A stretch of 64,000 bases of DNA, taken from assembly GCF_037975245.1 (NCBI RefSeq), contig NC_092575.1, positions 23,849,841 through 23,913,840 of the forward strand, in the 5' to 3' direction. The stretch is from Apostichopus japonicus (lineage: Eukaryota > Echinodermata > Holothuroidea > Aspidochirotida > Stichopodidae). A program made the position numbers and the translations under genes. The stretch's first letter is position 1. The number at the start of each line of letters is the position of its first letter. Of this stretch, positions 1 through 64,000 are shown in pieces. The notes beneath the pieces were generated by a model. The model saw nothing but the letters and a program-made list of their open reading frames with translations. It was not told the origin of the DNA and did not search any database.

Positions 1-339
1 TTCTTATCCCTGGCATTTGGTGGGGGGGGGGGATATGGTGTATTACATCCCCTCCACCCATTTTCATGGGCGGATATATCCCCCCTTCCCCCCAGGATCG
101 CCGCCCATGCAATGGAACCGCTGTACTACAAAGTACACCTTTTTGCACGCAAAGTAAGGCTTCCGAGCGGCACGTTTAAGTCAATGCAAATATGTTCGTG
201 TTTTGAGCTTTGAGTTTTAGGTTATACGGATGCCAATAAGATCACTTCCAATTGCCAATAGCCTCTTTATGGAAAGGGGCGTAACGCACATGTTATCTGA
301 TAGGCTGGTATGTGGGAGATACGGTAGCTTATAAAACAA
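1..339. other. No gene seen; repeat-like G/C-run DNA
   Basis: Starts with a G-run and C-runs around a GGGCGGATAT-type segment, which resembles the G-run dispersed repeats elsewhere in the window. I see no coding or RNA gene here. Confidence 0.4.
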
Positions 340-790
340 TATGGTGACTGGTGACTCCAACTGACCATTGACCTCAATAAAATCTTGTACTGAACGTGTA
401 CCAACTACATACTAAATATGAGATTCGTCCAACCTTCCCTTCTTGAGTTACCGTGTTAACAAGGTTTTCACAATTTGACCTCTAGTGACCCCAAATGACC
501 TTAGACCTCTTGAACTTAATGCGGTACTCTTTCACACGAAATGTAAGATTGATCTAAGCTTTCCTTCTTGAGATACCGTGTTTACAAGTGAGGCGTCACA
601 CACACACACACATGTTTGTATTACATTCCAACCGAGGACCCCATTATATTTTCCATTGTTCAAATCCACGTACCCTAACCTTAACAATACCCCATACAAT
701 AGAATTCTTCCGAGGACGTGGTGATTCTTTAGAAATCACAACCGAGGACATGGAATTCTTTTTCGAGTCCTCGGTCAGATAGAAAAACAA
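340..790 (-). repeat. GGTCA-rich dispersed repeat, antisense copy
   Basis: Read on the minus strand this copy contains the recurring phrases 'aggtcatttggggtcac', 'aaccttgttaacacg' and 'tcaagaagggaag', in the order seen in the large plus-strand copies at 22.6-25.5 kb. The part at 690-780, with a hairpin-forming 'gattctttagaaatc' and 'tccgaggac', reappears inverted at 22,660-22,800. That places it in the same family. The element is degenerate and its ends are not defined. Confidence 0.7.
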
Positions 791-830
791 ACGCACGCAC
801 ACACACATATGCACACACAAATATACACAC
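597..830. repeat. CA microsatellite tracts
   Basis: Two CA-dinucleotide runs, about 597-612 and 793-830, lie inside and beside the antisense GGTCA repeat. The corresponding plus-strand copies carry GT-rich stretches at the same relative place, so the microsatellite is probably part of that family. Confidence 0.7.
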
Positions 831-834
831 ACTC

Positions 835-1960
835 TCAGCCTGCATGAATGGATAGGTTACGATTATCATCGAAACCAAAAGTTGGTTCGAAGTTGTAGAA
901 AGAACGCGTTTGAAGCATAAAATCCCAATCAAGCCAGTCAAGAGCTTTCTCATAATCTAACAATAGGAGGGCACCTGGGGTAGAGTGGTTGTCGCAGTAA
1001 TCAATAAGGCCTAAGATAAGACGGATATTCTCACCTATAATTCTCCTAAACCAAATTTGTACTGGACTAATCAATCCTGTCAATCCTTGGAGAGAACCAC
1101 TTTGAATCGGTTGGCTAAACATTTTGCAACTATTTTATAATCCACGTTGAGTTGTAAAATAGGGCGCCAGTTTTTCAGAAAACGCTGGTCTTTTGAAGGT
1201 TTCGGTATAAGAGTAATACATGCTCTTCCCTGTTCATCGGAAATGTAGCCTTTATGAAATACATGGTTGAAAGAATTAGTTACTAATACTGCAATTTCAT
1301 TCCAAAACTGCTTGTAATATTCCGTTCGGAGTCCGTCTGAACCAGGTGATTTGTTCAAGGGCATGGAATTCAACGAACGTGTGCATTCATCGAAAGTAAT
1401 GGGTCCTTCGCAACTAGAACGCTCTTCCTCAGAGAGTTTTGTGATTTAAATTAGGATTACAATAAATGTTATACGGGTTAAAAATTGTACTCTGAGTGTA
1501 AAGGTCTTTATAAACCTTCTTAACATCATTCCTTTCCCTCTGTTACTGCCTGAATGCAAGGACAGGTTTACGAGTGAATGGTCTGAACCAACAATGAAAG
1601 ACTTGCCGAATCAGTAGTGGAATTCCTGAGATGGCTAGAGATAAGAAAAATGTCTAATCTGCAATGAAAGGAATCATCGATGTTAGAATGCCCGGTCAAA
1701 TGTTTACTTCTAGGGTTACGGTCTCTCCAAATATCAATTAAATCTAGTGTCTGTATAACATGTAACATTTTTGAGCGATATCGAAAGTTGGTGTGGAGCA
1801 ATCCACCTATTTTATCAAAATCTAAATTCCACACAGAGTTAAAATCACCTCCACATATTACAGAGTTCCAATTGTGGTTATCGATTTGACTCTCAATTGA
1901 CGAGAAGACGTCATCTCTGTAGAGGTTGTGACCATATACATTAGCTCATTCCAAATCTAT
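835..1960 (-). pseudogene. Decayed non-LTR retrotransposon (LINE) ORF2, endonuclease and reverse transcriptase fragments
   Basis: Minus-strand coding relic, 5' part at the high coordinates. Around 1,860-1,570 the translation contains GGDFN followed by LDLIDIWRDRNP and RLDIFLIS. This is the pattern of the C-terminal half of an APE-type LINE endonuclease. After a damaged stretch, 1,373-1,080 encodes NKSPGSDGL, ITLIPKP and LKNWRPI. A different frame at 1,122-835 continues with ENIRLI and LLLLDYEKALDW, where the D in LLDYEKA is the first catalytic aspartate position of the RT palm. Stops and at least one frame change break the reading frame, and the element ends abruptly near a CA-rich repeat at 835. 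The motif style matches the L1/Tx1 side of LINEs rather than CR1, but clade assignment is inference. Confidence 0.8.
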
Positions 1961-2931
1961 ATTATCCTTATTAACATTTCAAATTTAAAAAATTCTCAGC
2001 AAATGTCACACATGATAGGAAATTATTACACACATCAGTTTTAACTGATTAACATGTACTCACCTTTACCAGTTTTATCTAATAATAACAATAAGAATCG
2101 AGTGGAAATGACAAACGGATAAAACCGAGACCAAGCAGGAAATCAGCCACAATGACGCATAACCTATCATAATTGGTACTAGAGGAAAACTTAACTTAAC
2201 TGGTTATATTGTTATTGAGTGAGTTGATGAAAGGTTTCCATCTTCACCGGTCGGTCAGATTTAACGTGACATATTATCACATTTTCTCTCAGGAAATCAA
2301 ATGTTTGTCTATATATGACATTTCACAATTCATGAAAGGGGAGACTTAATGATTTTCATTAGATAAGTGTGGGCAAGCACGTAGCTGTATCTGACATGAA
2401 CTCTTTAACATTAGCTGTATATAAAGAAGTGTATTGTTACTAAACTTGATACATTTCATCATTTCCAACAATATTTCGAAATCATATATGAGTTTAATGG
2501 TGATTGGTTACATCTTCAAAACAAGCACAGTGTTTACGTATAGAGCGTTGTAAAAACATATTTTTTAAAATGCAAACATGTGCGTATAGTTATCCAAATA
2601 TTACATTGAATCTTGACAACTACAGTCAACCAAATTTCTATTATACAAATTTACCTGCCAGCAGAGCAGACAAGTTTGCGATTAATTTCTATTTTTTAAA
2701 TTGCTTTTTTGATACAAACTAATTAAGAAGGCAATGTAAGAGGGTTCTGAATAATTAAAATTTTAGTTATGTCCAGATTTATTAATTTCTTTGCAGCCTG
2801 TAAAATCGAGGGAGTTTTTGTCAGTGTTGTCAATATCAATGAATGAGTCACAATATAAAGCTAAATATAATAATCAGCGTTTTCACAAGAACTAATATGA
2901 GGATTTCGCAAAATATTTTACAAATAAATAC
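1961..2931. other. No gene seen
   Basis: AT-rich unique-looking DNA. The open frame near 2,504-2,722 has no recognisable motif and no convincing splice context. I see nothing assignable. Confidence 0.4.
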
Positions 2932-3030
2932 CTTTACTTCTTCTTCATGAAATAAAATCACAGCAACAAAGGCACTAAAAACTGATAACGTATATGGGCG
3001 TAGAACCCGTTGTCTCCACCACTTTTTGAG
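2932..3030 (-). CDS. Possible internal exon of a membrane protein (weak)
   Basis: On the minus strand a 99-base phase-0 open segment is bounded by an acceptor (cccttgcag) and a donor-like gtattt. It encodes a basic stretch, LKKWWRQRVLRP, followed by a hydrophobic segment, TLSVFSAFVAVILF, then an acidic end, HEEEVK. This charge pattern would fit a membrane-flanking segment. No partner exons were identified and the family is not recognised. It could be chance. Confidence 0.2.
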
Positions 3031-3654
3031 CTGCAAGGGATGTAACACGAAATATCCCCATTATCACACTTTTCAGGCTTCTAATGAAAAAGATAACCAT
3101 CACGAAAATTGTTAGAAGAAAGAGGTTAGTCGGAATATTTGGTAGTGGCAATATCGAGAGCCTTTCAATTTGGCAATCACTAGAATGAATCGAACTGATT
3201 TGACCATTTGAAGCTCAGTATGTTGAAACTCTAACAATAAGAGCTAACGTGTCCCTATAACGTTATTAACATATTCCGGAAATTCAGATATTGATAAAAG
3301 TGACGAATGTTTTGTAGTATGACGTCTTTCTATATTCCATGTGCATCCGCCCTGTCCCCACCTTAGAAAAGCTATCTACGCCCATGGTAACAACACCTCC
3401 AGAGAACAAACACAAAGCAGCAAAATAACCAATCCCCTGCACGCAGCTTACACCAATTAAATCAGCAAATCTGGTAAACCCACCCTAAGAAAACCAGGCT
3501 TGTGACAACACCCTGTTTTGACAATTGTTTTCTATACTGTATAGTAAACATGTAAACATGGAAGAGAGCTAAAGTTCCATCAGTATATCTATTCATATTT
3601 TGTCACTATGTATACTCTATTACGTGTGTTTGTACATTATGTGTTATACGGTAG

Positions 3655-4215
3655 TCCCACTTCTGGTTTCATTAGTGTATAGTAAACATAGAATATCATA
3701 GGCAACGCATACCTAACATATTGATGCCTATCTATACTATGAGTACTCTGGAACGTTCTTTCAAGTTTTTGTGACGTGCGATAATATTAATATGAGTTCA
3801 AAGGCTACAGATAGGTCTATCACACGATTGAAAACGAAAGTGTAAAGTTTAATGAGCGCATTGGAAGCCTACAAAGGTACTGTATCATTACAACCAGACA
3901 AGGAAGTACAACCGACAACGAAGTATCAGGAACTGTAGCAAGCGCCATCTTGTACCGGAAGGTAAGTCGAAAAATCTGTAGGTATACAGTAAATTGAACA
4001 ACTTTAAGTACATTAAACAACTTATAAACACGGATCCTTGTAATTATATTCTTTACAGTAGAAAGGATCCATTCAAGGGAATGATATATATGTGCTATGG
4101 GGTATTCTACCCGCCGGTTTTTTAGTGTATAGGTTACATCGAATATCACACGCGGGCAAAATTGGGATCCATACCTAACATGCATACCTAACATACAGTA
4201 TTGATGCCTATCGAA
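3655..4215. repeat. Diverged direct repeat pair
   Basis: Two segments, about 3,665-3,735 and 4,115-4,215, share 'tttagtgtatag', 'gaatatca' and 'cctaacata...ttgatgcctatc'. The second copy carries a small internal duplication of 'catacctaacat'. No gene was found between 3,040 and 4,690. Confidence 0.5.
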
Positions 4216-4684
4216 TGTTTCTGGATCTAAATGTGAAATACCTGATGGTTCTTCATCATTTAGCCCACAATCATGATCATCTTAATGCTTTGTGCATACT
4301 TTTCTAAGAAAACGATGAAATCTGCAGCGCGTCAGGGGACTTACATCATTGGACCCCCATTAGAGGGACCATACGCCCGCATGGCTATGTGCCCCGTGCC
4401 CCTCGTCCCAATCCACCGCTCACACTGTCGCCCCTGGCACCAGCTTGAGCTACACTCAGCATACGCTCATCAAATATTGCTCTCATTTTGTTCTATCCGC
4501 CCCTCCCTCTCAAATCCAAATGTCTGACAACTAAAACCTCTAGCTTCTTTCCAGCAAACTGAACTAAAACTGTAGTTAGCTAACATAACTTTCGTCAATT
4601 ATTTCGGCCTATCTTTGAATGTAAATATATGCTATGATAACAGCAGTGTAGCAAGTTCATCTTAAACTGTAGGCAAACTATTAG

Positions 4685-4925
4685 AGCCGTAGGTACGGCA
4701 TTGCAAACTATCTAAGCGTAGCGCTACCTTATGGCGCGAAACGTACAAGAAAATTTGGGCTGAAAATGCCTCTCAGATCGCTGGAAATGGCACTTCCCAG
4801 GCCTTGTAAGTTGCATCTTAGCATTTTATCATTTGAAAGTACTACCGATATCATAAAAACATACAAAAAAATATGCTCAAGGGGGGTCTGCCCCTTCGAC
4901 CCCCCCCCCTTGGCTACGCGCCTGT
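4685..4925 (+). repeat. Dispersed G-run repeat, copy 1
   Basis: Contains 'tatctaagcgtagcg', 'gcgaaacgtacaagaaaat', 'cagatcgctggaaatggc' and 'cttcccaggccttgtaag', ends in a C/G-run and 'ggctacgcgcctg'. The same ordered phrases recur at about 14,916-15,076, 15,610-15,780 and 16,340-16,640. This looks like a non-autonomous dispersed element; its class is not determined. Confidence 0.7.
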
Positions 4926-5156
4926 AGGACCATTGACCACACAAGTCGGCCGTAACTATATATGAAAGACGCATTAACATCATTCGTGTTTTACTGACTT
5001 ATGTTGGACTTCTTAGACGACAAATAATAGTGGGCCACTTGCTCAATGGAAGACAGATTGAGGAAGAGGGAGGGAAATATCTCAGGCTATGTGAATATCT
5101 CGATGATCTGTAGACTTTACAGACAGATCAACTGTATTGATGTTACTCCAACCCAT

Positions 5157-5762
5157 CACATCCCTCCCCTCCTCTCCCTCCCTCCTCTCCCTCCATTCTC
5201 CCCCTACCCTCCTCTCCCTCCTCTCCCTCCCCTCTCCCCCTACCCTCTTCTCCCTACCCTCCTCTCCCTCCCCTCCTCTCCCTCCCCTCCTCTCCCTCCC
5301 CTCCTCTCCCTCCCCTCTTCTCCCTCCCCTCCTCTCCCTCCCCTTCTCTCCCTCCCCTTCTCTCCCTCCCCTCCTCTCCCTCCCCTCCTCTCCCTACCCT
5401 CCTCTCCCTCCCCTCTTCCCCCTCCCCTCTTCTCCCTCCCCTCCCCTCCCTCCCCTCCTCTCCCTACCCTCCTCTCCCTCCCCTCTTCCCCCTCCCCTCT
5501 TCTCCCTCCCCTCTTCTCCCTCCCATCCTCTCCCTCCCCTCCTCTCCCTCCCCTCTTCTCCCTCCCCTCCTCTCCCTCCCCTCCTCTCCCTCCCCTCCTC
5601 CCCCTCCCCTTCTCTCCCTCCCCTCCTCTCCCTCCCCTCCTCTCCCTCCCCTCCTCTCCCTCCCCTCCTCTCCCTCCCCTCCTCTCCCTCCCCTCCTCTC
5701 CCTCCCCTCCTCTCCCTCCCCTCCTCTCCCTCCCCTCCTCTCCCTCCCCTCCTCTCCCCCCT
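5157..5762. repeat. Polypyrimidine minisatellite, 14-bp unit
   Basis: About 600 bp made almost only of C and T on the plus strand, built of a 14-base unit (cctctccctcccct) repeated about 43 times with few substitutions. Because 42 bases is three units, every frame stays open and gives proline-rich or glycine/arginine-rich pseudo-proteins. These are artefacts. A pure homopurine/homopyrimidine mirror-like tract of this length can form triplex (H-) DNA. Confidence 0.95.
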
Positions 5763-5764
5763 TT

Positions 5765-6778
5765 TTGAAGTTCGATGTTTTTAATTAAGTACGTCATAAA
5801 ATTCAAGATAGCACTCAAATCGGTTCAGTATAACAAAAAGGAAAATCTCACCGAACTGCTTTAAGTTCAATATTGACTTAAAAATCACGTGATATGGTTT
5901 ATATAGATCTAAGAGGTCAAGGGTTAGTGGGCGTAATTTTTTATGTTATTCATTTGCTACTGTAGATGCCAGCTCAGATCAAGTCTGCTGTTCTCTCTTA
6001 CTATAGCAGTTATCCATCCACTACCTCTTTTGTGCTCCACGCTTGAGCGTTTAGTATATAATATTCAGTTGAAAATTTGTTTCATCCTCCGATCAAAGTC
6101 ACAGCATTTCGTTTAATTTTTTCAATTATATAAAAGAGCCCTCTGTTTGAAATTTGTGTTATCACTGCACGCTTCGTTGACCTGCCAGTGACTCAGCATA
6201 AAAAACGGATCGAATTATATCAAGAACATATATTCAAGACCTTTCGAAGAATATTAGCTGTTCCTCACCTACACCTGTCTACCATAGACGTATGTCATTG
6301 TATGTTAAAAAAAATGAATTTCTATTTAACAGCACTGCAGTGTAGTGAAATATAGCTAAATTTAACAACAGGCCTGTACGGGACATATTGAATAAAAAAT
6401 TAAATTTCTTTGAAGAAAATCTCCACTTTTGACCATCGTATATGTGAATTTATCATTTTCTCGAAATTTCGACTGTTTTATCACGACTTCGTCGTCTTTT
6501 TCGCAATCCAGCATAAATTATATATAACTGTAACGTACATTCCCGATTGATCGTACACAGTGTGATTTTAGCATCGGGGATGACCAGAAACATAAATTCA
6601 TCCATCATATTTCTTCAAGTGTGCTTGTTAAACATGAAATGAGGCCACAGCATTAACCCAAAAAGAAATCTTCTTTCGGTTCTGTTTATCTCTGTATTTA
6701 TTGAGATGATCCTCGATAAGATGATTTTATTGGAAAGTCATATTTGTTTCTTAAGAATGTTTCTAATTTTATCCGCAG
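5765..6778. other. No gene seen; probable upstream region of the large gene
   Basis: AT-rich sequence without a convincing coding segment. It precedes the proposed first exon at 6,779 and may hold the promoter, but I cannot identify a TATA box or initiator with confidence. Confidence 0.35.
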
Positions 6779-6847
6779 ATCAGGACTCCCGCTGCATTAA
6801 TATAATTCTCGTAAAACTAATTAAGTACATGTCAAAATGGCCACCAC
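6779..6847 (+). CDS. Proposed first coding exon (5' UTR plus start codon)
   Basis: An acceptor-like 'tttatccgcag' precedes 6,779 and a strong donor (gtaagtat) follows 6,847. The ATG at 6,837 sits in a good Kozak context (AAAATGG), has an in-frame TAA 15 bases upstream, and codes M-A-T before the donor in phase 2. This phase joins the next exon exactly, giving MATTVHTTIPRF and then the propeller. An overlapping upstream ATG at 6,830 is out of frame with that exon. If 6,779 is a real acceptor, a further non-coding 5' exon exists. The start is inferred from fit, not from transcript evidence. Confidence 0.42.
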
Positions 6848-9800
6848 GTAAGTATTATTATTTCTTTTATAAAAGATCCAAATATGTATATTCTTGGCAA
6901 TTAAACATGACAGTATAAGAAAAGTATTGATTATTTGTTTACTTTACATTCTTCTAAAAATATACAAGCAATGAATAACTCCTGAAATGGGGGAAATGGA
7001 TTAGTGTCGAGGGGGGGGGGGGGGGGGGGCGACAGGACATCACGGTGTCGTTGCATTGAGGAGGTAAAGAACGAAGCCATCTCAAGTCGCGGATAAAATG
7101 GATCCTCTCTGCATTATGTGCCACAAATTCCATTATTTTAATATGAATACGAAACAGCACCTTTCGATTGATTACTTTAATTTATCATCAAAATGGCACT
7201 TCCTGAATACACTTTCCTTAAATGTCTCAACAAAAGGACATTTTTTAAATTACACAAAATGACAGAGTAAGGTAGTTGTCCAAAATGTGCACTTCTAATC
7301 TATGAAACGGGGCAATTCTTAACGTTTTTGTTACAAAACAGGAGGAACGTGTCCCCTCGGATGCACGGCATCGGGTCAATCGCCCCTGGATATAATACAA
7401 ATTTTATAGAGATAAAAGAACATGTTTTGGTGTTAGAGTTATTAGAAGTTTAAAACAGTGGATTAACATTAAGATTTAGGATTGCACTGAGGAGCCGACG
7501 TCAGTGATCTCTGGACCCTTAAGTGAGCATTCCAGAGTTTTAGCATATTCTGAGGGTAAATATTTTTGAAACTCTGTAGCTATGGAGACCATAATATGTC
7601 TTAGAACTCAAAACTAAACTTCTGTCTGAAGTTAACCTATGAAAACTTTACACCAAGTTGACTTTGCTTAATAGCGCCATCATTTATTCATTAGCGGAGC
7701 CCTGGATAAAGTTACCTTTCTTGAATAGCTCCACCATTTACAACTTGTAGGTGTCTCACATTTTTTGGCGCTTAATGCAAATTGATTAGAATGTACTGCA
7801 TGTTGTCAACACGCAGCACTATTTGCATTAGCAAATTACATCAGTACATTCATATGATATAACGATGAATATTGAAGATAAATAAATCATATTCAAGCAA
7901 ACTAACTAAAACCTATGCAATTTCATCAATTTGACTGAAACTGCCGGCTTTTAACAGTAAGGCATATAGGCTAGTCGGTGTTGTTATATTGTGAAAGGAA
8001 TATTTTCATATCGGTACACACAGTAATTACTTCGCATTGTTTTTCTTCGTTCTGAGTTTTATTTCGATTTTAATAGGATACTTTATATGAATATTTGGTT
8101 CGGTCAATTGTTGCAATTTCTAGCTCTTTTTACTCCGCTTGCCAAATAAACATACTTGTGGCGCCATGCACTTCCTTCACGCTGATGAAACTATTGTAAG
8201 TTATGGTACTATAGGCCATAGTATCCTAATTATTAATATTAGGCCCTGAACGTCTCATTTCGAAGATTACTATGTCGGTTAATTGCTCTGGGCAATTGCC
8301 ATTGTGGTTCACTACTTTATAATTCCATTGTAATTATCAATAGATTTTTAAGATTCAGTAACCCTCATAAGGCCTAGCGATGTCGAAGTCTGAGCGCTGT
8401 TCATCAACATTCGGACGATCAAAAATCACTCTAAATTCTTCGTAACCACGGATACAAGCTCCCAACCCTGACCTTATTTTTCACTTTTTGCCTTCCACAC
8501 ACACACAGCGTACATACAACGATACCAAGATTCACTGTACAAGATGGCTACCAGGCGTTGTGCATGGACGTGCTCGATACTGGCCGTTTGGCAGTTGCTG
8601 GATGTAACCTCGGGAAAAATAACACTTTTATCGATCTGTTTATGTTTAACATTAATCCTGATTCTCAGGAAAAACCGTTATTATTGACGTCAGAGCCCTA
8701 TTTTTCTCAGGAATTTACCGAGATTGGTTTAGAATGGCGGTTTGTTTGTTTACTGGATGATCGTCTGTTTTTAACGTGTTGTAAGGATACGATATCATTG
8801 CACGATAGTAGTAGTAATGGCGGTCTGGTCAATCAAGGGACGTTTAACGGTGAAGCCTGGTGTATGACAACCAGAGATGGGTTAGTCTATGTCGGTTTAC
8901 CATCCAATGAGGTGATTGTCTTAGATGCGAGAGAATTGAGAATAGAGAAGACAATCACCTTAACAGGATTAGTAGAATTAGAATGGCCCTATGATATAAC
9001 AGTTAGTAATAATAAACTGTTTATCTGTACAGGCCTGTATGGGAGAGCTTTAATGTATAATAGTGAGGGAGAAGTAGAACAGGAATATACACACACACAG
9101 TACAGAGATGCACTGAGTATAACAGCCAGTGAAGAGAAAGGATTTATATTTATATTATGGGCTGGTGGTGGGAGTAGACAAGTTGTTGTTTACTCTCTAT
9201 CTGGGGGTCATTCTTCCATCTCTGGGGGTCATTCTTCTATCTCTGGGGGTCATATCTTGGCTTCTTTTAAAGTTCCTGATAATTCCAAGAGAATCAGGAT
9301 CAATAATAACATAAACAGATTGTTTTTGGTTACCCAGACAACTGGAGAAGTCTATGAATATCACACAGTAAGTACTGATAAATGATATATAGGCCTATGG
9401 TCAAAATTAGGAATAGTTATCACTTTTATTAAAGTAATCCTTTGATTGAAGCTCAACAAATTGGGTATCATTCTATGCGAACAAGTGACGAGAAGACACT
9501 CTTAGATGTTTTGAGATCTAGTTTGCAAAATTTAATGAAAAATAAGGGCACATTTTTCTTTGGGATTTGCTGATTCTGGTAAGGTTGTCATGGAAGTGTT
9601 TTGTACTGTCACTGTAAAATTGGTTTTCCTTATTTTCTCAATCTTCCTTGCTTCAAAAATAAACAAAATTGTTACTAGTGAATGCGGAATTTTATTAAGA
9701 ACACAACTATCACTTGTTTGTTAAGATGAAGATCAAAATGGTGGAAAAGTAAGTGCAATTTTTTTTTTAAATTTAGGCCATTGGATGCTTGTTGCCTGTT

Positions 9801-12800
9801 GCAATATTAGAGTAACACACAAAATATGGAAAATATTTCTTCTTATTTTCTGAGCTTACAAGCTGCTAATTTTGACAAAATTGTTACTAGTGAATGCGGA
9901 ATTTTATTAAGAACACAACTATCACTTGTTTGTTAAGATGAAGATCAAAATGGTGGAAAAGTAAGTGCAATTTTTTTTTAAATTTAGGCCATTGGATGCT
10001 TGTTGCCTGTTGCAATATTAGAGTAACACACAAAATATGGAAAATATTTCTTCTTATTTTCTGAGCTTACAAGCTGCTAATTTTGACAAAATTGTTACTA
10101 GTGAATGCGGAATTTTATTAAGAACACAACTATCACTTGTTTGTTAAGATGAAGATCAAAATGGTGGAAAAGTAAGTGCAATTTTTTTTTTTAAATTTAG
10201 GCCATTGGATGCTTGTTGCCTGTTGCAATATTAGAGTAACACACAAAATATGGAAAATATTTCTTCTTATTTTCTGAGCTTACAAGCTGCTAATTTTGAC
10301 AAATTTGGTATTAGTGAATGCGGAATTTTATGAAGAGCACAACTATTGCTTGTTTGTTAAGAGGGAGATCAAAATGGTGGAAAAGTAAGTGCAAAATTTT
10401 ATGAAAAATTTAGGCCATTGAATCCTAGTTGCACTGTGCAATATTAAAGCAACAGTCAAGATTTTGAAAATATTTCTTCTTATTTCCTGAGCTTACAAGC
10501 TCCTAATTTTGACAAATTTGGTATTAGTGAATGCAGAATTTTATGAAGAGCACAACTATTGCTTGTTTGTTAAGAGGGAGATCAAAATGGTGGAAAAGTA
10601 AGTGCAAAATTTTATGTAAAATTTAGGCCATTGGATACTACTTGCACTATAGAAAAAACAGACAAAATTTGGAATATATTTTGTCTTATTTTCTGAGCTC
10701 TCAAGCTGCTAATTGTTACAAATATGGTGTTAGTGAATGCAAGATATTCTCAATATTGAAATAAGTTCTATATTTTGGTGAAATTATTTCTATAAAGAAA
10801 AACTAAAAGTAAAAAATTCTATGAAAAGTGATGGAAAATGAATGTTGCCTGACATACAGTCAGACCATGTAGTCTTTATTATTATCTTTGGCTGTCAAAG
10901 TCTTCTAAAAGAACAAATTTGACAAAAATCAATGCAAATTATTGTTAAGATGTTGAAATGAGGTATATTTCAAGAAAGATTAAGGGCAATATTTTACAAA
11001 TAGGCCATACTGCTGCCATCTTGATTAGTTTTACACTAGTGCACATGTATAGCAAATACTGCAGTGATGATACCTTTATTTGATGACAGTATTTAAGTCT
11101 TGATAAAATGGCCCGACACAAGCTTCCCTCTATTTTTGGGATGTAGGGTGCTTTATTTAGGTGCACATTAGTAAAAAAAGCAGAAAAAGAAGGGGAAAAT
11201 GTGACCTTAGCCATATTTTGTCATATTTTCACATTGTCGACAGAGTTAAGACTGCAAAATTCACAAAGCCATTGAAATCATTTTCATTACTTCTGAGGAG
11301 AGAAAGTTGTAGCTAAGTACAGGCTTACTTTAATAGGGGTTGCATTGAGTCAGTTGACTGTATTTTTGTCAGTTCTCTTCAAGTGGTTCATTTCACTAAT
11401 GGCCTATGATTTCCATTACAAAGAATGTACAGTGTATGTAGTCAGTAGTCCTTAAAAGTAACATATTTGGATTAATTACTGACAATGTTAAGTACAGTAG
11501 GTACAGTAAGTAGGTATAATTTAGCTGTACTAAGTCTACACTCATAAGAAATATATATATACTGCAGTGTCAATTTGCGCCAGTAACTATTATAGACATC
11601 ACATTGTATAAGTGACGATACACAATATCCTGCTTTATTTGTTTAATGATATGCATTAAAAAGATCCCCATTCATTAGCTGTCACCAAGCACACTGTGTA
11701 ATGGATGTAATTGCTATGAAAATGGATTTCACATGATTAATGCTACCTACTGTATGCATGAGAAAGCATTACCACATGTCAACCAGTGTAAGAACAATGG
11801 TCTTCCTAGCTGTTAAAGGTATATTTGTACATGTCATCAGGCCACACCTATATACTAGTAAATTATGTCTGACAGGCTTAAGTAACCCAGGAACCTTGGT
11901 TAAAATAGCATGATCATCAGTTGATAAGTGCTCATGTTTTCAATAATTAAATGTTTTACATTCATTTTTTGTCATGAAGCTGTGTAGAGCTCATAGAGCA
12001 GTAGCTGCACATACATTTTAGTACATACACCAATCTTAAAAAGTTTTGACAGTGCAAATGGACCTTGATTATTCAGGCAATAAGCTGCAGCACATGTAGT
12101 CTAGCTGTGCAACTTACAAGCATTTAACCATACTTTCCAGTCTATAGTGCACTTCTAAGTTAGTTGTGTGTACTCATTCAGTAAATCTCTATTGCAAGAT
12201 TGTAGGATTATATAAGTGAATCTTCTGTTAGTAAAATACTGCATCAATGATTGACATAGTAAATTCATGAAAACAACACAATTAAGGAAAACGTGAGTGG
12301 TAAGAAGGGGATTAGGGAGAGGGTTATTAATGTTGTTTTAATGTTATTGACCACCTACATTGCCCAGAATAGAAGACACTTCAACTAGTTCCCACACAAA
12401 CATGGGTCACAATGTAGTGTTTATTGGCTAAATTTGGAGAATAATGTTTAACCCATCAACTATAATTTTAAGTTGGTGGGGCCAAGAATAAATCTACTGT
12501 ACAACAATCTGCCTGACACAGCGTCATGTATAGAAACATGTACCTGTACAGTCTTAAAAATCAATACAACCAATTGTTAGCTTTTAATACTTTAATTTAT
12601 TCTGAAATGTATATAAAAGATTGTTGTTAGAGGAATTCAGGTAAAACACAGTCACACAATCAACACCATAATATTTAAAGATATCCCTCCCTTGGAATGT
12701 GTTGCTGTCTCAATGCCTCAAAATTGTAAATCTATTTTTTTTTTATAGTCACCAGTATATTTATATGATTTTGTTTTTGTTGTCTGTTTTTATAGGGTGA

Positions 12801-15800
12801 CTTCTTTACATTTGATAGCCTCCTGATGCACTCAGAGTCATTGATTGAGAAAGATGACTGTCAGAAGCTTCTTGACTACCTAAAGGTTCCAGCTGAGGAG
12901 TCAGAGGACATTATTAAGAGTGATGCGCCCTTTTCTTCTCTTGTCCACCATCTCAGAAAGGCAGGGAAGGTCTCTGTTTATGACATCAGCCATTTAATGA
13001 CAGCATGCTCTGACAAAGGACTGAGTAAATTGGTGGCAGTATTGACTGTCTACCAACAAGCTAAAGGTAAGTTTATATCAGAGAGCTTAACAAGTTGAAT
13101 ATGTTGTGAATCACAAAACATTCAAACTCTTGCCCAAACAAAGAATAAAATCATTTGAGCTAATATTGTATCATTGTAAAGTACTATTTGGGGGCCTGAA
13201 GGGGATCTTGGGGGACAATCCACGCAAATGAAAGAGGAAATCCGTCCAAGTTGTTTAACTGCAATCTATTCCACAAATTGACAGCATGCACGAACCTAGA
13301 TGAACATGCAGCATACAAAAGGATACAATGAGCTGTAATGGAGCAGTAATAGAGCATTAATGGAGCAGCAATTAACAAGATGTAATGAAACATGAATAAA
13401 ACATGCTTCCTTGCAGTATAACCCGGTTAACTATTGTCCACCAACACTCTCTAATTAAATAGTTAAGAAGTAGCAACCATAGTGCATGAGAACCCCACCA
13501 TTGTAACTCTTGAATTTCCTTTGAACTGATCTGACGGTCCACAGCAAATATGTACCCAATGGACTAATAGGAAACATGATAAAATAATAACAAATAATGC
13601 AGCAGATCAGAACTGCTTCAATCACATCCTAACAGTCACAAGTGAAGAATACAAGAACATATACCCAACTTGATCATACCCCTTTAATGTGAATGTCAAG
13701 TTATGATGAATACACAGATGAACACAAAATTAATATAGGTGTATTATGATGATACTCTACGTCTACAAACCATCTGAACCATCAGGAATCTACTGTAAAG
13801 AAGTTATGATAATAACCAACAGTTGTACTAGCTATTAACACCACAACACAACCAGACACCAGCCTGCAGCTATGTCAAAAGTAACAAGCTGTGTTGAAAT
13901 CCTGACACAAATATTTACAGCAACAATCAAGAAATAAAAAGAACAAACAAAATACAATTTAAGAAGTAATTAAAGAGTAGAAGTAACAGCTTATTTCATT
14001 TAAATTCCTGGCACAAAGCTTATATTCACTGCTTATCCTAGCACAAAACTGACAAAAGTGTTACAGAACATTTTGTTTCACTATGCTGCTTTAATGCTGG
14101 CATGCACTAACTCTATTGTATTGATTAAGAAAAACAAAGATCCACATTGTACAGTACTAACTTTCCACTGCACTGCCCAGAAAAAAATACCAACATATAT
14201 CTAACTCAATATATACAGAAATTATGATTAGAGTGCAACAATGTAAGGTCTACAATATTGCTAACCTAACCTTAAAGGTACCCACTTCCTTAACACTGTG
14301 GAGATCTACCTAACACTGAACACCTCATTTTGAATGCATAGCCACATATGAACATATAATTGACAATTACTGACTCTTTAACCTTGCTATAGAACTAGGA
14401 AGTAGCATAACTGTTAAAGCAACACCATGAGCCAGCCATGCAGTTACAATGGTTATCTCAATCATATCCCTCCAATATACACTCATAAACCCAGAACTAA
14501 ACTCTTCTCTCAATGAATGAATGAACTAATTAATGTTAACAATTAAATGAAAAATTTGATGACTGGAGGCACTCTGAGCGATTGATTGGTAACAAGCTGT
14601 GTTGAACCTGGCACAAATATTTACAATATAACAATCAAAATACAATTAAAGAAGTAACTAAAGAATAGAAGTAACAGCTTATTTCATATAAATTCCTAAC
14701 ACGAAGCACATATGCACTGTTCCACCTAGCACAGAAGTGTTACAGAACATTCAGCCAGTTGGGACAATTTCCTAATGCTAATACCTCCCTCAACTGTACT
14801 CCAATATCATGCTTCAAAGCACTGGTACAAACAGTTCCTAACCTTGATCTGATAGAAACATGATATTCATATTACTCGTACTCACAATACGAGTGCTCTG
14901 AAGCGGGACATGACACTACACAGGCGCGTATCCAGGATTTTCAAACCCGGGGGGCGCGAATTACATCTAAGCGGAGCGCCACCATCGGTTGGTGCGCAGC
15001 GTACAAGAAAATTTCTTGTTTTGAAACCCCCCAGATCACCGGAAACGGCACTTCTCGGGCTTGAAATGAAAACCAGATCTACACTTTTTGCCTGAGAACC
15101 AAGTATTTCCTAATAGTTTTTTTTTTCCATCCATAACCTTTTTGAAGATTGTCAACCCGGCACACATCATGTTCGACCTGATCGCATCTCCTGTGGGTCT
15201 TTGCTTTTGTAGGTGATTCTACGTCGCGGCCCACAATACCCGTCAGCCCCACTTTTCAAGGTTTTAAGCCCCATATTTGTTCAGAATTTGAAAATTCACA
15301 TTTCTCGTGAATAAACTCACTTCAAAACATACCCATAATGTTGTACAAAATTTCATCTATGGACAACCAATATAGAAAAAACTTCCTTCAACCCCTAACA
15401 GACCGGTCAAACTTGCACGAGTAGAGGGGAGTGTGATGTAGAATGTTGGTCAGAAATTTTCGAAAATTCAGCCACAGGTAATTTACAAATGTGTAAAAAT
15501 ATTAAAACCTGTTATAACGGCAATTATAAAACTTGGTTGAAGGAAATGAAAAAATAGCAGATATTTCCTTCAACCGAACACTACACAAATAAACGTAGGA
15601 GGCGCGGCGGCAGTGGCGGAGCTAGGGGTATTGGTCAGTAGTGGCGAGAATGGTCTGAAGGGGCGCTTTCGACACTATCTAAGCGGAGCGCCACCACTGG
15701 TTGGCGCGTAGCGTACAGAAAATTTTTGAGTAAAGATACTCCCTAGATCGCAGGAAATGACCCTTTCCGGGCCTGGCTAATTTGCAGATAAACGAAGAAT

Positions 15801-18800
15801 AAGGTGTCATCGCCAAATTACACCAACAAAATGTGACAAATGTCAATAAGTAGATGAGAGCGCAATAAAAAAGTCAATAATCTAGAATAATTAAAAAGTG
15901 GTAAAGAGCTGAAAAAGGCGCCAGCAGTCCATTTGAGTCCGTCGGGGGGGGGGGGGGGGGCACTGACCATATGGACGTTCCGCCACTGCGCGGCGGGGGT
16001 GCAGGCCCTAATTCGCCATTACTAATGTAAAAGAGAGTTTTGACATAATTGGACCTCCATGCTTTTTATACATCTACATGAGACATGTCGTTGTTTACAT
16101 TAGCATACCGCGGTATACTGCGCAATTTTAACGGACCGCACGGTACATGATGGCATGCGATGTAATAACCGATGCTTGCTTATATGATATTGACATGAAC
16201 ACGTTGAACGCGCGCTTCGCGCGCGAAAATTTTTGGTTATTTTTCAGGCAAGTCGGACAGTTTTGAGGCTTTTCATCCTGGAACGCCATTTTCATGCTCA
16301 CTGATATCATGTGATATCTGCTGTTTGCGTTACAAATTCGAACAGGCGCGTAGCGAGGAAATTGCCAAGGGAGGGGCGAAGCCTGTAGGCAAATTATCTA
16401 AGCGTAGCGCCACCATAGGTTGGCAGGAAGCGTACAAGAAAATTTTGGCCGAAAATGCCTCCCAGATCGCTGGAAATGGCACTACCCAGGACCATTTGTT
16501 AGCGCGAAGCGTACAAGCAAATTTTGGCCGAAAATGTCTCCCAGATCGCTGGAAATGACACTTCCCAGGCCTTGTAAGTTGCCTCTAAGCACTTTCTATT
16601 TTGAAATTACTTAGCGATATCATTTAAAAAATGCTGAATGGGGGGGGGCGGGCGGTCCCCCCCCATCCCAAAATGCGTCATGTTCCCCGACGACACGGTC
16701 GAGTTCGAGACCAGCCACAGTTGGTTTCATAGCACAATTCTACACACGCGATATGATAGACCATATATAGTATATATATAGATCATTAGTGAGAGAGGAA
16801 AATGGAAACGTCACAAAATGGAGTTGTCGGTGTAAGGGGTAAGGTGAGTCACACTTTTACGAAATCATTGATCCGTCACTGGCTACCCTTCAGCGCTGTA
16901 ATGATGTCACTGTTCCTCTTTCTCTTCCCGGTGTCTTCGCGTTTTGCTTTTACTCCCTCTTTTTCTCCTTTTTCTCTCTTTCTTCTTTTTCTTTTCCCTT
17001 CTTTCCTCTCCTTCTCCTCTTTTTTCCCCTCTTTTTTCCTTTTTTCTTCTCTTTTTTTTCTTCTCTTTTTCTTACCCGGGGGGCGCGCGCCCCCAACGCC
17101 CCCCCCCTGGATACGCACCTGCTACAGTATAGGAAAATTGTCCCAACTGGATGGAAACACGTTGCTCCACTTTGCTGCTTTAATGCTGGCATGGACTAAC
17201 ACTATTGTATTGATTAACAACAACAAAGATTCACATTGTAAGCTTTCCACTGCACTGCCCAGAAACAAATACCAACATATATCTAACTCAGCATAGATCC
17301 ATTTCCAGAAATTATGAATCGAGAACAACACTGTGTCTACAATACTGTTAACCTAATCTTAAAGGTACACACTTCCTTAAACACTTTGAGATCTCCCTCA
17401 CACTGAACACCACATTTTGAATGCATAGCCACATATGTACACATAATTGACAATTACTGACTTTTAACCTTTCTATAGAACTAAGAAGTAGCATAATTGA
17501 TAAAGCCACACCATTAGTCAGCCATGCATTTATCATGGGTTATCTCAACCATGAACCTCCAATATACACTCATAAACCCCAGAACTAAACTCTCAAAGTA
17601 CTAATGTTAACCATTAAAAAGAGAAATATGATAACTGGAGGTACCTCCAGGAAAGTAGTTTTTGAAAACTTCTAGCAGCTATAGCGTGCTTTAATTTGGG
17701 TCTTATACTGACTACCTTTACAGTAGGTGGCCAAAATAGTGTTAAAGGCATTGAAGACTCGCCCAAAACCGCATGCCGCGCTCTGAAAAATTTAACTTTC
17801 CGTTGCTTGCAAGTAAAGTTTTCTGCTTGTCGCTACAAAATGCAGACAGTAATGGAACGTGATACCTTGTTATCTTTTATCTTGACCTGAGATGTCCATC
17901 GATCCTATGTACACTTTGTTGTGGGTATTGACCGTAGCTGTATGTATTGACTGTACACTAGTGTCTTATTACCGATGGTAGCAGGTAGCCTACGCCCATT
18001 AAAAGCCCCATTGACTTACACACTAAATCACAAAAGTAATGTCTTCTCTAAGCCTAGATAGAAGTTTTCACTTGCTAAACGCTACCCATCACTGGATAGC
18101 TGACAAGTTGGCCTTTCATGGCACCATCAATTTTCCGTACCATGACCATGTAGATTTTTTGCTACGAGAGCCGGAACTTTTCGTCACTTGTAAACAAACC
18201 TCTCCACTCCGTGGTAAACAAATTTCCTACGCTGCTCCTTGGAGGCCTAAAGGGGTCTAAAATTGCCTCAATTGACCCAATTTTTTAACCACATGTGCTT
18301 CCATTCATGTTCTTTAACATCAAAGCCACAAAAAAGCACATCCTAATTGATAACATAGCAAAAAAGTTGTTCTCCTGTTCCTAATTGGCACTTTTCCTGA
18401 AGGAGAACATTTGCCGCGGATTGATATAGAGGCTAATAGGAGTATGCCACCAGCAAGCTGTGTGTGTATTTTCTGGGATCGATGGTGGTGTCTAACACTT
18501 GTAACACCTCGTTTGAAACTAGGTCAGATTACCGGCATGAGACGTTTCTTTGTGTGCAAGTCTTCAAACCCTTTAAGCTAATGAAATACAGAGTCAATAA
18601 ACACTCCAGTTATTCAACTTTTCCCTCAAGGATGTAAATTAAAGAGCTACTTTAAATTCAACTTCTTGTACTCTTCTCACTGAGAACCAAGACGTCTCCT
18701 ATGCAGCACAAATTATGAAGTGATTAAACAAAGGAAATGGGAGCACCTGTTCCTCAACCTACTCACTTGCTCACTAATACTGATTTTCTTAGAAACAATT

Positions 18801-21800
18801 AGGAAAGGTATAGAATAGATACATATGCATCATCTGTGAAGTAACCAATCAAGGACATGCAGTCAACTCTGCATTACTCTACCTGACTCAAATATACCAT
18901 GCTCTAAGGGGTGCAGCTTTGTGCCAGGAGGGAACCTGTCATGATGAGTCACAACCTGTTTATAAGACCTCTCTGAGAGAAGCTCTGTCTTTTACGGTGA
19001 TCTATGGGAGGCCAATAGGGAACTTACTAAGGCAGGCCAATTGTTAAATATAAAAAACTGCAAATTACCACAGTATTAACTTAATTAACCTATGGTTGAT
19101 AGAATAAGGACCCTCCATCAATACTCTTTGATACAAATAATGTGATAAATGAGGTGGTAAGAAATTGAATAACAGCAATGGCATGTAAAGTACTACACAG
19201 CCAGGAAGGAGAATCCAATTTGAATGTTAAAATCATTATGATTCCACTGTGACATGTTTCATTCAATGTCAAGGTCTTGCATTATAATCAAGTCCTTTCA
19301 TAATTCTGTAACTTATGGGTTATATATTCAAAAGTTTGTTTTGTGATATGTTCAGACAAGATTGGTAAAATGTTGGAATTTCCTTTCCTTTTTGGTTCCT
19401 TGCTTTATCAAAAGGAACCGATGTAGTCAGGTTTGTGTGCTTGTGTGTGTCTGTGTGCATCTGTGACACTTGCTTGGGTACGCTCTATCTCAATAAGGGA
19501 AAGTTGAATTGTGGCCAAACTTGGACTATAGATCCGCCATATGGAGAAGGTGTGCTCTATTGTTTTTGGTGCACACAAAGGTCAGTTTCTGTCCAATAAA
19601 CCCAAAATATTAAAACTGCAATAACTCCCAGTGCCAATGTTCGACAAGGTTGATATTTTGGGGAATATTTTCAAACTTAACGGTCATGTGATCCAAGGTC
19701 ACCAAAGGTCAATTAATGATATAAAACTAGTATTTTGGGGGAGGAAATGGGCAAAGAAAAAAATGTTTGAATTTCTACAGTTTTGATGCTCTATTTAGGT
19801 CTCACAGATCAAAAATGTCAATGGGTTGATCCCCTGGTGACCTTTGTGTGTGAAGTTATGTATACAAGTTCAAAGTTAATTTTTAGATATATGCAATTAA
19901 CTCCCAATGCCAAGGTGTGTCACGGTTGATATTTTGGGACAAGTTGTGAATGGGGTGGTGGAACATTTTCAAACTTAACGGTCATGTGATCTGAGGTCAC
20001 CAATGTTATCATATCTGTTGACCCGCTTGTACCTGTGGGTGACGTTATATTTCTTACATTTTTGACGCCATATTCAGATCTCAAAAGTGCCTTCCGATCA
20101 AAAATCCGATCACAATTTGTGATCACAAAAGTGTTGGCTATAGTGTTGGTTACTTTACATGGGTACATGTAGGACCACAATTACTTGGACTTATTAGACT
20201 ATTTGAGCCCAATCTTGCTATGATAACATTATGTGTATTGTCATATACCCCTATGCAAGGAAACACAGTGCCCTTGGGCTCTTGTTAAATTTTGTAATTT
20301 AGTATCCTTGATATATTTGAGGATCATTGAAAGAGTCAACTTACTGTAGTTAAATTCCTCAGAAGCAGTGCCAAATTCAACACCAAGGAAAGTGAAAGAT
20401 TAGCATGGCCACCTCAAATAACATTATAAAGTCGGACCAAATAAGGGCTCACTAAATTTGATGTAAATTTGTCAAAATATTTTCCTGGAAGTTTTTACCG
20501 CATCAATTTTTAAGATACATTGAACTGTATTCATTTACATCACTACATCTCTTGGGTGGAAGACAATGTTTAACCATGTTTGCATCTTATATGTTTGTTT
20601 CAGATTCAAAGTTGACTAAGAAAGTACTAAAGGATCAACTAAAGGAATCTAAAGACAAAAGGGAAGAACTCTCTGACAAACTAACTGAATCAGAATATGA
20701 AAAACAACAGCACACTGGAAGACTTAAGACAACAGAGGAGGACAGACAACAATTGAAAGATACATTGAAGGCAACAGAGGAAGAAAGACAACAGCTGACT
20801 GGAAGACTAAAGACAACAGAGGAGGAAAGACAACAATTGAAAGATACATTGAAGACAACAGAGGAAGAAAGACAACAGCTGAATGGAAGACTAAAGACAA
20901 CAGAGGAGGAAAGACAAAAGCTCACTGGAAGACTAAAGACAACAGAGGAGGAAAGAAACCAACTGACTGGAAGACTAAAGACAACAGAGGAGGAAAGAAA
21001 TCAACTGACTGGAAGACTAAAGACAACAGAGGAGGAAAGACAACAATTGAGAGACACATTAAAGGCAACAGAGGAGGAAAGACAACAATTGAAAGATACA
21101 CTGAAGGCAACAGAGGAAGAAAGACAACAGCTGAATGGAAGACTAAAGACAACAGAGGAGGAGAGACAACAGCTGAATGGAAGACTAAAGGCAACAGAGG
21201 AGGAAAGACAACAGCTGACTGGAAGACTTAAGACAACGAAGGAGGAAAGACAACAATTGAAATATACATTGAAGGTAACAGAGGAGGAAAAACAACTGCT
21301 CACTGGAAGACTAAAGACAACAGAGGAGGAAAGAAACCAACTGACTGGAAGACTAAAGACAACAGAGGAGGAAAGACAACAATTGAGAGACACATTAAAG
21401 GCAACAGAGGAGGAAAGACAACAATTGAAAGATACATTGAAGGCAACAGAGGAAGAAAGACAACAGCTGAATGGAAGACTAAAGACAACAGAGGAGGAGA
21501 GACAACTGCTGAATGGAAGACTAAAGACAACAGAGGAGGAAAGACAACAGCTGACTGGAAGACTTAAGACAACAGAGGAGGAAAGACAACAATTGAAAGA
21601 TACATTGAAGACACTGAAGGATGAGAAGGACGAATTACTTCAGCAGCAGAAAGAGGTTAGACTTCACATAGCATGTGATTATAGATAACTGATGACCAAG
21701 TTACCCGACTTGGGTCATGAGAAATTTAGTCACTATGGACAAGACTACCTTTCTGCTTGATCTATTAGTGTAAAGTGAATTTTTAAGTTACCATTTGCAG

Positions 21801-24800
21801 AAATAATTATTGCAAAAAATATTTTCAGAAATAAGGGAATGGTTATTACATGTATATCCAACAGTAGATGTTAAATGATGAACATATTAAGAGCTATTTG
21901 TCTCAAGAATCTATACATTCTTGATGTTTAGTATGATGTACAGTTGCTGTCACTGTATTAATATATAGGTCAATTTGTGGTTCAGAGAGGCCAATCAGAA
22001 CATGCACAGGTAAAAGTCTTTAATCCCTTTTTCTCAAGAACAGAACTTTCAGAGAGTATTCATTTCATACTGGAATATGCTCTTTTAATGTGGAAGTTTG
22101 CTACTCAGCTGAAGTTAAACTGTATTGTTCTAATTGTTTAGTTACAAGTGACAGTTTACATTAACTAGCACAACTAAACAAAGGAATTTGTCATGTGCAA
22201 TGGCAAAATATGTAGTACATTGAAGCATGTTACATCACAACATTAAAGTAATTCAACTGATATATATATATTATTGAACATCTGTCCTTCAATGTGATAG
22301 GCCTACATTCCTATTCTAAAATGGTAATTCCACCATTCCTGGCAATTATTTTTGAAGGCAATTTGGTTACAGATCTCTGCACTAATTTATTGTAAACATG
22401 TGATTCCTCTGAGCCAGGTAGTAATTTTGCAATAGTCACACCCTCAAGTAGGTGGTCAAAAGCGTATCAGCTCAGCCTGCCTGAAAATAAGTGTGAAGAA
22501 TGTTGTTAACTTGAATAATGCTCTCCCTTCAGAGACAGGCTACTGTACTTCATAAATGTTTGATTCCTTGCCGAAGGCAGAAGGAACCTATTCGATGGTG
22601 ATGGCGTGTGTGTGTCTGTGTGTGGGTGCACTTGTTTGTATTCTGACTGAGGACTTGACCAAAAGAATTCCCGGTCCTCAGTTGTGATTTCTAAAAAATC
22701 ACTGTGTCCTCGGAAGAATTCTATTGTAATGGGGTATTGTTTAGGTTAGGGTACATGGATTTGAACAACGGAAAAAACAATGCGGTCCTCGGTCTGAATG
22801 TAAAACACACCTGGTTGTGGGTTTATGTATGTGACGCCTTGGCTTGTAAACACGATATCTCAAGAGCCTAACATTGCCTAAAATTGAAATTTGGTATGTA
22901 GGTAAGTAGATGGTTCATATTGTCTTTCATGGAGGTCAAAGGTCATTTAAGGTCAAGGTATGAAAACCTTTTAAACACAATTTCTCAAGAATTCAAAGTT
23001 GCTTGAACTTCAAACTTAGTATGTGGGTAGCCATTAGTTATTAGATGTTCTCTTACCTTTTTCATGGAGGTCAAAGGTCACCAGAGATCAAAGGTCACCA
23101 GAGATCAAAGGTCACCAGAGATCAAAGGTCACCAGAGATCAAAGGCTAACAACCGTGTAAACACGATATCCCAATATGCAAAAGTTGCTTGAACTTGGTA
23201 TGTTGGCAGCCCTTGCTGAGCAGATGACCTCTATTGTTTTACATGTATGTCAAAGGTCATTTGAGGTCAAGAGAGGTCAAGGTCTGAAAACCTTGTAAAC
23301 CCGATATCTCAAGAAGTGAAAGTTGCTTGAACTTTATACTTTAGTATGCAGATAGCCCTTGGTGATACATTGTTCTCTGTTATTTTTCATGGAGGTCAAA
23401 GGTCATATTAGGTCTGAAAACTTTGTAAACATAATATATCTCAAGAAGTACAACTTGCTTGAACTTTAAACTTGCTATGTTGGTAGCCCTTGGTGAGCAG
23501 ATGATGCCTATTGTTGGTTTCGATGAATATCGTAACCTTTGCAATCATGATGGCTATGTGTGTACGTATGTGTGAATTTGTGACGCCCAGCTTGTTAACA
23601 CGATAACTCAAGAAGGGAAACTTTGACCAAGTTCAAGAAGCTTATTTTTTTGTGTTGTTGTCAAAGGTCATTTGAAGTCACTAGGGGTCAAAATGTGGAA
23701 ACCTTGTAAACACCATATCTCAAGTAAAGACACTTGGGCAGACATCATATTTAGTGTTGTAGAGGTATAGTAACACATTGAGTTAAAGAAGCCTATTGTT
23801 TTCTGTTGAGGTCAAAGGTCATTCAGGGTCACTAGGGGTCAAATTGTCAACACCTTGTAAACAAGATATGTCGAGAAAGGATGCTTGGGAACATCTCACG
23901 TTTTACTGTGTAGATGTACCACATTGAGTACAGGAAGCATATTGTTTTTGGTGTTAGTCAAAATTCATTTGGGGTCACCAGGAGTCAAAATGTGGAAATC
24001 TTGTAAACACAATATTTCAAGAAAAGAAGCCAGGGCAAACCTTATATTGAATGTGTAGAAGTACCACATTAAGTAAAGGAAGTATATATTGTTTTCTGTG
24101 GAGGTCAAAGGTCATTTAGGGTCACCATCTTCAATTGTGAAACCCTAAACAATAGCCCAAGAAAGGAAGTTTGGGCAGACCTCACATTTCTTGTGTAGAA
24201 GTACCACATTAAGTACAGGCAGCCCTTCGTTTTTGGTGGAGGTCAAAGGTCATTTGGGGTCACAGGGGGTCAAAATGTGAAAACATTGTAAACACTATAT
24301 TTCGAGAAGGGAAGCTTGGGCAGAACTAACTTAAATGTGTGGACGGACTATATTTAGTACAGTAAGCCTATTGTTCATGTTGAAGGTCAAAGGCCATTGG
24401 GGTCACTAGGGGTAAAATTGTGAAAACATAAACTCGATATCTTTAGAAGGGAAGCATGAGCAGACCTCATATTTAAAGTTTAGACGTACCTCATTGAGTG
24501 CAACGAGCGAATTGTTTTTGGTGGAGGTCAATGGTCTTTTGGGGTCACCAGAGTTCAAATTTTGAAAACCTTGTAAACACGATATCTCAAGAAGGGAAGG
24601 TCGGACCAATTTATATTTAGTGTGTAGACGTACTAAATTGAGTACAGGAAGCCTTATGTATTTGGTGTAGGTCAAAGATCATTTGGGGACAACAGGTCAA
24701 ATCGTGACAACCTTGTAAACATGATATTGCAAGAAAGGACAGATCTCATATTTGGTTTGTATATGTACCATATTAAATTTAAGGAGCCTATTATTGCGTT

Positions 24801-27800
24801 TGGTGGAGGTCAAAGGTTATTTGAGGTCAACAAATGCCAAACATTTACTTCAGTGCACTTCACTACCCTCTTACTGTACCTGTCCTTTCCACACTAACAC
24901 ATCTTCCTAAACATAATATCGCAAGGGCAGCTTGGACAGATCTCATATTTGATATGTAATTGTACCACATTGAGTACCAGAAGCCTTAATGTTGTGGGCG
25001 GAGGTCAATGGTTGTTTGAGGTCACCAGGGGTCAGCTTGTGAAACCATGTTTAACACAATATATCATTATTAAATCAGGACTGATGTCATATTAGTATGT
25101 TGATGTATCTATCAAATTTAGTACCAGAAGCTTGTTGTTGAGGTCAATGGTCATTTCAGGACAGCCTGTGTCATTTTGAATTTATTGTTTGTCATATCAC
25201 ACTGCTTCTTACTGTATTACTAATATCAAGTATGTTGTACACCCTCACTATACAATACATCACATTCAGAAAATAGCTCATGTTACATCATCGAAACCAC
25301 TATGCATTTTTGCATTCTGGTTTTTCATGGAGGTCAATATAGTTTGAGAAATTTGAAAATGCAATCACTTCAGAAGTTGCGACTTCAAACTGGTATACAT
25401 AGCCATTGGCTATTTACATGTGTACAGTTTTCCTTGAGGTCAAAGGTCAATTACATGTTACAGTCAGAATGAGTCTGATTATGCAGAAGTGAAGTTTTTT
25501 TGAGCAGCAAACCTCTTTGCATAGGTATGAATTACTCAGTTCTGCAAGACTTGCCATTTCTGCTCAGCAATTCAGATCGTTGTAAAATATTGCAACTGAA
25601 GTTTCTTCTCATATTGGCAAGGAACCACTAAGTCATTTGACTTTCTTGTTATTTGTGGCAAGAAACCACTGGGAGGTTCATCCTTCTTGTCTCATTCACT
25701 GTGTTCTTTACATGACAGGATCTGGAAGAGGCTAAATCAAGTCTGAGAGCTAAAAAAGATGAACTTGTGAAGTCACAACTGGAATATGCCAAAGAATCCA
25801 TGGCCTTACAAGAGGTCCTGAAGCAGACTAGGGAAGCCTTGAATCAGCAACAATTGGTAAGTATGATTAAGTATAGTGTATCTGTAGTTAGTATGCCACC
25901 AGTAGCAAAATTAAGTGTGTTTACAAAGTTAGCAAAGTATTGTGACTAGACCATTAAAGTGTTGAATTTATTATAACATATCCCTCTGTTGATGGTATTA
26001 CGATGTGAAAACATAATCTTGAGCTAACCAAAAGTGTTCTAAATTTATGGTACATTTTACTACAAATAGTGTGAAGTGAGTAATGAGTACATTCACCTAG
26101 ATGCTAAAATCAGTTGCTTTTATAAGCTAAAGGCTCAATTGGTGTAACTTGACAGGTGACAGAAAGGAATACAGAGGTTCTTTTTAAAGTTTCAGTACAC
26201 CAAATAAGATATCTTTCCTATGTTGTTTATTTTCAGGCTTCATCCGCTTCTGTTACGGAGGAAGAAACCCAACTTGAAGAAGGTGAAACTATAGACCTAT
26301 CACAGCAATCAACTTTGGCAGGTAGGATCAAAATGAAATGATAATTACTGCTGTTGGTTGTAAATTTCCAGGCAGTTTAATGTTTCCTTATATAAGTCTG
26401 TTTATCCTTAAAAAGTCCTACCTGGAGATCTTCACAGCTGTCAATGGAGATGTACGGAGAGGGTAGAGGGAGGGGGGGGGGTTGGTGGGGGTAGTGACTT
26501 GAGTCAATTTAAGTAGTGTAGAATGGATTATCTAATGTCTATTATGTTAAGATATTAAAGGTCAAAAGAGATCTGCAGAGGTATAAATACATTAAGGAGT
26601 ATCGTGGAAACAGGTTAAATCGTTTTGTACGCAGTATGATGTTGGTCAGAGTTCATTTGAGGTCACCAGAATAGATCAGAATATCATAGAGGTATATGGC
26701 TTTCGTATAATGTGTACAAGAGCCCAGTAATTCTTTGTGAAGGTCAAAAAAAGTGTAAAAACCTTGAAAGCACTATAGCTGGATAATTTTGGTTTTCAAG
26801 AGAGACTACATTAATTCAAGTCAATGGCTAACAGAATTTAATTTATGAAAATCTTTCTATATAATTAGGAATGTGGTCTGTAATAAGCGTTTGGTTTCAG
26901 CATGACTTTTTTGTGCAAGGACACGGTGTACATAAAAGCACATAATCCTCTGGTAGGCATGTGGTCACTATCTAATACAAACAAAATAAAACATCTAGGT
27001 ATCTGTTGTATATCTGATCCAAGTTTTAGCAATTTTAATATAACTGAGTTCATTTAGGAGTCGATCATACACCCATTTAGGAAATGTGTAACAAAAATAA
27101 CATACGAAGTATGGATGGTCAATTGATGTGCTCCATGGTAACAGTTATAATTTCTATCATATATAACCAAAAATAAGGACATGAACAAGAAATTGAATTA
27201 AACGGTATATTAGATCTTCATCTGGCTAGATATCTACTGAATACAGTGACTGTGTCAGAGGAAAGTAAGCTTGAGAGAACCGTGCTAAGCACGGCTCCTA
27301 CAGGTTGAATCACACTGAATACAATTGGTGAAAGTTACAACTTAGATACTCTTTGACAATGGATTACAGAGGATGGGACAGGAAGTTACTCTGTCCACAT
27401 ATTTAACTTTCTCCTTAAACAGAGCTGGGTTAAGCTACTAAGAAATGACGACACTATGACATCATTGGGAATGACATCATACTGAAAGTTATTTGATTGG
27501 TAGAGATCTGACATTCCTCGCACAGACAGGTGTTGGGTTTCTGTTATAGAGACTTACTGTAGAGGTCAAAATGTTAGTGATCTACAGGGACTTAGAAGTT
27601 TGAAAAGTATATTATTATGTTGTTGGCTTGTAAATAGAAACTGTTAGTAACTTTCTGGGAAGTGTGATGTAAGAGGACTTCCTGTCTGTCCTCCTATAGT
27701 AGCTATAGCTGAATGATTGTAAAGGTGAACCTAGGGTAAGGGGAAGGGGAGGTAGAATGGTAAAATGCTCTCTATAGATCAAGCATTTTCTCACACAAAG

Positions 27801-30800
27801 AAAATGAATCTCAACATCGCCATCAATTCATCATCCAAACTAGAGCAATTAATATCAAACGTGCAGTAAACCCCTGTTAAAGGTGTGGTGTTTGGATACA
27901 AAACTCCTACAACTTTGAACTGACAGAGGGTTAAATTAACATACATGGTTTAGGAGGAGCATGGCCCTGTATGGTTGGTATGTTTTTATAGTGTATTGTA
28001 TGATGTCCAGATGTATACGTTGCTGGGGTCAACAAGCAAATAACATAATAATCATAATAAGCATATCAACATCTCCAATGTCTTTTTTGTAAAATGTTAT
28101 AGAAAATAAAAGCCTCACCTAATTCCTCAATATGATGTTTTGACTTGACGGTCATCAAGTGAGGTAGATCACACCAGGATCCTAATATCTGAAGAGTATT
28201 TATGATTTTGAAATCATTTTATGTTAAATATCATCAAAAGGCTGTTGCAATGCTTTAAAAAGGTGCCAGTAATGTTGCTATGCTAACACTGGGGCTTGTT
28301 GTGTATATGGGCAGTTACATCGACAGTACTTTAAAAAGCAATTAAATTTATTCATATTCCACACAAATTATAGTTTATTCAGCTATAGAACTGATTTTAA
28401 AGAAAAGTATTTTGTTGTTTTATATCAATGCAATACAAATCAATCTAATAATCAACAGATAACTAGGAAAATGTGATCTCATCTATTGTCAGTTTATCAA
28501 TTGTCTTCTTGTGCTGAGTGTGATCCTTAACTCTATTTTATCCTTTTATTTTCATTTCAGCTGATTACGGCAGATTAATGGTCAATGTTGCCGATGATCT
28601 TACCCTAGACAGCACTCTGAAATTAGCGACTCTGTTTGGTCTACCACCGGAAGAAACTGATATGTTACGCAGGGTTTCTCTGATAGAGACACCAGGAATC
28701 ACTCTAATTAACTTCATGAAGACACGAAACATCATCAATATGTACGATGTCACTAACCTACAAAAGGGTTTGGCTCATATTCAGCTAAACCGAACAGATG
28801 AAACCCTTTTAGCTCCATATCAGTCTAAAGTTGACTCCTTTCAGTTTGAAGAATACCAAGCACCAGAACTGCTTGCCTGGCCTGGTAAGAATGGATACAA
28901 CGTTGTAATCAGAATACATAAAACAAAAAATATGCAGTACAGAAAAATCTCTAGAAATGTGTGTGAGTCTGGGGTTAATATTCTGCTTTCAGGCAATATG
29001 TTATTTTGAACTAGTAATTATAATGATGTTTGTATGGTTAAAGTAATTATAAGTGGATCTTTTGACCATTTATATGTTCCCATTTGGTTTGTTTCTTTAT
29101 AGTAAAAAGATTGAAAATACAAAACTTTAGTTCCCAAAGATTAGCCAATATTTGTAGGATTCATTTGAGCCATCTGATCACTCTCAGAGAACGATGCTAG
29201 ATTCTTTGATATTCCCGTAGTCTGCTGCCACTCGTCAAATTCTCTATCAACATAAAGCTTGTGTTGCATATCTATTACATTTTGTATTATGATTCCTTCA
29301 ATAATACCTCTTTCATAAATCAATTGCAGGGCTTTTGTATTGATGTAGAAATTTTAATTAATGTGGCTCAGTATGGCAATTTTTTTTTCCATGTCAAGGC
29401 TTCAGTTAATAGTGTTTGTGTTTCCATTAATATTCTATTTTTAGTTGATGAATCAACTCCATCACAAGGTTCTGATGAAAGAGAGGAATATCATGACCAT
29501 AGTCAGGAGACTTTGATGGAGAGAAGCGAGAAAGAGGAACTACCAAAGCAAAGAAAAGATTCACAAATACTTGAAATGAGGCAACATTATTCATACATTG
29601 AACACAGGATAAAGTATGAAGGTGGAACTATTAGCATCATGGGGGTACATCTGACTATTCCTGAAGACGCTGTATCCTTCGATCATGTAATTGCTGTTAA
29701 AGTGATCTATGATCCTGACATACACCTCCCTGGAAGTGTTCATAGGGGCAGAATGACACCGCTACTAAAACTAGAGCCAGAAGGACTCGCCCTCAACAAG
29801 CCAGCCCAGCTGACTATTCCTCACTCGGCTATTATCCCTGAGCCAGATCGACATGATGTTATGATCTTCACTGGTCTGAAAGATAAAGAAACTTCACTAG
29901 AAGGTAAAGATGGAGACCAATACACACTTTAAATGCAAATTGTTGAATGTACCAGGAGATGTACAATGAGTTATATGATGGAATCAGTACTGTAAAATAT
30001 GTCTTAGTTAATAAGCTCTTGATATTAACTCTAATTAAGATTACCAAGTAATTTAGTTTGTATAATATTACTTACTATAGGTGAAATAACTTGGACCGAA
30101 GAGAAATCTATGGATTGGAAACTAGACCCGGAGAAGATCAGTCTTGATATTAACATCCTGAGCTACGTCTTTGTTAATTTAGTCAGCCAAGAAACAGAAC
30201 AGAAGCATATATTCCGTATTGTTCCATTTATCGATGGGATACTTGATGCCAAAGATGATGTCTTAATAACTGTTTGTTTCTGTAAGGACAGTGATGAAGA
30301 GTTCAAGGTGAGGATAATCTCCTGTTACCATGGTGATATATGTACCAGTTTGAGATCAGTTCTGTTTCATATTGTGAATTTTAAGTCGGTTACTGGCATT
30401 GTACTCTCTTTCATGATTTGTACAGTGACTATTATCGTGTTTCACTGACAAATTATGAAGTGATTTGTTAAGAGCACATTGCTTAGGTCAAAATTTCATT
30501 TTGTAACAAATTATGTGGTTCCTCAAAAACATCCACAAGACGCATAACAAGTACTTAGATGATTTGATACCCGCATGCAACATTAGTAATGTGAGCAAAT
30601 TAAGGAAACTGAGATGATGTTACTTGCTAAAGCAGTATTGACTTCTCTGTACATAATGAAGGCACAACAAGTTGCATAATTTAACATCTGCTCGGTTTTT
30701 GGTTTCAATAATAATTGTAACCTTTGCATTCATAATGGCATATGTGTGCACGTTTGTGACGCCCAGCTTGTAAACAGGATATCTCAAGAAGAAAAGCTTG

Positions 30801-33800
30801 GACAAACCTCATATTTAGTGTGTAAAAGCACCACATTGAGTACAATAACGTATTGTTTTTTTTTTTGAGGTCAAAGGTCATTGGGGTCATCAGAGGTCAA
30901 ATTGTATAAACCTTGTTAACATGATATCTCAATTTTGGAAGCTTGGGCAGATCTCATACTTGGTATGAAGGTGTATAATATTGATTAAAAGAAGCATATT
31001 GATTTTGGTGGAAGTCAAAGTTCATTTGGGTGCAACAGGTCAAATCGTGAAGCCTTGTAAACATGATATGGCAAGGGAACATTGGACAGAACATATATTT
31101 GGTTTGTAGATGTACCATATGAAATTTAAGGAGCCTATATTACTTTTGGTGGGCAGAGGTCAGTGCTTGTTTGAGTTTACCAGGGGTAAAATTGTGAAAT
31201 CATGTTTTATGCAATATTGCAACAAGACATATATCATATAAGTTGATGTATCTATCACTTTTAGTACAAGAAGCCTGTTGAGGTCAAAGGTCATTTCAGG
31301 ATAGCCTGTGTCATTGTGATTTATTGTTTGTCTCATCACACTGCTTTCACTGTATTACTCAGATCAATTATGTTTTTCACCCTCACTATACATTACGTCA
31401 GATTCATGAAGAAAACTGCTGTTACATCATCGAAACCACAATGCATATATGCTTTCTGGTTCTCTTTTGAATTTACTTTGCCATGTTCTTATGTTTTAGT
31501 TGCTGTTAGAGGACCACCAGTCCAAACTCAGTTTAGGAAACTATTCAACATTTCAAGTTACCCGGACATTGAATGATGGCAGAGATTCTGCTTCTTACAT
31601 CGATCTGATGATGTCATCACCCGGTGATAGTTACCATCTGATGAAGGAAGAATCAACAAAGGTTTGTAATAAGCAATGCTTTTAAAGTTTGTCTTCTAAC
31701 ATTACAAGACTTGTAGTTAAGGATTGGTTTCCTGAAGTGAACCAAAATATTGAAGTGGTTAGAATTTCTGCCTTACAACTACTAGGGTACTGGTTAAAAA
31801 AAAACCACCAGGGACCAAAATCTATGCAAAACTTCTGCTGTGCAGTGTTGTTGAGCAGAATCTTGCGTAGGTTGTACTTCCAGTAAGTGAATCATTCAAT
31901 AATTGATAATTTATGGTCCGATATTCTTTCTCAAGGTTTCTCAAAAAGCTTCAGTCACCATGGCTGCACTTTGGTGATGATGAATGAATGGGGTTGTCTT
32001 TAATTGGATAACCTCCCTTTGTGTTTGAGGAAATGTTCAGATGCTGTGGCAGTGTCAGTCATCAGATTGGGATGTTGATTAAGTGGCTGTTCTGTGAGCA
32101 GGAATGATAAAGAACACGTTCTGCCTGCTTAGTAATTCTCTGAACACTCATCAAAAGTTACGTGAATATTCATAGCTTGAATATATTACCAGAGGGTTCC
32201 TACTCCATGGAACAAAGTAAACCTATTAAAATGTTGTTATGGAACTACAATCTTCACCATCTGCACATGAAATCTAAGGATTTGTACATGACTAGATGTC
32301 TTGGTTCCTTACCAGCATTTCCTTAATTCTTATATCTTATATGTGGCACAGTTTCTTTGAATACTTATCATGCATTCTCATCCTCAGTATATTGATCTTC
32401 TAATATCTTTTATCCATTAGCATGTAGACATTGATCACCTGTGTGCTGCCAGTAGAGTCTCTCATCAGTTCAGACTTAAAAGAAACAATGATGGAGATAC
32501 TACCATGGTTGATGTGAAGTTAAAAGTATCACAACATGAAAAGAACCAGACAGCCCTCATCCTCCAATCAAAGGTGAGTTATTTTTGCTGATTGTCTTCC
32601 AGCGGCATCTTCTCTCTTCTGATTTTTTCTTTGTTTATTCATGTCCTGCCGGGTGGAAGTCTTGCAGCTGTTTGCAAGCTGATCTAAAAATGAACTCTTT
32701 TGTGTCAATGAATAAAGTCATTGCTGTAACTTAATTATAGTTTATTCCATGTCACCTTCTCTCATGGATCCTTATCTTTATAATATTGTGTACTATGCAT
32801 AATTGCAATTCAATTAATCTTTTGTTAAATTGCTATTGTTTTGCCGAATCTTTCATGTTGCTTTGTAAATAATGAGTAACTCAAAATGCAAAGAATTTGC
32901 TGAAGAAGTGTACTTATCACCTGTGTGTTATTACATGCACAGGTCAACAGTGATGGGAAACTGTTTTGTATGTATTAGGTACCAATTAATGAATAATGCC
33001 TAGATAATAGCTATCACCAGTCCTTAACTTTGGGATTCCACACATTTATTATGTGTTGTTCCATGTTTGTTTCAGCCCTATTTTTCTACATTATGTTCTT
33101 ACTTTAAATCTAGTCATTCACATGGTGTGCACTCTTGTGTGTTGAACATACTTACATTTACAGTTCCCATTACTCATATTTTTTTTGGTTTAATTCTTCA
33201 GGTGAACAACATTCTCTTATCTCCAAAAACCCAGGAAACTCTTTTTAGAGGACTGCACCCAGGTGAGTATTCAAGTGGAAGTGGAACAGATGCGTGAACT
33301 TTGAAAGTCCACCCTGGCCTGTATCTAAATGTAGTTGGCACAAAAAATAATGATATTTATCCTATACATACACCAGGCAACTGTGTATTAGTGGAGATGA
33401 AAAAGTAAGCACACACAGAGAACATGGTGAGTGTCTACGTAGACCTGAAAAGGTAGAAGCATTCGGTTTTAGCAGTAGACACACCTGAGTGTTACTTATA
33501 TCAACTTAGTATTGGGAAACATTTTAATCACATAAAAACTTCTGATTGAAACAAAGTACATCTTGATGCTGAACCCGAAAGATTTCTTCTATGTCCCACT
33601 TGCAAACTTTCATTTTTAATTAGTGTGCTCAATTCCCTCAAAGCAACTATGGAATTGAAGCTGTATACAAGACTAGAATTGATCGAAAAGATAAGGGCTT
33701 AAAGCTGAAAAGTTGTACATAAGTTGTGGACAGTATACTTAACCAATTTAAATGAGTGCACGCACCAGAGGTGTGACTTCCATACCAACCTTCCACATGC

Positions 33801-35167
33801 AGGTTTGCATGCTTCTTGTGGGCCAGTAATGTACTTGTGCATGTTAGGTGTGAACATTGCTCATTGTTCAAACTTGGCAGTCAATTAGCATAGGCACTCT
33901 AATGTTTATATGTGATATCTAGTCTTAGCTATACTTTTTTAAATGTAAAGTGGATGTCCTCACTTTCAGATTTACCCAAATATGAACAGTTGAGAGGAGA
34001 CATTGCAAAGCATCTAGAGAAACAACATTGTCTAAAGCTAGGCGTGTATTTTAAACTCACGCCAGTAGAAAATGAAACAATTCAGACAGCAGCAGAATCT
34101 GGAAAGATGCTGATGAAAATATTGGATGAAAGAGAGCTCATCATGCCAGAGAGAATGATCAGACTGTATGAAGGATTGAAAGCTATTGACTTTGATAAGG
34201 TGGCAAGACTGGTGCTGGAGTACATTGATACATCACAGGAGAAGAATGGAAAGGAAAACCAAGGAGAAAAAGATAAAAAGAAAATGGTTTGTATTTTGTA
34301 AACACTGTTAAGACTTTGACATTTTATGCTTGTAATTGTCAAAACAAAGTCACTTTGCATAAAAGCAAGATCTTAGAATATTGGCAGGTCTAGTACAGAG
34401 TGTGATTCTGATATGAGAAATTAGTATTTTTGCTGTCATGCAAGTCTGTTTGAAAAGTCATCGTTTAATAATTGTAAGAGTTTCTTTCTTATTCAAAGTT
34501 ACGTTTTTAGACATTAAGTTTAGACTATTCACTGAAGCTAAATCAAATGCAGTTATAAGTTTTCTATCTTCATGAGAGTATTATTAAAGAAAATACAATT
34601 TTATGACCAATTTGTAATATCTCATCATTATTTCAGGTTACCATTGCAGAGAAACAGGAACCGAAGTTGCCAGTAAATTTCAAAATTTTGATACAAGAGG
34701 GATACACGAGACTGGATGTCCAAAGAGCCTTGAAATTGTCTCTTGGAAAACTGGACTTGGGAAGACGGATTTTGCTACTTGCTAAGGAAGAGGATGGTAA
34801 GGATACCCTCTGTATTCAGCTACGCGGGTATTTCTTTTATATTCCTTCCGGATTTAATCAATTTCACAATGTTGTCTCACAATTCTGGATATTGTTCGCA
34901 TGAAACAGGTTCGGTTTAATTCACTTTATGTAGAATAGTGTATTTAACATATTTGCATTTTCCTTTTCTTTCAACCTTACAGCCATCATCAACTCTTTAA
35001 ATCATCAAAAGCAGAACTTATCAGAACATCTTGATGTAGACCAATCTACCCTGCTGGCAAAAAATTCACTGATACTCTATCTTCCACGAAGATCACAGAA
35101 TTGGAAAATGTTCTTACGGAACAAAGAAATGAAGAATGTGCAAAACTTGTCAGAGATTTTAGACTGA
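6837..35167 (+). CDS. Multi-domain propeller / death-effector-like / coiled-coil / ZU5-UPA protein (15-exon model)
   Basis: Joined model: 6837-6847, 8509-9367, 12796-13066, 20604-21655, 25719-25856, 26237-26321, 28561-28884, 29445-29903, 30081-30307, 31500-31661, 32421-32573, 33202-33262, 33970-34286, 34637-34796, 34983-35167. All junctions are GT-AG and every splice phase agrees, giving about 1,487 residues. Domains: beta-propeller about 1-290; death-effector-like fold 291-380; helical 14-residue repeats 381-731, continuing to about 777; acidic linker 778-805; second death-effector-like fold 806-913; ZU5 about 965-1105; UPA-like about 1105-1250; third death-effector-like fold 1268-1373; short UBA-like segment about 1385-1427. 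No signal peptide or membrane segment is seen. ZU5-UPA with a death fold is known from UNC5, PIDD and ankyrin, where it holds the death fold closed. A cytosolic sensor or scaffold in apoptosis or immunity is my inference. Whether the parts are one transcript is not proven; a split into two genes between exons 3 and 6 is the main alternative. Confidence 0.7.
8509..9367 (+). CDS. Exon 2: beta-propeller domain
   Basis: 859-base exon with acceptor after a pyrimidine-rich tract and CA run (…cacacacag) and donor gtaagtac; it ends in phase 0. It encodes about 286 residues with repeating blade-like strands, for example GLVYVGLP...VIVLDAREL, NKLFICTG...ALMYNSEGE and INRLFLVTQTTGEVYEY. This resembles NHL/WD-type propellers, and the length suits a complete six- or seven-blade ring. 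No RING or B-box precedes it, unlike TRIM-NHL proteins. A 21-base in-frame triplication (SGGHSSI) at 9,199-9,255 lengthens a loop. A propeller in this position probably recognises a ligand; that role is inference. Confidence 0.8.
9199..9255 (+). repeat. 21-bp in-frame tandem repeat in the propeller exon
   Basis: Two full copies and one partial copy of a 21-base unit beginning tctgggggtcat encode SGGHSSI SGGHSSI SGGHI. It lies between two blade strands and keeps the frame, so it is probably an expandable surface loop. Confidence 0.9.
9590..10745 (+). repeat. 212-bp tandem array in intron 2
   Basis: The phrase 'gttactagtgaatgcgg' or its variant 'ggtattagtgaatgc' recurs at about 9,671, 9,883, 10,094, 10,307, 10,521 and 10,727, a period of about 212 bases. 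The first three units are almost identical; the later ones diverge with distance, including 'ttaagatgaagatc' changing to 'ttaagagggagatc'. Each unit contains 'ggtggaaaagtaagtgc', which matches a 5' splice-site consensus, and a later 'aatttaggcc'. Confidence 0.9.
10746..12795. other. Remainder of intron 2, no gene seen
   Basis: AT-rich intronic sequence ending in a T-rich stretch and the acceptor tttttatag before 12,796. I see no further coding segment; splice phases of the flanking exons match without one. Confidence 0.5.
12796..13066 (+). CDS. Exon 3: first death-effector-like domain
   Basis: 271 bases, entering in phase 0 and leaving in phase 1, with acceptor tttttatag and donor gtaagttt. 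The roughly 90 encoded residues are all predicted helical: DDCQKLLDYLKVPAEES, then FSSLVHHLRKAGKVSVYDI, then HLMTACSDKGLSKLVAVL. The spacing and the late 'G-LSKLVAVL' helix resemble the death-effector subfamily, in which the domain usually fills one exon. A death domain or CARD is less likely but not excluded. The domain would provide homotypic binding to another death-fold partner. Confidence 0.62.
13067..14754 (+). repeat. Intron 3, ~700-bp diverged tandem duplication
   Basis: The segment from 13,880 ('aacaagctgtgttgaa') to 14,580 starts again at about 14,588 and shares long phrases such as 'agaagtaacagcttatttca' and 'gtgttacagaacatt'. The second copy is interrupted at 14,755 by another element and resumes at about 17,151, where 'ctgctttaatgctggcat' and 'tgaatgcatagccacatat' match 14,090-14,350. 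No gene is seen in 13,067-20,603. Confidence 0.75.
14755..17150. mobile_element. Probable composite insertion with inverted ends in intron 3
   Basis: The left end reads 'ccagttgggacaatttccta' and the right end, on the other strand, reads the same with one extra T. The two ends split the second ~700-bp duplicate unit, so this block arrived after the duplication. Inside are three copies of the G-run dispersed repeat (about 14,916-15,076, 15,610-15,980, 16,340-16,665), a G17 tract at 15,944-15,960 and a pyrimidine-rich stretch at 16,940-17,080. No transposase is visible. No clear target duplication was found, so class is unassigned. Confidence 0.5.
17742..18576. mobile_element. TTAA-flanked MITE carrying a nested insertion
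   Basis: Begins TTAAAGGCATTGAAGACT and ends with its imperfect inverse, AAGTCTTCAAACCCTTTAA, with TTAA at both edges. TTAA targets and a TTAAAGG start resemble Kolobok/T2-type or piggyBac-type MITEs. A second copy lies at 40,836-41,203. Compared with it, this copy is split at position 17,983/18,452 by a 468-bp element. Confidence 0.75.
17984..18451. mobile_element. 468-bp GGTAGC element with 4-bp target duplication
   Basis: Starts GGTAGCCTACGCC and ends GGAGTATGCCACC; the ends are inverted repeats matching at 10 of 13 bases. It is flanked on both sides by AGCA, and the empty site in the sister MITE at 40,836-41,203 reads 'gatggtagcaagctg' with one AGCA. This is direct evidence of insertion with a 4-bp duplication. 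A second copy is at 45,064-45,536. It has no coding capacity; the superfamily is not assigned. Confidence 0.85.
19385..20290 (+). repeat. GGTCA-rich dispersed repeat, diverged subfamily
   Basis: Starts with a hairpin, 'ggttccttgctttatc' pairing with 'aaaaggaacc', continues through a GT-rich stretch and repeated 'cggtcatgtgatc...aggtcacca' phrases, and ends near 'cccttgggctcttgtt'. The structure parallels the 22.6-25.5 kb copy but the internal sequence differs. Confidence 0.7.
20604..21655 (+). CDS. Exon 4: 14-residue helical repeat (coiled coil or single helix)
   Basis: 1,052 bases, entering in phase 1 after tttgtttcag and leaving in phase 0 at a weak donor (gttaga). After a short helical lead-in, DSKLTKKVLKDQLKES, there are about 21 units of TEEERQQLxxxLKx, with variants TGR, NGR, KDT and RDT. 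Each unit is 42 bases and equals two heptads. Leucines sit 4 and 10 residues apart, as in a coiled coil. The very high E/K/R content also fits a stable single helix. A block of several units (NQL, RDT, KDT, NGR order) appears twice, marking a secondary duplication. It would set the distance between domains or drive oligomerisation. Confidence 0.85.
21656..22559. other. Start of intron 4, no gene seen
   Basis: AT-rich intronic DNA with no coding signal or recognisable element. Confidence 0.4.
22560..25480 (+). repeat. Large GGTCA-rich repeat array in intron 4
   Basis: Begins with a hairpin ('ttccttgccgaaggcagaaggaa') and a GT-rich stretch, then about fifteen diverged units of 130-160 bases. 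A typical unit reads '...gtaaacacgatatctcaagaagggaag...accacattgagta...aggtcaaaggtcatttggggtcac'. A sub-element from 23,516 to 25,298 has inverted ends, GGTTTCGATGA and TCATCGAAACC. Many units contain AGGTCAAAGGTCA, a direct repeat of AGGTCA with one base between. Confidence 0.85.
25719..25856 (+). CDS. Exon 5: helix continuation
   Basis: 138 bases, phase 0 at both ends, acceptor acatgacag and donor gtaagt. It encodes DLEEAKSSLRAKKDELVKSQ and continues to EALNQQQL, an uninterrupted charged helix that extends exon 4 and closes the coiled-coil region at about residue 777. Confidence 0.75.
26237..26321 (+). CDS. Exon 6: acidic linker
   Basis: 85 bases, phase 0 in and phase 1 out, acceptor tattttcag and donor gtagga. 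Encodes a Ser/Glu-rich linker, ASSASVTEEETQLEEGE and onwards, between the helix and the next folded domain. Short and low in complexity, so it rests mainly on the matching phases. Confidence 0.6.
26322..28560. other. Intron 6, no gene seen
   Basis: Contains a G-rich tract near 26,460-26,490, a degenerate GGTCA-type segment at about 26,550-26,780, and a 15-base perfect palindrome, ccgtgctaagcacgg, at about 27,281. No coding segment was found. Confidence 0.5.
28561..28884 (+). CDS. Exon 7: second death-effector-like domain
   Basis: 324 bases, phase 1 at both ends, acceptor tttcatttcag and donor gtaaga. The helical pattern is clear: MVNVADDLTLDSTLKLATLF, GLPPEETDMLRR, TLINFMKTRNIINMYDV and NLQKGLAHI. 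This resembles death-effector folds and is similar in layout to exon 3, including the 'I..YDV/YDI' step before the last helices. A symmetric phase-1 exon is easy to shuffle, which fits domain duplication within the gene. Confidence 0.65.
29445..29903 (+). CDS. Exon 8: ZU5 domain, first part
   Basis: 459 bases, phase 1 at both ends, acceptor ctatttttag and donor gtaaag. A charged linker of about 55 residues leads into the ZU5 signature: EGGTISIMGVHLTIPEDAV, then TPLLKLEPEGL, then PAQLTIPHSAI. These match the GG...GV.L.IPE.A and L.P.V...P.G......L.IPH.A landmarks of ZU5 in UNC5, ankyrins and PIDD. I am confident of the family. Confidence 0.88.
30081..30307 (+). CDS. Exon 9: end of ZU5 and start of UPA-like region
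   Basis: 227 bases, phase 1 in and phase 0 out, acceptor cttactatag and donor gtgagg. GEITWTEEKS and SYVFVNLV correspond to the last strands of ZU5. FRIVPFIDGILDAKDDVL then resembles the start of a UPA domain, which follows ZU5 in UNC5, PIDD and ankyrins. Confidence 0.78.
30690..31440 (+). repeat. GGTCA-rich repeat, intron 9
   Basis: Starts with a diverged 'ggtttcaataataattgtaacctttgcattca' type end (compare 23,516), repeats the 'ggtcaaaggtcattggggtc' and 'gtaaacatgatat' phrases, and ends at 'catcgaaacc' near 31,430. It is the same element type with inverted ends as the sub-element in intron 4. Confidence 0.75.
31500..31661 (+). CDS. Exon 10: UPA-like region
   Basis: 162 bases, phase 0 at both ends, acceptor tatgttttag and donor gtttgt. 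It encodes LLLEDHQSKLSLGNYSTF through to MKEESTK, a mixed strand/helix pattern that continues the UPA-like region. The assignment rests on position after ZU5 and on secondary-structure pattern, as UPA is poorly conserved in sequence. Confidence 0.65.
32421..32573 (+). CDS. Exon 11: UPA-like region, last part
   Basis: 153 bases, phase 0 at both ends, acceptor atccattag and donor gtgagt. Encodes HVDIDHLCAAS, HQFRLKRNN and VDVKLKVSQHEKNQ, consistent with the final beta strands of a UPA fold. Confidence 0.65.
33202..33262 (+). CDS. Exon 12: short linker
   Basis: 61 bases, phase 0 in and phase 1 out, acceptor taattcttcag and donor gtgagt. Encodes VNNILLSPKTQETLFRGLHP, linking UPA to the third death-effector-like domain. 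Its small size is offset by two good splice sites and matching phases. Confidence 0.6.
33970..34286 (+). CDS. Exon 13: third death-effector-like domain
   Basis: 317 bases, phase 1 in and phase 0 out, acceptor cactttcag and donor gtttgt. About 85 helical residues: YEQLRGDIAKHLEKQHCLKL, LTPVENETIQTA, GKMLMKILDEREL and LYEGLKAIDFDKVARLVLEY. Order and spacing match the six-helix death-effector fold. The 'AIDFDKVARL' helix sits where classical DEDs carry RxDLL, but the motif itself is altered. A lysine/glutamate-rich tail follows. Lying directly after ZU5-UPA, it occupies the place of the death domain in UNC5 and PIDD. Confidence 0.75.
34637..34796 (+). CDS. Exon 14: UBA-like segment
   Basis: 160 bases, phase 0 in and phase 1 out, acceptor cattatttcag and donor gtaagg. 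FKILIQEGYTRLDVQRALKL followed by DLGRRILLL resembles a ubiquitin-associated (UBA) three-helix bundle, in which a 'GY/GF' loop and 'RAL' helix are typical. The resemblance is by eye and the segment is short. Confidence 0.55.
34983..35167 (+). CDS. Exon 15: C-terminal exon, possible frameshift
   Basis: Acceptor ttacag, phase 1, matching exon 14. The enforced frame reads AIINSLNHQKQNLSEHLDVD and stops at TGA 35,165-35,167. From an A6 run at 35,059-35,064 another frame becomes open as far as 35,310 and looks more protein-like (ITELENVLTEQRNEECAKLV). A one-base loss in the A run could explain this, as real decay, polymorphism or sequencing error. No AATAAA signal was seen just downstream. Confidence 0.55.
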
Positions 35168-35399
35168 AAAATACTGTAGTTGAAGCAACAATGTGCCCAG
35201 AATATAAAGCTGAGCCATATTGTGGGTTATTGTTAGCAAATCATGATGAATACGAACATCATATCACCAGTGGTGCTGTACACAGGAAGTTTTCACTTGA
35301 GAGGGGGTGAGGAAGTCACCATGATCAGTAATCATAAGTTACGTTACACCTGTAGGAGTTCCTTATATAAAATATATTCTTCTCCCCCTTCTAACATGG

Positions 35400-35400
<1 letters not shown>

Positions 35401-35471
<71 letters not shown>

Positions 35472-35495
35472 AGGTATATATAGATATATATGTAA
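35401..35495. repeat. TA microsatellite
   Basis: Long TA dinucleotide run (about 35,401-35,455) with interrupted TA/CATA continuation to about 35,495. It lies about 100 bases after the last open frame of the large gene and may mark the end of its 3' region. Confidence 0.95.
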
Positions 35496-35509
35496 ATGTG
35501 TATATACTC

Positions 35510-36990
35510 TATTTGGCTATGTACCTTTTTGAGATAAGTAACTCATGTTCGTAACCTATACGGTCATATACCATTGAGTGTGTACATGTTTGTCACCCGT
35601 TGTCAAACAAGATACCAGTAGTCATTGGTTGTTCATATACAAGCTTAGAGTAAAAGGAAATATCATCGTTTGTAGCTAATACACTAGGAAACAAGTTTGT
35701 CTGTGTGTGTTTGCCTACTGCCCAACTTTGTCAACATAAATTCTCAACAACAGTATTAATATTGACACACCTGATACATGGAATGTATATCTTATATACA
35801 ATGAATTCAAGGTTGCTATTGTTTTGGCTGTGGTCAAAGTTCATGTCAAGTCAGCAAATATCAAAATGTGAAAATCTTTAAGTTTCTGTATGTGAACAAT
35901 TGTAAGAGTGACAGATTCAATACATGCAATGTTCATTGTTCTTGGTTGTTCTATGGAGGTCAAAGTCATTTGAGGTAACAGTTATGGAAATCTGGAGAAT
36001 TCATAAACATGGTGTCTTACAAAGTGCAATAGTTTGCAATCTACTAGATACCTTTGCAAATTCTTTGCCATTTAGGATGATGTTACAGTTTGTGTATCAA
36101 CACTTTCATGTAAAGTTTGGCAATTCTCATCAAGATTGGCTACTTATGAAAGGGTGAAGTTGGAATGAAGTTGTGTGCTCTAATTTTGCTGGAAAATGTA
36201 TGCATCCTTATCAAAAATTGCATCCTTATAGCCATTTGTGTGGAAAGATAAATAATGTCCTCATAGCAGTTGAGCTGAAAAGATTGTTGAGTTGGGTGAG
36301 AAGAGAAACCTATGCAGTTGTGTGTGTGTGTGCATGTATGTTTGTCTGTTTGTGATGCTGAGCTTGTAAACATGATCTCAAGAAAGGTAACTTTGATGAT
36401 CCTCATACTAAGCACATGGATATCCCATGTTGCTAAGAAGAACTCTTTTGGTTTTTTGTGTAGGTCAAAGTTCATTTGAGGTCACCAGAGGTCAAAACAT
36501 GAAAAACTTGTAAACACAATATCTGGAGAAGAAAACATTGGTGGATCTCATACTTATCATGTAGATGTCTTATATTGAGTAGGACAACTCTCTTGTATTT
36601 TGTGGAGGTCAAAGGTCATTTGAAGTCAACAGGGTCAAATTGAAATCCTTGGAAACATGATATCTCAAGTCGGGAAACTTTCGTGTATCATAAATTCATA
36701 ATTGGCATATGGATGTTTCATATACAGTATAAAAATCTTTTTTTTGGGGGGGGGGGGGGGAGAGGCCAAAGGTCATTTGGTATCAGTAGAGGTCAATTGT
36801 AAAAAGTTTGTTAACATGATATTTTAAAAAGGGTTACACGGATGGATCTCACTACTTGACATGTAGATGCAAGAAGGTACCCATTGATAAACATGTCAAT
36901 AATTTGAATACTTTCAGTCTACTACGGGTATTCATCAAACTTTCACTCATCGAAACCTCAATGCATTTTTGCATCCTGGTTGTTTTTCTC
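35510..36990 (+). repeat. GGTCA-rich dispersed repeat downstream of the large gene
   Basis: Diverged copy with 'gaggtcaaagtcatttgagg', 'ggtcaaaggtcatttgaag' and 'taaacatgatatctcaag' phrases, a GT-rich stretch at 36,318-36,350, a G12-type tract near 36,748-36,760, and a terminal 'catcgaaacctcaatgcat' at about 36,948. Confidence 0.75.
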
Positions 36991-36999
36991 TTTAAATAT

Positions 37000-37510
37000 C
37001 TCAGTCTTGAATGCATGGCTGTAAGCATATTTCTATAAAAAAATCATTTTATAGAATTGCAAAATACAGAGAACATTAACAGTTAATTTGACATTCCAAA
37101 TTGATCACATTTCACAGTTGTAAAAGGATTATAAAAGCTGTTGGAGAACATTTGCTATTATGACATCACAGACCAGTTATTGTTATCTACTTTCTAAAAG
37201 TGGAAAAGTGTTTAGTATTAAACCAACCAAAATTACATTTCATCAACCACATTACCAGTTAGGAACAAAATATTTCCAACTATAACTGAATTTTCTATTG
37301 TGGTTTTAATACTGAGATATATTTGATTTAATATAGCATATATTTTATTTGATACCAATATATATTCCCTTTATAAATTCGAATTAATAATCAGATATAT
37401 TTCCACTTAATGTTCGTATATAAAAACATCCTGCGGTTAACTGTTAAATATTCCTGGATTATTTAGATTTAATCCTGGTATAAATTCAATTTAATACCAG
37501 TATATATATT
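37000..37510. other. Strongly AT-rich stretch, no gene seen
   Basis: Contains repeated 'atataccagtatatat' and 'gataccaatatatat' motifs with no coding signal. Confidence 0.4.
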
Positions 37511-37534
37511 ATAATGGGTTTGTCCCACTCGGCT

Positions 37535-37760
37535 TGCCATATAATAATAATAATAATAACAAACATTAATAATGTGCTTTACATAACGAATATCTCAAAG
37601 CGCTTTACAAAGAATGCAAAGAAAAACCACTACCGAGCAAAGAGGAAGGTTTTGAGATGAGTCTTGAAAATTTGAAAATTATCAAGTGCATGAAGGACAT
37701 CCAGCAAATGGGATAATAGGACGTAATACTTTACAGGATATCCAGCAGATTGGACAAAAG
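37535..37760 (+). repeat. AAT microsatellite with adjoining dispersed repeat
   Basis: An AAT/ATA run at 37,542-37,558 is followed by 'gtgctttacataacgaatat' and 'tcaaagcgctttacaaag', then a segment ending with two 'ccagca..tgg.a.a' echoes. A trinucleotide run joined to a GCGCTTTAC-type body is a widely seen SINE-like arrangement in marine invertebrates; the family is not assigned. Confidence 0.5.
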
Positions 37761-38616
37761 GACATAATTATGTTATTTAAGGCAGATAAGTCAACACTTT
37801 ATTCTTAGCCATCAGATCTTACGTGTAATTAAGATGATTGTTCAACTCTACAGGCTTAAAAATCTATAGAAATTGGCTGAAATATCCTCTGTCAGAAGTA
37901 ACCAAGCCTAAAAGACGTGGAAGTGAGAGGTGGTGAAAATATAGTTTTACAACATTCTTTAAGTGAACACTTTTGTCAAAAGAAATATGCATGAACTATA
38001 CTGGGTACCTGAGGGAGGAGTGGGGTGACGGTGACTACTTTGACACAGACTGGGAGATAGATGTGTGTACATTAGCTATGTGCTACTAAGTTGTCCCTTA
38101 TAAGAGGGTGAATGTATGCAACTAAAATATCCATTTATTTCGCTCGTACATGATTTATCACATATTGCATACTTAACAGATCCTAAATTTCTGGTAAAAT
38201 TCAAAATACACAATGGCCTCCTTACTGATAACTTGTCTCCATTTTGTTGCTGTTTGTTTTGTTTTTTTGCTCTCTGTTTTCTTTCTTTTCTTACATTTAA
38301 TAATGATTGAAAACTAGAGGATGCTTTGTCAGAAACCTATAGTCTGATCAAGTTTGCTCTATGGCCTAGCCCTAGTTAGAGTGACATTGTGAAGATGATC
38401 GAAGATGATCTGTGAGACCAAGTGCAGTATTATGTGTGACCATTGGCTATGTTTTACACAGTTGGTACTAATGTCACTAGTCTGTTAGTCACGTCGATGA
38501 TCTGCTGTTCTTGAGCAAGGGGTGCCACCCAGTCCTCACGTGACAGTTATTTCTCAAGAAAACCGTTTTGTACAGTTTAGTATGTCGAGAAATGTCATCA
38601 TGCATGATACAGCCCA

Positions 38617-38715
38617 ATGAATGACGTATCTTGTAGACCTGGAAAACCCCGCGAAGTTTTGAAGTATCACGCGTACGGAGGTTGTACACAAATCGTATCG
38701 TGTGTAAACAATGAG
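38617..38715 (+). CDS. Possible first exon (weak)
   Basis: An ATG-initiated 99-base open segment ends in phase 0 at a good donor (gag|gtaagc). It encodes MNDVSCRPGKPREVLKYHAY and continues to CVNNE, and is richer in CpG than its surroundings. No downstream partner exon was identified, so this may be chance. Confidence 0.2.
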
Positions 38716-39479
38716 GTAAGCAACAGGTCTGATATTTTGGCTATGATAAAGTTTGAATTTAAAACGCTTTTCAACGTAGTTCCATCACTTTTATTGAAAA
38801 GTAATTAGTATGGTAGAATCCATTTAGGAAACTGAAGAGCAAAGTACGTCAATGTAAAGTATGTGATTGCCTAGCAAAAACAAAGGGTACTAATTTAGAA
38901 TCCGTACCATCCGACAGGCTAAAAGAGGGCGCTCTTTATGATGGGGTGACAGAGCCGTATATAGAGAGTTTGGCCAACCATGTAACCGATTTGGATTGGT
39001 CGAGAGGGACAACGCCCACACAGGGTGGTAAAATAGGTCCACTTGAAAACTTTCTAGCAGGCGACACTCATAGTCATACTCACAGTGTATAGACTATCGT
39101 TTGTGTACACGAAAAAAGTACGAAATTATGAAAGAAATGGTGCTGGGGATGCTGCAATCGGTCAGAACATGGATATTGTTGTTTGATTTTCCGACTGACC
39201 ATAAAAGAAGAGGAATTTTTGGGAAGTAGAAAGAACAAGATGGAGATCTAATGAAAAAAAGTCTGTGTAGCCTAGGCCCATAGCCATAGGCCCTAGGGTG
39301 ATACGAGTAATGTACAAGCAATGCTAGAATTTTACGTTCAGACTGGTTTCTGTTATTACATTCATGGCTATTCTCTCTCGTTTTACGATCCACAAATTCG
39401 ATTTCATTATGCCAGCTCTCCTAATCATAGGCTGGCAGTTTCAGTCGCACATATAGTTATCCTAATTCATAGTTATTGT

Positions 39480-40130
39480 ATGCCTAGCCTAAAAAATTAT
39501 CTCTTTTAGTTTAATGTAAAGGGTGGGCTAGGCATAACGTAAAGCCCTAATCCTAAGTTAAGCCCGAAGCATAAGTTAAGCCAGACCTGGACCATTCTTG
39601 CTATTACTACAACTGTTATAGCACATTACATAATATGGCACAGTATAAGGCCCAATTAAACTAGGTCTAAGGAAAACAAAGTAGCCTAGGCCTAAACTAG
39701 TTAGGCTAGGTCTATACCTTGTGGGTTGTGTACACATACAGGCCTAATTATATAGACCCTTTTAGTATGCTATAAACAAGTGCCCAAATGGTTAAATGAT
39801 CTTGGTTTGTGTTAATTGTCAGCATTGGCCTAGCCTTTTTAGGCTAACATGAATTCAGCCTAATTTTTTCTTCTTCAAAAGTATAGCCTAGGCCTTGGTT
39901 TAATTTGGATGCAGTCAACTATCATTTATCAAAGTAGCAGGGGCCTCGGCTACATTTCAAAGACCACTAGGCCAAGGCTACTTATGGTACTGGTAGCCTA
40001 GCCTTAGTGATGCTTATTGCAAAGACTACCCTACACTCTTGTCTTGGTCACTGAATTATCTTAAGAGCCCTGTCACCACATGTTGATAAAGAAATGTTCA
40101 AAATATTGCGTAGGCCTAGCTTAGGCAATG
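39480..40130. other. TAGGCCTA-rich non-coding DNA
   Basis: Dense in the palindromic AGGCCT/TAGGCCTA motif and its half-sites ('gcctaggccta', 'tagcctag'). No coding segment. The motif is spread over 39-56 kb and supplied the target site of the hAT-like element at 43,028. Confidence 0.5.
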
Positions 40131-40236
40131 CACGGTTTGGTTTGACTGTTTTAAAGGAAGACTTGAAAATTTAGTGTTAACTGGTATTTCATTAATAAGC
40201 AAAACTGTCTGTGCATTCCAACGGAGTGCAAATTAA

Positions 40237-40252
40237 GGGGGGGGGGGGGGGG
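40237..40252 (+). repeat. G16 homopolymer
   Basis: Sixteen consecutive G, one of several long G tracts in the window (also G19 at 7,011-7,029 and G17 at 15,944-15,960). Confidence 0.95.
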
Positions 40253-40835
40253 ATGCAGTATGATACACCTTTCAAGTTTTAACACATTATAAATGCACTT
40301 ATGCCAGAAAGTCATTGCATCAGTAACTCCTTATTCCCCTAATTGACGATTGAAGTTAAAAAAAATCTTTTTAAATTATCTTTAGACAGTAAATTTGAAC
40401 TCCCTGAATTTCAGGACAAGTCAAAGGTGACATGTGCTCTGAAGAAAAACTCCTAACATAAAAAGCCACAGTTAGCAGACTGTGATAAAGACTAACCTGG
40501 TGAGTGACTACTAGACTGAAATCCAGTTCCTGCAACCACAGCAATAAAGTCTTTGTTTTAATCAATGCACTTGTGTGTTTGAAACTTTCAAATGGACACT
40601 CAATGGCAGTTGGTTAAGATATAAGGTTTTACCTTCATCATGGAGAGTAGAAGGGAATCTGCCTCATCATCTGAATAAGGGACTCAAGGATAGCAACAAA
40701 TCATGATTGGAGAATGATTTTGAGCAACTAAATATCTGGCAATTTGAAAGTTTGTATTATTTTTTTACATATTATTTAAGCTGTTTAGCTCACACACAAG
40801 CAAATGATCAAGTGACAACAACCGATGCAGTATAT

Positions 40836-41203
40836 TTAAAGGTATTGAAGACTTGCCCTAAACCGCATGCCGCGCTATGAAAAAGTTTACTTTCCGTTGC
40901 TTGCAAGTGAAGTTTTTTTTGTGTCGCTACAAAATGCAGACAGTAATGAAACCTGATACCTTGTTATCTTTTATCTAGACCTGAGATGTCCACGCTGCTA
41001 CTGTATGTGCACTGTGTTGTGGGAATTGACCGTGATGTTTGTATTGACTGTACACTAATGTCTATTTACAGATGGTAGCAAGCTGTGTGTGTATTTTCTG
41101 GGATCAATGGTGGTGTCTTACACTTCTGTTACACCGCATTCGAAACTAGGTCAGATAACAGGCATGAGACGTTTCTTTGTGCGGGAGTCTGCACACCCTT
41201 TAA
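40836..41203. mobile_element. TTAA-flanked MITE, intact (empty-site) copy
   Basis: 368 bp, beginning TTAAAGGTATTGAAGACT and ending AGTCTGCACACCCTTTAA, so inverted ends with TTAA on both sides. It aligns throughout with 17,742-18,576 after removal of the 468-bp insert there. Confidence 0.8.
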
Positions 41204-41864
41204 GGAAAAGTATTTATATCCCATTAATAGAGAAAGAATTATGTTTCAATTGGTAGCATGCAACTTTAAATTTTGCAAACATTAGATACAATCAAACAAT
41301 AACAAGGTTCATTTACAAGGTAATCTACTGCCCTATATTTCACATTAATCTGTCACATCAGAAGGTCACAGCTTTCAATAATTATACAAACAAATTCCCT
41401 TGATGGGTGCTTGGTTAGATTACTGCAATTTTCAAGTTTATCAATGTAATAAGTTCTGAATGTGGCAATGTGGAGAAGCTTTGGGATAATCTGTGGATAA
41501 GACTGCCAGACTAGCGACAAGATTCCACATCCATGCAACTCCAACTGCTTCCTTCACCACATGTCCAAAAAAAAGTCAGCATTGGTTAATGTAATTAAAA
41601 TCTGGCTTCCTCCTGAGCTGGCAAATGCACATGAATTGTCAAGTACAGAGGTCAGTGTGAAACCACTGAAAGATCTTCTCAGCTTTCAAGAAAACAAAGA
41701 CTTGAAGCCAAATTGACAGAGGCCACACTGATACCATTCCACTCTCATAAGATGAAGGTATCACACACACTTCATTTTGCTTCTGCGATGCAGTGCCTGT
41801 GAGGGTCACCCAATGGATGTTTTAACAACTGCCTGGTTTATAGAGCTCTGCAACAGATAATTCA

Positions 41865-42110
41865 TCCTGATGTCGAGTCGTCATCCTGTCATGGCCTTGA
41901 GCAAGTTGAACCCACTTCAACACAAAGCAGCTATTGAATTCTTGTCTACTGTAGGTACTGTCAAATCCACATCACCATCATTGCTGGTTCCAGCTAAGCC
42001 GACCATAATAAAAGAGTACAATGAGGGTTGTTTAATTCACCCAACAGAGCTTGCATTCCAGTACCTTTGGGCAGCTGAAAAGATATTCAGAAATTGTTAT
42101 ATGAGTGTGT
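41865..42110 (+). pseudogene. Unrecognised coding-like relic
   Basis: An open segment (SLLVPAKPTIIKEYNEGCLI, then HPTELAFQYLWAAEKIF) has protein-like composition and a loose helical pattern but no recognisable family. It ends soon after in a repeat-like stretch. It could be a decayed transposon ORF. Confidence 0.25.
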
Positions 42111-42659
42111 TTGTATGCATGCATATGTGATTTTCTTGCTTTACAGAACAGCTCCATTTTGATAAGCTATGTAACGTGGAAACCTGCCAATCATATGTTT
42201 GAAATAGGACAGGCTGAAACGATTCTTAAATGAAAAGCAAAACGACTTCTTGCATTTTGATACATCACTGTTCAGGTAAGGCCAGTAAGGGCAGTATGAA
42301 GAATAAGTAACAATTAATAATTATCATTATGGCCATTTGCTGTCTGCATTTAATAACAAACTGAATGATGTCATCAGCCCTGTGCTCAGTTGATAGAACT
42401 GACAAATAGGCACACTATGTCAGTGTGATCCATGAAACCTTATTAAGGACATGACCGTATAGTATATATGTTAATGGAAAATACATAAGCTACAACATAC
42501 ACCAGTATTCAGTTGTTGCAGGGTTTTTTTTCTCGACAGACCCATTCAATCTGTTGCACCTACTATAGCCTAGTACTACATTCCTGAGAAATTAACACCA
42601 CAATATCAGTCTTAGGTTTGCCCACAGACTCCCAACTATTGCTAACTCCTACACTCAAG

Positions 42660-42975
42660 TATATAGTTTAGTTTAGTAGAAAAAAGACCAGGAGAGACAC
42701 TCAAGTCCCCATAAAGGACCCTAAGGCTATATGAGAGGAATAAAATTGAGGACATCAAATGTCATACCCAATTACAATGCTTAATGTACTCATCCAAAGT
42801 ATTCTTAAACCCATTCACACTACTTGCAATTCAACCTTCTCAGGCAAACCATTCCATCCATTCACAACCCTTGTATAAGTTGTATTAGACTTTAGAGAAA
42901 AAGTTGCCGAATATTAATCCTACTATGTAACTTCTGGAGTTTAAGACAATGACCTCTGGTACAACTACTTTTGGC
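42660..42975 (-). pseudogene. 3' end of a CR1/Jockey-type LINE, antisense
   Basis: Read on the minus strand, it encodes the C-terminal tail typical of many LINE ORF2 proteins: a TRGH start, SNTTYTRVVNGWNGLPE, and VNGFKNTLDEYI split by a stop or frame break. A short 3' tail follows to about 42,660. Stops and one frame change show it is dead. It is a 5'-truncated copy and a different LINE type from that at 835-1960. Confidence 0.65.
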
Positions 42976-43027
42976 AAACCTGAAATGATCAGTGAAGCAT
43001 AAATTGTCATTTTATGTGTAGGCCTAC

Positions 43028-44668
43028 TAGGGTTGGGCGATATTTGCTTTTTAATGTCACGATATATAGTTCAAAAATTATCGCGATATTTCGATAATTA
43101 CGATAATTTTTTCTTGTTGTTTTTAGTGTGTTCCCGAACACACTAAAAACAACTGCCGATTTCCCACCGGTGTTTTCGCGCAGCAAACACACCGAGCATA
43201 ATGGTGTGGGGTTCAGGGCCCGCCTTAGAGCCCCGTTGGGGTCAAGGGGTGGAACCCCTTGTAGGGGTCCAGGGGCGAAGGCCCCCGGAAAAGTTAAGTA
43301 TTTTTTCGTGTCTGGCGATAAAAAATTCGCAATTGAGGATTCAAAATACTGACTAACTTTACGAATTTAAATTGTCACGAAACTGATGAAAGTTTTAAAA
43401 TGACAAGTTAGAGTAGCTATATTATGTGATAAAATGAAAAGAGAATTAATCTGTCTTACAATCTTTATAAAGTTTAACTTACAGTCGATATTATGAAACA
43501 AACTACGTGCGGCAAAGCCCCGTTTCTAGACTGCCTAACAATCAGTTTACAACTGCAGTGTTTAACCGTACTTAAATATCACGGTAGGCTACAATGTGCT
43601 TCAAATTTTCTCAGGTACCTTGCAAAACAACCCCCCTGTCTAACACCTGTTTGTTAACATTTTTGGCATGGTTCCAAAAAAACTTTTCATGGAGTAAACT
43701 TTTTTGGCTCCACTCTAGAATTAATTAGGTCAGTCAGTAAAGGATCCGTAAAGTTATGCGAAATATTATCTTAGACGTTCAAGGAAAGACTAGGTAAATA
43801 TCCCCGTTAAGGTAAGTAAAACACACCTCAAGCCAACCGACTCCTCCGCATGAACAAAACAATCTATTCCCCATGATACACGAGGCACAGTCTATACCAT
43901 ACAGACATACTGAAGCACGATATCAAGGCCCCAATAGCTACAGTATGGCCATCTTTATGAAAGTAAACCTTGTAATTCCATGTTTTAGGCCACCAGGCGT
44001 GATTAACGTAATGCTAAATATTGTTTCCATGTCCTTGTAGAAATCGTCAACTTCGCAAAATACAGTTAGTTGTGTTTTTGTTGTTACGTGAGATCCGTAA
44101 CCGACGAAGTGGTTAGGCTATTTACTATACACTTAACTATGGTAGGATATTATTTTCTTTTTTTGTGGAAATTCTCGAAAATACTTTCTTTCTCCCGCTT
44201 TACACCAGATGTGGTTCTGGTTTATTCATAAATGGGTGTACTAGAGCCTTGTTTACATGACACTTGTTGCATTTAGGACGATATGCCAGTTTCGCGTGAA
44301 TTTTTCGAAAGTATTTTGCTCGATCTTTCGTAAAATTAGAAAGGTTTACCAACTTACTTTTCGTACACAATTGGTAATTTCTCTACTGATTTTCAGAGTT
44401 TTGTTCTCTATACAGTCAATGTTGTAAAGAACGGGTTTTTACGAAGTTCAAAAGTCAGTAAATGAAGTTGATAAAATATTTCTTTTCAACTTTCTTAACC
44501 ATGGAATGCTAGAATAACATTTACACATTAAACGGAGAATTTTTTTTCTACATCTATTTCAAATTTCTTTCACAAGAAATTATCGTCATTTGTTCAATCC
44601 TCAAAAAATATCGTCTTGAAAAAAAATTATCGCGATAATAATAATTTTCGATATATCGCCCAACCCTA
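43028..44668. mobile_element. hAT-like non-autonomous element A
   Basis: Begins TAGGGTTGGGCGATAT and ends with its inverse, ATATCGCCCAACCCTA. Both sides are flanked by AGGCCTAC, a perfect 8-bp target duplication (43,020-43,027 and 44,669-44,676), the hAT signature. Just inside the ends are ATCG/CGAT-rich stretches. No transposase coding was found in 1,641 bp. Its core is shared with element B. Confidence 0.88.
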
Positions 44669-45063
44669 AGGCCTACTCTATTTAATTGAAGAATCTATTA
44701 ATGTAGGCCTGATGCTATAGTTGTGCGTCTGTAATCTAGCCTAGCCAGGACTGTGATGTGTGCTTTTCGTTTGTATGACTAAAGTAGGACTAGTAGTATG
44801 AGGCGTAAAATAAACAAGTGTAATGACAGGTTTTCAGCTAGTTTTCGTTGCATTTCAGGTGTGGAGATAAACGTAAATGTCATTATCTAACGCATACTCT
44901 AATTCATTACCTGATATCCATTTTGTTCCTCGTATGCCTGTCAAAATCTGACATTCTGAGTCGCTTCGTTTGTTCGCAACGAGCACAGTGTGCAAAGTGT
45001 GCATTGTGTGTGGTGTTTTTCGTGTTTCGCGCAACTGGTAACGACAACTGGACCTATTTTAAT

Positions 45064-45536
45064 GGTAGCATACGCCCATTAAAATCCCCATTGACTTACA
45101 CACTAAATCTCAAAAGTAATGCCTTCTCTAAGCCTAGATAGAAGTTTTCACTTGCTAAGCGCTACCCATCACTGGATAGCTGACAAGTTGGCCTTTCATG
45201 GCACCATCAATTTTCCATACCATGACCGTGAAAATTTTTTGCTATGAGACCCGGAACTTTTCATCACTCGTAAACAAACCTCTTTACTCGGCCGTAAACA
45301 ATCTTCGTCCGCTGCTCCTGAGAGGGCTAAACTGGTCTAAAATTGCCTCAATTTTACCCAATTTTTTAACCACATGTGCTTCTGTTCATGCTCTTTAACA
45401 TCCAAGCCACAAAAAAAGCTCATCCTAATTGATAACATAGCAAAAAAGTTGTTCTCCTGCTCCTAATTGGCACTTTTCCTGAAATAGGAGAACATTTGCC
45501 GCGGATTGATATAGACGCTAATAGGAGTATGCCACC
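45064..45536. mobile_element. GGTAGC element, second copy
   Basis: Starts GGTAGCATACGCCC and ends GGAGTATGCCACC; the inverted ends match at 11 of 13 positions. It aligns along its length with 17,984-18,451. Flanking tetramers (TAAT left, TGAT right) differ by one base, so the target duplication has probably decayed. Confidence 0.8.
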
Positions 45537-45822
45537 TGATGCCCATGGTTTGCGTGTGACGTCACAAATCGCCAGTTGGCCAAACTCTCTCTATATACGG
45601 CTCTCTATATACGGCTCTGTGGGGCGAGCGTTGTTATGATGGGGCTTGGATATTTTCCAAGTCAGGCCAAACAAAGTAATTATTTATAAGTAATACTTGG
45701 CTAGTAATAGTTTAAATAAGTTAGGCCTACATTACATTTGATTTACAGCCCAGCCTATATACCGGCTATGTGATCTACTTCTATTATTTAAGTAGATACT
45801 GCCTGTGAATAATAGTTTAGAG

Positions 45823-47641
45823 TAGTGTTGCGCCGATAATCGTTTTCAATATCGGTATCGGCCGATATTTGCAATATCTGCAGCATATCGGTATCGGTAA
45901 AATTTTGCCTAATTGCCGATAACAGCAAGCCGATATTGAACTTTTTTTTTCACAGCAGAGCTACTTATTTATACTTGCAATGATTTGTTAATCTGCCCAA
46001 GACGATCCATTTCTTTAGCGTCAGTTAAACTCTTATTCATTTTCGATTAATATCCATGGAAACCTGACCCTCCGTAACCTCTAAAACACGTCTACGGCGC
46101 GCGAATATAACCAATGACCTTCGTGAACCTTGGCCTACACATAGCATTAGTGCAGCATGTATACACTATACTGTACTAACCATTCATTTTCTCAAAGGCC
46201 TCCGTGAAAACCTTGAACATGATGGATGCATAACTGCACTTTTAATTTTCCGCGAACACACTGCCAATATCCCGCCGGTGTTCGCCCAGCGAACACGCCG
46301 AGCACGCGAGCATAAAGGCGTAGTGTCCAGGGGCCCGCCTTAGGGCCTTGGTGGGGTCATGGGGTAGAACCCCTTGTGGGGATCCTGGGGGATAAAGCCC
46401 CGAAAAATTGGCTTTTTTTTTGCGTGTCTGGCGATAAAAAAAAAATCGCAGTTGAGTATGCAAAATAATTTTCTTATTTAAATTGTCACGAAACAGATGA
46501 AAATTTTAAAATGACAAGTTAGAGTAGCTATATTATGTTATAAAATGAAAAGAGATTTAATCTGTCTTTCAATCTTTAAAAAGTGCAACTTACAAATCTT
46601 CCGATATTATGAAACAAACAACGTTCAGCAAAGCCCTGTCTCTAGACTGCCTAACAATGAATAGCGTGCACAATGCGTACATTTTTACAACTGCGGTGTT
46701 TAACCCTATACCCAACTACCGCCGTACATGTGCTGCGAATTTTCCCAGGTACCTTCCCAAACACACTGTAAGCTCATCCCCTGTGTAACACCTGTTTGTT
46801 AACATTTTTTGGCAAGTTGCCAGGGAACTTTTCAGTTACGTGAGATCCGTAACCGCCGAGGTGGTTAGGCTATTTGCTATACAATTAACTATGGTAGGAT
46901 ATTATTTTTTCCGTATTTTTGGAAATTCTAGAAAATACTTTCTTTTTTCCCCCGCTTAAAAACAGATGTGGTCTTACGGTATATTCATAAATGGATGCAC
47001 TAGAGCCTTGTTTACATGACATTAGTTACATTTAGTACGATATGCCAGTTTTGCGTGAATTTTTCGAAAGTGTTTTGTTCGATCTTTCGTAATATTTGAA
47101 AGGTGTACCACCTTACTTTCCGTACACAATTGGTCATTTCTCTACTGATTTTCAGTTGTTTTCTTCTCTATACGGTCAAGTGAATAAGTTGTACATTGAG
47201 TATAAACTCAATAAATTATCATTTTTACATTGTGATCGACAGTTCGTAACCTAATTAAGATGCAATTTTGCAAGCATACGTTAACACTATAGCTACTTGT
47301 AAGTCTTTACGATGTTAAGGCTCACATTTACTGCGTCCATTTTATTATCGCGTGCAGCGCTGCAGTGAAAAAGATTCTGGTTGGATTTCAATTATAATTC
47401 TCTTTTTCAAAATCAGGAAAAAAGTCATTCTTTTCAACTTAGGACAAAAGGAAAACAAAACACCATATTTTGTTGTTTACTTGAAGATTTATTTGTGAAT
47501 GTATGCATGACTAAAAGTACGATTTTGCCTTTATTTTGTCTGTTAAAAAATATCGGTATCGGTATCGGTATCGGACCGATATTGGGATGATAATATCGGA
47601 TATCGGCTAAAACCGATATTGGTAATATCGGCGCAACACTA
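45823..47641. mobile_element. hAT-like non-autonomous element B
   Basis: Begins TAGTGTTGCGCCGATAAT and ends ATATCGGCGCAACACTA. The perfect 8-bp target duplication GTTTAGAG lies at 45,815-45,822 and 47,642-47,649. The subterminal DNA is full of TATCGG/CCGATA repeats. The core at about 46,250-47,180 matches 43,130-44,410 of element A, for example 'acgtgagatccgtaaccg' and 'aatttttcgaaagt'. No transposase is present. Confidence 0.9.
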
Positions 47642-49046
47642 GTTTAGAGACCCAAGGATAAGAAGGAACCCTAACTACGAAACCCTATCCATGTTATATC
47701 ATGAAGTAACACCGAGTTATTTCAAGCCTTTTTTTCGATAAATGTTCAACATATGTCAGTAGGGCCTGCTAGCTACCATAACTTCATAACGTTAATTGTA
47801 CTTGCAGTCATAGGCTATCTAACTGACTGTAAGGACTCATTTGAGTCTGAACTATTATACAAATAATGAATTAGGCCGTCTTCCATGTAGACCGGCAGCC
47901 CAGAGCACTTTGATCAAACGAACGAGGTACCAATATCTGAGTATTGGAACATTTGTGGAAAAACCCAGTATATCCAAAAGTGGACGTCTGCCGTGGTCGC
48001 TCTGCTGCATGTGGCCCCTGGGGCCGGTTAAAGGGGGCCAAAAAATGCATCTGATCAAACGAACGAGGTACCACTTGAAACCAATGTCAACTTAATGCAT
48101 GAATGCCACATAGTACTGAATGGCCCATGACAGACAAATTTTCTGCTGCAAAGGGCCCGCCAGACGCCCCAAAAGGGCCCCTAAAAATGCATCTGATCAA
48201 ACGAACGAGGTACCACTTGAAACCAATGTCAACTTAATGCATGAATGCCACAAAGTAATGAATGGCCCATGCCAGACAAATTTTCTGCTGCTAAGGGCCC
48301 GCCAGACGCCCCCAAATATGGCCCAAATGCCCATTATCGTAGCATTGACCCAGATTAAATATGCAAGGTACCACTCAAAACCGGTTTGGAATGTTCGGGT
48401 TGACCTTACAGACTATGGAAATAATCATGCCAGACAAATTTTCTGCTACAAAGGGCCCGCCAGACGCCCCAAAAGGGCCCCTTAAAATGAATTTGATCAA
48501 ACGAACGAGGTACCACTTGAAACCAATGTCAACTTAATGCATGAATGCCACAAAGTACTGAATGGCCTATGCCAGACAAATTTTCTGCTGCTAAGGGCCC
48601 ACCAGACGCCCCCAAATATGGCCCAAAATGCCCATTATCGTAGCATTGACCCAGATTAAATATGCAAGATACCACTCAAAACCGGTTTGGATCCACACAA
48701 AAACAATATTAAATGCAAAGGTACTTTCCACAGAGTAAAGAACTGCCAATGCAAGACAAATTTTCTTCTGCATAGGTCCCACCAGATAGAAAGAATAGGT
48801 GGCCCAATGTGGCCCTATATATGGGTCTAAAGAATTGGATATATGTGCCTTGTAACATGACATTTCAAGCTCATGATTATATTGTTTCCAGCATAAATTG
48901 GAGTTACTGTACACAAGACCAGTGTTTTATCTTATTTAGCTATTCGCTGCTCTAAGCAAAGTAAAGATAACACTTTCACCTAAGCCTCTAAATATTTTGG
49001 GATTTGCTGGCCTGGGCAAAAATTACAGTTCCCCACTTTATAATTC

Positions 49047-49291
49047 TAACACTCTGAGGAAGAGTCTTGCCTGGCTTGGATCCACAGAACTACGGTTGGA
49101 AGAGCAAGAATGGGTGCTACAGCCCTGACTGGTTTGAGGGACCGGCTCTCCCAGATCATCTATTCCAAGAGGGGGAACTGAGCGAAGATTTTCAAAGTAG
49201 CCGACCAGACGTGGCTTCCGAGTTTGATGGCGATGATTCAAGTACTGAACCATCTTGGAGTGATGACTCCGACAATGAAACATTGATTTGA
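49047..49291 (+). pseudogene. Coding relic inside the foldback element
   Basis: Open segment encoding NYGWKSKNGCYSPDWFEG, ALPDHLF and a Ser/Asp/Glu-rich tail (DGDDSSTEPSWSDDSDNE) before a stop. The YGW...P.WF.G..LP pattern followed by an acidic tail recalls the C-terminus of uncharacterised, probably transposon-related proteins of cnidarians and echinoderms. That link is from memory of pattern only. If correct, this could be the last exon of a captured or original element gene. Confidence 0.4.
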
Positions 49292-49847
49292 GCTTCCATT
49301 GTCTTTTTAGAATCAAGTTCATGGGAATACTTAATTTTCATAAACTTAGAGATCTGTCTGAATGGCAAATGCAGTGTCTTTTTACAATGCACACACTCCA
49401 GTGTTTAATCACTGTCAAGAGACATGAATTCTCAGTTCTTATACTTCGAACCTAACATGTGTCATATTCAGAGTAATCACATAATGATCTTTTGTTACTA
49501 TCTTTGCCAATTATGATTTTAGTTCATTTTAAACTAGCAAGATGACTTTCTTCAAAGGTAAAAGATCCCTTCATAGATGAAAACAAAAACCCTCATCTAG
49601 CATTCATATTTCTGAAAAATGGATGCCACATCTATTTGTTGGACTTGTTACAAGCTATTCGAATTGAATTAGTGTAATGATGGAAGTTCTAAAAGACCAA
49701 GATGGAGTAATATACGCCAATTACTCATTTTATATTTTGCATCAGGGAATGGAGTCATACGTGGTGATATCAGTATTTGTTTGTTCAATCTTAGCATTTT
49801 AAGTCCTTTAAAGAGTGTACCTAGCATAAAGGTACATATACATTTCT

Positions 49848-49940
49848 ATGCTTCAATTATGTATCTTTTAAAAACCATATTGGACAGTTTCAACTTGAAA
49901 CTGTCCAATATGGTTTTTAAAAGATACATAATTGAAGCAT
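49848..49940. repeat. Perfect 93-bp palindrome
   Basis: Arms of 46 bases are exact reverse complements with a single central base (C at 49,894). The outer part reads 'atgcttcaattatgtatc' on both strands. No mismatch was found. It lies in the unique middle of the foldback element and could form a cruciform or, if transcribed, a long hairpin. Confidence 0.95.
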
Positions 49941-51268
49941 TACTTTCAACCCAAACCTTTATCGTTAAGTACACGTTATAAAGCATTTTCACCATTGTTT
50001 GATAATTGTTTCTTTGTCTGAGCTTAAGAAACAAAACAATCTCTTTTGTTCGACTACATGTATGTCTTAAGATGACACTTAAGCGTTCTTTCTCAAGATT
50101 TTAAACTTTGTAGATTTACAATGCTAACGTAAACACAGTGTTTTAAGATACAAAATGATTTTTGGTTTCTTATTTACAATACATAAACTGATTTTAATCT
50201 GCTCCAGTGTTTCCAGCGAAACAAAGTAACTGTCAAGTTAAACACTGCTCACGATACAAAGTACTGACTGGATAAAAGGAAAAAGAATAGATAAAAGGAA
50301 CAAGAATGGATTTGAGAATGCATTATAACTGTCAGGATCTCCCTCAAAGACTGAGTTCGCGTCATTTTTGTTTTGCTCAATGAAATGTTCAGTAATTGAT
50401 ACACCTACTAGTATACTAATCTCATTATTCCATTGGCCTATGTAGCGGGAAGGCATTTGAATAATTCAGGATGTTCTTGATTGTTATAGATTGGTTTCTT
50501 GTGGCATCTTAACTATTTAAACTGCATATTTCTTTTACATGTGGAGGGCCTTTTGCAGAAGAAAATTTGTATTGCATTGGCATTTCTTTACTCTGTGGAA
50601 TGTTACAAATGTCATGTCACAAGGCACATATATTCTGCATCAATATACAATCCATTAGGCCCATATAGGGCCGCATTGGGCAACCTATTCTTTCTATCCG
50701 GTGGGACCTATGCAGAAGAAAATTTGTCTTGCATTGGCAGTTCTTTAATCTGTGGAAAGTACCTTTGCATTTGATATTGGTTTTTTGTGGTACCAACTAT
50801 GATTGATCATAGCCCATTTGGGGGCCATTTTTTTAGTGTGTCTGTTGGCCCCTTTGTAGCAGAAAATTTGTCTGGCATGATTATTTGCATAGTCTGTAAG
50901 ATCAACCCGAACATTCTAAACCGGTTTTGAGTAGTACCTTGCATATTTAATCTTGGTCAATGCTACGATAATGGGCATTTGGGCCATATTTAGGGGCGTC
51001 TGGAGGGCCCTTAGCAGCAGAAAATTTGTCTGTCATGGGCCATTCAGTACTATGTGGCATTCATGCATTAAGTTGACATTTGTTTCAAGTGGTACCTCGT
51101 TCGTTTGATCAGATGCATTTTTTGGCCCCCTTTAACCGGCCCCATGGGCCACATGCAGCAGAGCGACCACGGCAGACGTCCACTTTTGGATATACTGGGT
51201 TTTTCCACAAATGTTCCAATACTCAGATATTGGTACCTCGTTCGTTTGATCAAAGTGCTCTGGGCTGC

Positions 51269-52474
51269 TTGCTTTTCGCTTCCTTTGCTCAATTTTTTAG
51301 GGGAATGGTGTTACTGTAGCTTAAAATGCGGAGAATAATCACGAGATTAATAATTTGCTATGCCAACAACATGATTGTTGCACATTACTCTAAAAATGCA
51401 GTAGAACTGTAGTATTTTAATTGATTATGGGACATGCCTGATTTTGGGCAACTGACCAATCATAGGGCTGCTTCTCGTGACCTTTTGACCCGGCCCGAAC
51501 TTATTTTGTTTACATCTACTGTAGCTAGCCTAGATCACGCACTGTCTGCATATAGAGCCTGTAGCCCATCCATTGCTCCATCTATCGGAGATGGCAGTCC
51601 AAATGATCAGAAACGTTTTGACAAAGGCAAGAATAGAATAACTGTAGACGCCAAATAAAGTCATAAAATATATGTGTACAATTGTATGATATTGTAGGCA
51701 AATGAGGTCGAAATTTCTGTTGGTTAAGTACGTAGACCTACACTGCAAAGTTGTAACGCCTAACGCCGGTTGGGATTGCGATATTGCATTAGCCTACATA
51801 TATCTGCCTGACCAAAGTCTTCGTTGACGTTAGACTTAGCAAACAATATAGGCTATGCCTCTGCTTGGCCTAGTTTATGATGTCCTTATAGTACGGACGA
51901 TTTAACGCTGGTACATACAATGTTGTTTATTCCTAGATTTCTAATCGAGGAATTGCTGCAATGAGCAGGGTTGACTTTCGTATCAATTTGTATTGGCGTA
52001 GGCCTACGCCTTATGTTAGTTGTTGCTCCTATTTAGTTTTAACATAATAAATAATCAGAACCATCCTTGGCATGGGCCTACTTAGCTGATGGTGACGTTA
52101 GATCGTAGATGGTATAATTGCTCAGACTAACCCTAATGATTAGCCTACTGGCAAAGATGCTAGACTTATCCTTTTGCCAAATTTGCTTGATTTTTAATTG
52201 TAATTACTGTAACTGTACATTAGATGCAATAGGGCTAGGCTCTGCACAAGTCAATAAGAAGCAAAGACGTTTTGATAAAAAAAAAACCAAGGTTTTGCAA
52301 AGTACCATAACACTAGGATCTGTTCAAGTGGATTGCACTTGGCCTAGCCTCTATCCCATGGACCAGGAAAGCAGCCACTGTGCCTCACTACTCCATATCG
52401 ACTAGCTATGGTTATGAATGCGTGACCTAGTAAAGTTCCAGCTTTTTGTTTTATTTTGCTATTTTCTCTAACAG
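51269..52474. other. No confident gene; two faint coding echoes
   Basis: Short segments at about 51,600 (QKRFDKGKNRITV) and 52,260 (KQRRFDKKKTKV) resemble each other weakly. Otherwise TAGGCC-rich non-coding DNA. Confidence 0.3.
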
Positions 52475-52769
52475 TTTGATGATGACTTCTCACAAATGTG
52501 CAGTCCATTGTGCTGGGAAGATTGGGCCATTAACAATGTTCACCCCAATCAGTTGGTCTAAAGTTATTGCCAGTGCTGAGGAATGGTGCAAATTATCTGG
52601 CCCACATGTGATGTTGCTCACAAAGTTCTATCCACCTGCAAAGAACAGCCTGACAGCTTTGAGGACATCTTCTACCATCGTGATTGCTATGCAGCTTTTA
52701 CCAACAAAACAGATATTATCAGAGCAAAGAAACGACAGATGAAATTACCTCAACATAAAGCAGTTGAAG
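52475..52769 (+). pseudogene. Frameshifted exon of an unnamed cysteine-motif protein
   Basis: Acceptor ctctaacag and donor gtaaga, leaving in phase 1. The first frame encodes MTSHKCAVHCAGKIGPLTMF, then TPISWSKVIASAEEWCKL. Near 52,600 the meaningful frame switches to CDVAHKVLSTCKEQ, IFYHRDCYAAFTNKTD and IIRAKKRQ. The C..HC start and FYHRDCY..FTN core recall a family of uncharacterised, probably transposon-derived proteins. The switch without an intron means the gene is broken or the sequence has an indel error. Confidence 0.5.
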
Positions 52770-53866
52770 GTAAGAAGTTTGTCAAAATGCATTTTATTAT
52801 GAGGTAAAGGTATTCTGTATTGATCCCAAATATGCCTCATTTTCAAATATGGTAACTTTGGGTCAAAACCCTTTAACTATTTTATTACCACCCTGGGGCA
52901 AATTTACCTCACCAGGACATTCAGTCATCTTGTGTGCTCATGTAGTATGTCTAAGAACAAATTGGAAAGTAAAGACCCACAGGGAGCGATTTTTTGAAAA
53001 CTTGTAGTTCTAAATTATAGCATGCTTTAATTTGGGGCTAATACAGGCTACCTTTAAACAGTAATGAAATACAGAAAAATGTTAAATGAACACAAACAAA
53101 TTGTTTTAATGATGTGATGTAACACTTCTTAGATCAATTCACTTGTTGGAACTTTAAAAGCTCATTTCCCTTGCATACAATGTAATTTTACTGCTTGAAT
53201 TTACATTGGTATGTGAGTACGTGGTTAATAAGTACTGCAGATTTCTAGAAGATTTAGTGTGAGCAAAAAGGTATTTAGATATCCTGTCTTGAAGGTAGTT
53301 GCCTCTAAGGCATGATTTTGTTAAATGAGTTTATCTGACTACACATGAAATTGGGAATTGAAGAATTGTTAGAAAACCTGCAGTGCAGTTTGATATGAAT
53401 TTTGAAAACATTAGGTGAAATGAAGGAAGATAAGACCATTAGACATCTTGTTATCATTTATGAATTTTAAAATGAGGCTAGTTTGTTATGAATAGCAACA
53501 AAAAAGGATGTTCAATCATCATTTTAGCTTTAATCTGTTAGCAGAAAGGCATAATTTGAAATTGATAAAGATCAGTTGTATGTTTTCTAAATTGAGTGAG
53601 GCTTCACTGTGCTATGTGTCATGCTGTCATTTCTAAGACAAAAATAAATTTCTGTGCAACAAATAGTCAGTGTCTTTTGGGCCCACATAAAATGTGAGAA
53701 AAGCTGTCAGTCACAGACATCTCTGAAAAGGAATTGTTCCAATTCAACATAGGAATGTTATACACAAAAAACATATCAACCCAACAAAGCAACTGTATGT
53801 CACTTTCAGATAGAGGAGGTATCCTGAGGGATTTTAATTGTTTTACATTTTTTAATTTGATTTCAG

Positions 53867-54021
53867 ATCTAGATACCTCTATTGAAGAAGATCACCAAAC
53901 AGACATTGATGAACCTCTCGAAAAACAACTCCAATCATCAAAGTTGGCTTCTTCCTCATCAAGGTCACAGAATGTGCTACCAGAGGAGTGTATAATCTAT
54001 AATATGAAGGAAGGCCTTTAG
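53867..54021 (+). pseudogene. Second exon of the same relic, with early stop
   Basis: Acceptor gatttcag in phase 1 matches the donor at 52,769. Encodes DLDTSIEEDHQTDIDEP and SSSSRSQNVLPEECIIYNMK, then a stop at 54,019-54,021. The 'S.RS...PEECIIC'-type segment is what would follow in an intact relative, but the second cysteine is replaced by tyrosine and the frame ends. The exon pair is therefore probably a dead copy. Confidence 0.45.
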
Positions 54022-54059
54022 CAAATCCAACTAACTAGCAATTATAATTTATTTCCAGA

Positions 54060-55640
54060 GTCATCATCAAATTGCTTAAAAAAGTATCATCTATTTGCAA
54101 GTACCCCATGTTTTTGTTGCTTTCAAATGTGAAATATAACTACATAAGTAAAACAAGTGTGAAAAATTAGTGGGGATATACATTGGAGTACATACAGAAA
54201 TGCACATTGATGAAAAATATTAATTCTAATAAAAAACCAACTTCCCACTTCGTTTGACCTAAAGTACATACAGTTGATGTGTTTTAGCTGCCAGTTGGTC
54301 ATCATATCTGTCGACCTCTATTTATCTAGGCTATATGTCACTGTTTTCAGCCACATGTGCTTTCGATGCGGACAGTGACATAAGTATTACAGGGCATGTG
54401 ACGTTTGTTCATCAACTCAGCTGGATCAGATTGTGAGACTTGTGAATCAGTCTTCGCTCCTGTTCTGAATCGTTTGGTTCGGTAGTAGCTGGCTCCGATC
54501 ATTGTGGTCGTACTTGTATCTGTTTTGTATTCGTCTTTTATACACTATTGTATGTATAGTTATAGGACTCTACTTCGGTATTGAGACCTCGTTTGTGACC
54601 ATTTTTGTGTTTAAGTGCATGATTTCTACCTATTATTGAGGGCTTCGTGCCGATGTATTGTTTGTATCGTGGCTGATTATAGTAATAGATTGCAAAATCT
54701 CAGCGCTCCTTCTTTACTCTTTAATCTATGTGTTATATTCTTTGCATGTAATAGCGGGGTTCAAGGCTCATCGTTAGTAACACATGTCCATCGAAGCCGC
54801 ATTTGTTTCCATACCACCACCAGTCCTCAATAGGGAATATTCAGGCACCAACCCCACCCCCCCCCCAATACCCCAAATCTTAGAGTGAGTTAACGCTACA
54901 ATATGCCCTATAATTTATACAGAAAGCTGAAGCCAGTGTATCATGAATTTCTGACCACCAGAAATCTATTTATACCACAGAAACCAAAGAAAAGTTGTTA
55001 TGAAACTGGTCTCAATCAAGAATAATACATTCCTTTCAAGGTTCGAGGTTAGAGCTCAAGTAGATATAGAGATATCACAGCTAAAGTTCCTTCTGGTCAA
55101 TCCTCAAAAACAACAAAATGTTTGGTTACCTTGGCAACAGCAATACTTTCTGAAGTCATCATAATAGCATTGAATATTCTATGATACCATATTTCACATG
55201 TGTATGTAACTTTCAGTCATAAATTATTACATACAACCTCTGTGTTGTTTCTTAAACAGGTCGGATGATTTTCATAAAAAGTCTAATCAACGAGTAAAGG
55301 GCGCCCTCTATTTGGTTTTCTGTTAATTGTTCCCCCAGTCAGCATCGGACAAATTTCAAATTTGGTGGGCTTTTTGTTCTCCAGAAGACCCTTCATATGG
55401 ATTGTTTTATATTGCTCTACTCTTCCACCCTGGCTATAAAAAAAACTTCCAAATTCATCATAGCCATATATGGGCAGCTAGCCGCCATTTTGGTTCTTGG
55501 CACAGCCGTGTGCACATTTTGTCGCTGCCAACAAACAGAAAACCAAACCTTATATCAAATTGTACTCATTTTCACTCAAATCAAGTATTCCCTAAAAAAA
55601 TGAGCAAAATCCAAAAACTAAGCACTTTTTTGGCACATGG
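54060..55640. other. No gene seen
   Basis: AT-rich, includes a C-run near 54,857-54,868. Open frames in this interval have no recognisable motif or splice context. Confidence 0.35.
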
Positions 55641-55662
55641 AAGACGGCCTAAATGGTTATGA

Positions 55663-55742
55663 GTGCAATAGTGCAAATATTTCATGAGTTGAAATGAAAC
55701 AAATTACATCTTTCAACGAATGAAATATTTGCACTATTGCAC
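55663..55742. repeat. Strong hairpin, 23-bp perfect stem
   Basis: GTGCAATAGTGCAAATATTT followed by CAT at 55,663-55,685 pairs exactly with 55,720-55,742. After a 2-base mismatch the stem continues with 'gttgaaa' and 'tttcaac', leaving a loop of about 16 bases. An outer, weaker match (aatggtt / aaccatt) extends it. It has the size of a precursor hairpin or a tiny foldback MITE. Confidence 0.85.
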
Positions 55743-56274
55743 GAATAGAAACCATTCATTATTTGTTTTATACAACACCTTCAAAATTGGAGTATTAAGA
55801 TGGGTAAAATGCACTCATGCAACAGATTGTTTTGAACAGACAGGTTTCTCTGCTCTCTGACCATTGAAAAAAAGTGCTACCAAAAAAAGTATAACCCATG
55901 GTTCTATTTCATATGAGTGGAATAAAGCGGATTTTGCATGCAATCAACGAGCAATTGACCAATCAAATGACCATAATACAATTAGTTGATGTATAAAGCA
56001 GCATATCCCAATTATAGGTCATGCACTAGCCTTACTTGCAAAGTGCAACAGCTAGGCCTTTAGAGCCATATGACTCACCCAGGTCTTTTTTATACTCTAG
56101 GCCTAGGTCCTATGTGGAGTAAGACTAGGACTAATCGCCAAGGCGAGGCATATGCATCTGGACTTGGGTACCGATATTCATAGACTTTGATGCAAGTTCA
56201 TAGATGTTCAGGAAGGGGAACCCCTTTGGTTGGAGTGTCTTAATTCTCACAACCACACTGAAAACTTAAATTGG

Positions 56275-56642
56275 TTCACCGACTAACATAACGTTAGTCC
56301 ATCTGGTGCCTCTCCCGACTAACATAGCCTTGGTCAGTTGCTATACCGACTAATTTATTCCTTAGTCAGTTGGATTTCTTAGTCGGTCATCTTAGTCCGT
56401 CAGCTTAGTCGATCAACAATTTCTTAGTCGGTAAATGTATATTAGTCAGTTACATTAGTTGGTGACATTAGTCGGTCCTTACCGACTAATTTATATGAGC
56501 CACCGACTAGTTTATAGCAGGTTTTACATTAGTCAGGATGGTGCCTCTCCCGACTAACCTTTCTTAGTCCGTATCGACTAACTAGTTGCACCGACTAGAT
56601 TCACTGAAAGAATTAAACCCGACTAGTTTCACTGACTAGCAT
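56275..56642. repeat. Cluster of CCGACTAA / TTAGTCGG motifs
   Basis: About twenty copies of an 8-9 base motif, ccgactaa or its inverse ttagtcgg with one-base variants, occur in both orientations in 370 bp at irregular spacing. Two copies of 'ggtgcctctcccgactaa' lie 240 bases apart. The density is far above chance and resembles a transposase-binding subterminal region, but no element ends were identified. Confidence 0.75.
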
Positions 56643-56937
56643 CACTGAAAGAAAAGAGAGAAGAAGAAACACAAATAATGTGTACGTTGGCAGTATTTAT
56701 TTCTGATAAAACTTCTGATGTCTACAAAAGGCTGACTTTCGACAGATAGAGAAGAAATCACTGTAAATAAAATCTGAAAATCTGATTTTTTTTCCAACAA
56801 AGTTAAGACAAGTTAATGGATCAAACATGAATCGCAAAAGTATAGCACTGCACAATAATGCAAAGTTGAATCTTGGGCAAGGGTTCCTCATGACTTTCCT
56901 TTTAAAGTGGTACCCCAAATCGACACCAGTTAAGTCT

Positions 56938-57018
56938 TCACGAACAAAGAGTGTTTCTCTTAACTACAAATGGCCTCCCACTTGTCTTCAGGAAGCCAAA
57001 ATCTGCACCATTATTGAC
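56938..57018 (-). CDS. Possible last exon of a minus-strand gene (weak)
   Basis: Acceptor ctgttcacag on the minus strand, then VNNGADFGFLKTSGRPFVVK and RNTLCS, then TGA. Phase 0 matches the donor at 58,942, so the two could be joined across the foldback element. No family is recognised. Confidence 0.3.
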   Translation of the reverse strand, partial: VNNGADFGFLKTSGRPFVVKRNTLCS

Positions 57019-57282
57019 CTGTGAACAGAAAATATGATATACATGTAAGCACAGATACAGATATAGCACATGATAACTCACATTATCATAAACATACATT
57101 TACATTAAAATTTTATAACATATTGGGAGGTATACATTTAAATCTAGGTCCCTCAAATTATAAGCCAGGAATAGCAGCTTTACCAAATTATTATTAGCTT
57201 TGCACAGCATAACACCAAGTTATTTCTCAAAGCTTAATAATTATGTTAATCATGCTAATAATGATCCCAATAGACCGGGATC

Positions 57283-58797
57283 CCAGAGGGTTTGGTTAGC
57301 TGGGAAGGTAACCAATTGCCTTGTACATCACAATGTTCACAGTGCATTCCTGTATATGAAACCAGACGACTGGCAAACCGACTGTGGTGGGTGTGGCTGG
57401 GAGAGCAATTTTAAAGTCACCTGATAGCTAACCTAGATCAGTTTTCATGGTAACACATCAAAGTAAGTACAATATGTCAGGTATGGCCCCAAGAGCAACA
57501 AATGGCCATTGCCAGTAATTATTGGTGGTGGGGTACCCCTGCCAGTGATCTATAATTGACCCCTCAAGGCTGACCGAGGTCAGCTCATGAGGTAACCACT
57601 TGAAACCTACTGGAAAATGTTGGTTAGGGCTTCAGATACAACTGATGGGCATTGCCAGTAATTTTTATTGGTGGGGTACCCCTGCCAGTAGACTCCCAAA
57701 ATGCCCATGCCCCAATGACCTAGATGAGCTCATGATGTAACCAGTTGAAAACTACTGGAAAATGGTATCACTCCATATGTAAGGGATGGGAATTTCCAGT
57801 AATTTATATTGGGGGGGGGGGGTACCCCTGCCAGTAGACCCCCAAAATGCCCATTCCCTCATTGACCTAGGTCAGCTCATGAGATAACCAGTTGAAAAAT
57901 TACTGGAAAATGATAGGTATCACTTCATATGTAAGGGATGGGCATTTCCAGTCATTTACATTGGTGGGGTAACCCTGCCAGTAGACCCCCAAAATGCCCA
58001 TCCCCCATTGACCTAGATTAGCTCATGAGGTAACCAGTTGAAAACTACTGTAAAATGATTGGCAGGACTCTATATATATGTAAGGGATGGGCATTTCCAG
58101 TAATTTATATTAGTGGGGTACCCCTGCCAGTAGACCCCCAAAATGCCCCCCCCCCCTCATTGATCTAGGTCAGCTCATGATTTAACCAGTTGAAAACTAC
58201 TGGAAAATTATTAACAGGATTCTATATGTAAGGGATGGGCGGACTCTGGCAGTGGTGGCCCACCAATATAAAATACTGGAAATGCCCATCCTTACATATG
58301 AAGTGATACCTATCATTTTCCTGTAGGTTTCAACTGGTCAAATCATGAGCTCACCTAGGTCAATGAGGGGATGGGCATATTGGGGGTCTACTGGCAGGGG
58401 TACCCCACCAATAAAAATTACTGGCAATGCCCATCCCTTGTATCTGAAGTCCTAACCAACATTTTCCAGTAGGTTTCAAGTGGTTACCTCATGAGCTGAC
58501 CTAGGTCAGCCGTGAGGGGTCAATTATAGATCACTGGCAGGGGTACCCCACCACCAATAATTACTGGCAATGGCCATTTGTTGCTCTTGGGGCCATACCT
58601 GACACATTGTTCTTACTTTGATGTGGTTACCATGAAAGCTGCTCTAGGTTAGCTATTAGGTGACTTTAAAATTGCTCTCCCAGCCACATCCACCACAGTC
58701 GGTTTGCCAGTCGTCAGGTTTCATATACAGGAATGCATTGTGAACATTGTGATGTACCAGGCAATTGGTTACCTTCCCAGCTAACCAAACCCTCTGG
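57283..58797. mobile_element. 1.5-kb foldback element with tandem-repeat arms
   Basis: Left end 'ccagagggtttggttagctg' and right end its exact inverse. The left arm (to about 58,230) and right arm (from about 58,240) meet almost without spacer, giving one giant hairpin. Arms hold ~147-bp units with 'ggtacccctgccagt' and 'aaaactactggaaaatg', five on the left and about three on the right. Shares 'gaggtaaccacttgaaacc' with the arms of the 47,895-51,268 element ('gaggtaccacttgaaacc'). No coding capacity. Confidence 0.85.
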
Positions 58798-58941
58798 ACT
58801 CCCGCTCTACAGATCAGTGAAAATTTGACCAAACTTATGAAGCTTGCACGTAAATGATAAACTAGACTGTTTTTTTTTAAAACAGGTTATGAAAAGTATC
58901 TTAAATATCATTAAACAGTTGGGTACAATAGTTAAACTCAC

Positions 58942-59155
58942 TCTTCCATCTTTTTTCTCTATGGTACTTGTTCCTTTGCTTTTTGGACTCTTGGATAAAC
59001 TCTTTTGTTCTGCGAAGGGTACCAATATATCATCTTAAAACATGTCTTTAAGCCATATATAACACAGTTCTCCTCTTCTGTTGTTGCCTCCACACTGGTG
59101 TCGTACATCACAGGAAAGCTCACCCTTGACTTAGATATTTGGCTTTTCAATTCCT
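58942..59155 (-). CDS. Possible exon(s) of a minus-strand gene (weak)
   Basis: On the minus strand an acceptor (ttttttccag) at 59,155 opens a frame with SQISKSRVSFPVMYDTSVEA and ends at a stop before the good donor aga|gtgagt at 58,942. The frame that reaches that donor encodes PFAEQKSLSKSPKSKGTSTI and EKKDGR and is open only after about 59,034. The conflict means a missed short intron, a frameshift or a false exon. Confidence 0.28.
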
Positions 59156-59239
59156 GCTGGAAAAAAGAAACAGCAGAGTATTCATCATTTGAAAAAAAAA
59201 ATAAATAAAGTTGTCACCACAAAGTTATGTGAGATTTGC

Positions 59240-60620
59240 TTCCACTATAGTCTCAAAAAACAATCCCAAAGTTTGAAGCAGACTGTATAAAGCTGAAAAT
59301 TTGAACGAGAGTGTCATCACCATTGCAACCAGAATCAAATGCCCAGAATACAGAGATAATAAAACATGGGCTAAATCTTTGTTTGTTTTTATGATCTTTA
59401 AAAATATAAAATTTTAGAAACAGAAATGCACTGAGCCAACTTATTTATAGGCCTAATCGTTTTTAGTTGTTATTTTGCTTGCTCACATAACAAGCCTGTT
59501 TAGACCTAGGCTAGAGGAGAATCAGTACTTTGTTACACTAAGTTTGTCTACGGTCGTTTTGATTTAGTCTTACTAGTAGTACTAAAGTATATAATGGACC
59601 GGCGAAGACTAGAGAATACCCAGAGTTTTAGCAACTGCGTTAAACTGTATCATCTGATCTATTATTTACGCCAATGAGTTTCATTCAATCTAGGATCAAA
59701 AAGAGAAAACTAATTAATCTTAACCTTTAAACTTTGCTACTAAACAGATATGCTTGAATTACAAATAAATGTCAAAAAAACATCATAATCTAAGAATCGA
59801 TGCATATACATACACATAAACAGAATAATTTGAATTCGCGCAAGTGAACCCTGCACTACATTGGACAGTAAAAAAACGTGCAATTAGACCAAACTAAACA
59901 TACTAAATTTTCCGTTACTTCTACATAAAATATCAATACAAATACAACAACTTACTCTTTTGGCAGTATACTAAAAGCACATGTTATAATAACTTCAGAC
60001 TATCAAGCTTTCCTGAAAAAAAACGGTTAATACTTCTTACAGTAAGCAAGTCGACCGTGAAGGAATGTCGCAATTGCTTCCTGGGCGTGACCGGAAATTA
60101 AATACTAAAAAATGATAAATGAAAAGGTTAAATAGAACTGAAGCGTGCATCCTGACTGCTCGCAACATATAATACCGTTGACTAGCCAACATAATGTGTT
60201 CAGCCGACTGTGACTGTACGTTTGAAGGTCTAGCCTTGCTTATTCAATATCACAAAGCCTACCCATTTAGATTCACATGGGAAATTACAGGAAATCTTTA
60301 CCAAATGAGTGTAGACTGCAAATAAACTATTGAGCCTTATAGTTCCAGCATTTGTTTGGGAATAAATTAGAAGATTATGTGCCACTGTTCAATCTAGCCC
60401 AATACACACATAACACATTGTTAATTGGTGTTTAGAATGCACACTTTAGTGACCGGTGTGAAGTTAGATACTTATTCCCCGTTCCTCGTTCGATATTCGC
60501 GAATGAGTAACTGCTACCTATTCAGTTACGTATTCGACAATGGTATCGACGTAACACCTCTGGCAAGGCAAAAGCTTTCTTACAAGATGATCAACATTTG
60601 GTCGTGGTAAGAGGTTCATC
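59240..60620. other. No gene seen
   Basis: AT-rich. A CpG-containing patch at 60,050-60,100 with a GTAAGA donor on the minus strand could be the first exon and promoter of the weak minus-strand gene; this is speculative. Confidence 0.3.
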
Positions 60621-60639
60621 TATTGGTCATATACTCTAA

Positions 60640-62520
60640 TGAATATTTAGAAGGATACCATAATGCATCTTTTCCGGTCCGAATAGTTCTTGACCAACTA
60701 AAATGACCACTACTTCATCAGTTTCTAAATTAATGTAACGGGACCTGAAAAAAATCACTATAGGCCCTTATCAAGACTAGCACGCCTTGGACCACCTAAC
60801 CAATGGGTCATAGGAATTCTCAACACATTGTAGAAGGATACCATAATGCGTCTTGACCGGTCCAAAGCGTGCTTGACCAATTAAAATGACCACTAAATCA
60901 ACAATTTTTTAAATAAATGTAACAGGAACTGAAATAAAAAACATTTGGGCCCTAATCAAAACCAGCACGCCTTGGACCACCCAACCAATGGTTAACATGA
61001 ACTCTTAAGTCATTGTAGAAGGGTACCATAATGCGTCTTGCCCGGTCCAAAGCGTGCTTGACCAATTTAAATGACCATTAAATCATTACTTTTTTAATGA
61101 CTGAAAAGGGACCACGAAAAAGCTTTGGGCCCTAATCCATGCAGCACGCCTTGGATCACCAAACCGATGGTTAACATGAACTCTAAGGACATTGTAGAAG
61201 GGTACCATAATGCGTCTTGCCCGGTCCAAAGCGTGCTTGACCAATTAAAATGACCACTAAATAATTACTTCTTTATTGAGTGTAACGGGACCACAAAAAA
61301 GCTTTGGGCCCTAATCCATGCAGCACGCCTTGGACCACCAAACCGATGGCTAACATGAACTCTAGGGACATTGTAGAAGGGTACCATAATGCGTCTTGCC
61401 CGGTCCAAAGCGTGCTTGACCAATTAAAATGACCACTAAATAATTACTTCTTTATTGAGTGTAACGGGACCACAAAAAAGCTTTGGGCCCTAATCCATGC
61501 AGCACGCCTTGGACCACCAAACCGATGGCTAACATGAACTCTAGGGACATTGTAGAAGGGTACCATAATGCGTCTTGCCCGGTCCAAAGCGTGCTTGACC
61601 AATTTAAATGACCACTAAATCATTACTACATCATCGAGTGTAACGGGACCACGAAAAAGCTTTGGGCCCTCATCCATGCAACACGCCTTGGACCACCTAA
61701 CCAATCGGTAACATGTACTCTAAAGACATTGTAGAAGAGTACCATAATGCGTCTTGCCCGGTCCAAAGCGTGCTTGACCAATTTAAATGACCATTAAATC
61801 ATTACTTCTTTATTGATTGTAACGGGACCACAAAAAAAGCTTTGGGCCTTAATCAATGCAGCACGCTTTGAACCACCAAACCGATGGTTAACATGAACTC
61901 TAAGGACATTGTAGAAGGGTACCATAATGCGTCTTGCCCGGTCCAAAGCGTGCTTGACCAATTAAAATGACCACTAAATAATTACTTCTTTATTGAGTGT
62001 AACGGGACCAATAAAAAGCTTTGGGCCCCAATCCATGCAGCACGACTTGGACCACCAAACCGATGGTTAACATGAACTCTAGGGACATTGTAGAAGGGTA
62101 CCATAATGCGTCTTGCCCGGTCCAAAGCGTGCTTGACCAATTTAAATGACCACTAAATCATTACTACATCATCGAGTGTAACGGGACCACGAAAAAGCTT
62201 TGGGCCCTCATCCATGCAACACGCCTTGGACCACCAAACCGATGGTTAACATGAACTCTAAGGACATTGTAGAAGGGTACCATGATGCGTCTTGCCCGGT
62301 CCAAAGAGTGCTTGACCAATTTAAATGACCACTAAATCATTACTTCGTTAATGAATGTTAATGGACCTGCAAATATGTTTAGGCCCTTGTGAAGACCAGC
62401 ACGCCTCGGACCACTCAACCAATTGGTCTTATGAATTCTAAGGACATTGTTGAAGAGTTCCATAATGCGTCTTACCCGGTCCAAAGAGTATTTGACCAAT
62501 ACAAACGACTAATGCACAAT
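60640..62520 (+). repeat. ~180-bp tandem array, eleven units
   Basis: The phrase 'attgtagaagggtaccataatgcg' style junction recurs at about 60,647, 60,825, 61,010, 61,190, 61,368, 61,548, 61,729, 61,909, 62,088, 62,266 and 62,445. Units also contain 'cttgcccggtccaaagcg', 'tgcttgaccaatt', 'gtaacgggacca' and 'cagcacgccttggaccacc'. Central units are nearly identical and the outer ones diverged, as expected for unequal exchange. Two unit types (…ttactacatcatcgagtg and …ttacttctttattgagtg) alternate in part. Confidence 0.93.
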
Positions 62521-62599
62521 CATTATCCAGTAGATTCATCAATATCTTCTTTTTTGAATTTCAACTCTACGTCTGTACCAGTGTGGTGATACAAAACAA

Positions 62600-63400
62600 A
62601 AGCAACACCTTTGGCTCGCAAGTTTAATGCTTATTGGTGCTTTACAATCATCAGCATACAAAGTTTCCTTCCCATTCCGGAGAAACACACGCGCACTCTT
62701 CTTCTTTTTTTTTGGGGGGGGGGGCCTTAGCGCAACTACATTTTCAGAATGAAGTGATATCTGTAGACTGGCAACGAACTGAAAACGTTTTTGTTTTAAT
62801 TATTCGTTTATAGAACTTAATTTTATTTCTTTTATTCATTTCACCCGTCAACCCTTCACATATTTACAGATTTAAAGAACAAAGAAGTGTTCTTGCCTCT
62901 CTTCTTGAAAGTGGTTTTGAACGCTTTAACCCCCTTCGTAGACTCTGAAAGATTCCACTGCTACATTCTAGAGCTGACCATGGAGCTATAAACAGACAAT
63001 CAGTCATCTCGGGTCAAGCGGAGATAAACTGACTTTAATAGTTTATTTAGCAAAATAGTCTTCAAGTGAAATAGGTCTACCCAGACATATATTTTATGCC
63101 GAAATCCCTTTCTGATTTATTTATGATCTCCATTAGCCATAGTTGGTAATGAACCATCCAAGTTACCCTATAGTGCCATTCTATGCATTTTGATTTTATC
63201 GTGTTCCCATGCATGTGCTTGTTCTTTCTCTTAGCGATTTTTCAATAGAAAGTTTCTCTTGGAGTGTAGAAGGCAGATCCACCATAAGAAGTCTCACTGG
63301 GTTTATTCCAACTAAACATAGACCAGAGTTAGTGTGATTTTTTAGTTGGTTTCCTTTCATTCAGTTCTACCTAATTATTAATTATAACGTCCATAATCTA
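62600..63400. other. No gene seen
   Basis: AT-rich sequence with a T-run followed by a G-run near 62,706-62,724. Nothing assignable. Confidence 0.35.
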
Positions 63401-63404
63401 GCCA

Positions 63405-63600
63405 GGGACGTCGCTAGAGGGGGGTGTGGGGTGTCTCATCCCCCCCCCCTCCAATCTTGGTAAAACTGACGAAAGTTGGATAATTTTTGTGCGACAGTCG
63501 GAATTTCCGACTGTCGCACTCGAATTTTTCCGACTGGCGCACTCGAATTTTCAAATATTCTTGTAGTGACCTAAAATTTTCGGTCAAAATTGACCTTGAA
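63405..63600. repeat. G-run repeat with 31-bp near-perfect palindrome
   Basis: 'acgtcgctagaggggggtg' and a C-run are followed by 14-base perfect inverted arms at 63,489-63,502 and 63,506-63,519 (gtgcgacagtcgga and its inverse, with ATT between). A third partial copy, 'tccgactggcgcac', follows. It looks like the edge of a dispersed repeat. Confidence 0.7.
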
Positions 63601-64000
63601 TCAGTCATATTTGCTACGATTTCCTTGTCACAATGAGAAATTGTATCTCGCGATCTTTATACTCCACCATACAAAATTTCGTATGATTTTGAATACTCTA
63701 AAAAAAATGCCTAATAGAACTTCTGCACAACATATACTATTAAAACGCTCAATGCTAATCTACGGAAGCTTAAAAATGCCATCAACATAAGAAAACCTTT
63801 GCCCCATAAGGTGAAATTTTTCTGTAAATTGTTTAGATAACAAGATAAAATGTTATCAAAAAAACAGAAAAATGTTGCATTGCTTACTTGCTTTAAATGA
63901 GTAATTGAACAATTTTGTGAAAAATGTTTAATTGAAAACTAATCAAATCTCGTCAATTAGTCATTTTTTGCTGCAAAATGTTCATTTGTTTACTTCATTC

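What the first reader, a model, noticed from the sequence alone, without database searches (positions are those of the whole stretch)
6837..35167. Propeller + three death-effector-like folds + long helix + ZU5-UPA in one protein
Fifteen exons with consistent GT-AG sites and phases join into one frame of about 1,487 residues. ZU5 is clear; the propeller and long helix are clear; the three death-fold domains and UPA are by pattern. I know of ZU5-UPA joined to a death domain in UNC5, PIDD and ankyrins, but not of a protein that adds a propeller, a repeat helix and several death-effector-like domains. This suggests a ligand-sensing, oligomerising, autoinhibited death-fold platform, a plausible undescribed immune or apoptosis receptor.
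Basis: partly seen in the sequence, partly recalled or inferred. Interest (0 to 1): 0.92.

Follow-up and report, generated by a model that had tools for sequence, protein, structure and literature searches.

The report
Sea cucumber propeller–death-effector sensor family
The window holds one slightly truncated member of a large family of sea cucumber genes that join a fast-changing propeller-shaped sensor to several cell-death signalling domains, which looks like an inherited repertoire of immune receptors.

Summary
The assembly matches Apostichopus japonicus. The three "death folds" are homologous to each other and are death-effector domains by profile. ZU5 is certain; UPA is not confirmed; a UBA-like segment was missed.

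The gene belongs to a tandem family: 49 of 57 propeller exons are followed in order by DED2 and ZU5, with a further clade on C12. Paralogs have a second ZU5 and a fourth DED; the window copy lost the one and damaged the other, so its last ~30 residues are out-of-frame remnant.

The propeller changes fast (dN/dS 0.91-1.14) while DED2 is conserved (0.21-0.28), and changes concentrate in the same two loops of the six blades. Best reading: a germline repertoire of cytosolic propeller sensors with DED output. No expression data; structure prediction never ran.

The parts
6837..6847 (+). exon 1, start codon, MAT-; donor GTAAGT
   Evidence: homologous ATG and donor in one paralog; exon 2 starts with GTA/GTG, not ATG, in the window and the 8 paralogs printed
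8509..9367 (+). exon 2, six-bladed beta-propeller (residues 4-290), variable loops
12796..13066 (+). exon 3, DED1 (residues 291-380)
20604..21655 (+). exon 4, long charged helix of 14-residue repeats; the script counted 21 repeat motifs here and 26, 23, 14 and 8 in four of five paralogs (it found none in the fifth)
25719..25856 (+). exon 5, end of the coil
   Evidence: 91-96% identical in 5 of 5 paralogs; splice sites 5 of 5
26237..26321 (+). exon 6, acidic linker
   Evidence: found in 4 of 5 paralogs
28561..28884 (+). exon 7, DED2 (residues 806-913)
   Evidence: dN/dS 0.21-0.28
29445..29903 (+). exon 8, linker and ZU5a
   Evidence: acceptor not found at the same place in 4 of 5 paralogs
30081..30307 (+). 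exon 9, UPA-like segment (identity as UPA not shown)
   Evidence: dN/dS 0.22-0.24; UPA tests negative
31500..31661 (+). exon 10, UPA-like segment
32421..32573 (+). exon 11, UPA-like segment
33202..33262 (+). exon 12, short linker exon
33970..34286 (+). exon 13, DED3
34637..34796 (+). exon 14, UBA-like segment
   Evidence: 6 of 6 PDB matches are CBL/CBL-B UBA, E 0.1-1.6, not significant alone
34856..34867 (+). deletion junction: in five paralogs ZU5b and further exons lie here (exons 14 and 15 are about 4.0-8.5 kb apart there, 186 bp here)
34983..35167 (+). exon 15, 5' part of DED4, then a deletion, frameshift remnant and early stop

Best explanation
The window gene is one copy of a large tandem family of cytosolic sensors in the sea cucumber genome. 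The full layout in five paralogs is: propeller, DED1, repeat helix, DED2, ZU5a, UPA-like segment, DED3, UBA-like segment, ZU5b, UPA-like segment, DED4. Shown here: the layout, the family, DED and ZU5 identity, lack of a strong transmembrane segment, fast change in a ring of propeller loops, and constraint on DED2. Inferred: the ring binds varied non-self or stress ligands; binding, with the helix bringing chains together, frees the DEDs from the ZU5 modules; the DEDs then nucleate filaments that recruit DED adaptors or DED-caspases to trigger cell death or inflammatory signalling; the UBA-like segment may tie this to ubiquitin. ZU5 probably acts as a non-cleaving clamp, as in UNC5, because the cleavage motif is absent. 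The window copy lost ZU5b and most of DED4 and may be a reduced variant or a decaying member.
For: Family and order: 49 of 57 propeller exons followed by DED2 and ZU5a, 42 of those 49 with ZU5b within 12 kb, 52 of 52 ZU5a exons with DED2 under 3 kb upstream; on C12, 44 of 55 propeller rows have ZU5 downstream, against 0 of 55 on the opposite strand and 14 of 55 upstream. Exon-by-exon conservation. DED: 8 of 11 PDB matches of the profile are DEDs, best E 0.0038; Pfam DED in 5 of 14 members, best 2.1e-4. Selection: 30 propellers, dN/dS 1.14; 26 DED2, 0.28; 325 pairs, 0.91 against 0.21. Ring: changes recur at two spots per blade, 2 of 5000 random rotations as extreme; ring dN/dS 1.89 against 0.73 elsewhere, 9 of 10 nominal sites in it. 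No 19-residue window above a hydropathy mean of 1.24. Caspase and DED exons lie near each other in several places.
Against: No transcript, protein, ligand or partner was examined. Selection counts come from a home-made parsimony method. Only 10 of 284 codons pass p<0.05 uncorrected, no more than chance would give, so no single site is proven; 20 codons look constrained. Whether 1.14 exceeds 1 was not tested, and the pairwise mean is below 1. Gene conversion between tandem copies is not excluded, and synonymous change is also higher in the ring (2.15 against 1.27). The ring was defined on the same data; in hold-out, offsets trained on blades 1-3 kept the excess of changes in blades 4-6 (9.5 against 3.0) but not a higher dN/dS (1.58 against 1.52). 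Blades and loops were assigned by sequence pattern, not structure. UPA unconfirmed. The window copy itself is truncated.
Confidence: 0.6

Rival explanations
1. The excess of amino-acid change in the propeller loops is relaxed constraint plus gene conversion and local mutation or alignment noise among tandem copies, not selection for ligand diversity.
For: Synonymous change is also raised in the ring (2.15 against 1.27); only 10 of 284 codons are nominally positive, uncorrected; propeller and DED2 synonymous distances correlate only r=0.42, consistent with some exchange; one hold-out direction showed no dN/dS gain.
Against: dN exceeds dS in the ring (1.89), 9 of the 10 nominal sites fall in it, and the pattern recurs over six blades. 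The 29 fetched paralog propellers are all open, although 2 of the 51 copies at 61% identity or more have a stop and were not fetched.
Confidence: 0.25
2. The window copy (and its close neighbour at C15:23.75 Mb) is a decaying pseudogene of an otherwise functional family.
For: ZU5b lost, DED4 deleted and frameshifted, both lesions shared with the neighbour; window exon 13 dN/dS 0.84 against 0.42 among the other paralogs, exon 14 dN 0.159 against 0.062.
Against: Exons 1-14 are fully open with GT-AG splice sites; exons 10-12 are 99-100% identical in DNA between the two copies. The window-neighbour dN/dS of 0.71 over exons 7-13 rests on few changes and decides nothing.
Confidence: 0.35
3. The family serves self-recognition (allorecognition, gamete or tissue compatibility) or a neuronal role rather than defence.
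For: Tandem families with diversifying loops also serve self-recognition (general knowledge); ZU5 is shared with UNC5, and an UNC5-like gene, L001, is in the same genome.
Against: No transmembrane segment; DED output domains fit cell-death signalling (general knowledge).
Confidence: 0.12
4. Two adjacent genes, a propeller protein and a DED-ZU5 protein, were joined by mistake.
For: No cDNA was available.
Against: Exon 2 donor and exon 3 donor at the identical place in 5 of 5 paralogs, exon 3 acceptor in 4 of 5; the early Met of exon 3 is not conserved among the six copies; the linkage holds in 49 of 57 places.
Confidence: 0.03

Closest known systems
DED/TRADD-N lineage-specific expansions of marine invertebrates (Kaur et al. 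2021, PMC8195603; sections 10 and 11 and passages read)
   Same: Large species-specific families joining DEDs to variable sensor repeats, including WD40 propellers in amphioxus whose variability is noted there, and UPA-ZU5 or FIIND fusions in the DEDD2 clade
   Different: No TRADD-N match here at Pfam sensitivity; propeller N-terminal; three or four DEDs, repeat helix, one or two ZU5 modules; no loop-by-loop selection pattern in the sections read
UNC5 / PIDD / ankyrin ZU5-UPA proteins
   Same: ZU5 homologous to UNC5 (hhalign probability 96.9, E 1.8e-10); death fold after the ZU5 module; two ZU5 domains as in PIDD (PMC3210808 says cleavage follows each of PIDD's ZU5 domains)
   Different: DED instead of DD; propeller instead of LRR, Ig or ankyrin repeats; UPA not confirmed
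NLRP1 / CARD8 FIIND proteins
   Same: ZU5 module placed before a death-fold recruiter
   Different: No SF/S motif; no NACHT or CARD hit in the Pfam scans; DED instead of CARD
cFLIP, vFLIP, PEA-15 type DEDs
   Same: Profile matches
   Different: Distant (E 0.004-1); found with propeller and ZU5, no caspase-domain hit in the model

Membership tests
Death effector domain | Profile match to DED | tested here: met
   8 of 11 PDB matches are DEDs, best E 0.0038; PF01335 in 5 of 14 members, best E 2.1e-4; the window's three copies alone give no Pfam DED hit, and with those three alone two bacterial HTH chains outranked the DEDs
Death effector domain | Six-helix bundle | not testable with these tools
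   Structure prediction answered busy in all 15 calls made
ZU5 | PF00791 above cut-off | tested here: met
   34.2 bits against 21; hhalign to UNC5 E 1.8e-10
ZU5-UPA supramodule | UPA domain after ZU5 | tested here: inconclusive
   0 of 6 Pfam hits; hhalign probability 0.2; the ZU5-UPA comparison aligned only ZU5; pairwise score below the shuffle mean
PIDD / NLRP1 / CARD8 autoproteolytic ZU5 | HF/S or SF/S motif at the end of ZU5 | tested here: not met
   No HFS or SFS in the 1,487 residues; an Ile-Phe-Thr at 1054-1056 lies earlier in ZU5; Leu-Asp at 1088-1089 is the by-eye counterpart of UNC5b's Leu-Asp (PMC3210808); none seen by eye in the ZU5b rows
Beta-propeller | Repeated four-strand blades (NHL/WD) | tested here: met
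   NHL in 2 of 10 members, best E 8.7e-4, other propeller models weaker; variable positions recur over six blades; no PDB sequence match up to E 5
TRADD-N expansions of Kaur et al. | TRADD-N domain beside DED | tested here: not met
   No such match in Pfam scans at E up to 1 or 10; a distant version could be missed
Lineage-specific tandem family | Many clustered copies of one layout | tested here: met
   whether other echinoderms have it was not tested
UBA | UBA profile match | tested here: inconclusive
   6 of 6 PDB hits are CBL UBA but E 0.1-1.6; no Pfam hit

The most novel reading that the evidence does not exclude
Sea cucumbers carry a germline repertoire of on the order of a hundred cytosolic receptors. 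In these, a six-bladed propeller presents a hypervariable ring of about twelve loops on one face, as a binding surface, coupled to three or four DEDs and one or two non-cleaving ZU5 clamps: a kind of immune sensor distinct from NLRs, TLRs and TRADD-N proteins.
Probability: 0.48. Interest if true: 0.87.

Novelty: new variant of a known kind. Interest (0 to 1): 0.76.

Why it matters
Invertebrates meet pathogens without antibodies, and the recognition side of their large death-domain repertoires is mostly unknown. Here both ends of one candidate system can be read from DNA: a propeller whose variable positions recur blade by blade, and a conserved DED output. That makes recognition directly testable (which face, which ligands) and gives a new context for ZU5 modules outside UNC5, PIDD and NLRP1, in an animal that is farmed and suffers disease.

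Tried and rejected
Rejected: a single odd protein (it is a family). Two joined genes. Autocleaving ZU5. Pairwise and single-sequence DED evidence against FADD was not significant and was replaced by profiles. The CHMP7 winged-helix hit of exon 3 (E 2e-4, below its cut-off; 3 of 14 members) was set aside because DED hits cover more members (5 of 14) and the PDB profile favours DED. Two IMG/VR scans found no relatives. PHROGs gave only weak hits. The UNC5b-UPA pairwise test was not above shuffles. A recombination-aware selection test, and the C12 clade as independent replication, were wanted but not run.

Rows dropped: 57 of the 128 propeller rows were used (51 at 61% identity or more and 6 at 42-48%; C12, C7, C6, C17 rows and second pieces of split exons left out), 57 of 95 DED2 rows (diverged ones left out), and 52 ZU5a and 48 ZU5b rows of the 114. 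In one search, 30 propellers were analysed (window and 29 chosen for lack of stops) and 284 of 286 codons tested. In one search, 55 of 57 C12 propeller rows and the 69 C12 ZU5 rows were used. These lists were typed by hand from the tables.

Full report
What was checked. The window is a 64-kb stretch of a eukaryotic chromosome. The own-genome tool places it at G000:C15:23,849,841-23,913,840 in an assembly of 671,581,487 bases and 35 contigs. These figures, with contig lengths seen in passing (C16 46.04 Mb; C23 18.20 Mb), match the Apostichopus japonicus assembly (671.60 Mb, 34 scaffolds, 23 pseudo-chromosomes of 18.21-46.02 Mb; PMC10344927, passages read). The species is an inference from size, not a label.

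Gene model. Five related genes were fetched (a sixth, more distant one from C12 matched only exons 2, 3 and 7 weakly). Exons 2 to 15 were found in order and on one strand in the five, exon 6 in 4 of 5. Both splice sites are at the identical place in 5 of 5 for exons 2, 5, 7, 9, 10, 11 and 13. Weaker are the acceptors of exon 3 (4 of 5), exon 8 (1 of 5), exon 14 (0 of 5, shifted in frame in 4) and exon 15 (3 of 5), and the donors of exon 4 (2 of 5) and exon 12 (4 of 5). Exon 2 starts with GTA or GTG, not ATG, in the window and in the eight paralogs printed, so the start lies upstream. The one fetched paralog region that reaches far enough has the same ATG and GTAAGT donor about 1.8 kb upstream of exon 2, with a 9-base longer exon in the same phase.

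Domains. ZU5 is secure: 34.2 bits against a cut-off of 21, and hhalign probability 96.9, E 1.8e-10 against an alignment of an UNC5-like protein from this genome and human UNC5B (the human ZU5 letters were recalled). The three death-fold exons are homologous to each other: 0, 13 and 0 of 2000 shuffles reach the observed scores. A profile of the three alone leaned to DEDs (9 of 12 PDB matches at E up to 10, best DED 0.034, but two bacterial HTH chains ranked first at 0.012). With paralogs and the fourth copy added (14 sequences), the top 8 of 11 PDB matches are DEDs of cFLIP and vFLIP, best E 0.0038, and Pfam DED hits 5 of 14 members, best E 2.1e-4. So they are most likely DEDs, though distant ones; the window's own three give no Pfam DED hit alone. 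The segment after ZU5 is not shown to be UPA: 0 of 6 members hit Pfam at E up to 10, hhalign against the UPA of UNC5b gave probability 0.2, and the longer comparison aligned ZU5 only. Exon 14 resembles a UBA domain: all 6 PDB matches are CBL or CBL-B UBA, E 0.1-1.6. Exon 4 encodes repeats of 14 residues; the script counted 21 motifs in the window and 26, 23, 14 and 8 in four of the five paralogs, and missed the fifth. No 19-residue window is hydrophobic enough for a membrane helix (highest mean 1.24), so the protein is probably cytosolic.

The family. The propeller exon has 128 matches in the genome (136 of 150 candidates scored), the DED2 exon 95 (150 of 199 scored) and the ZU5 exon 114 (150 of 190 scored). 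PF00791 has 150 matches over cut-off, all that were scored of 204 candidates. These counts are lower bounds. Using 57 propeller exons on C15, C19, C23, C16 and C11 (51 at 61% identity or more, 6 at 42-48%), 49 are followed on the same strand within 45 kb, with no other propeller between, by DED2 and then ZU5a. 42 of those 49 have a second, diverged ZU5 exon within 12 kb; the window and six others do not in the listed matches. 52 of 52 ZU5a exons have DED2 less than 3 kb upstream. On C12, 44 of 55 more distant propeller rows (28-46% identical) have a ZU5 exon downstream on the same strand, against 0 of 55 on the opposite strand and 14 of 55 upstream.

The complete form and what the window lost. 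In the five paralogs, ZU5b and further exons lie between exons 14 and 15, which are about 4.0-8.5 kb apart there and 186 bp apart in the window. Exon 15 of the paralogs encodes a fourth DED. In the window the sequence joins at about 34,856-34,867, and DED4 has an internal deletion of 81-84 bases, by arithmetic on the alignments, and a frameshift. A neighbour copy (C15, 23.75 Mb) shares both changes. Whether these two copies are reduced variants or decaying genes is open; dN/dS between them over exons 7-13 is 0.71 on few changes.

Selection. Between the window and five paralogs, dN/dS is 1.05 for the propeller, 0.35 for DED2 and 0.22 for exon 9; among the five paralogs alone 0.81, 0.25 and 0.24. 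For 26 genes with both exons (325 pairs), mean dN/dS is 0.91 for the propeller and 0.21 for DED2; dN exceeds dS in 35% against 1% of pairs. Counting changes on a tree (parsimony, home-made) gave 1.14 for 30 propellers and 0.28 for 26 DED2 exons. Site by site, 10 of 284 propeller codons are nominally positive at p<0.05 and 20 constrained; for DED2 it is 0 and 10 of 107. Ten of 284 is not more than chance would give, so the case rests on the overall rate and on where the changes fall, not on single sites.

Where the changes fall. When the six blades are lined up on their core strand, amino-acid changes pile up at the same two places: just before the first strand, and about eight residues after the anchor (mean 21.9 changes at offset +8). 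Rotating each blade at random reached the observed concentration in 2 of 5000 trials. Block shuffles reached the summed autocorrelation at lags 38-46 in 0 of 5000 and the single highest lag in 114 of 5000. By general knowledge of propellers (recalled, not from a call) these are the D-A and B-C loops, which share the top face. Those 65 positions have dN/dS 1.89 against 0.73 at the other 219 and hold 9 of the 10 nominal sites. Against this: synonymous change is also higher there (2.15 against 1.27), and the positions were chosen on the same data. With offsets trained on half the blades, the excess of changes held in both directions (9.5 against 3.0, and 7.1 against 2.4), but dN/dS rose in only one (1.78 against 0.64; the other 1.58 against 1.52). 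Gene conversion in tandem arrays was not modelled.

How it likely works. The anatomy fits a cytosolic receptor: variable propeller face as sensor, repeat helix as spacer or oligomerising rod, DEDs as output, ZU5 as clamp. Cleavage as in PIDD, CARD8 or NLRP1 needs an HF/S or SF/S motif at the end of ZU5 (PMC3210808, passages and section 6 read). The window protein has no HFS or SFS anywhere; at the corresponding place it reads Leu-Asp, as UNC5b does (placement by eye). The genome also has caspase-domain exons near DED exons on the same strand, at C16 1.86-1.91 Mb, C17 33.75 Mb, C23 17.47 Mb and (DED below cut-off) C22 23.09 Mb, so candidate partners exist; no interaction was tested.

What is known. 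Kaur et al. 2021 (PMC8195603; passages and sections 10 and 11 read) describe large species-specific families in marine animals joining DED and TRADD-N to many domains, including WD40 propellers in amphioxus with variable sequence, and fusions to FIIND and UPA-ZU5; they report 18-23 DEDD2-clade copies in echinoderms. The present family shares that logic but shows no TRADD-N at Pfam sensitivity and has another order and content. Nine paper searches (listings seen) showed no title or abstract that describes this family; the library lacks most subscription papers, and supplementary tables were not open to me, so this is not proof of absence. A 2026 preprint on holothurian gene families (PMC13228809) has no occurrence of 'ZU5', 'death' or 'propeller' in the text held.

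Verdict. The important facts lie outside the single gene: a large tandem repertoire, and a sensor face that changes while DED2 does not. Structure prediction would have been a direct test of the fold but was never available.

Noticed in passing
window 835-1945 (-): Fragments of a LINE-type reverse transcriptase and endonuclease on the minus strand upstream of the gene (recognised by eye).
   Followed up: no
window 9663-10740, 48030-48691, 57571-58577, 60633-62500: Tandem arrays with units of 213, 142-300, 146-152 and 179 bases.
   Followed up: no
window 36000-64000: No second gene was recognised by eye in the downstream 28 kb; open frames are short and repeat-like. They were not scanned against families.
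   Followed up: partly
G000:C15:23747000-23756999 (L039): Neighbour copy with 94-100% amino-acid identity in exons 7-13 sharing the loss of ZU5b and the damaged DED4.
   Followed up: yes
G000:C16 10.2-11.1 Mb and 1.86-1.91 Mb: Clusters of canonical DED exons; caspase exons lie among those at 1.86-1.91 Mb.
   Followed up: no
G000:C1 13.8-14.4 Mb: Cluster of caspase-domain exons.
   Followed up: no
L001, G000:C15:2415467-2418715: ZU5 protein in one 711-residue open frame with UNC5-like make-up (by eye), carrying His-Phe-Thr near the end of ZU5.
   Followed up: partly
window 12796-13066: DED1 scores E 2e-4 with the CHMP7 winged-helix model, below its cut-off; 3 of 14 DED-alignment members match it.
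   Followed up: partly
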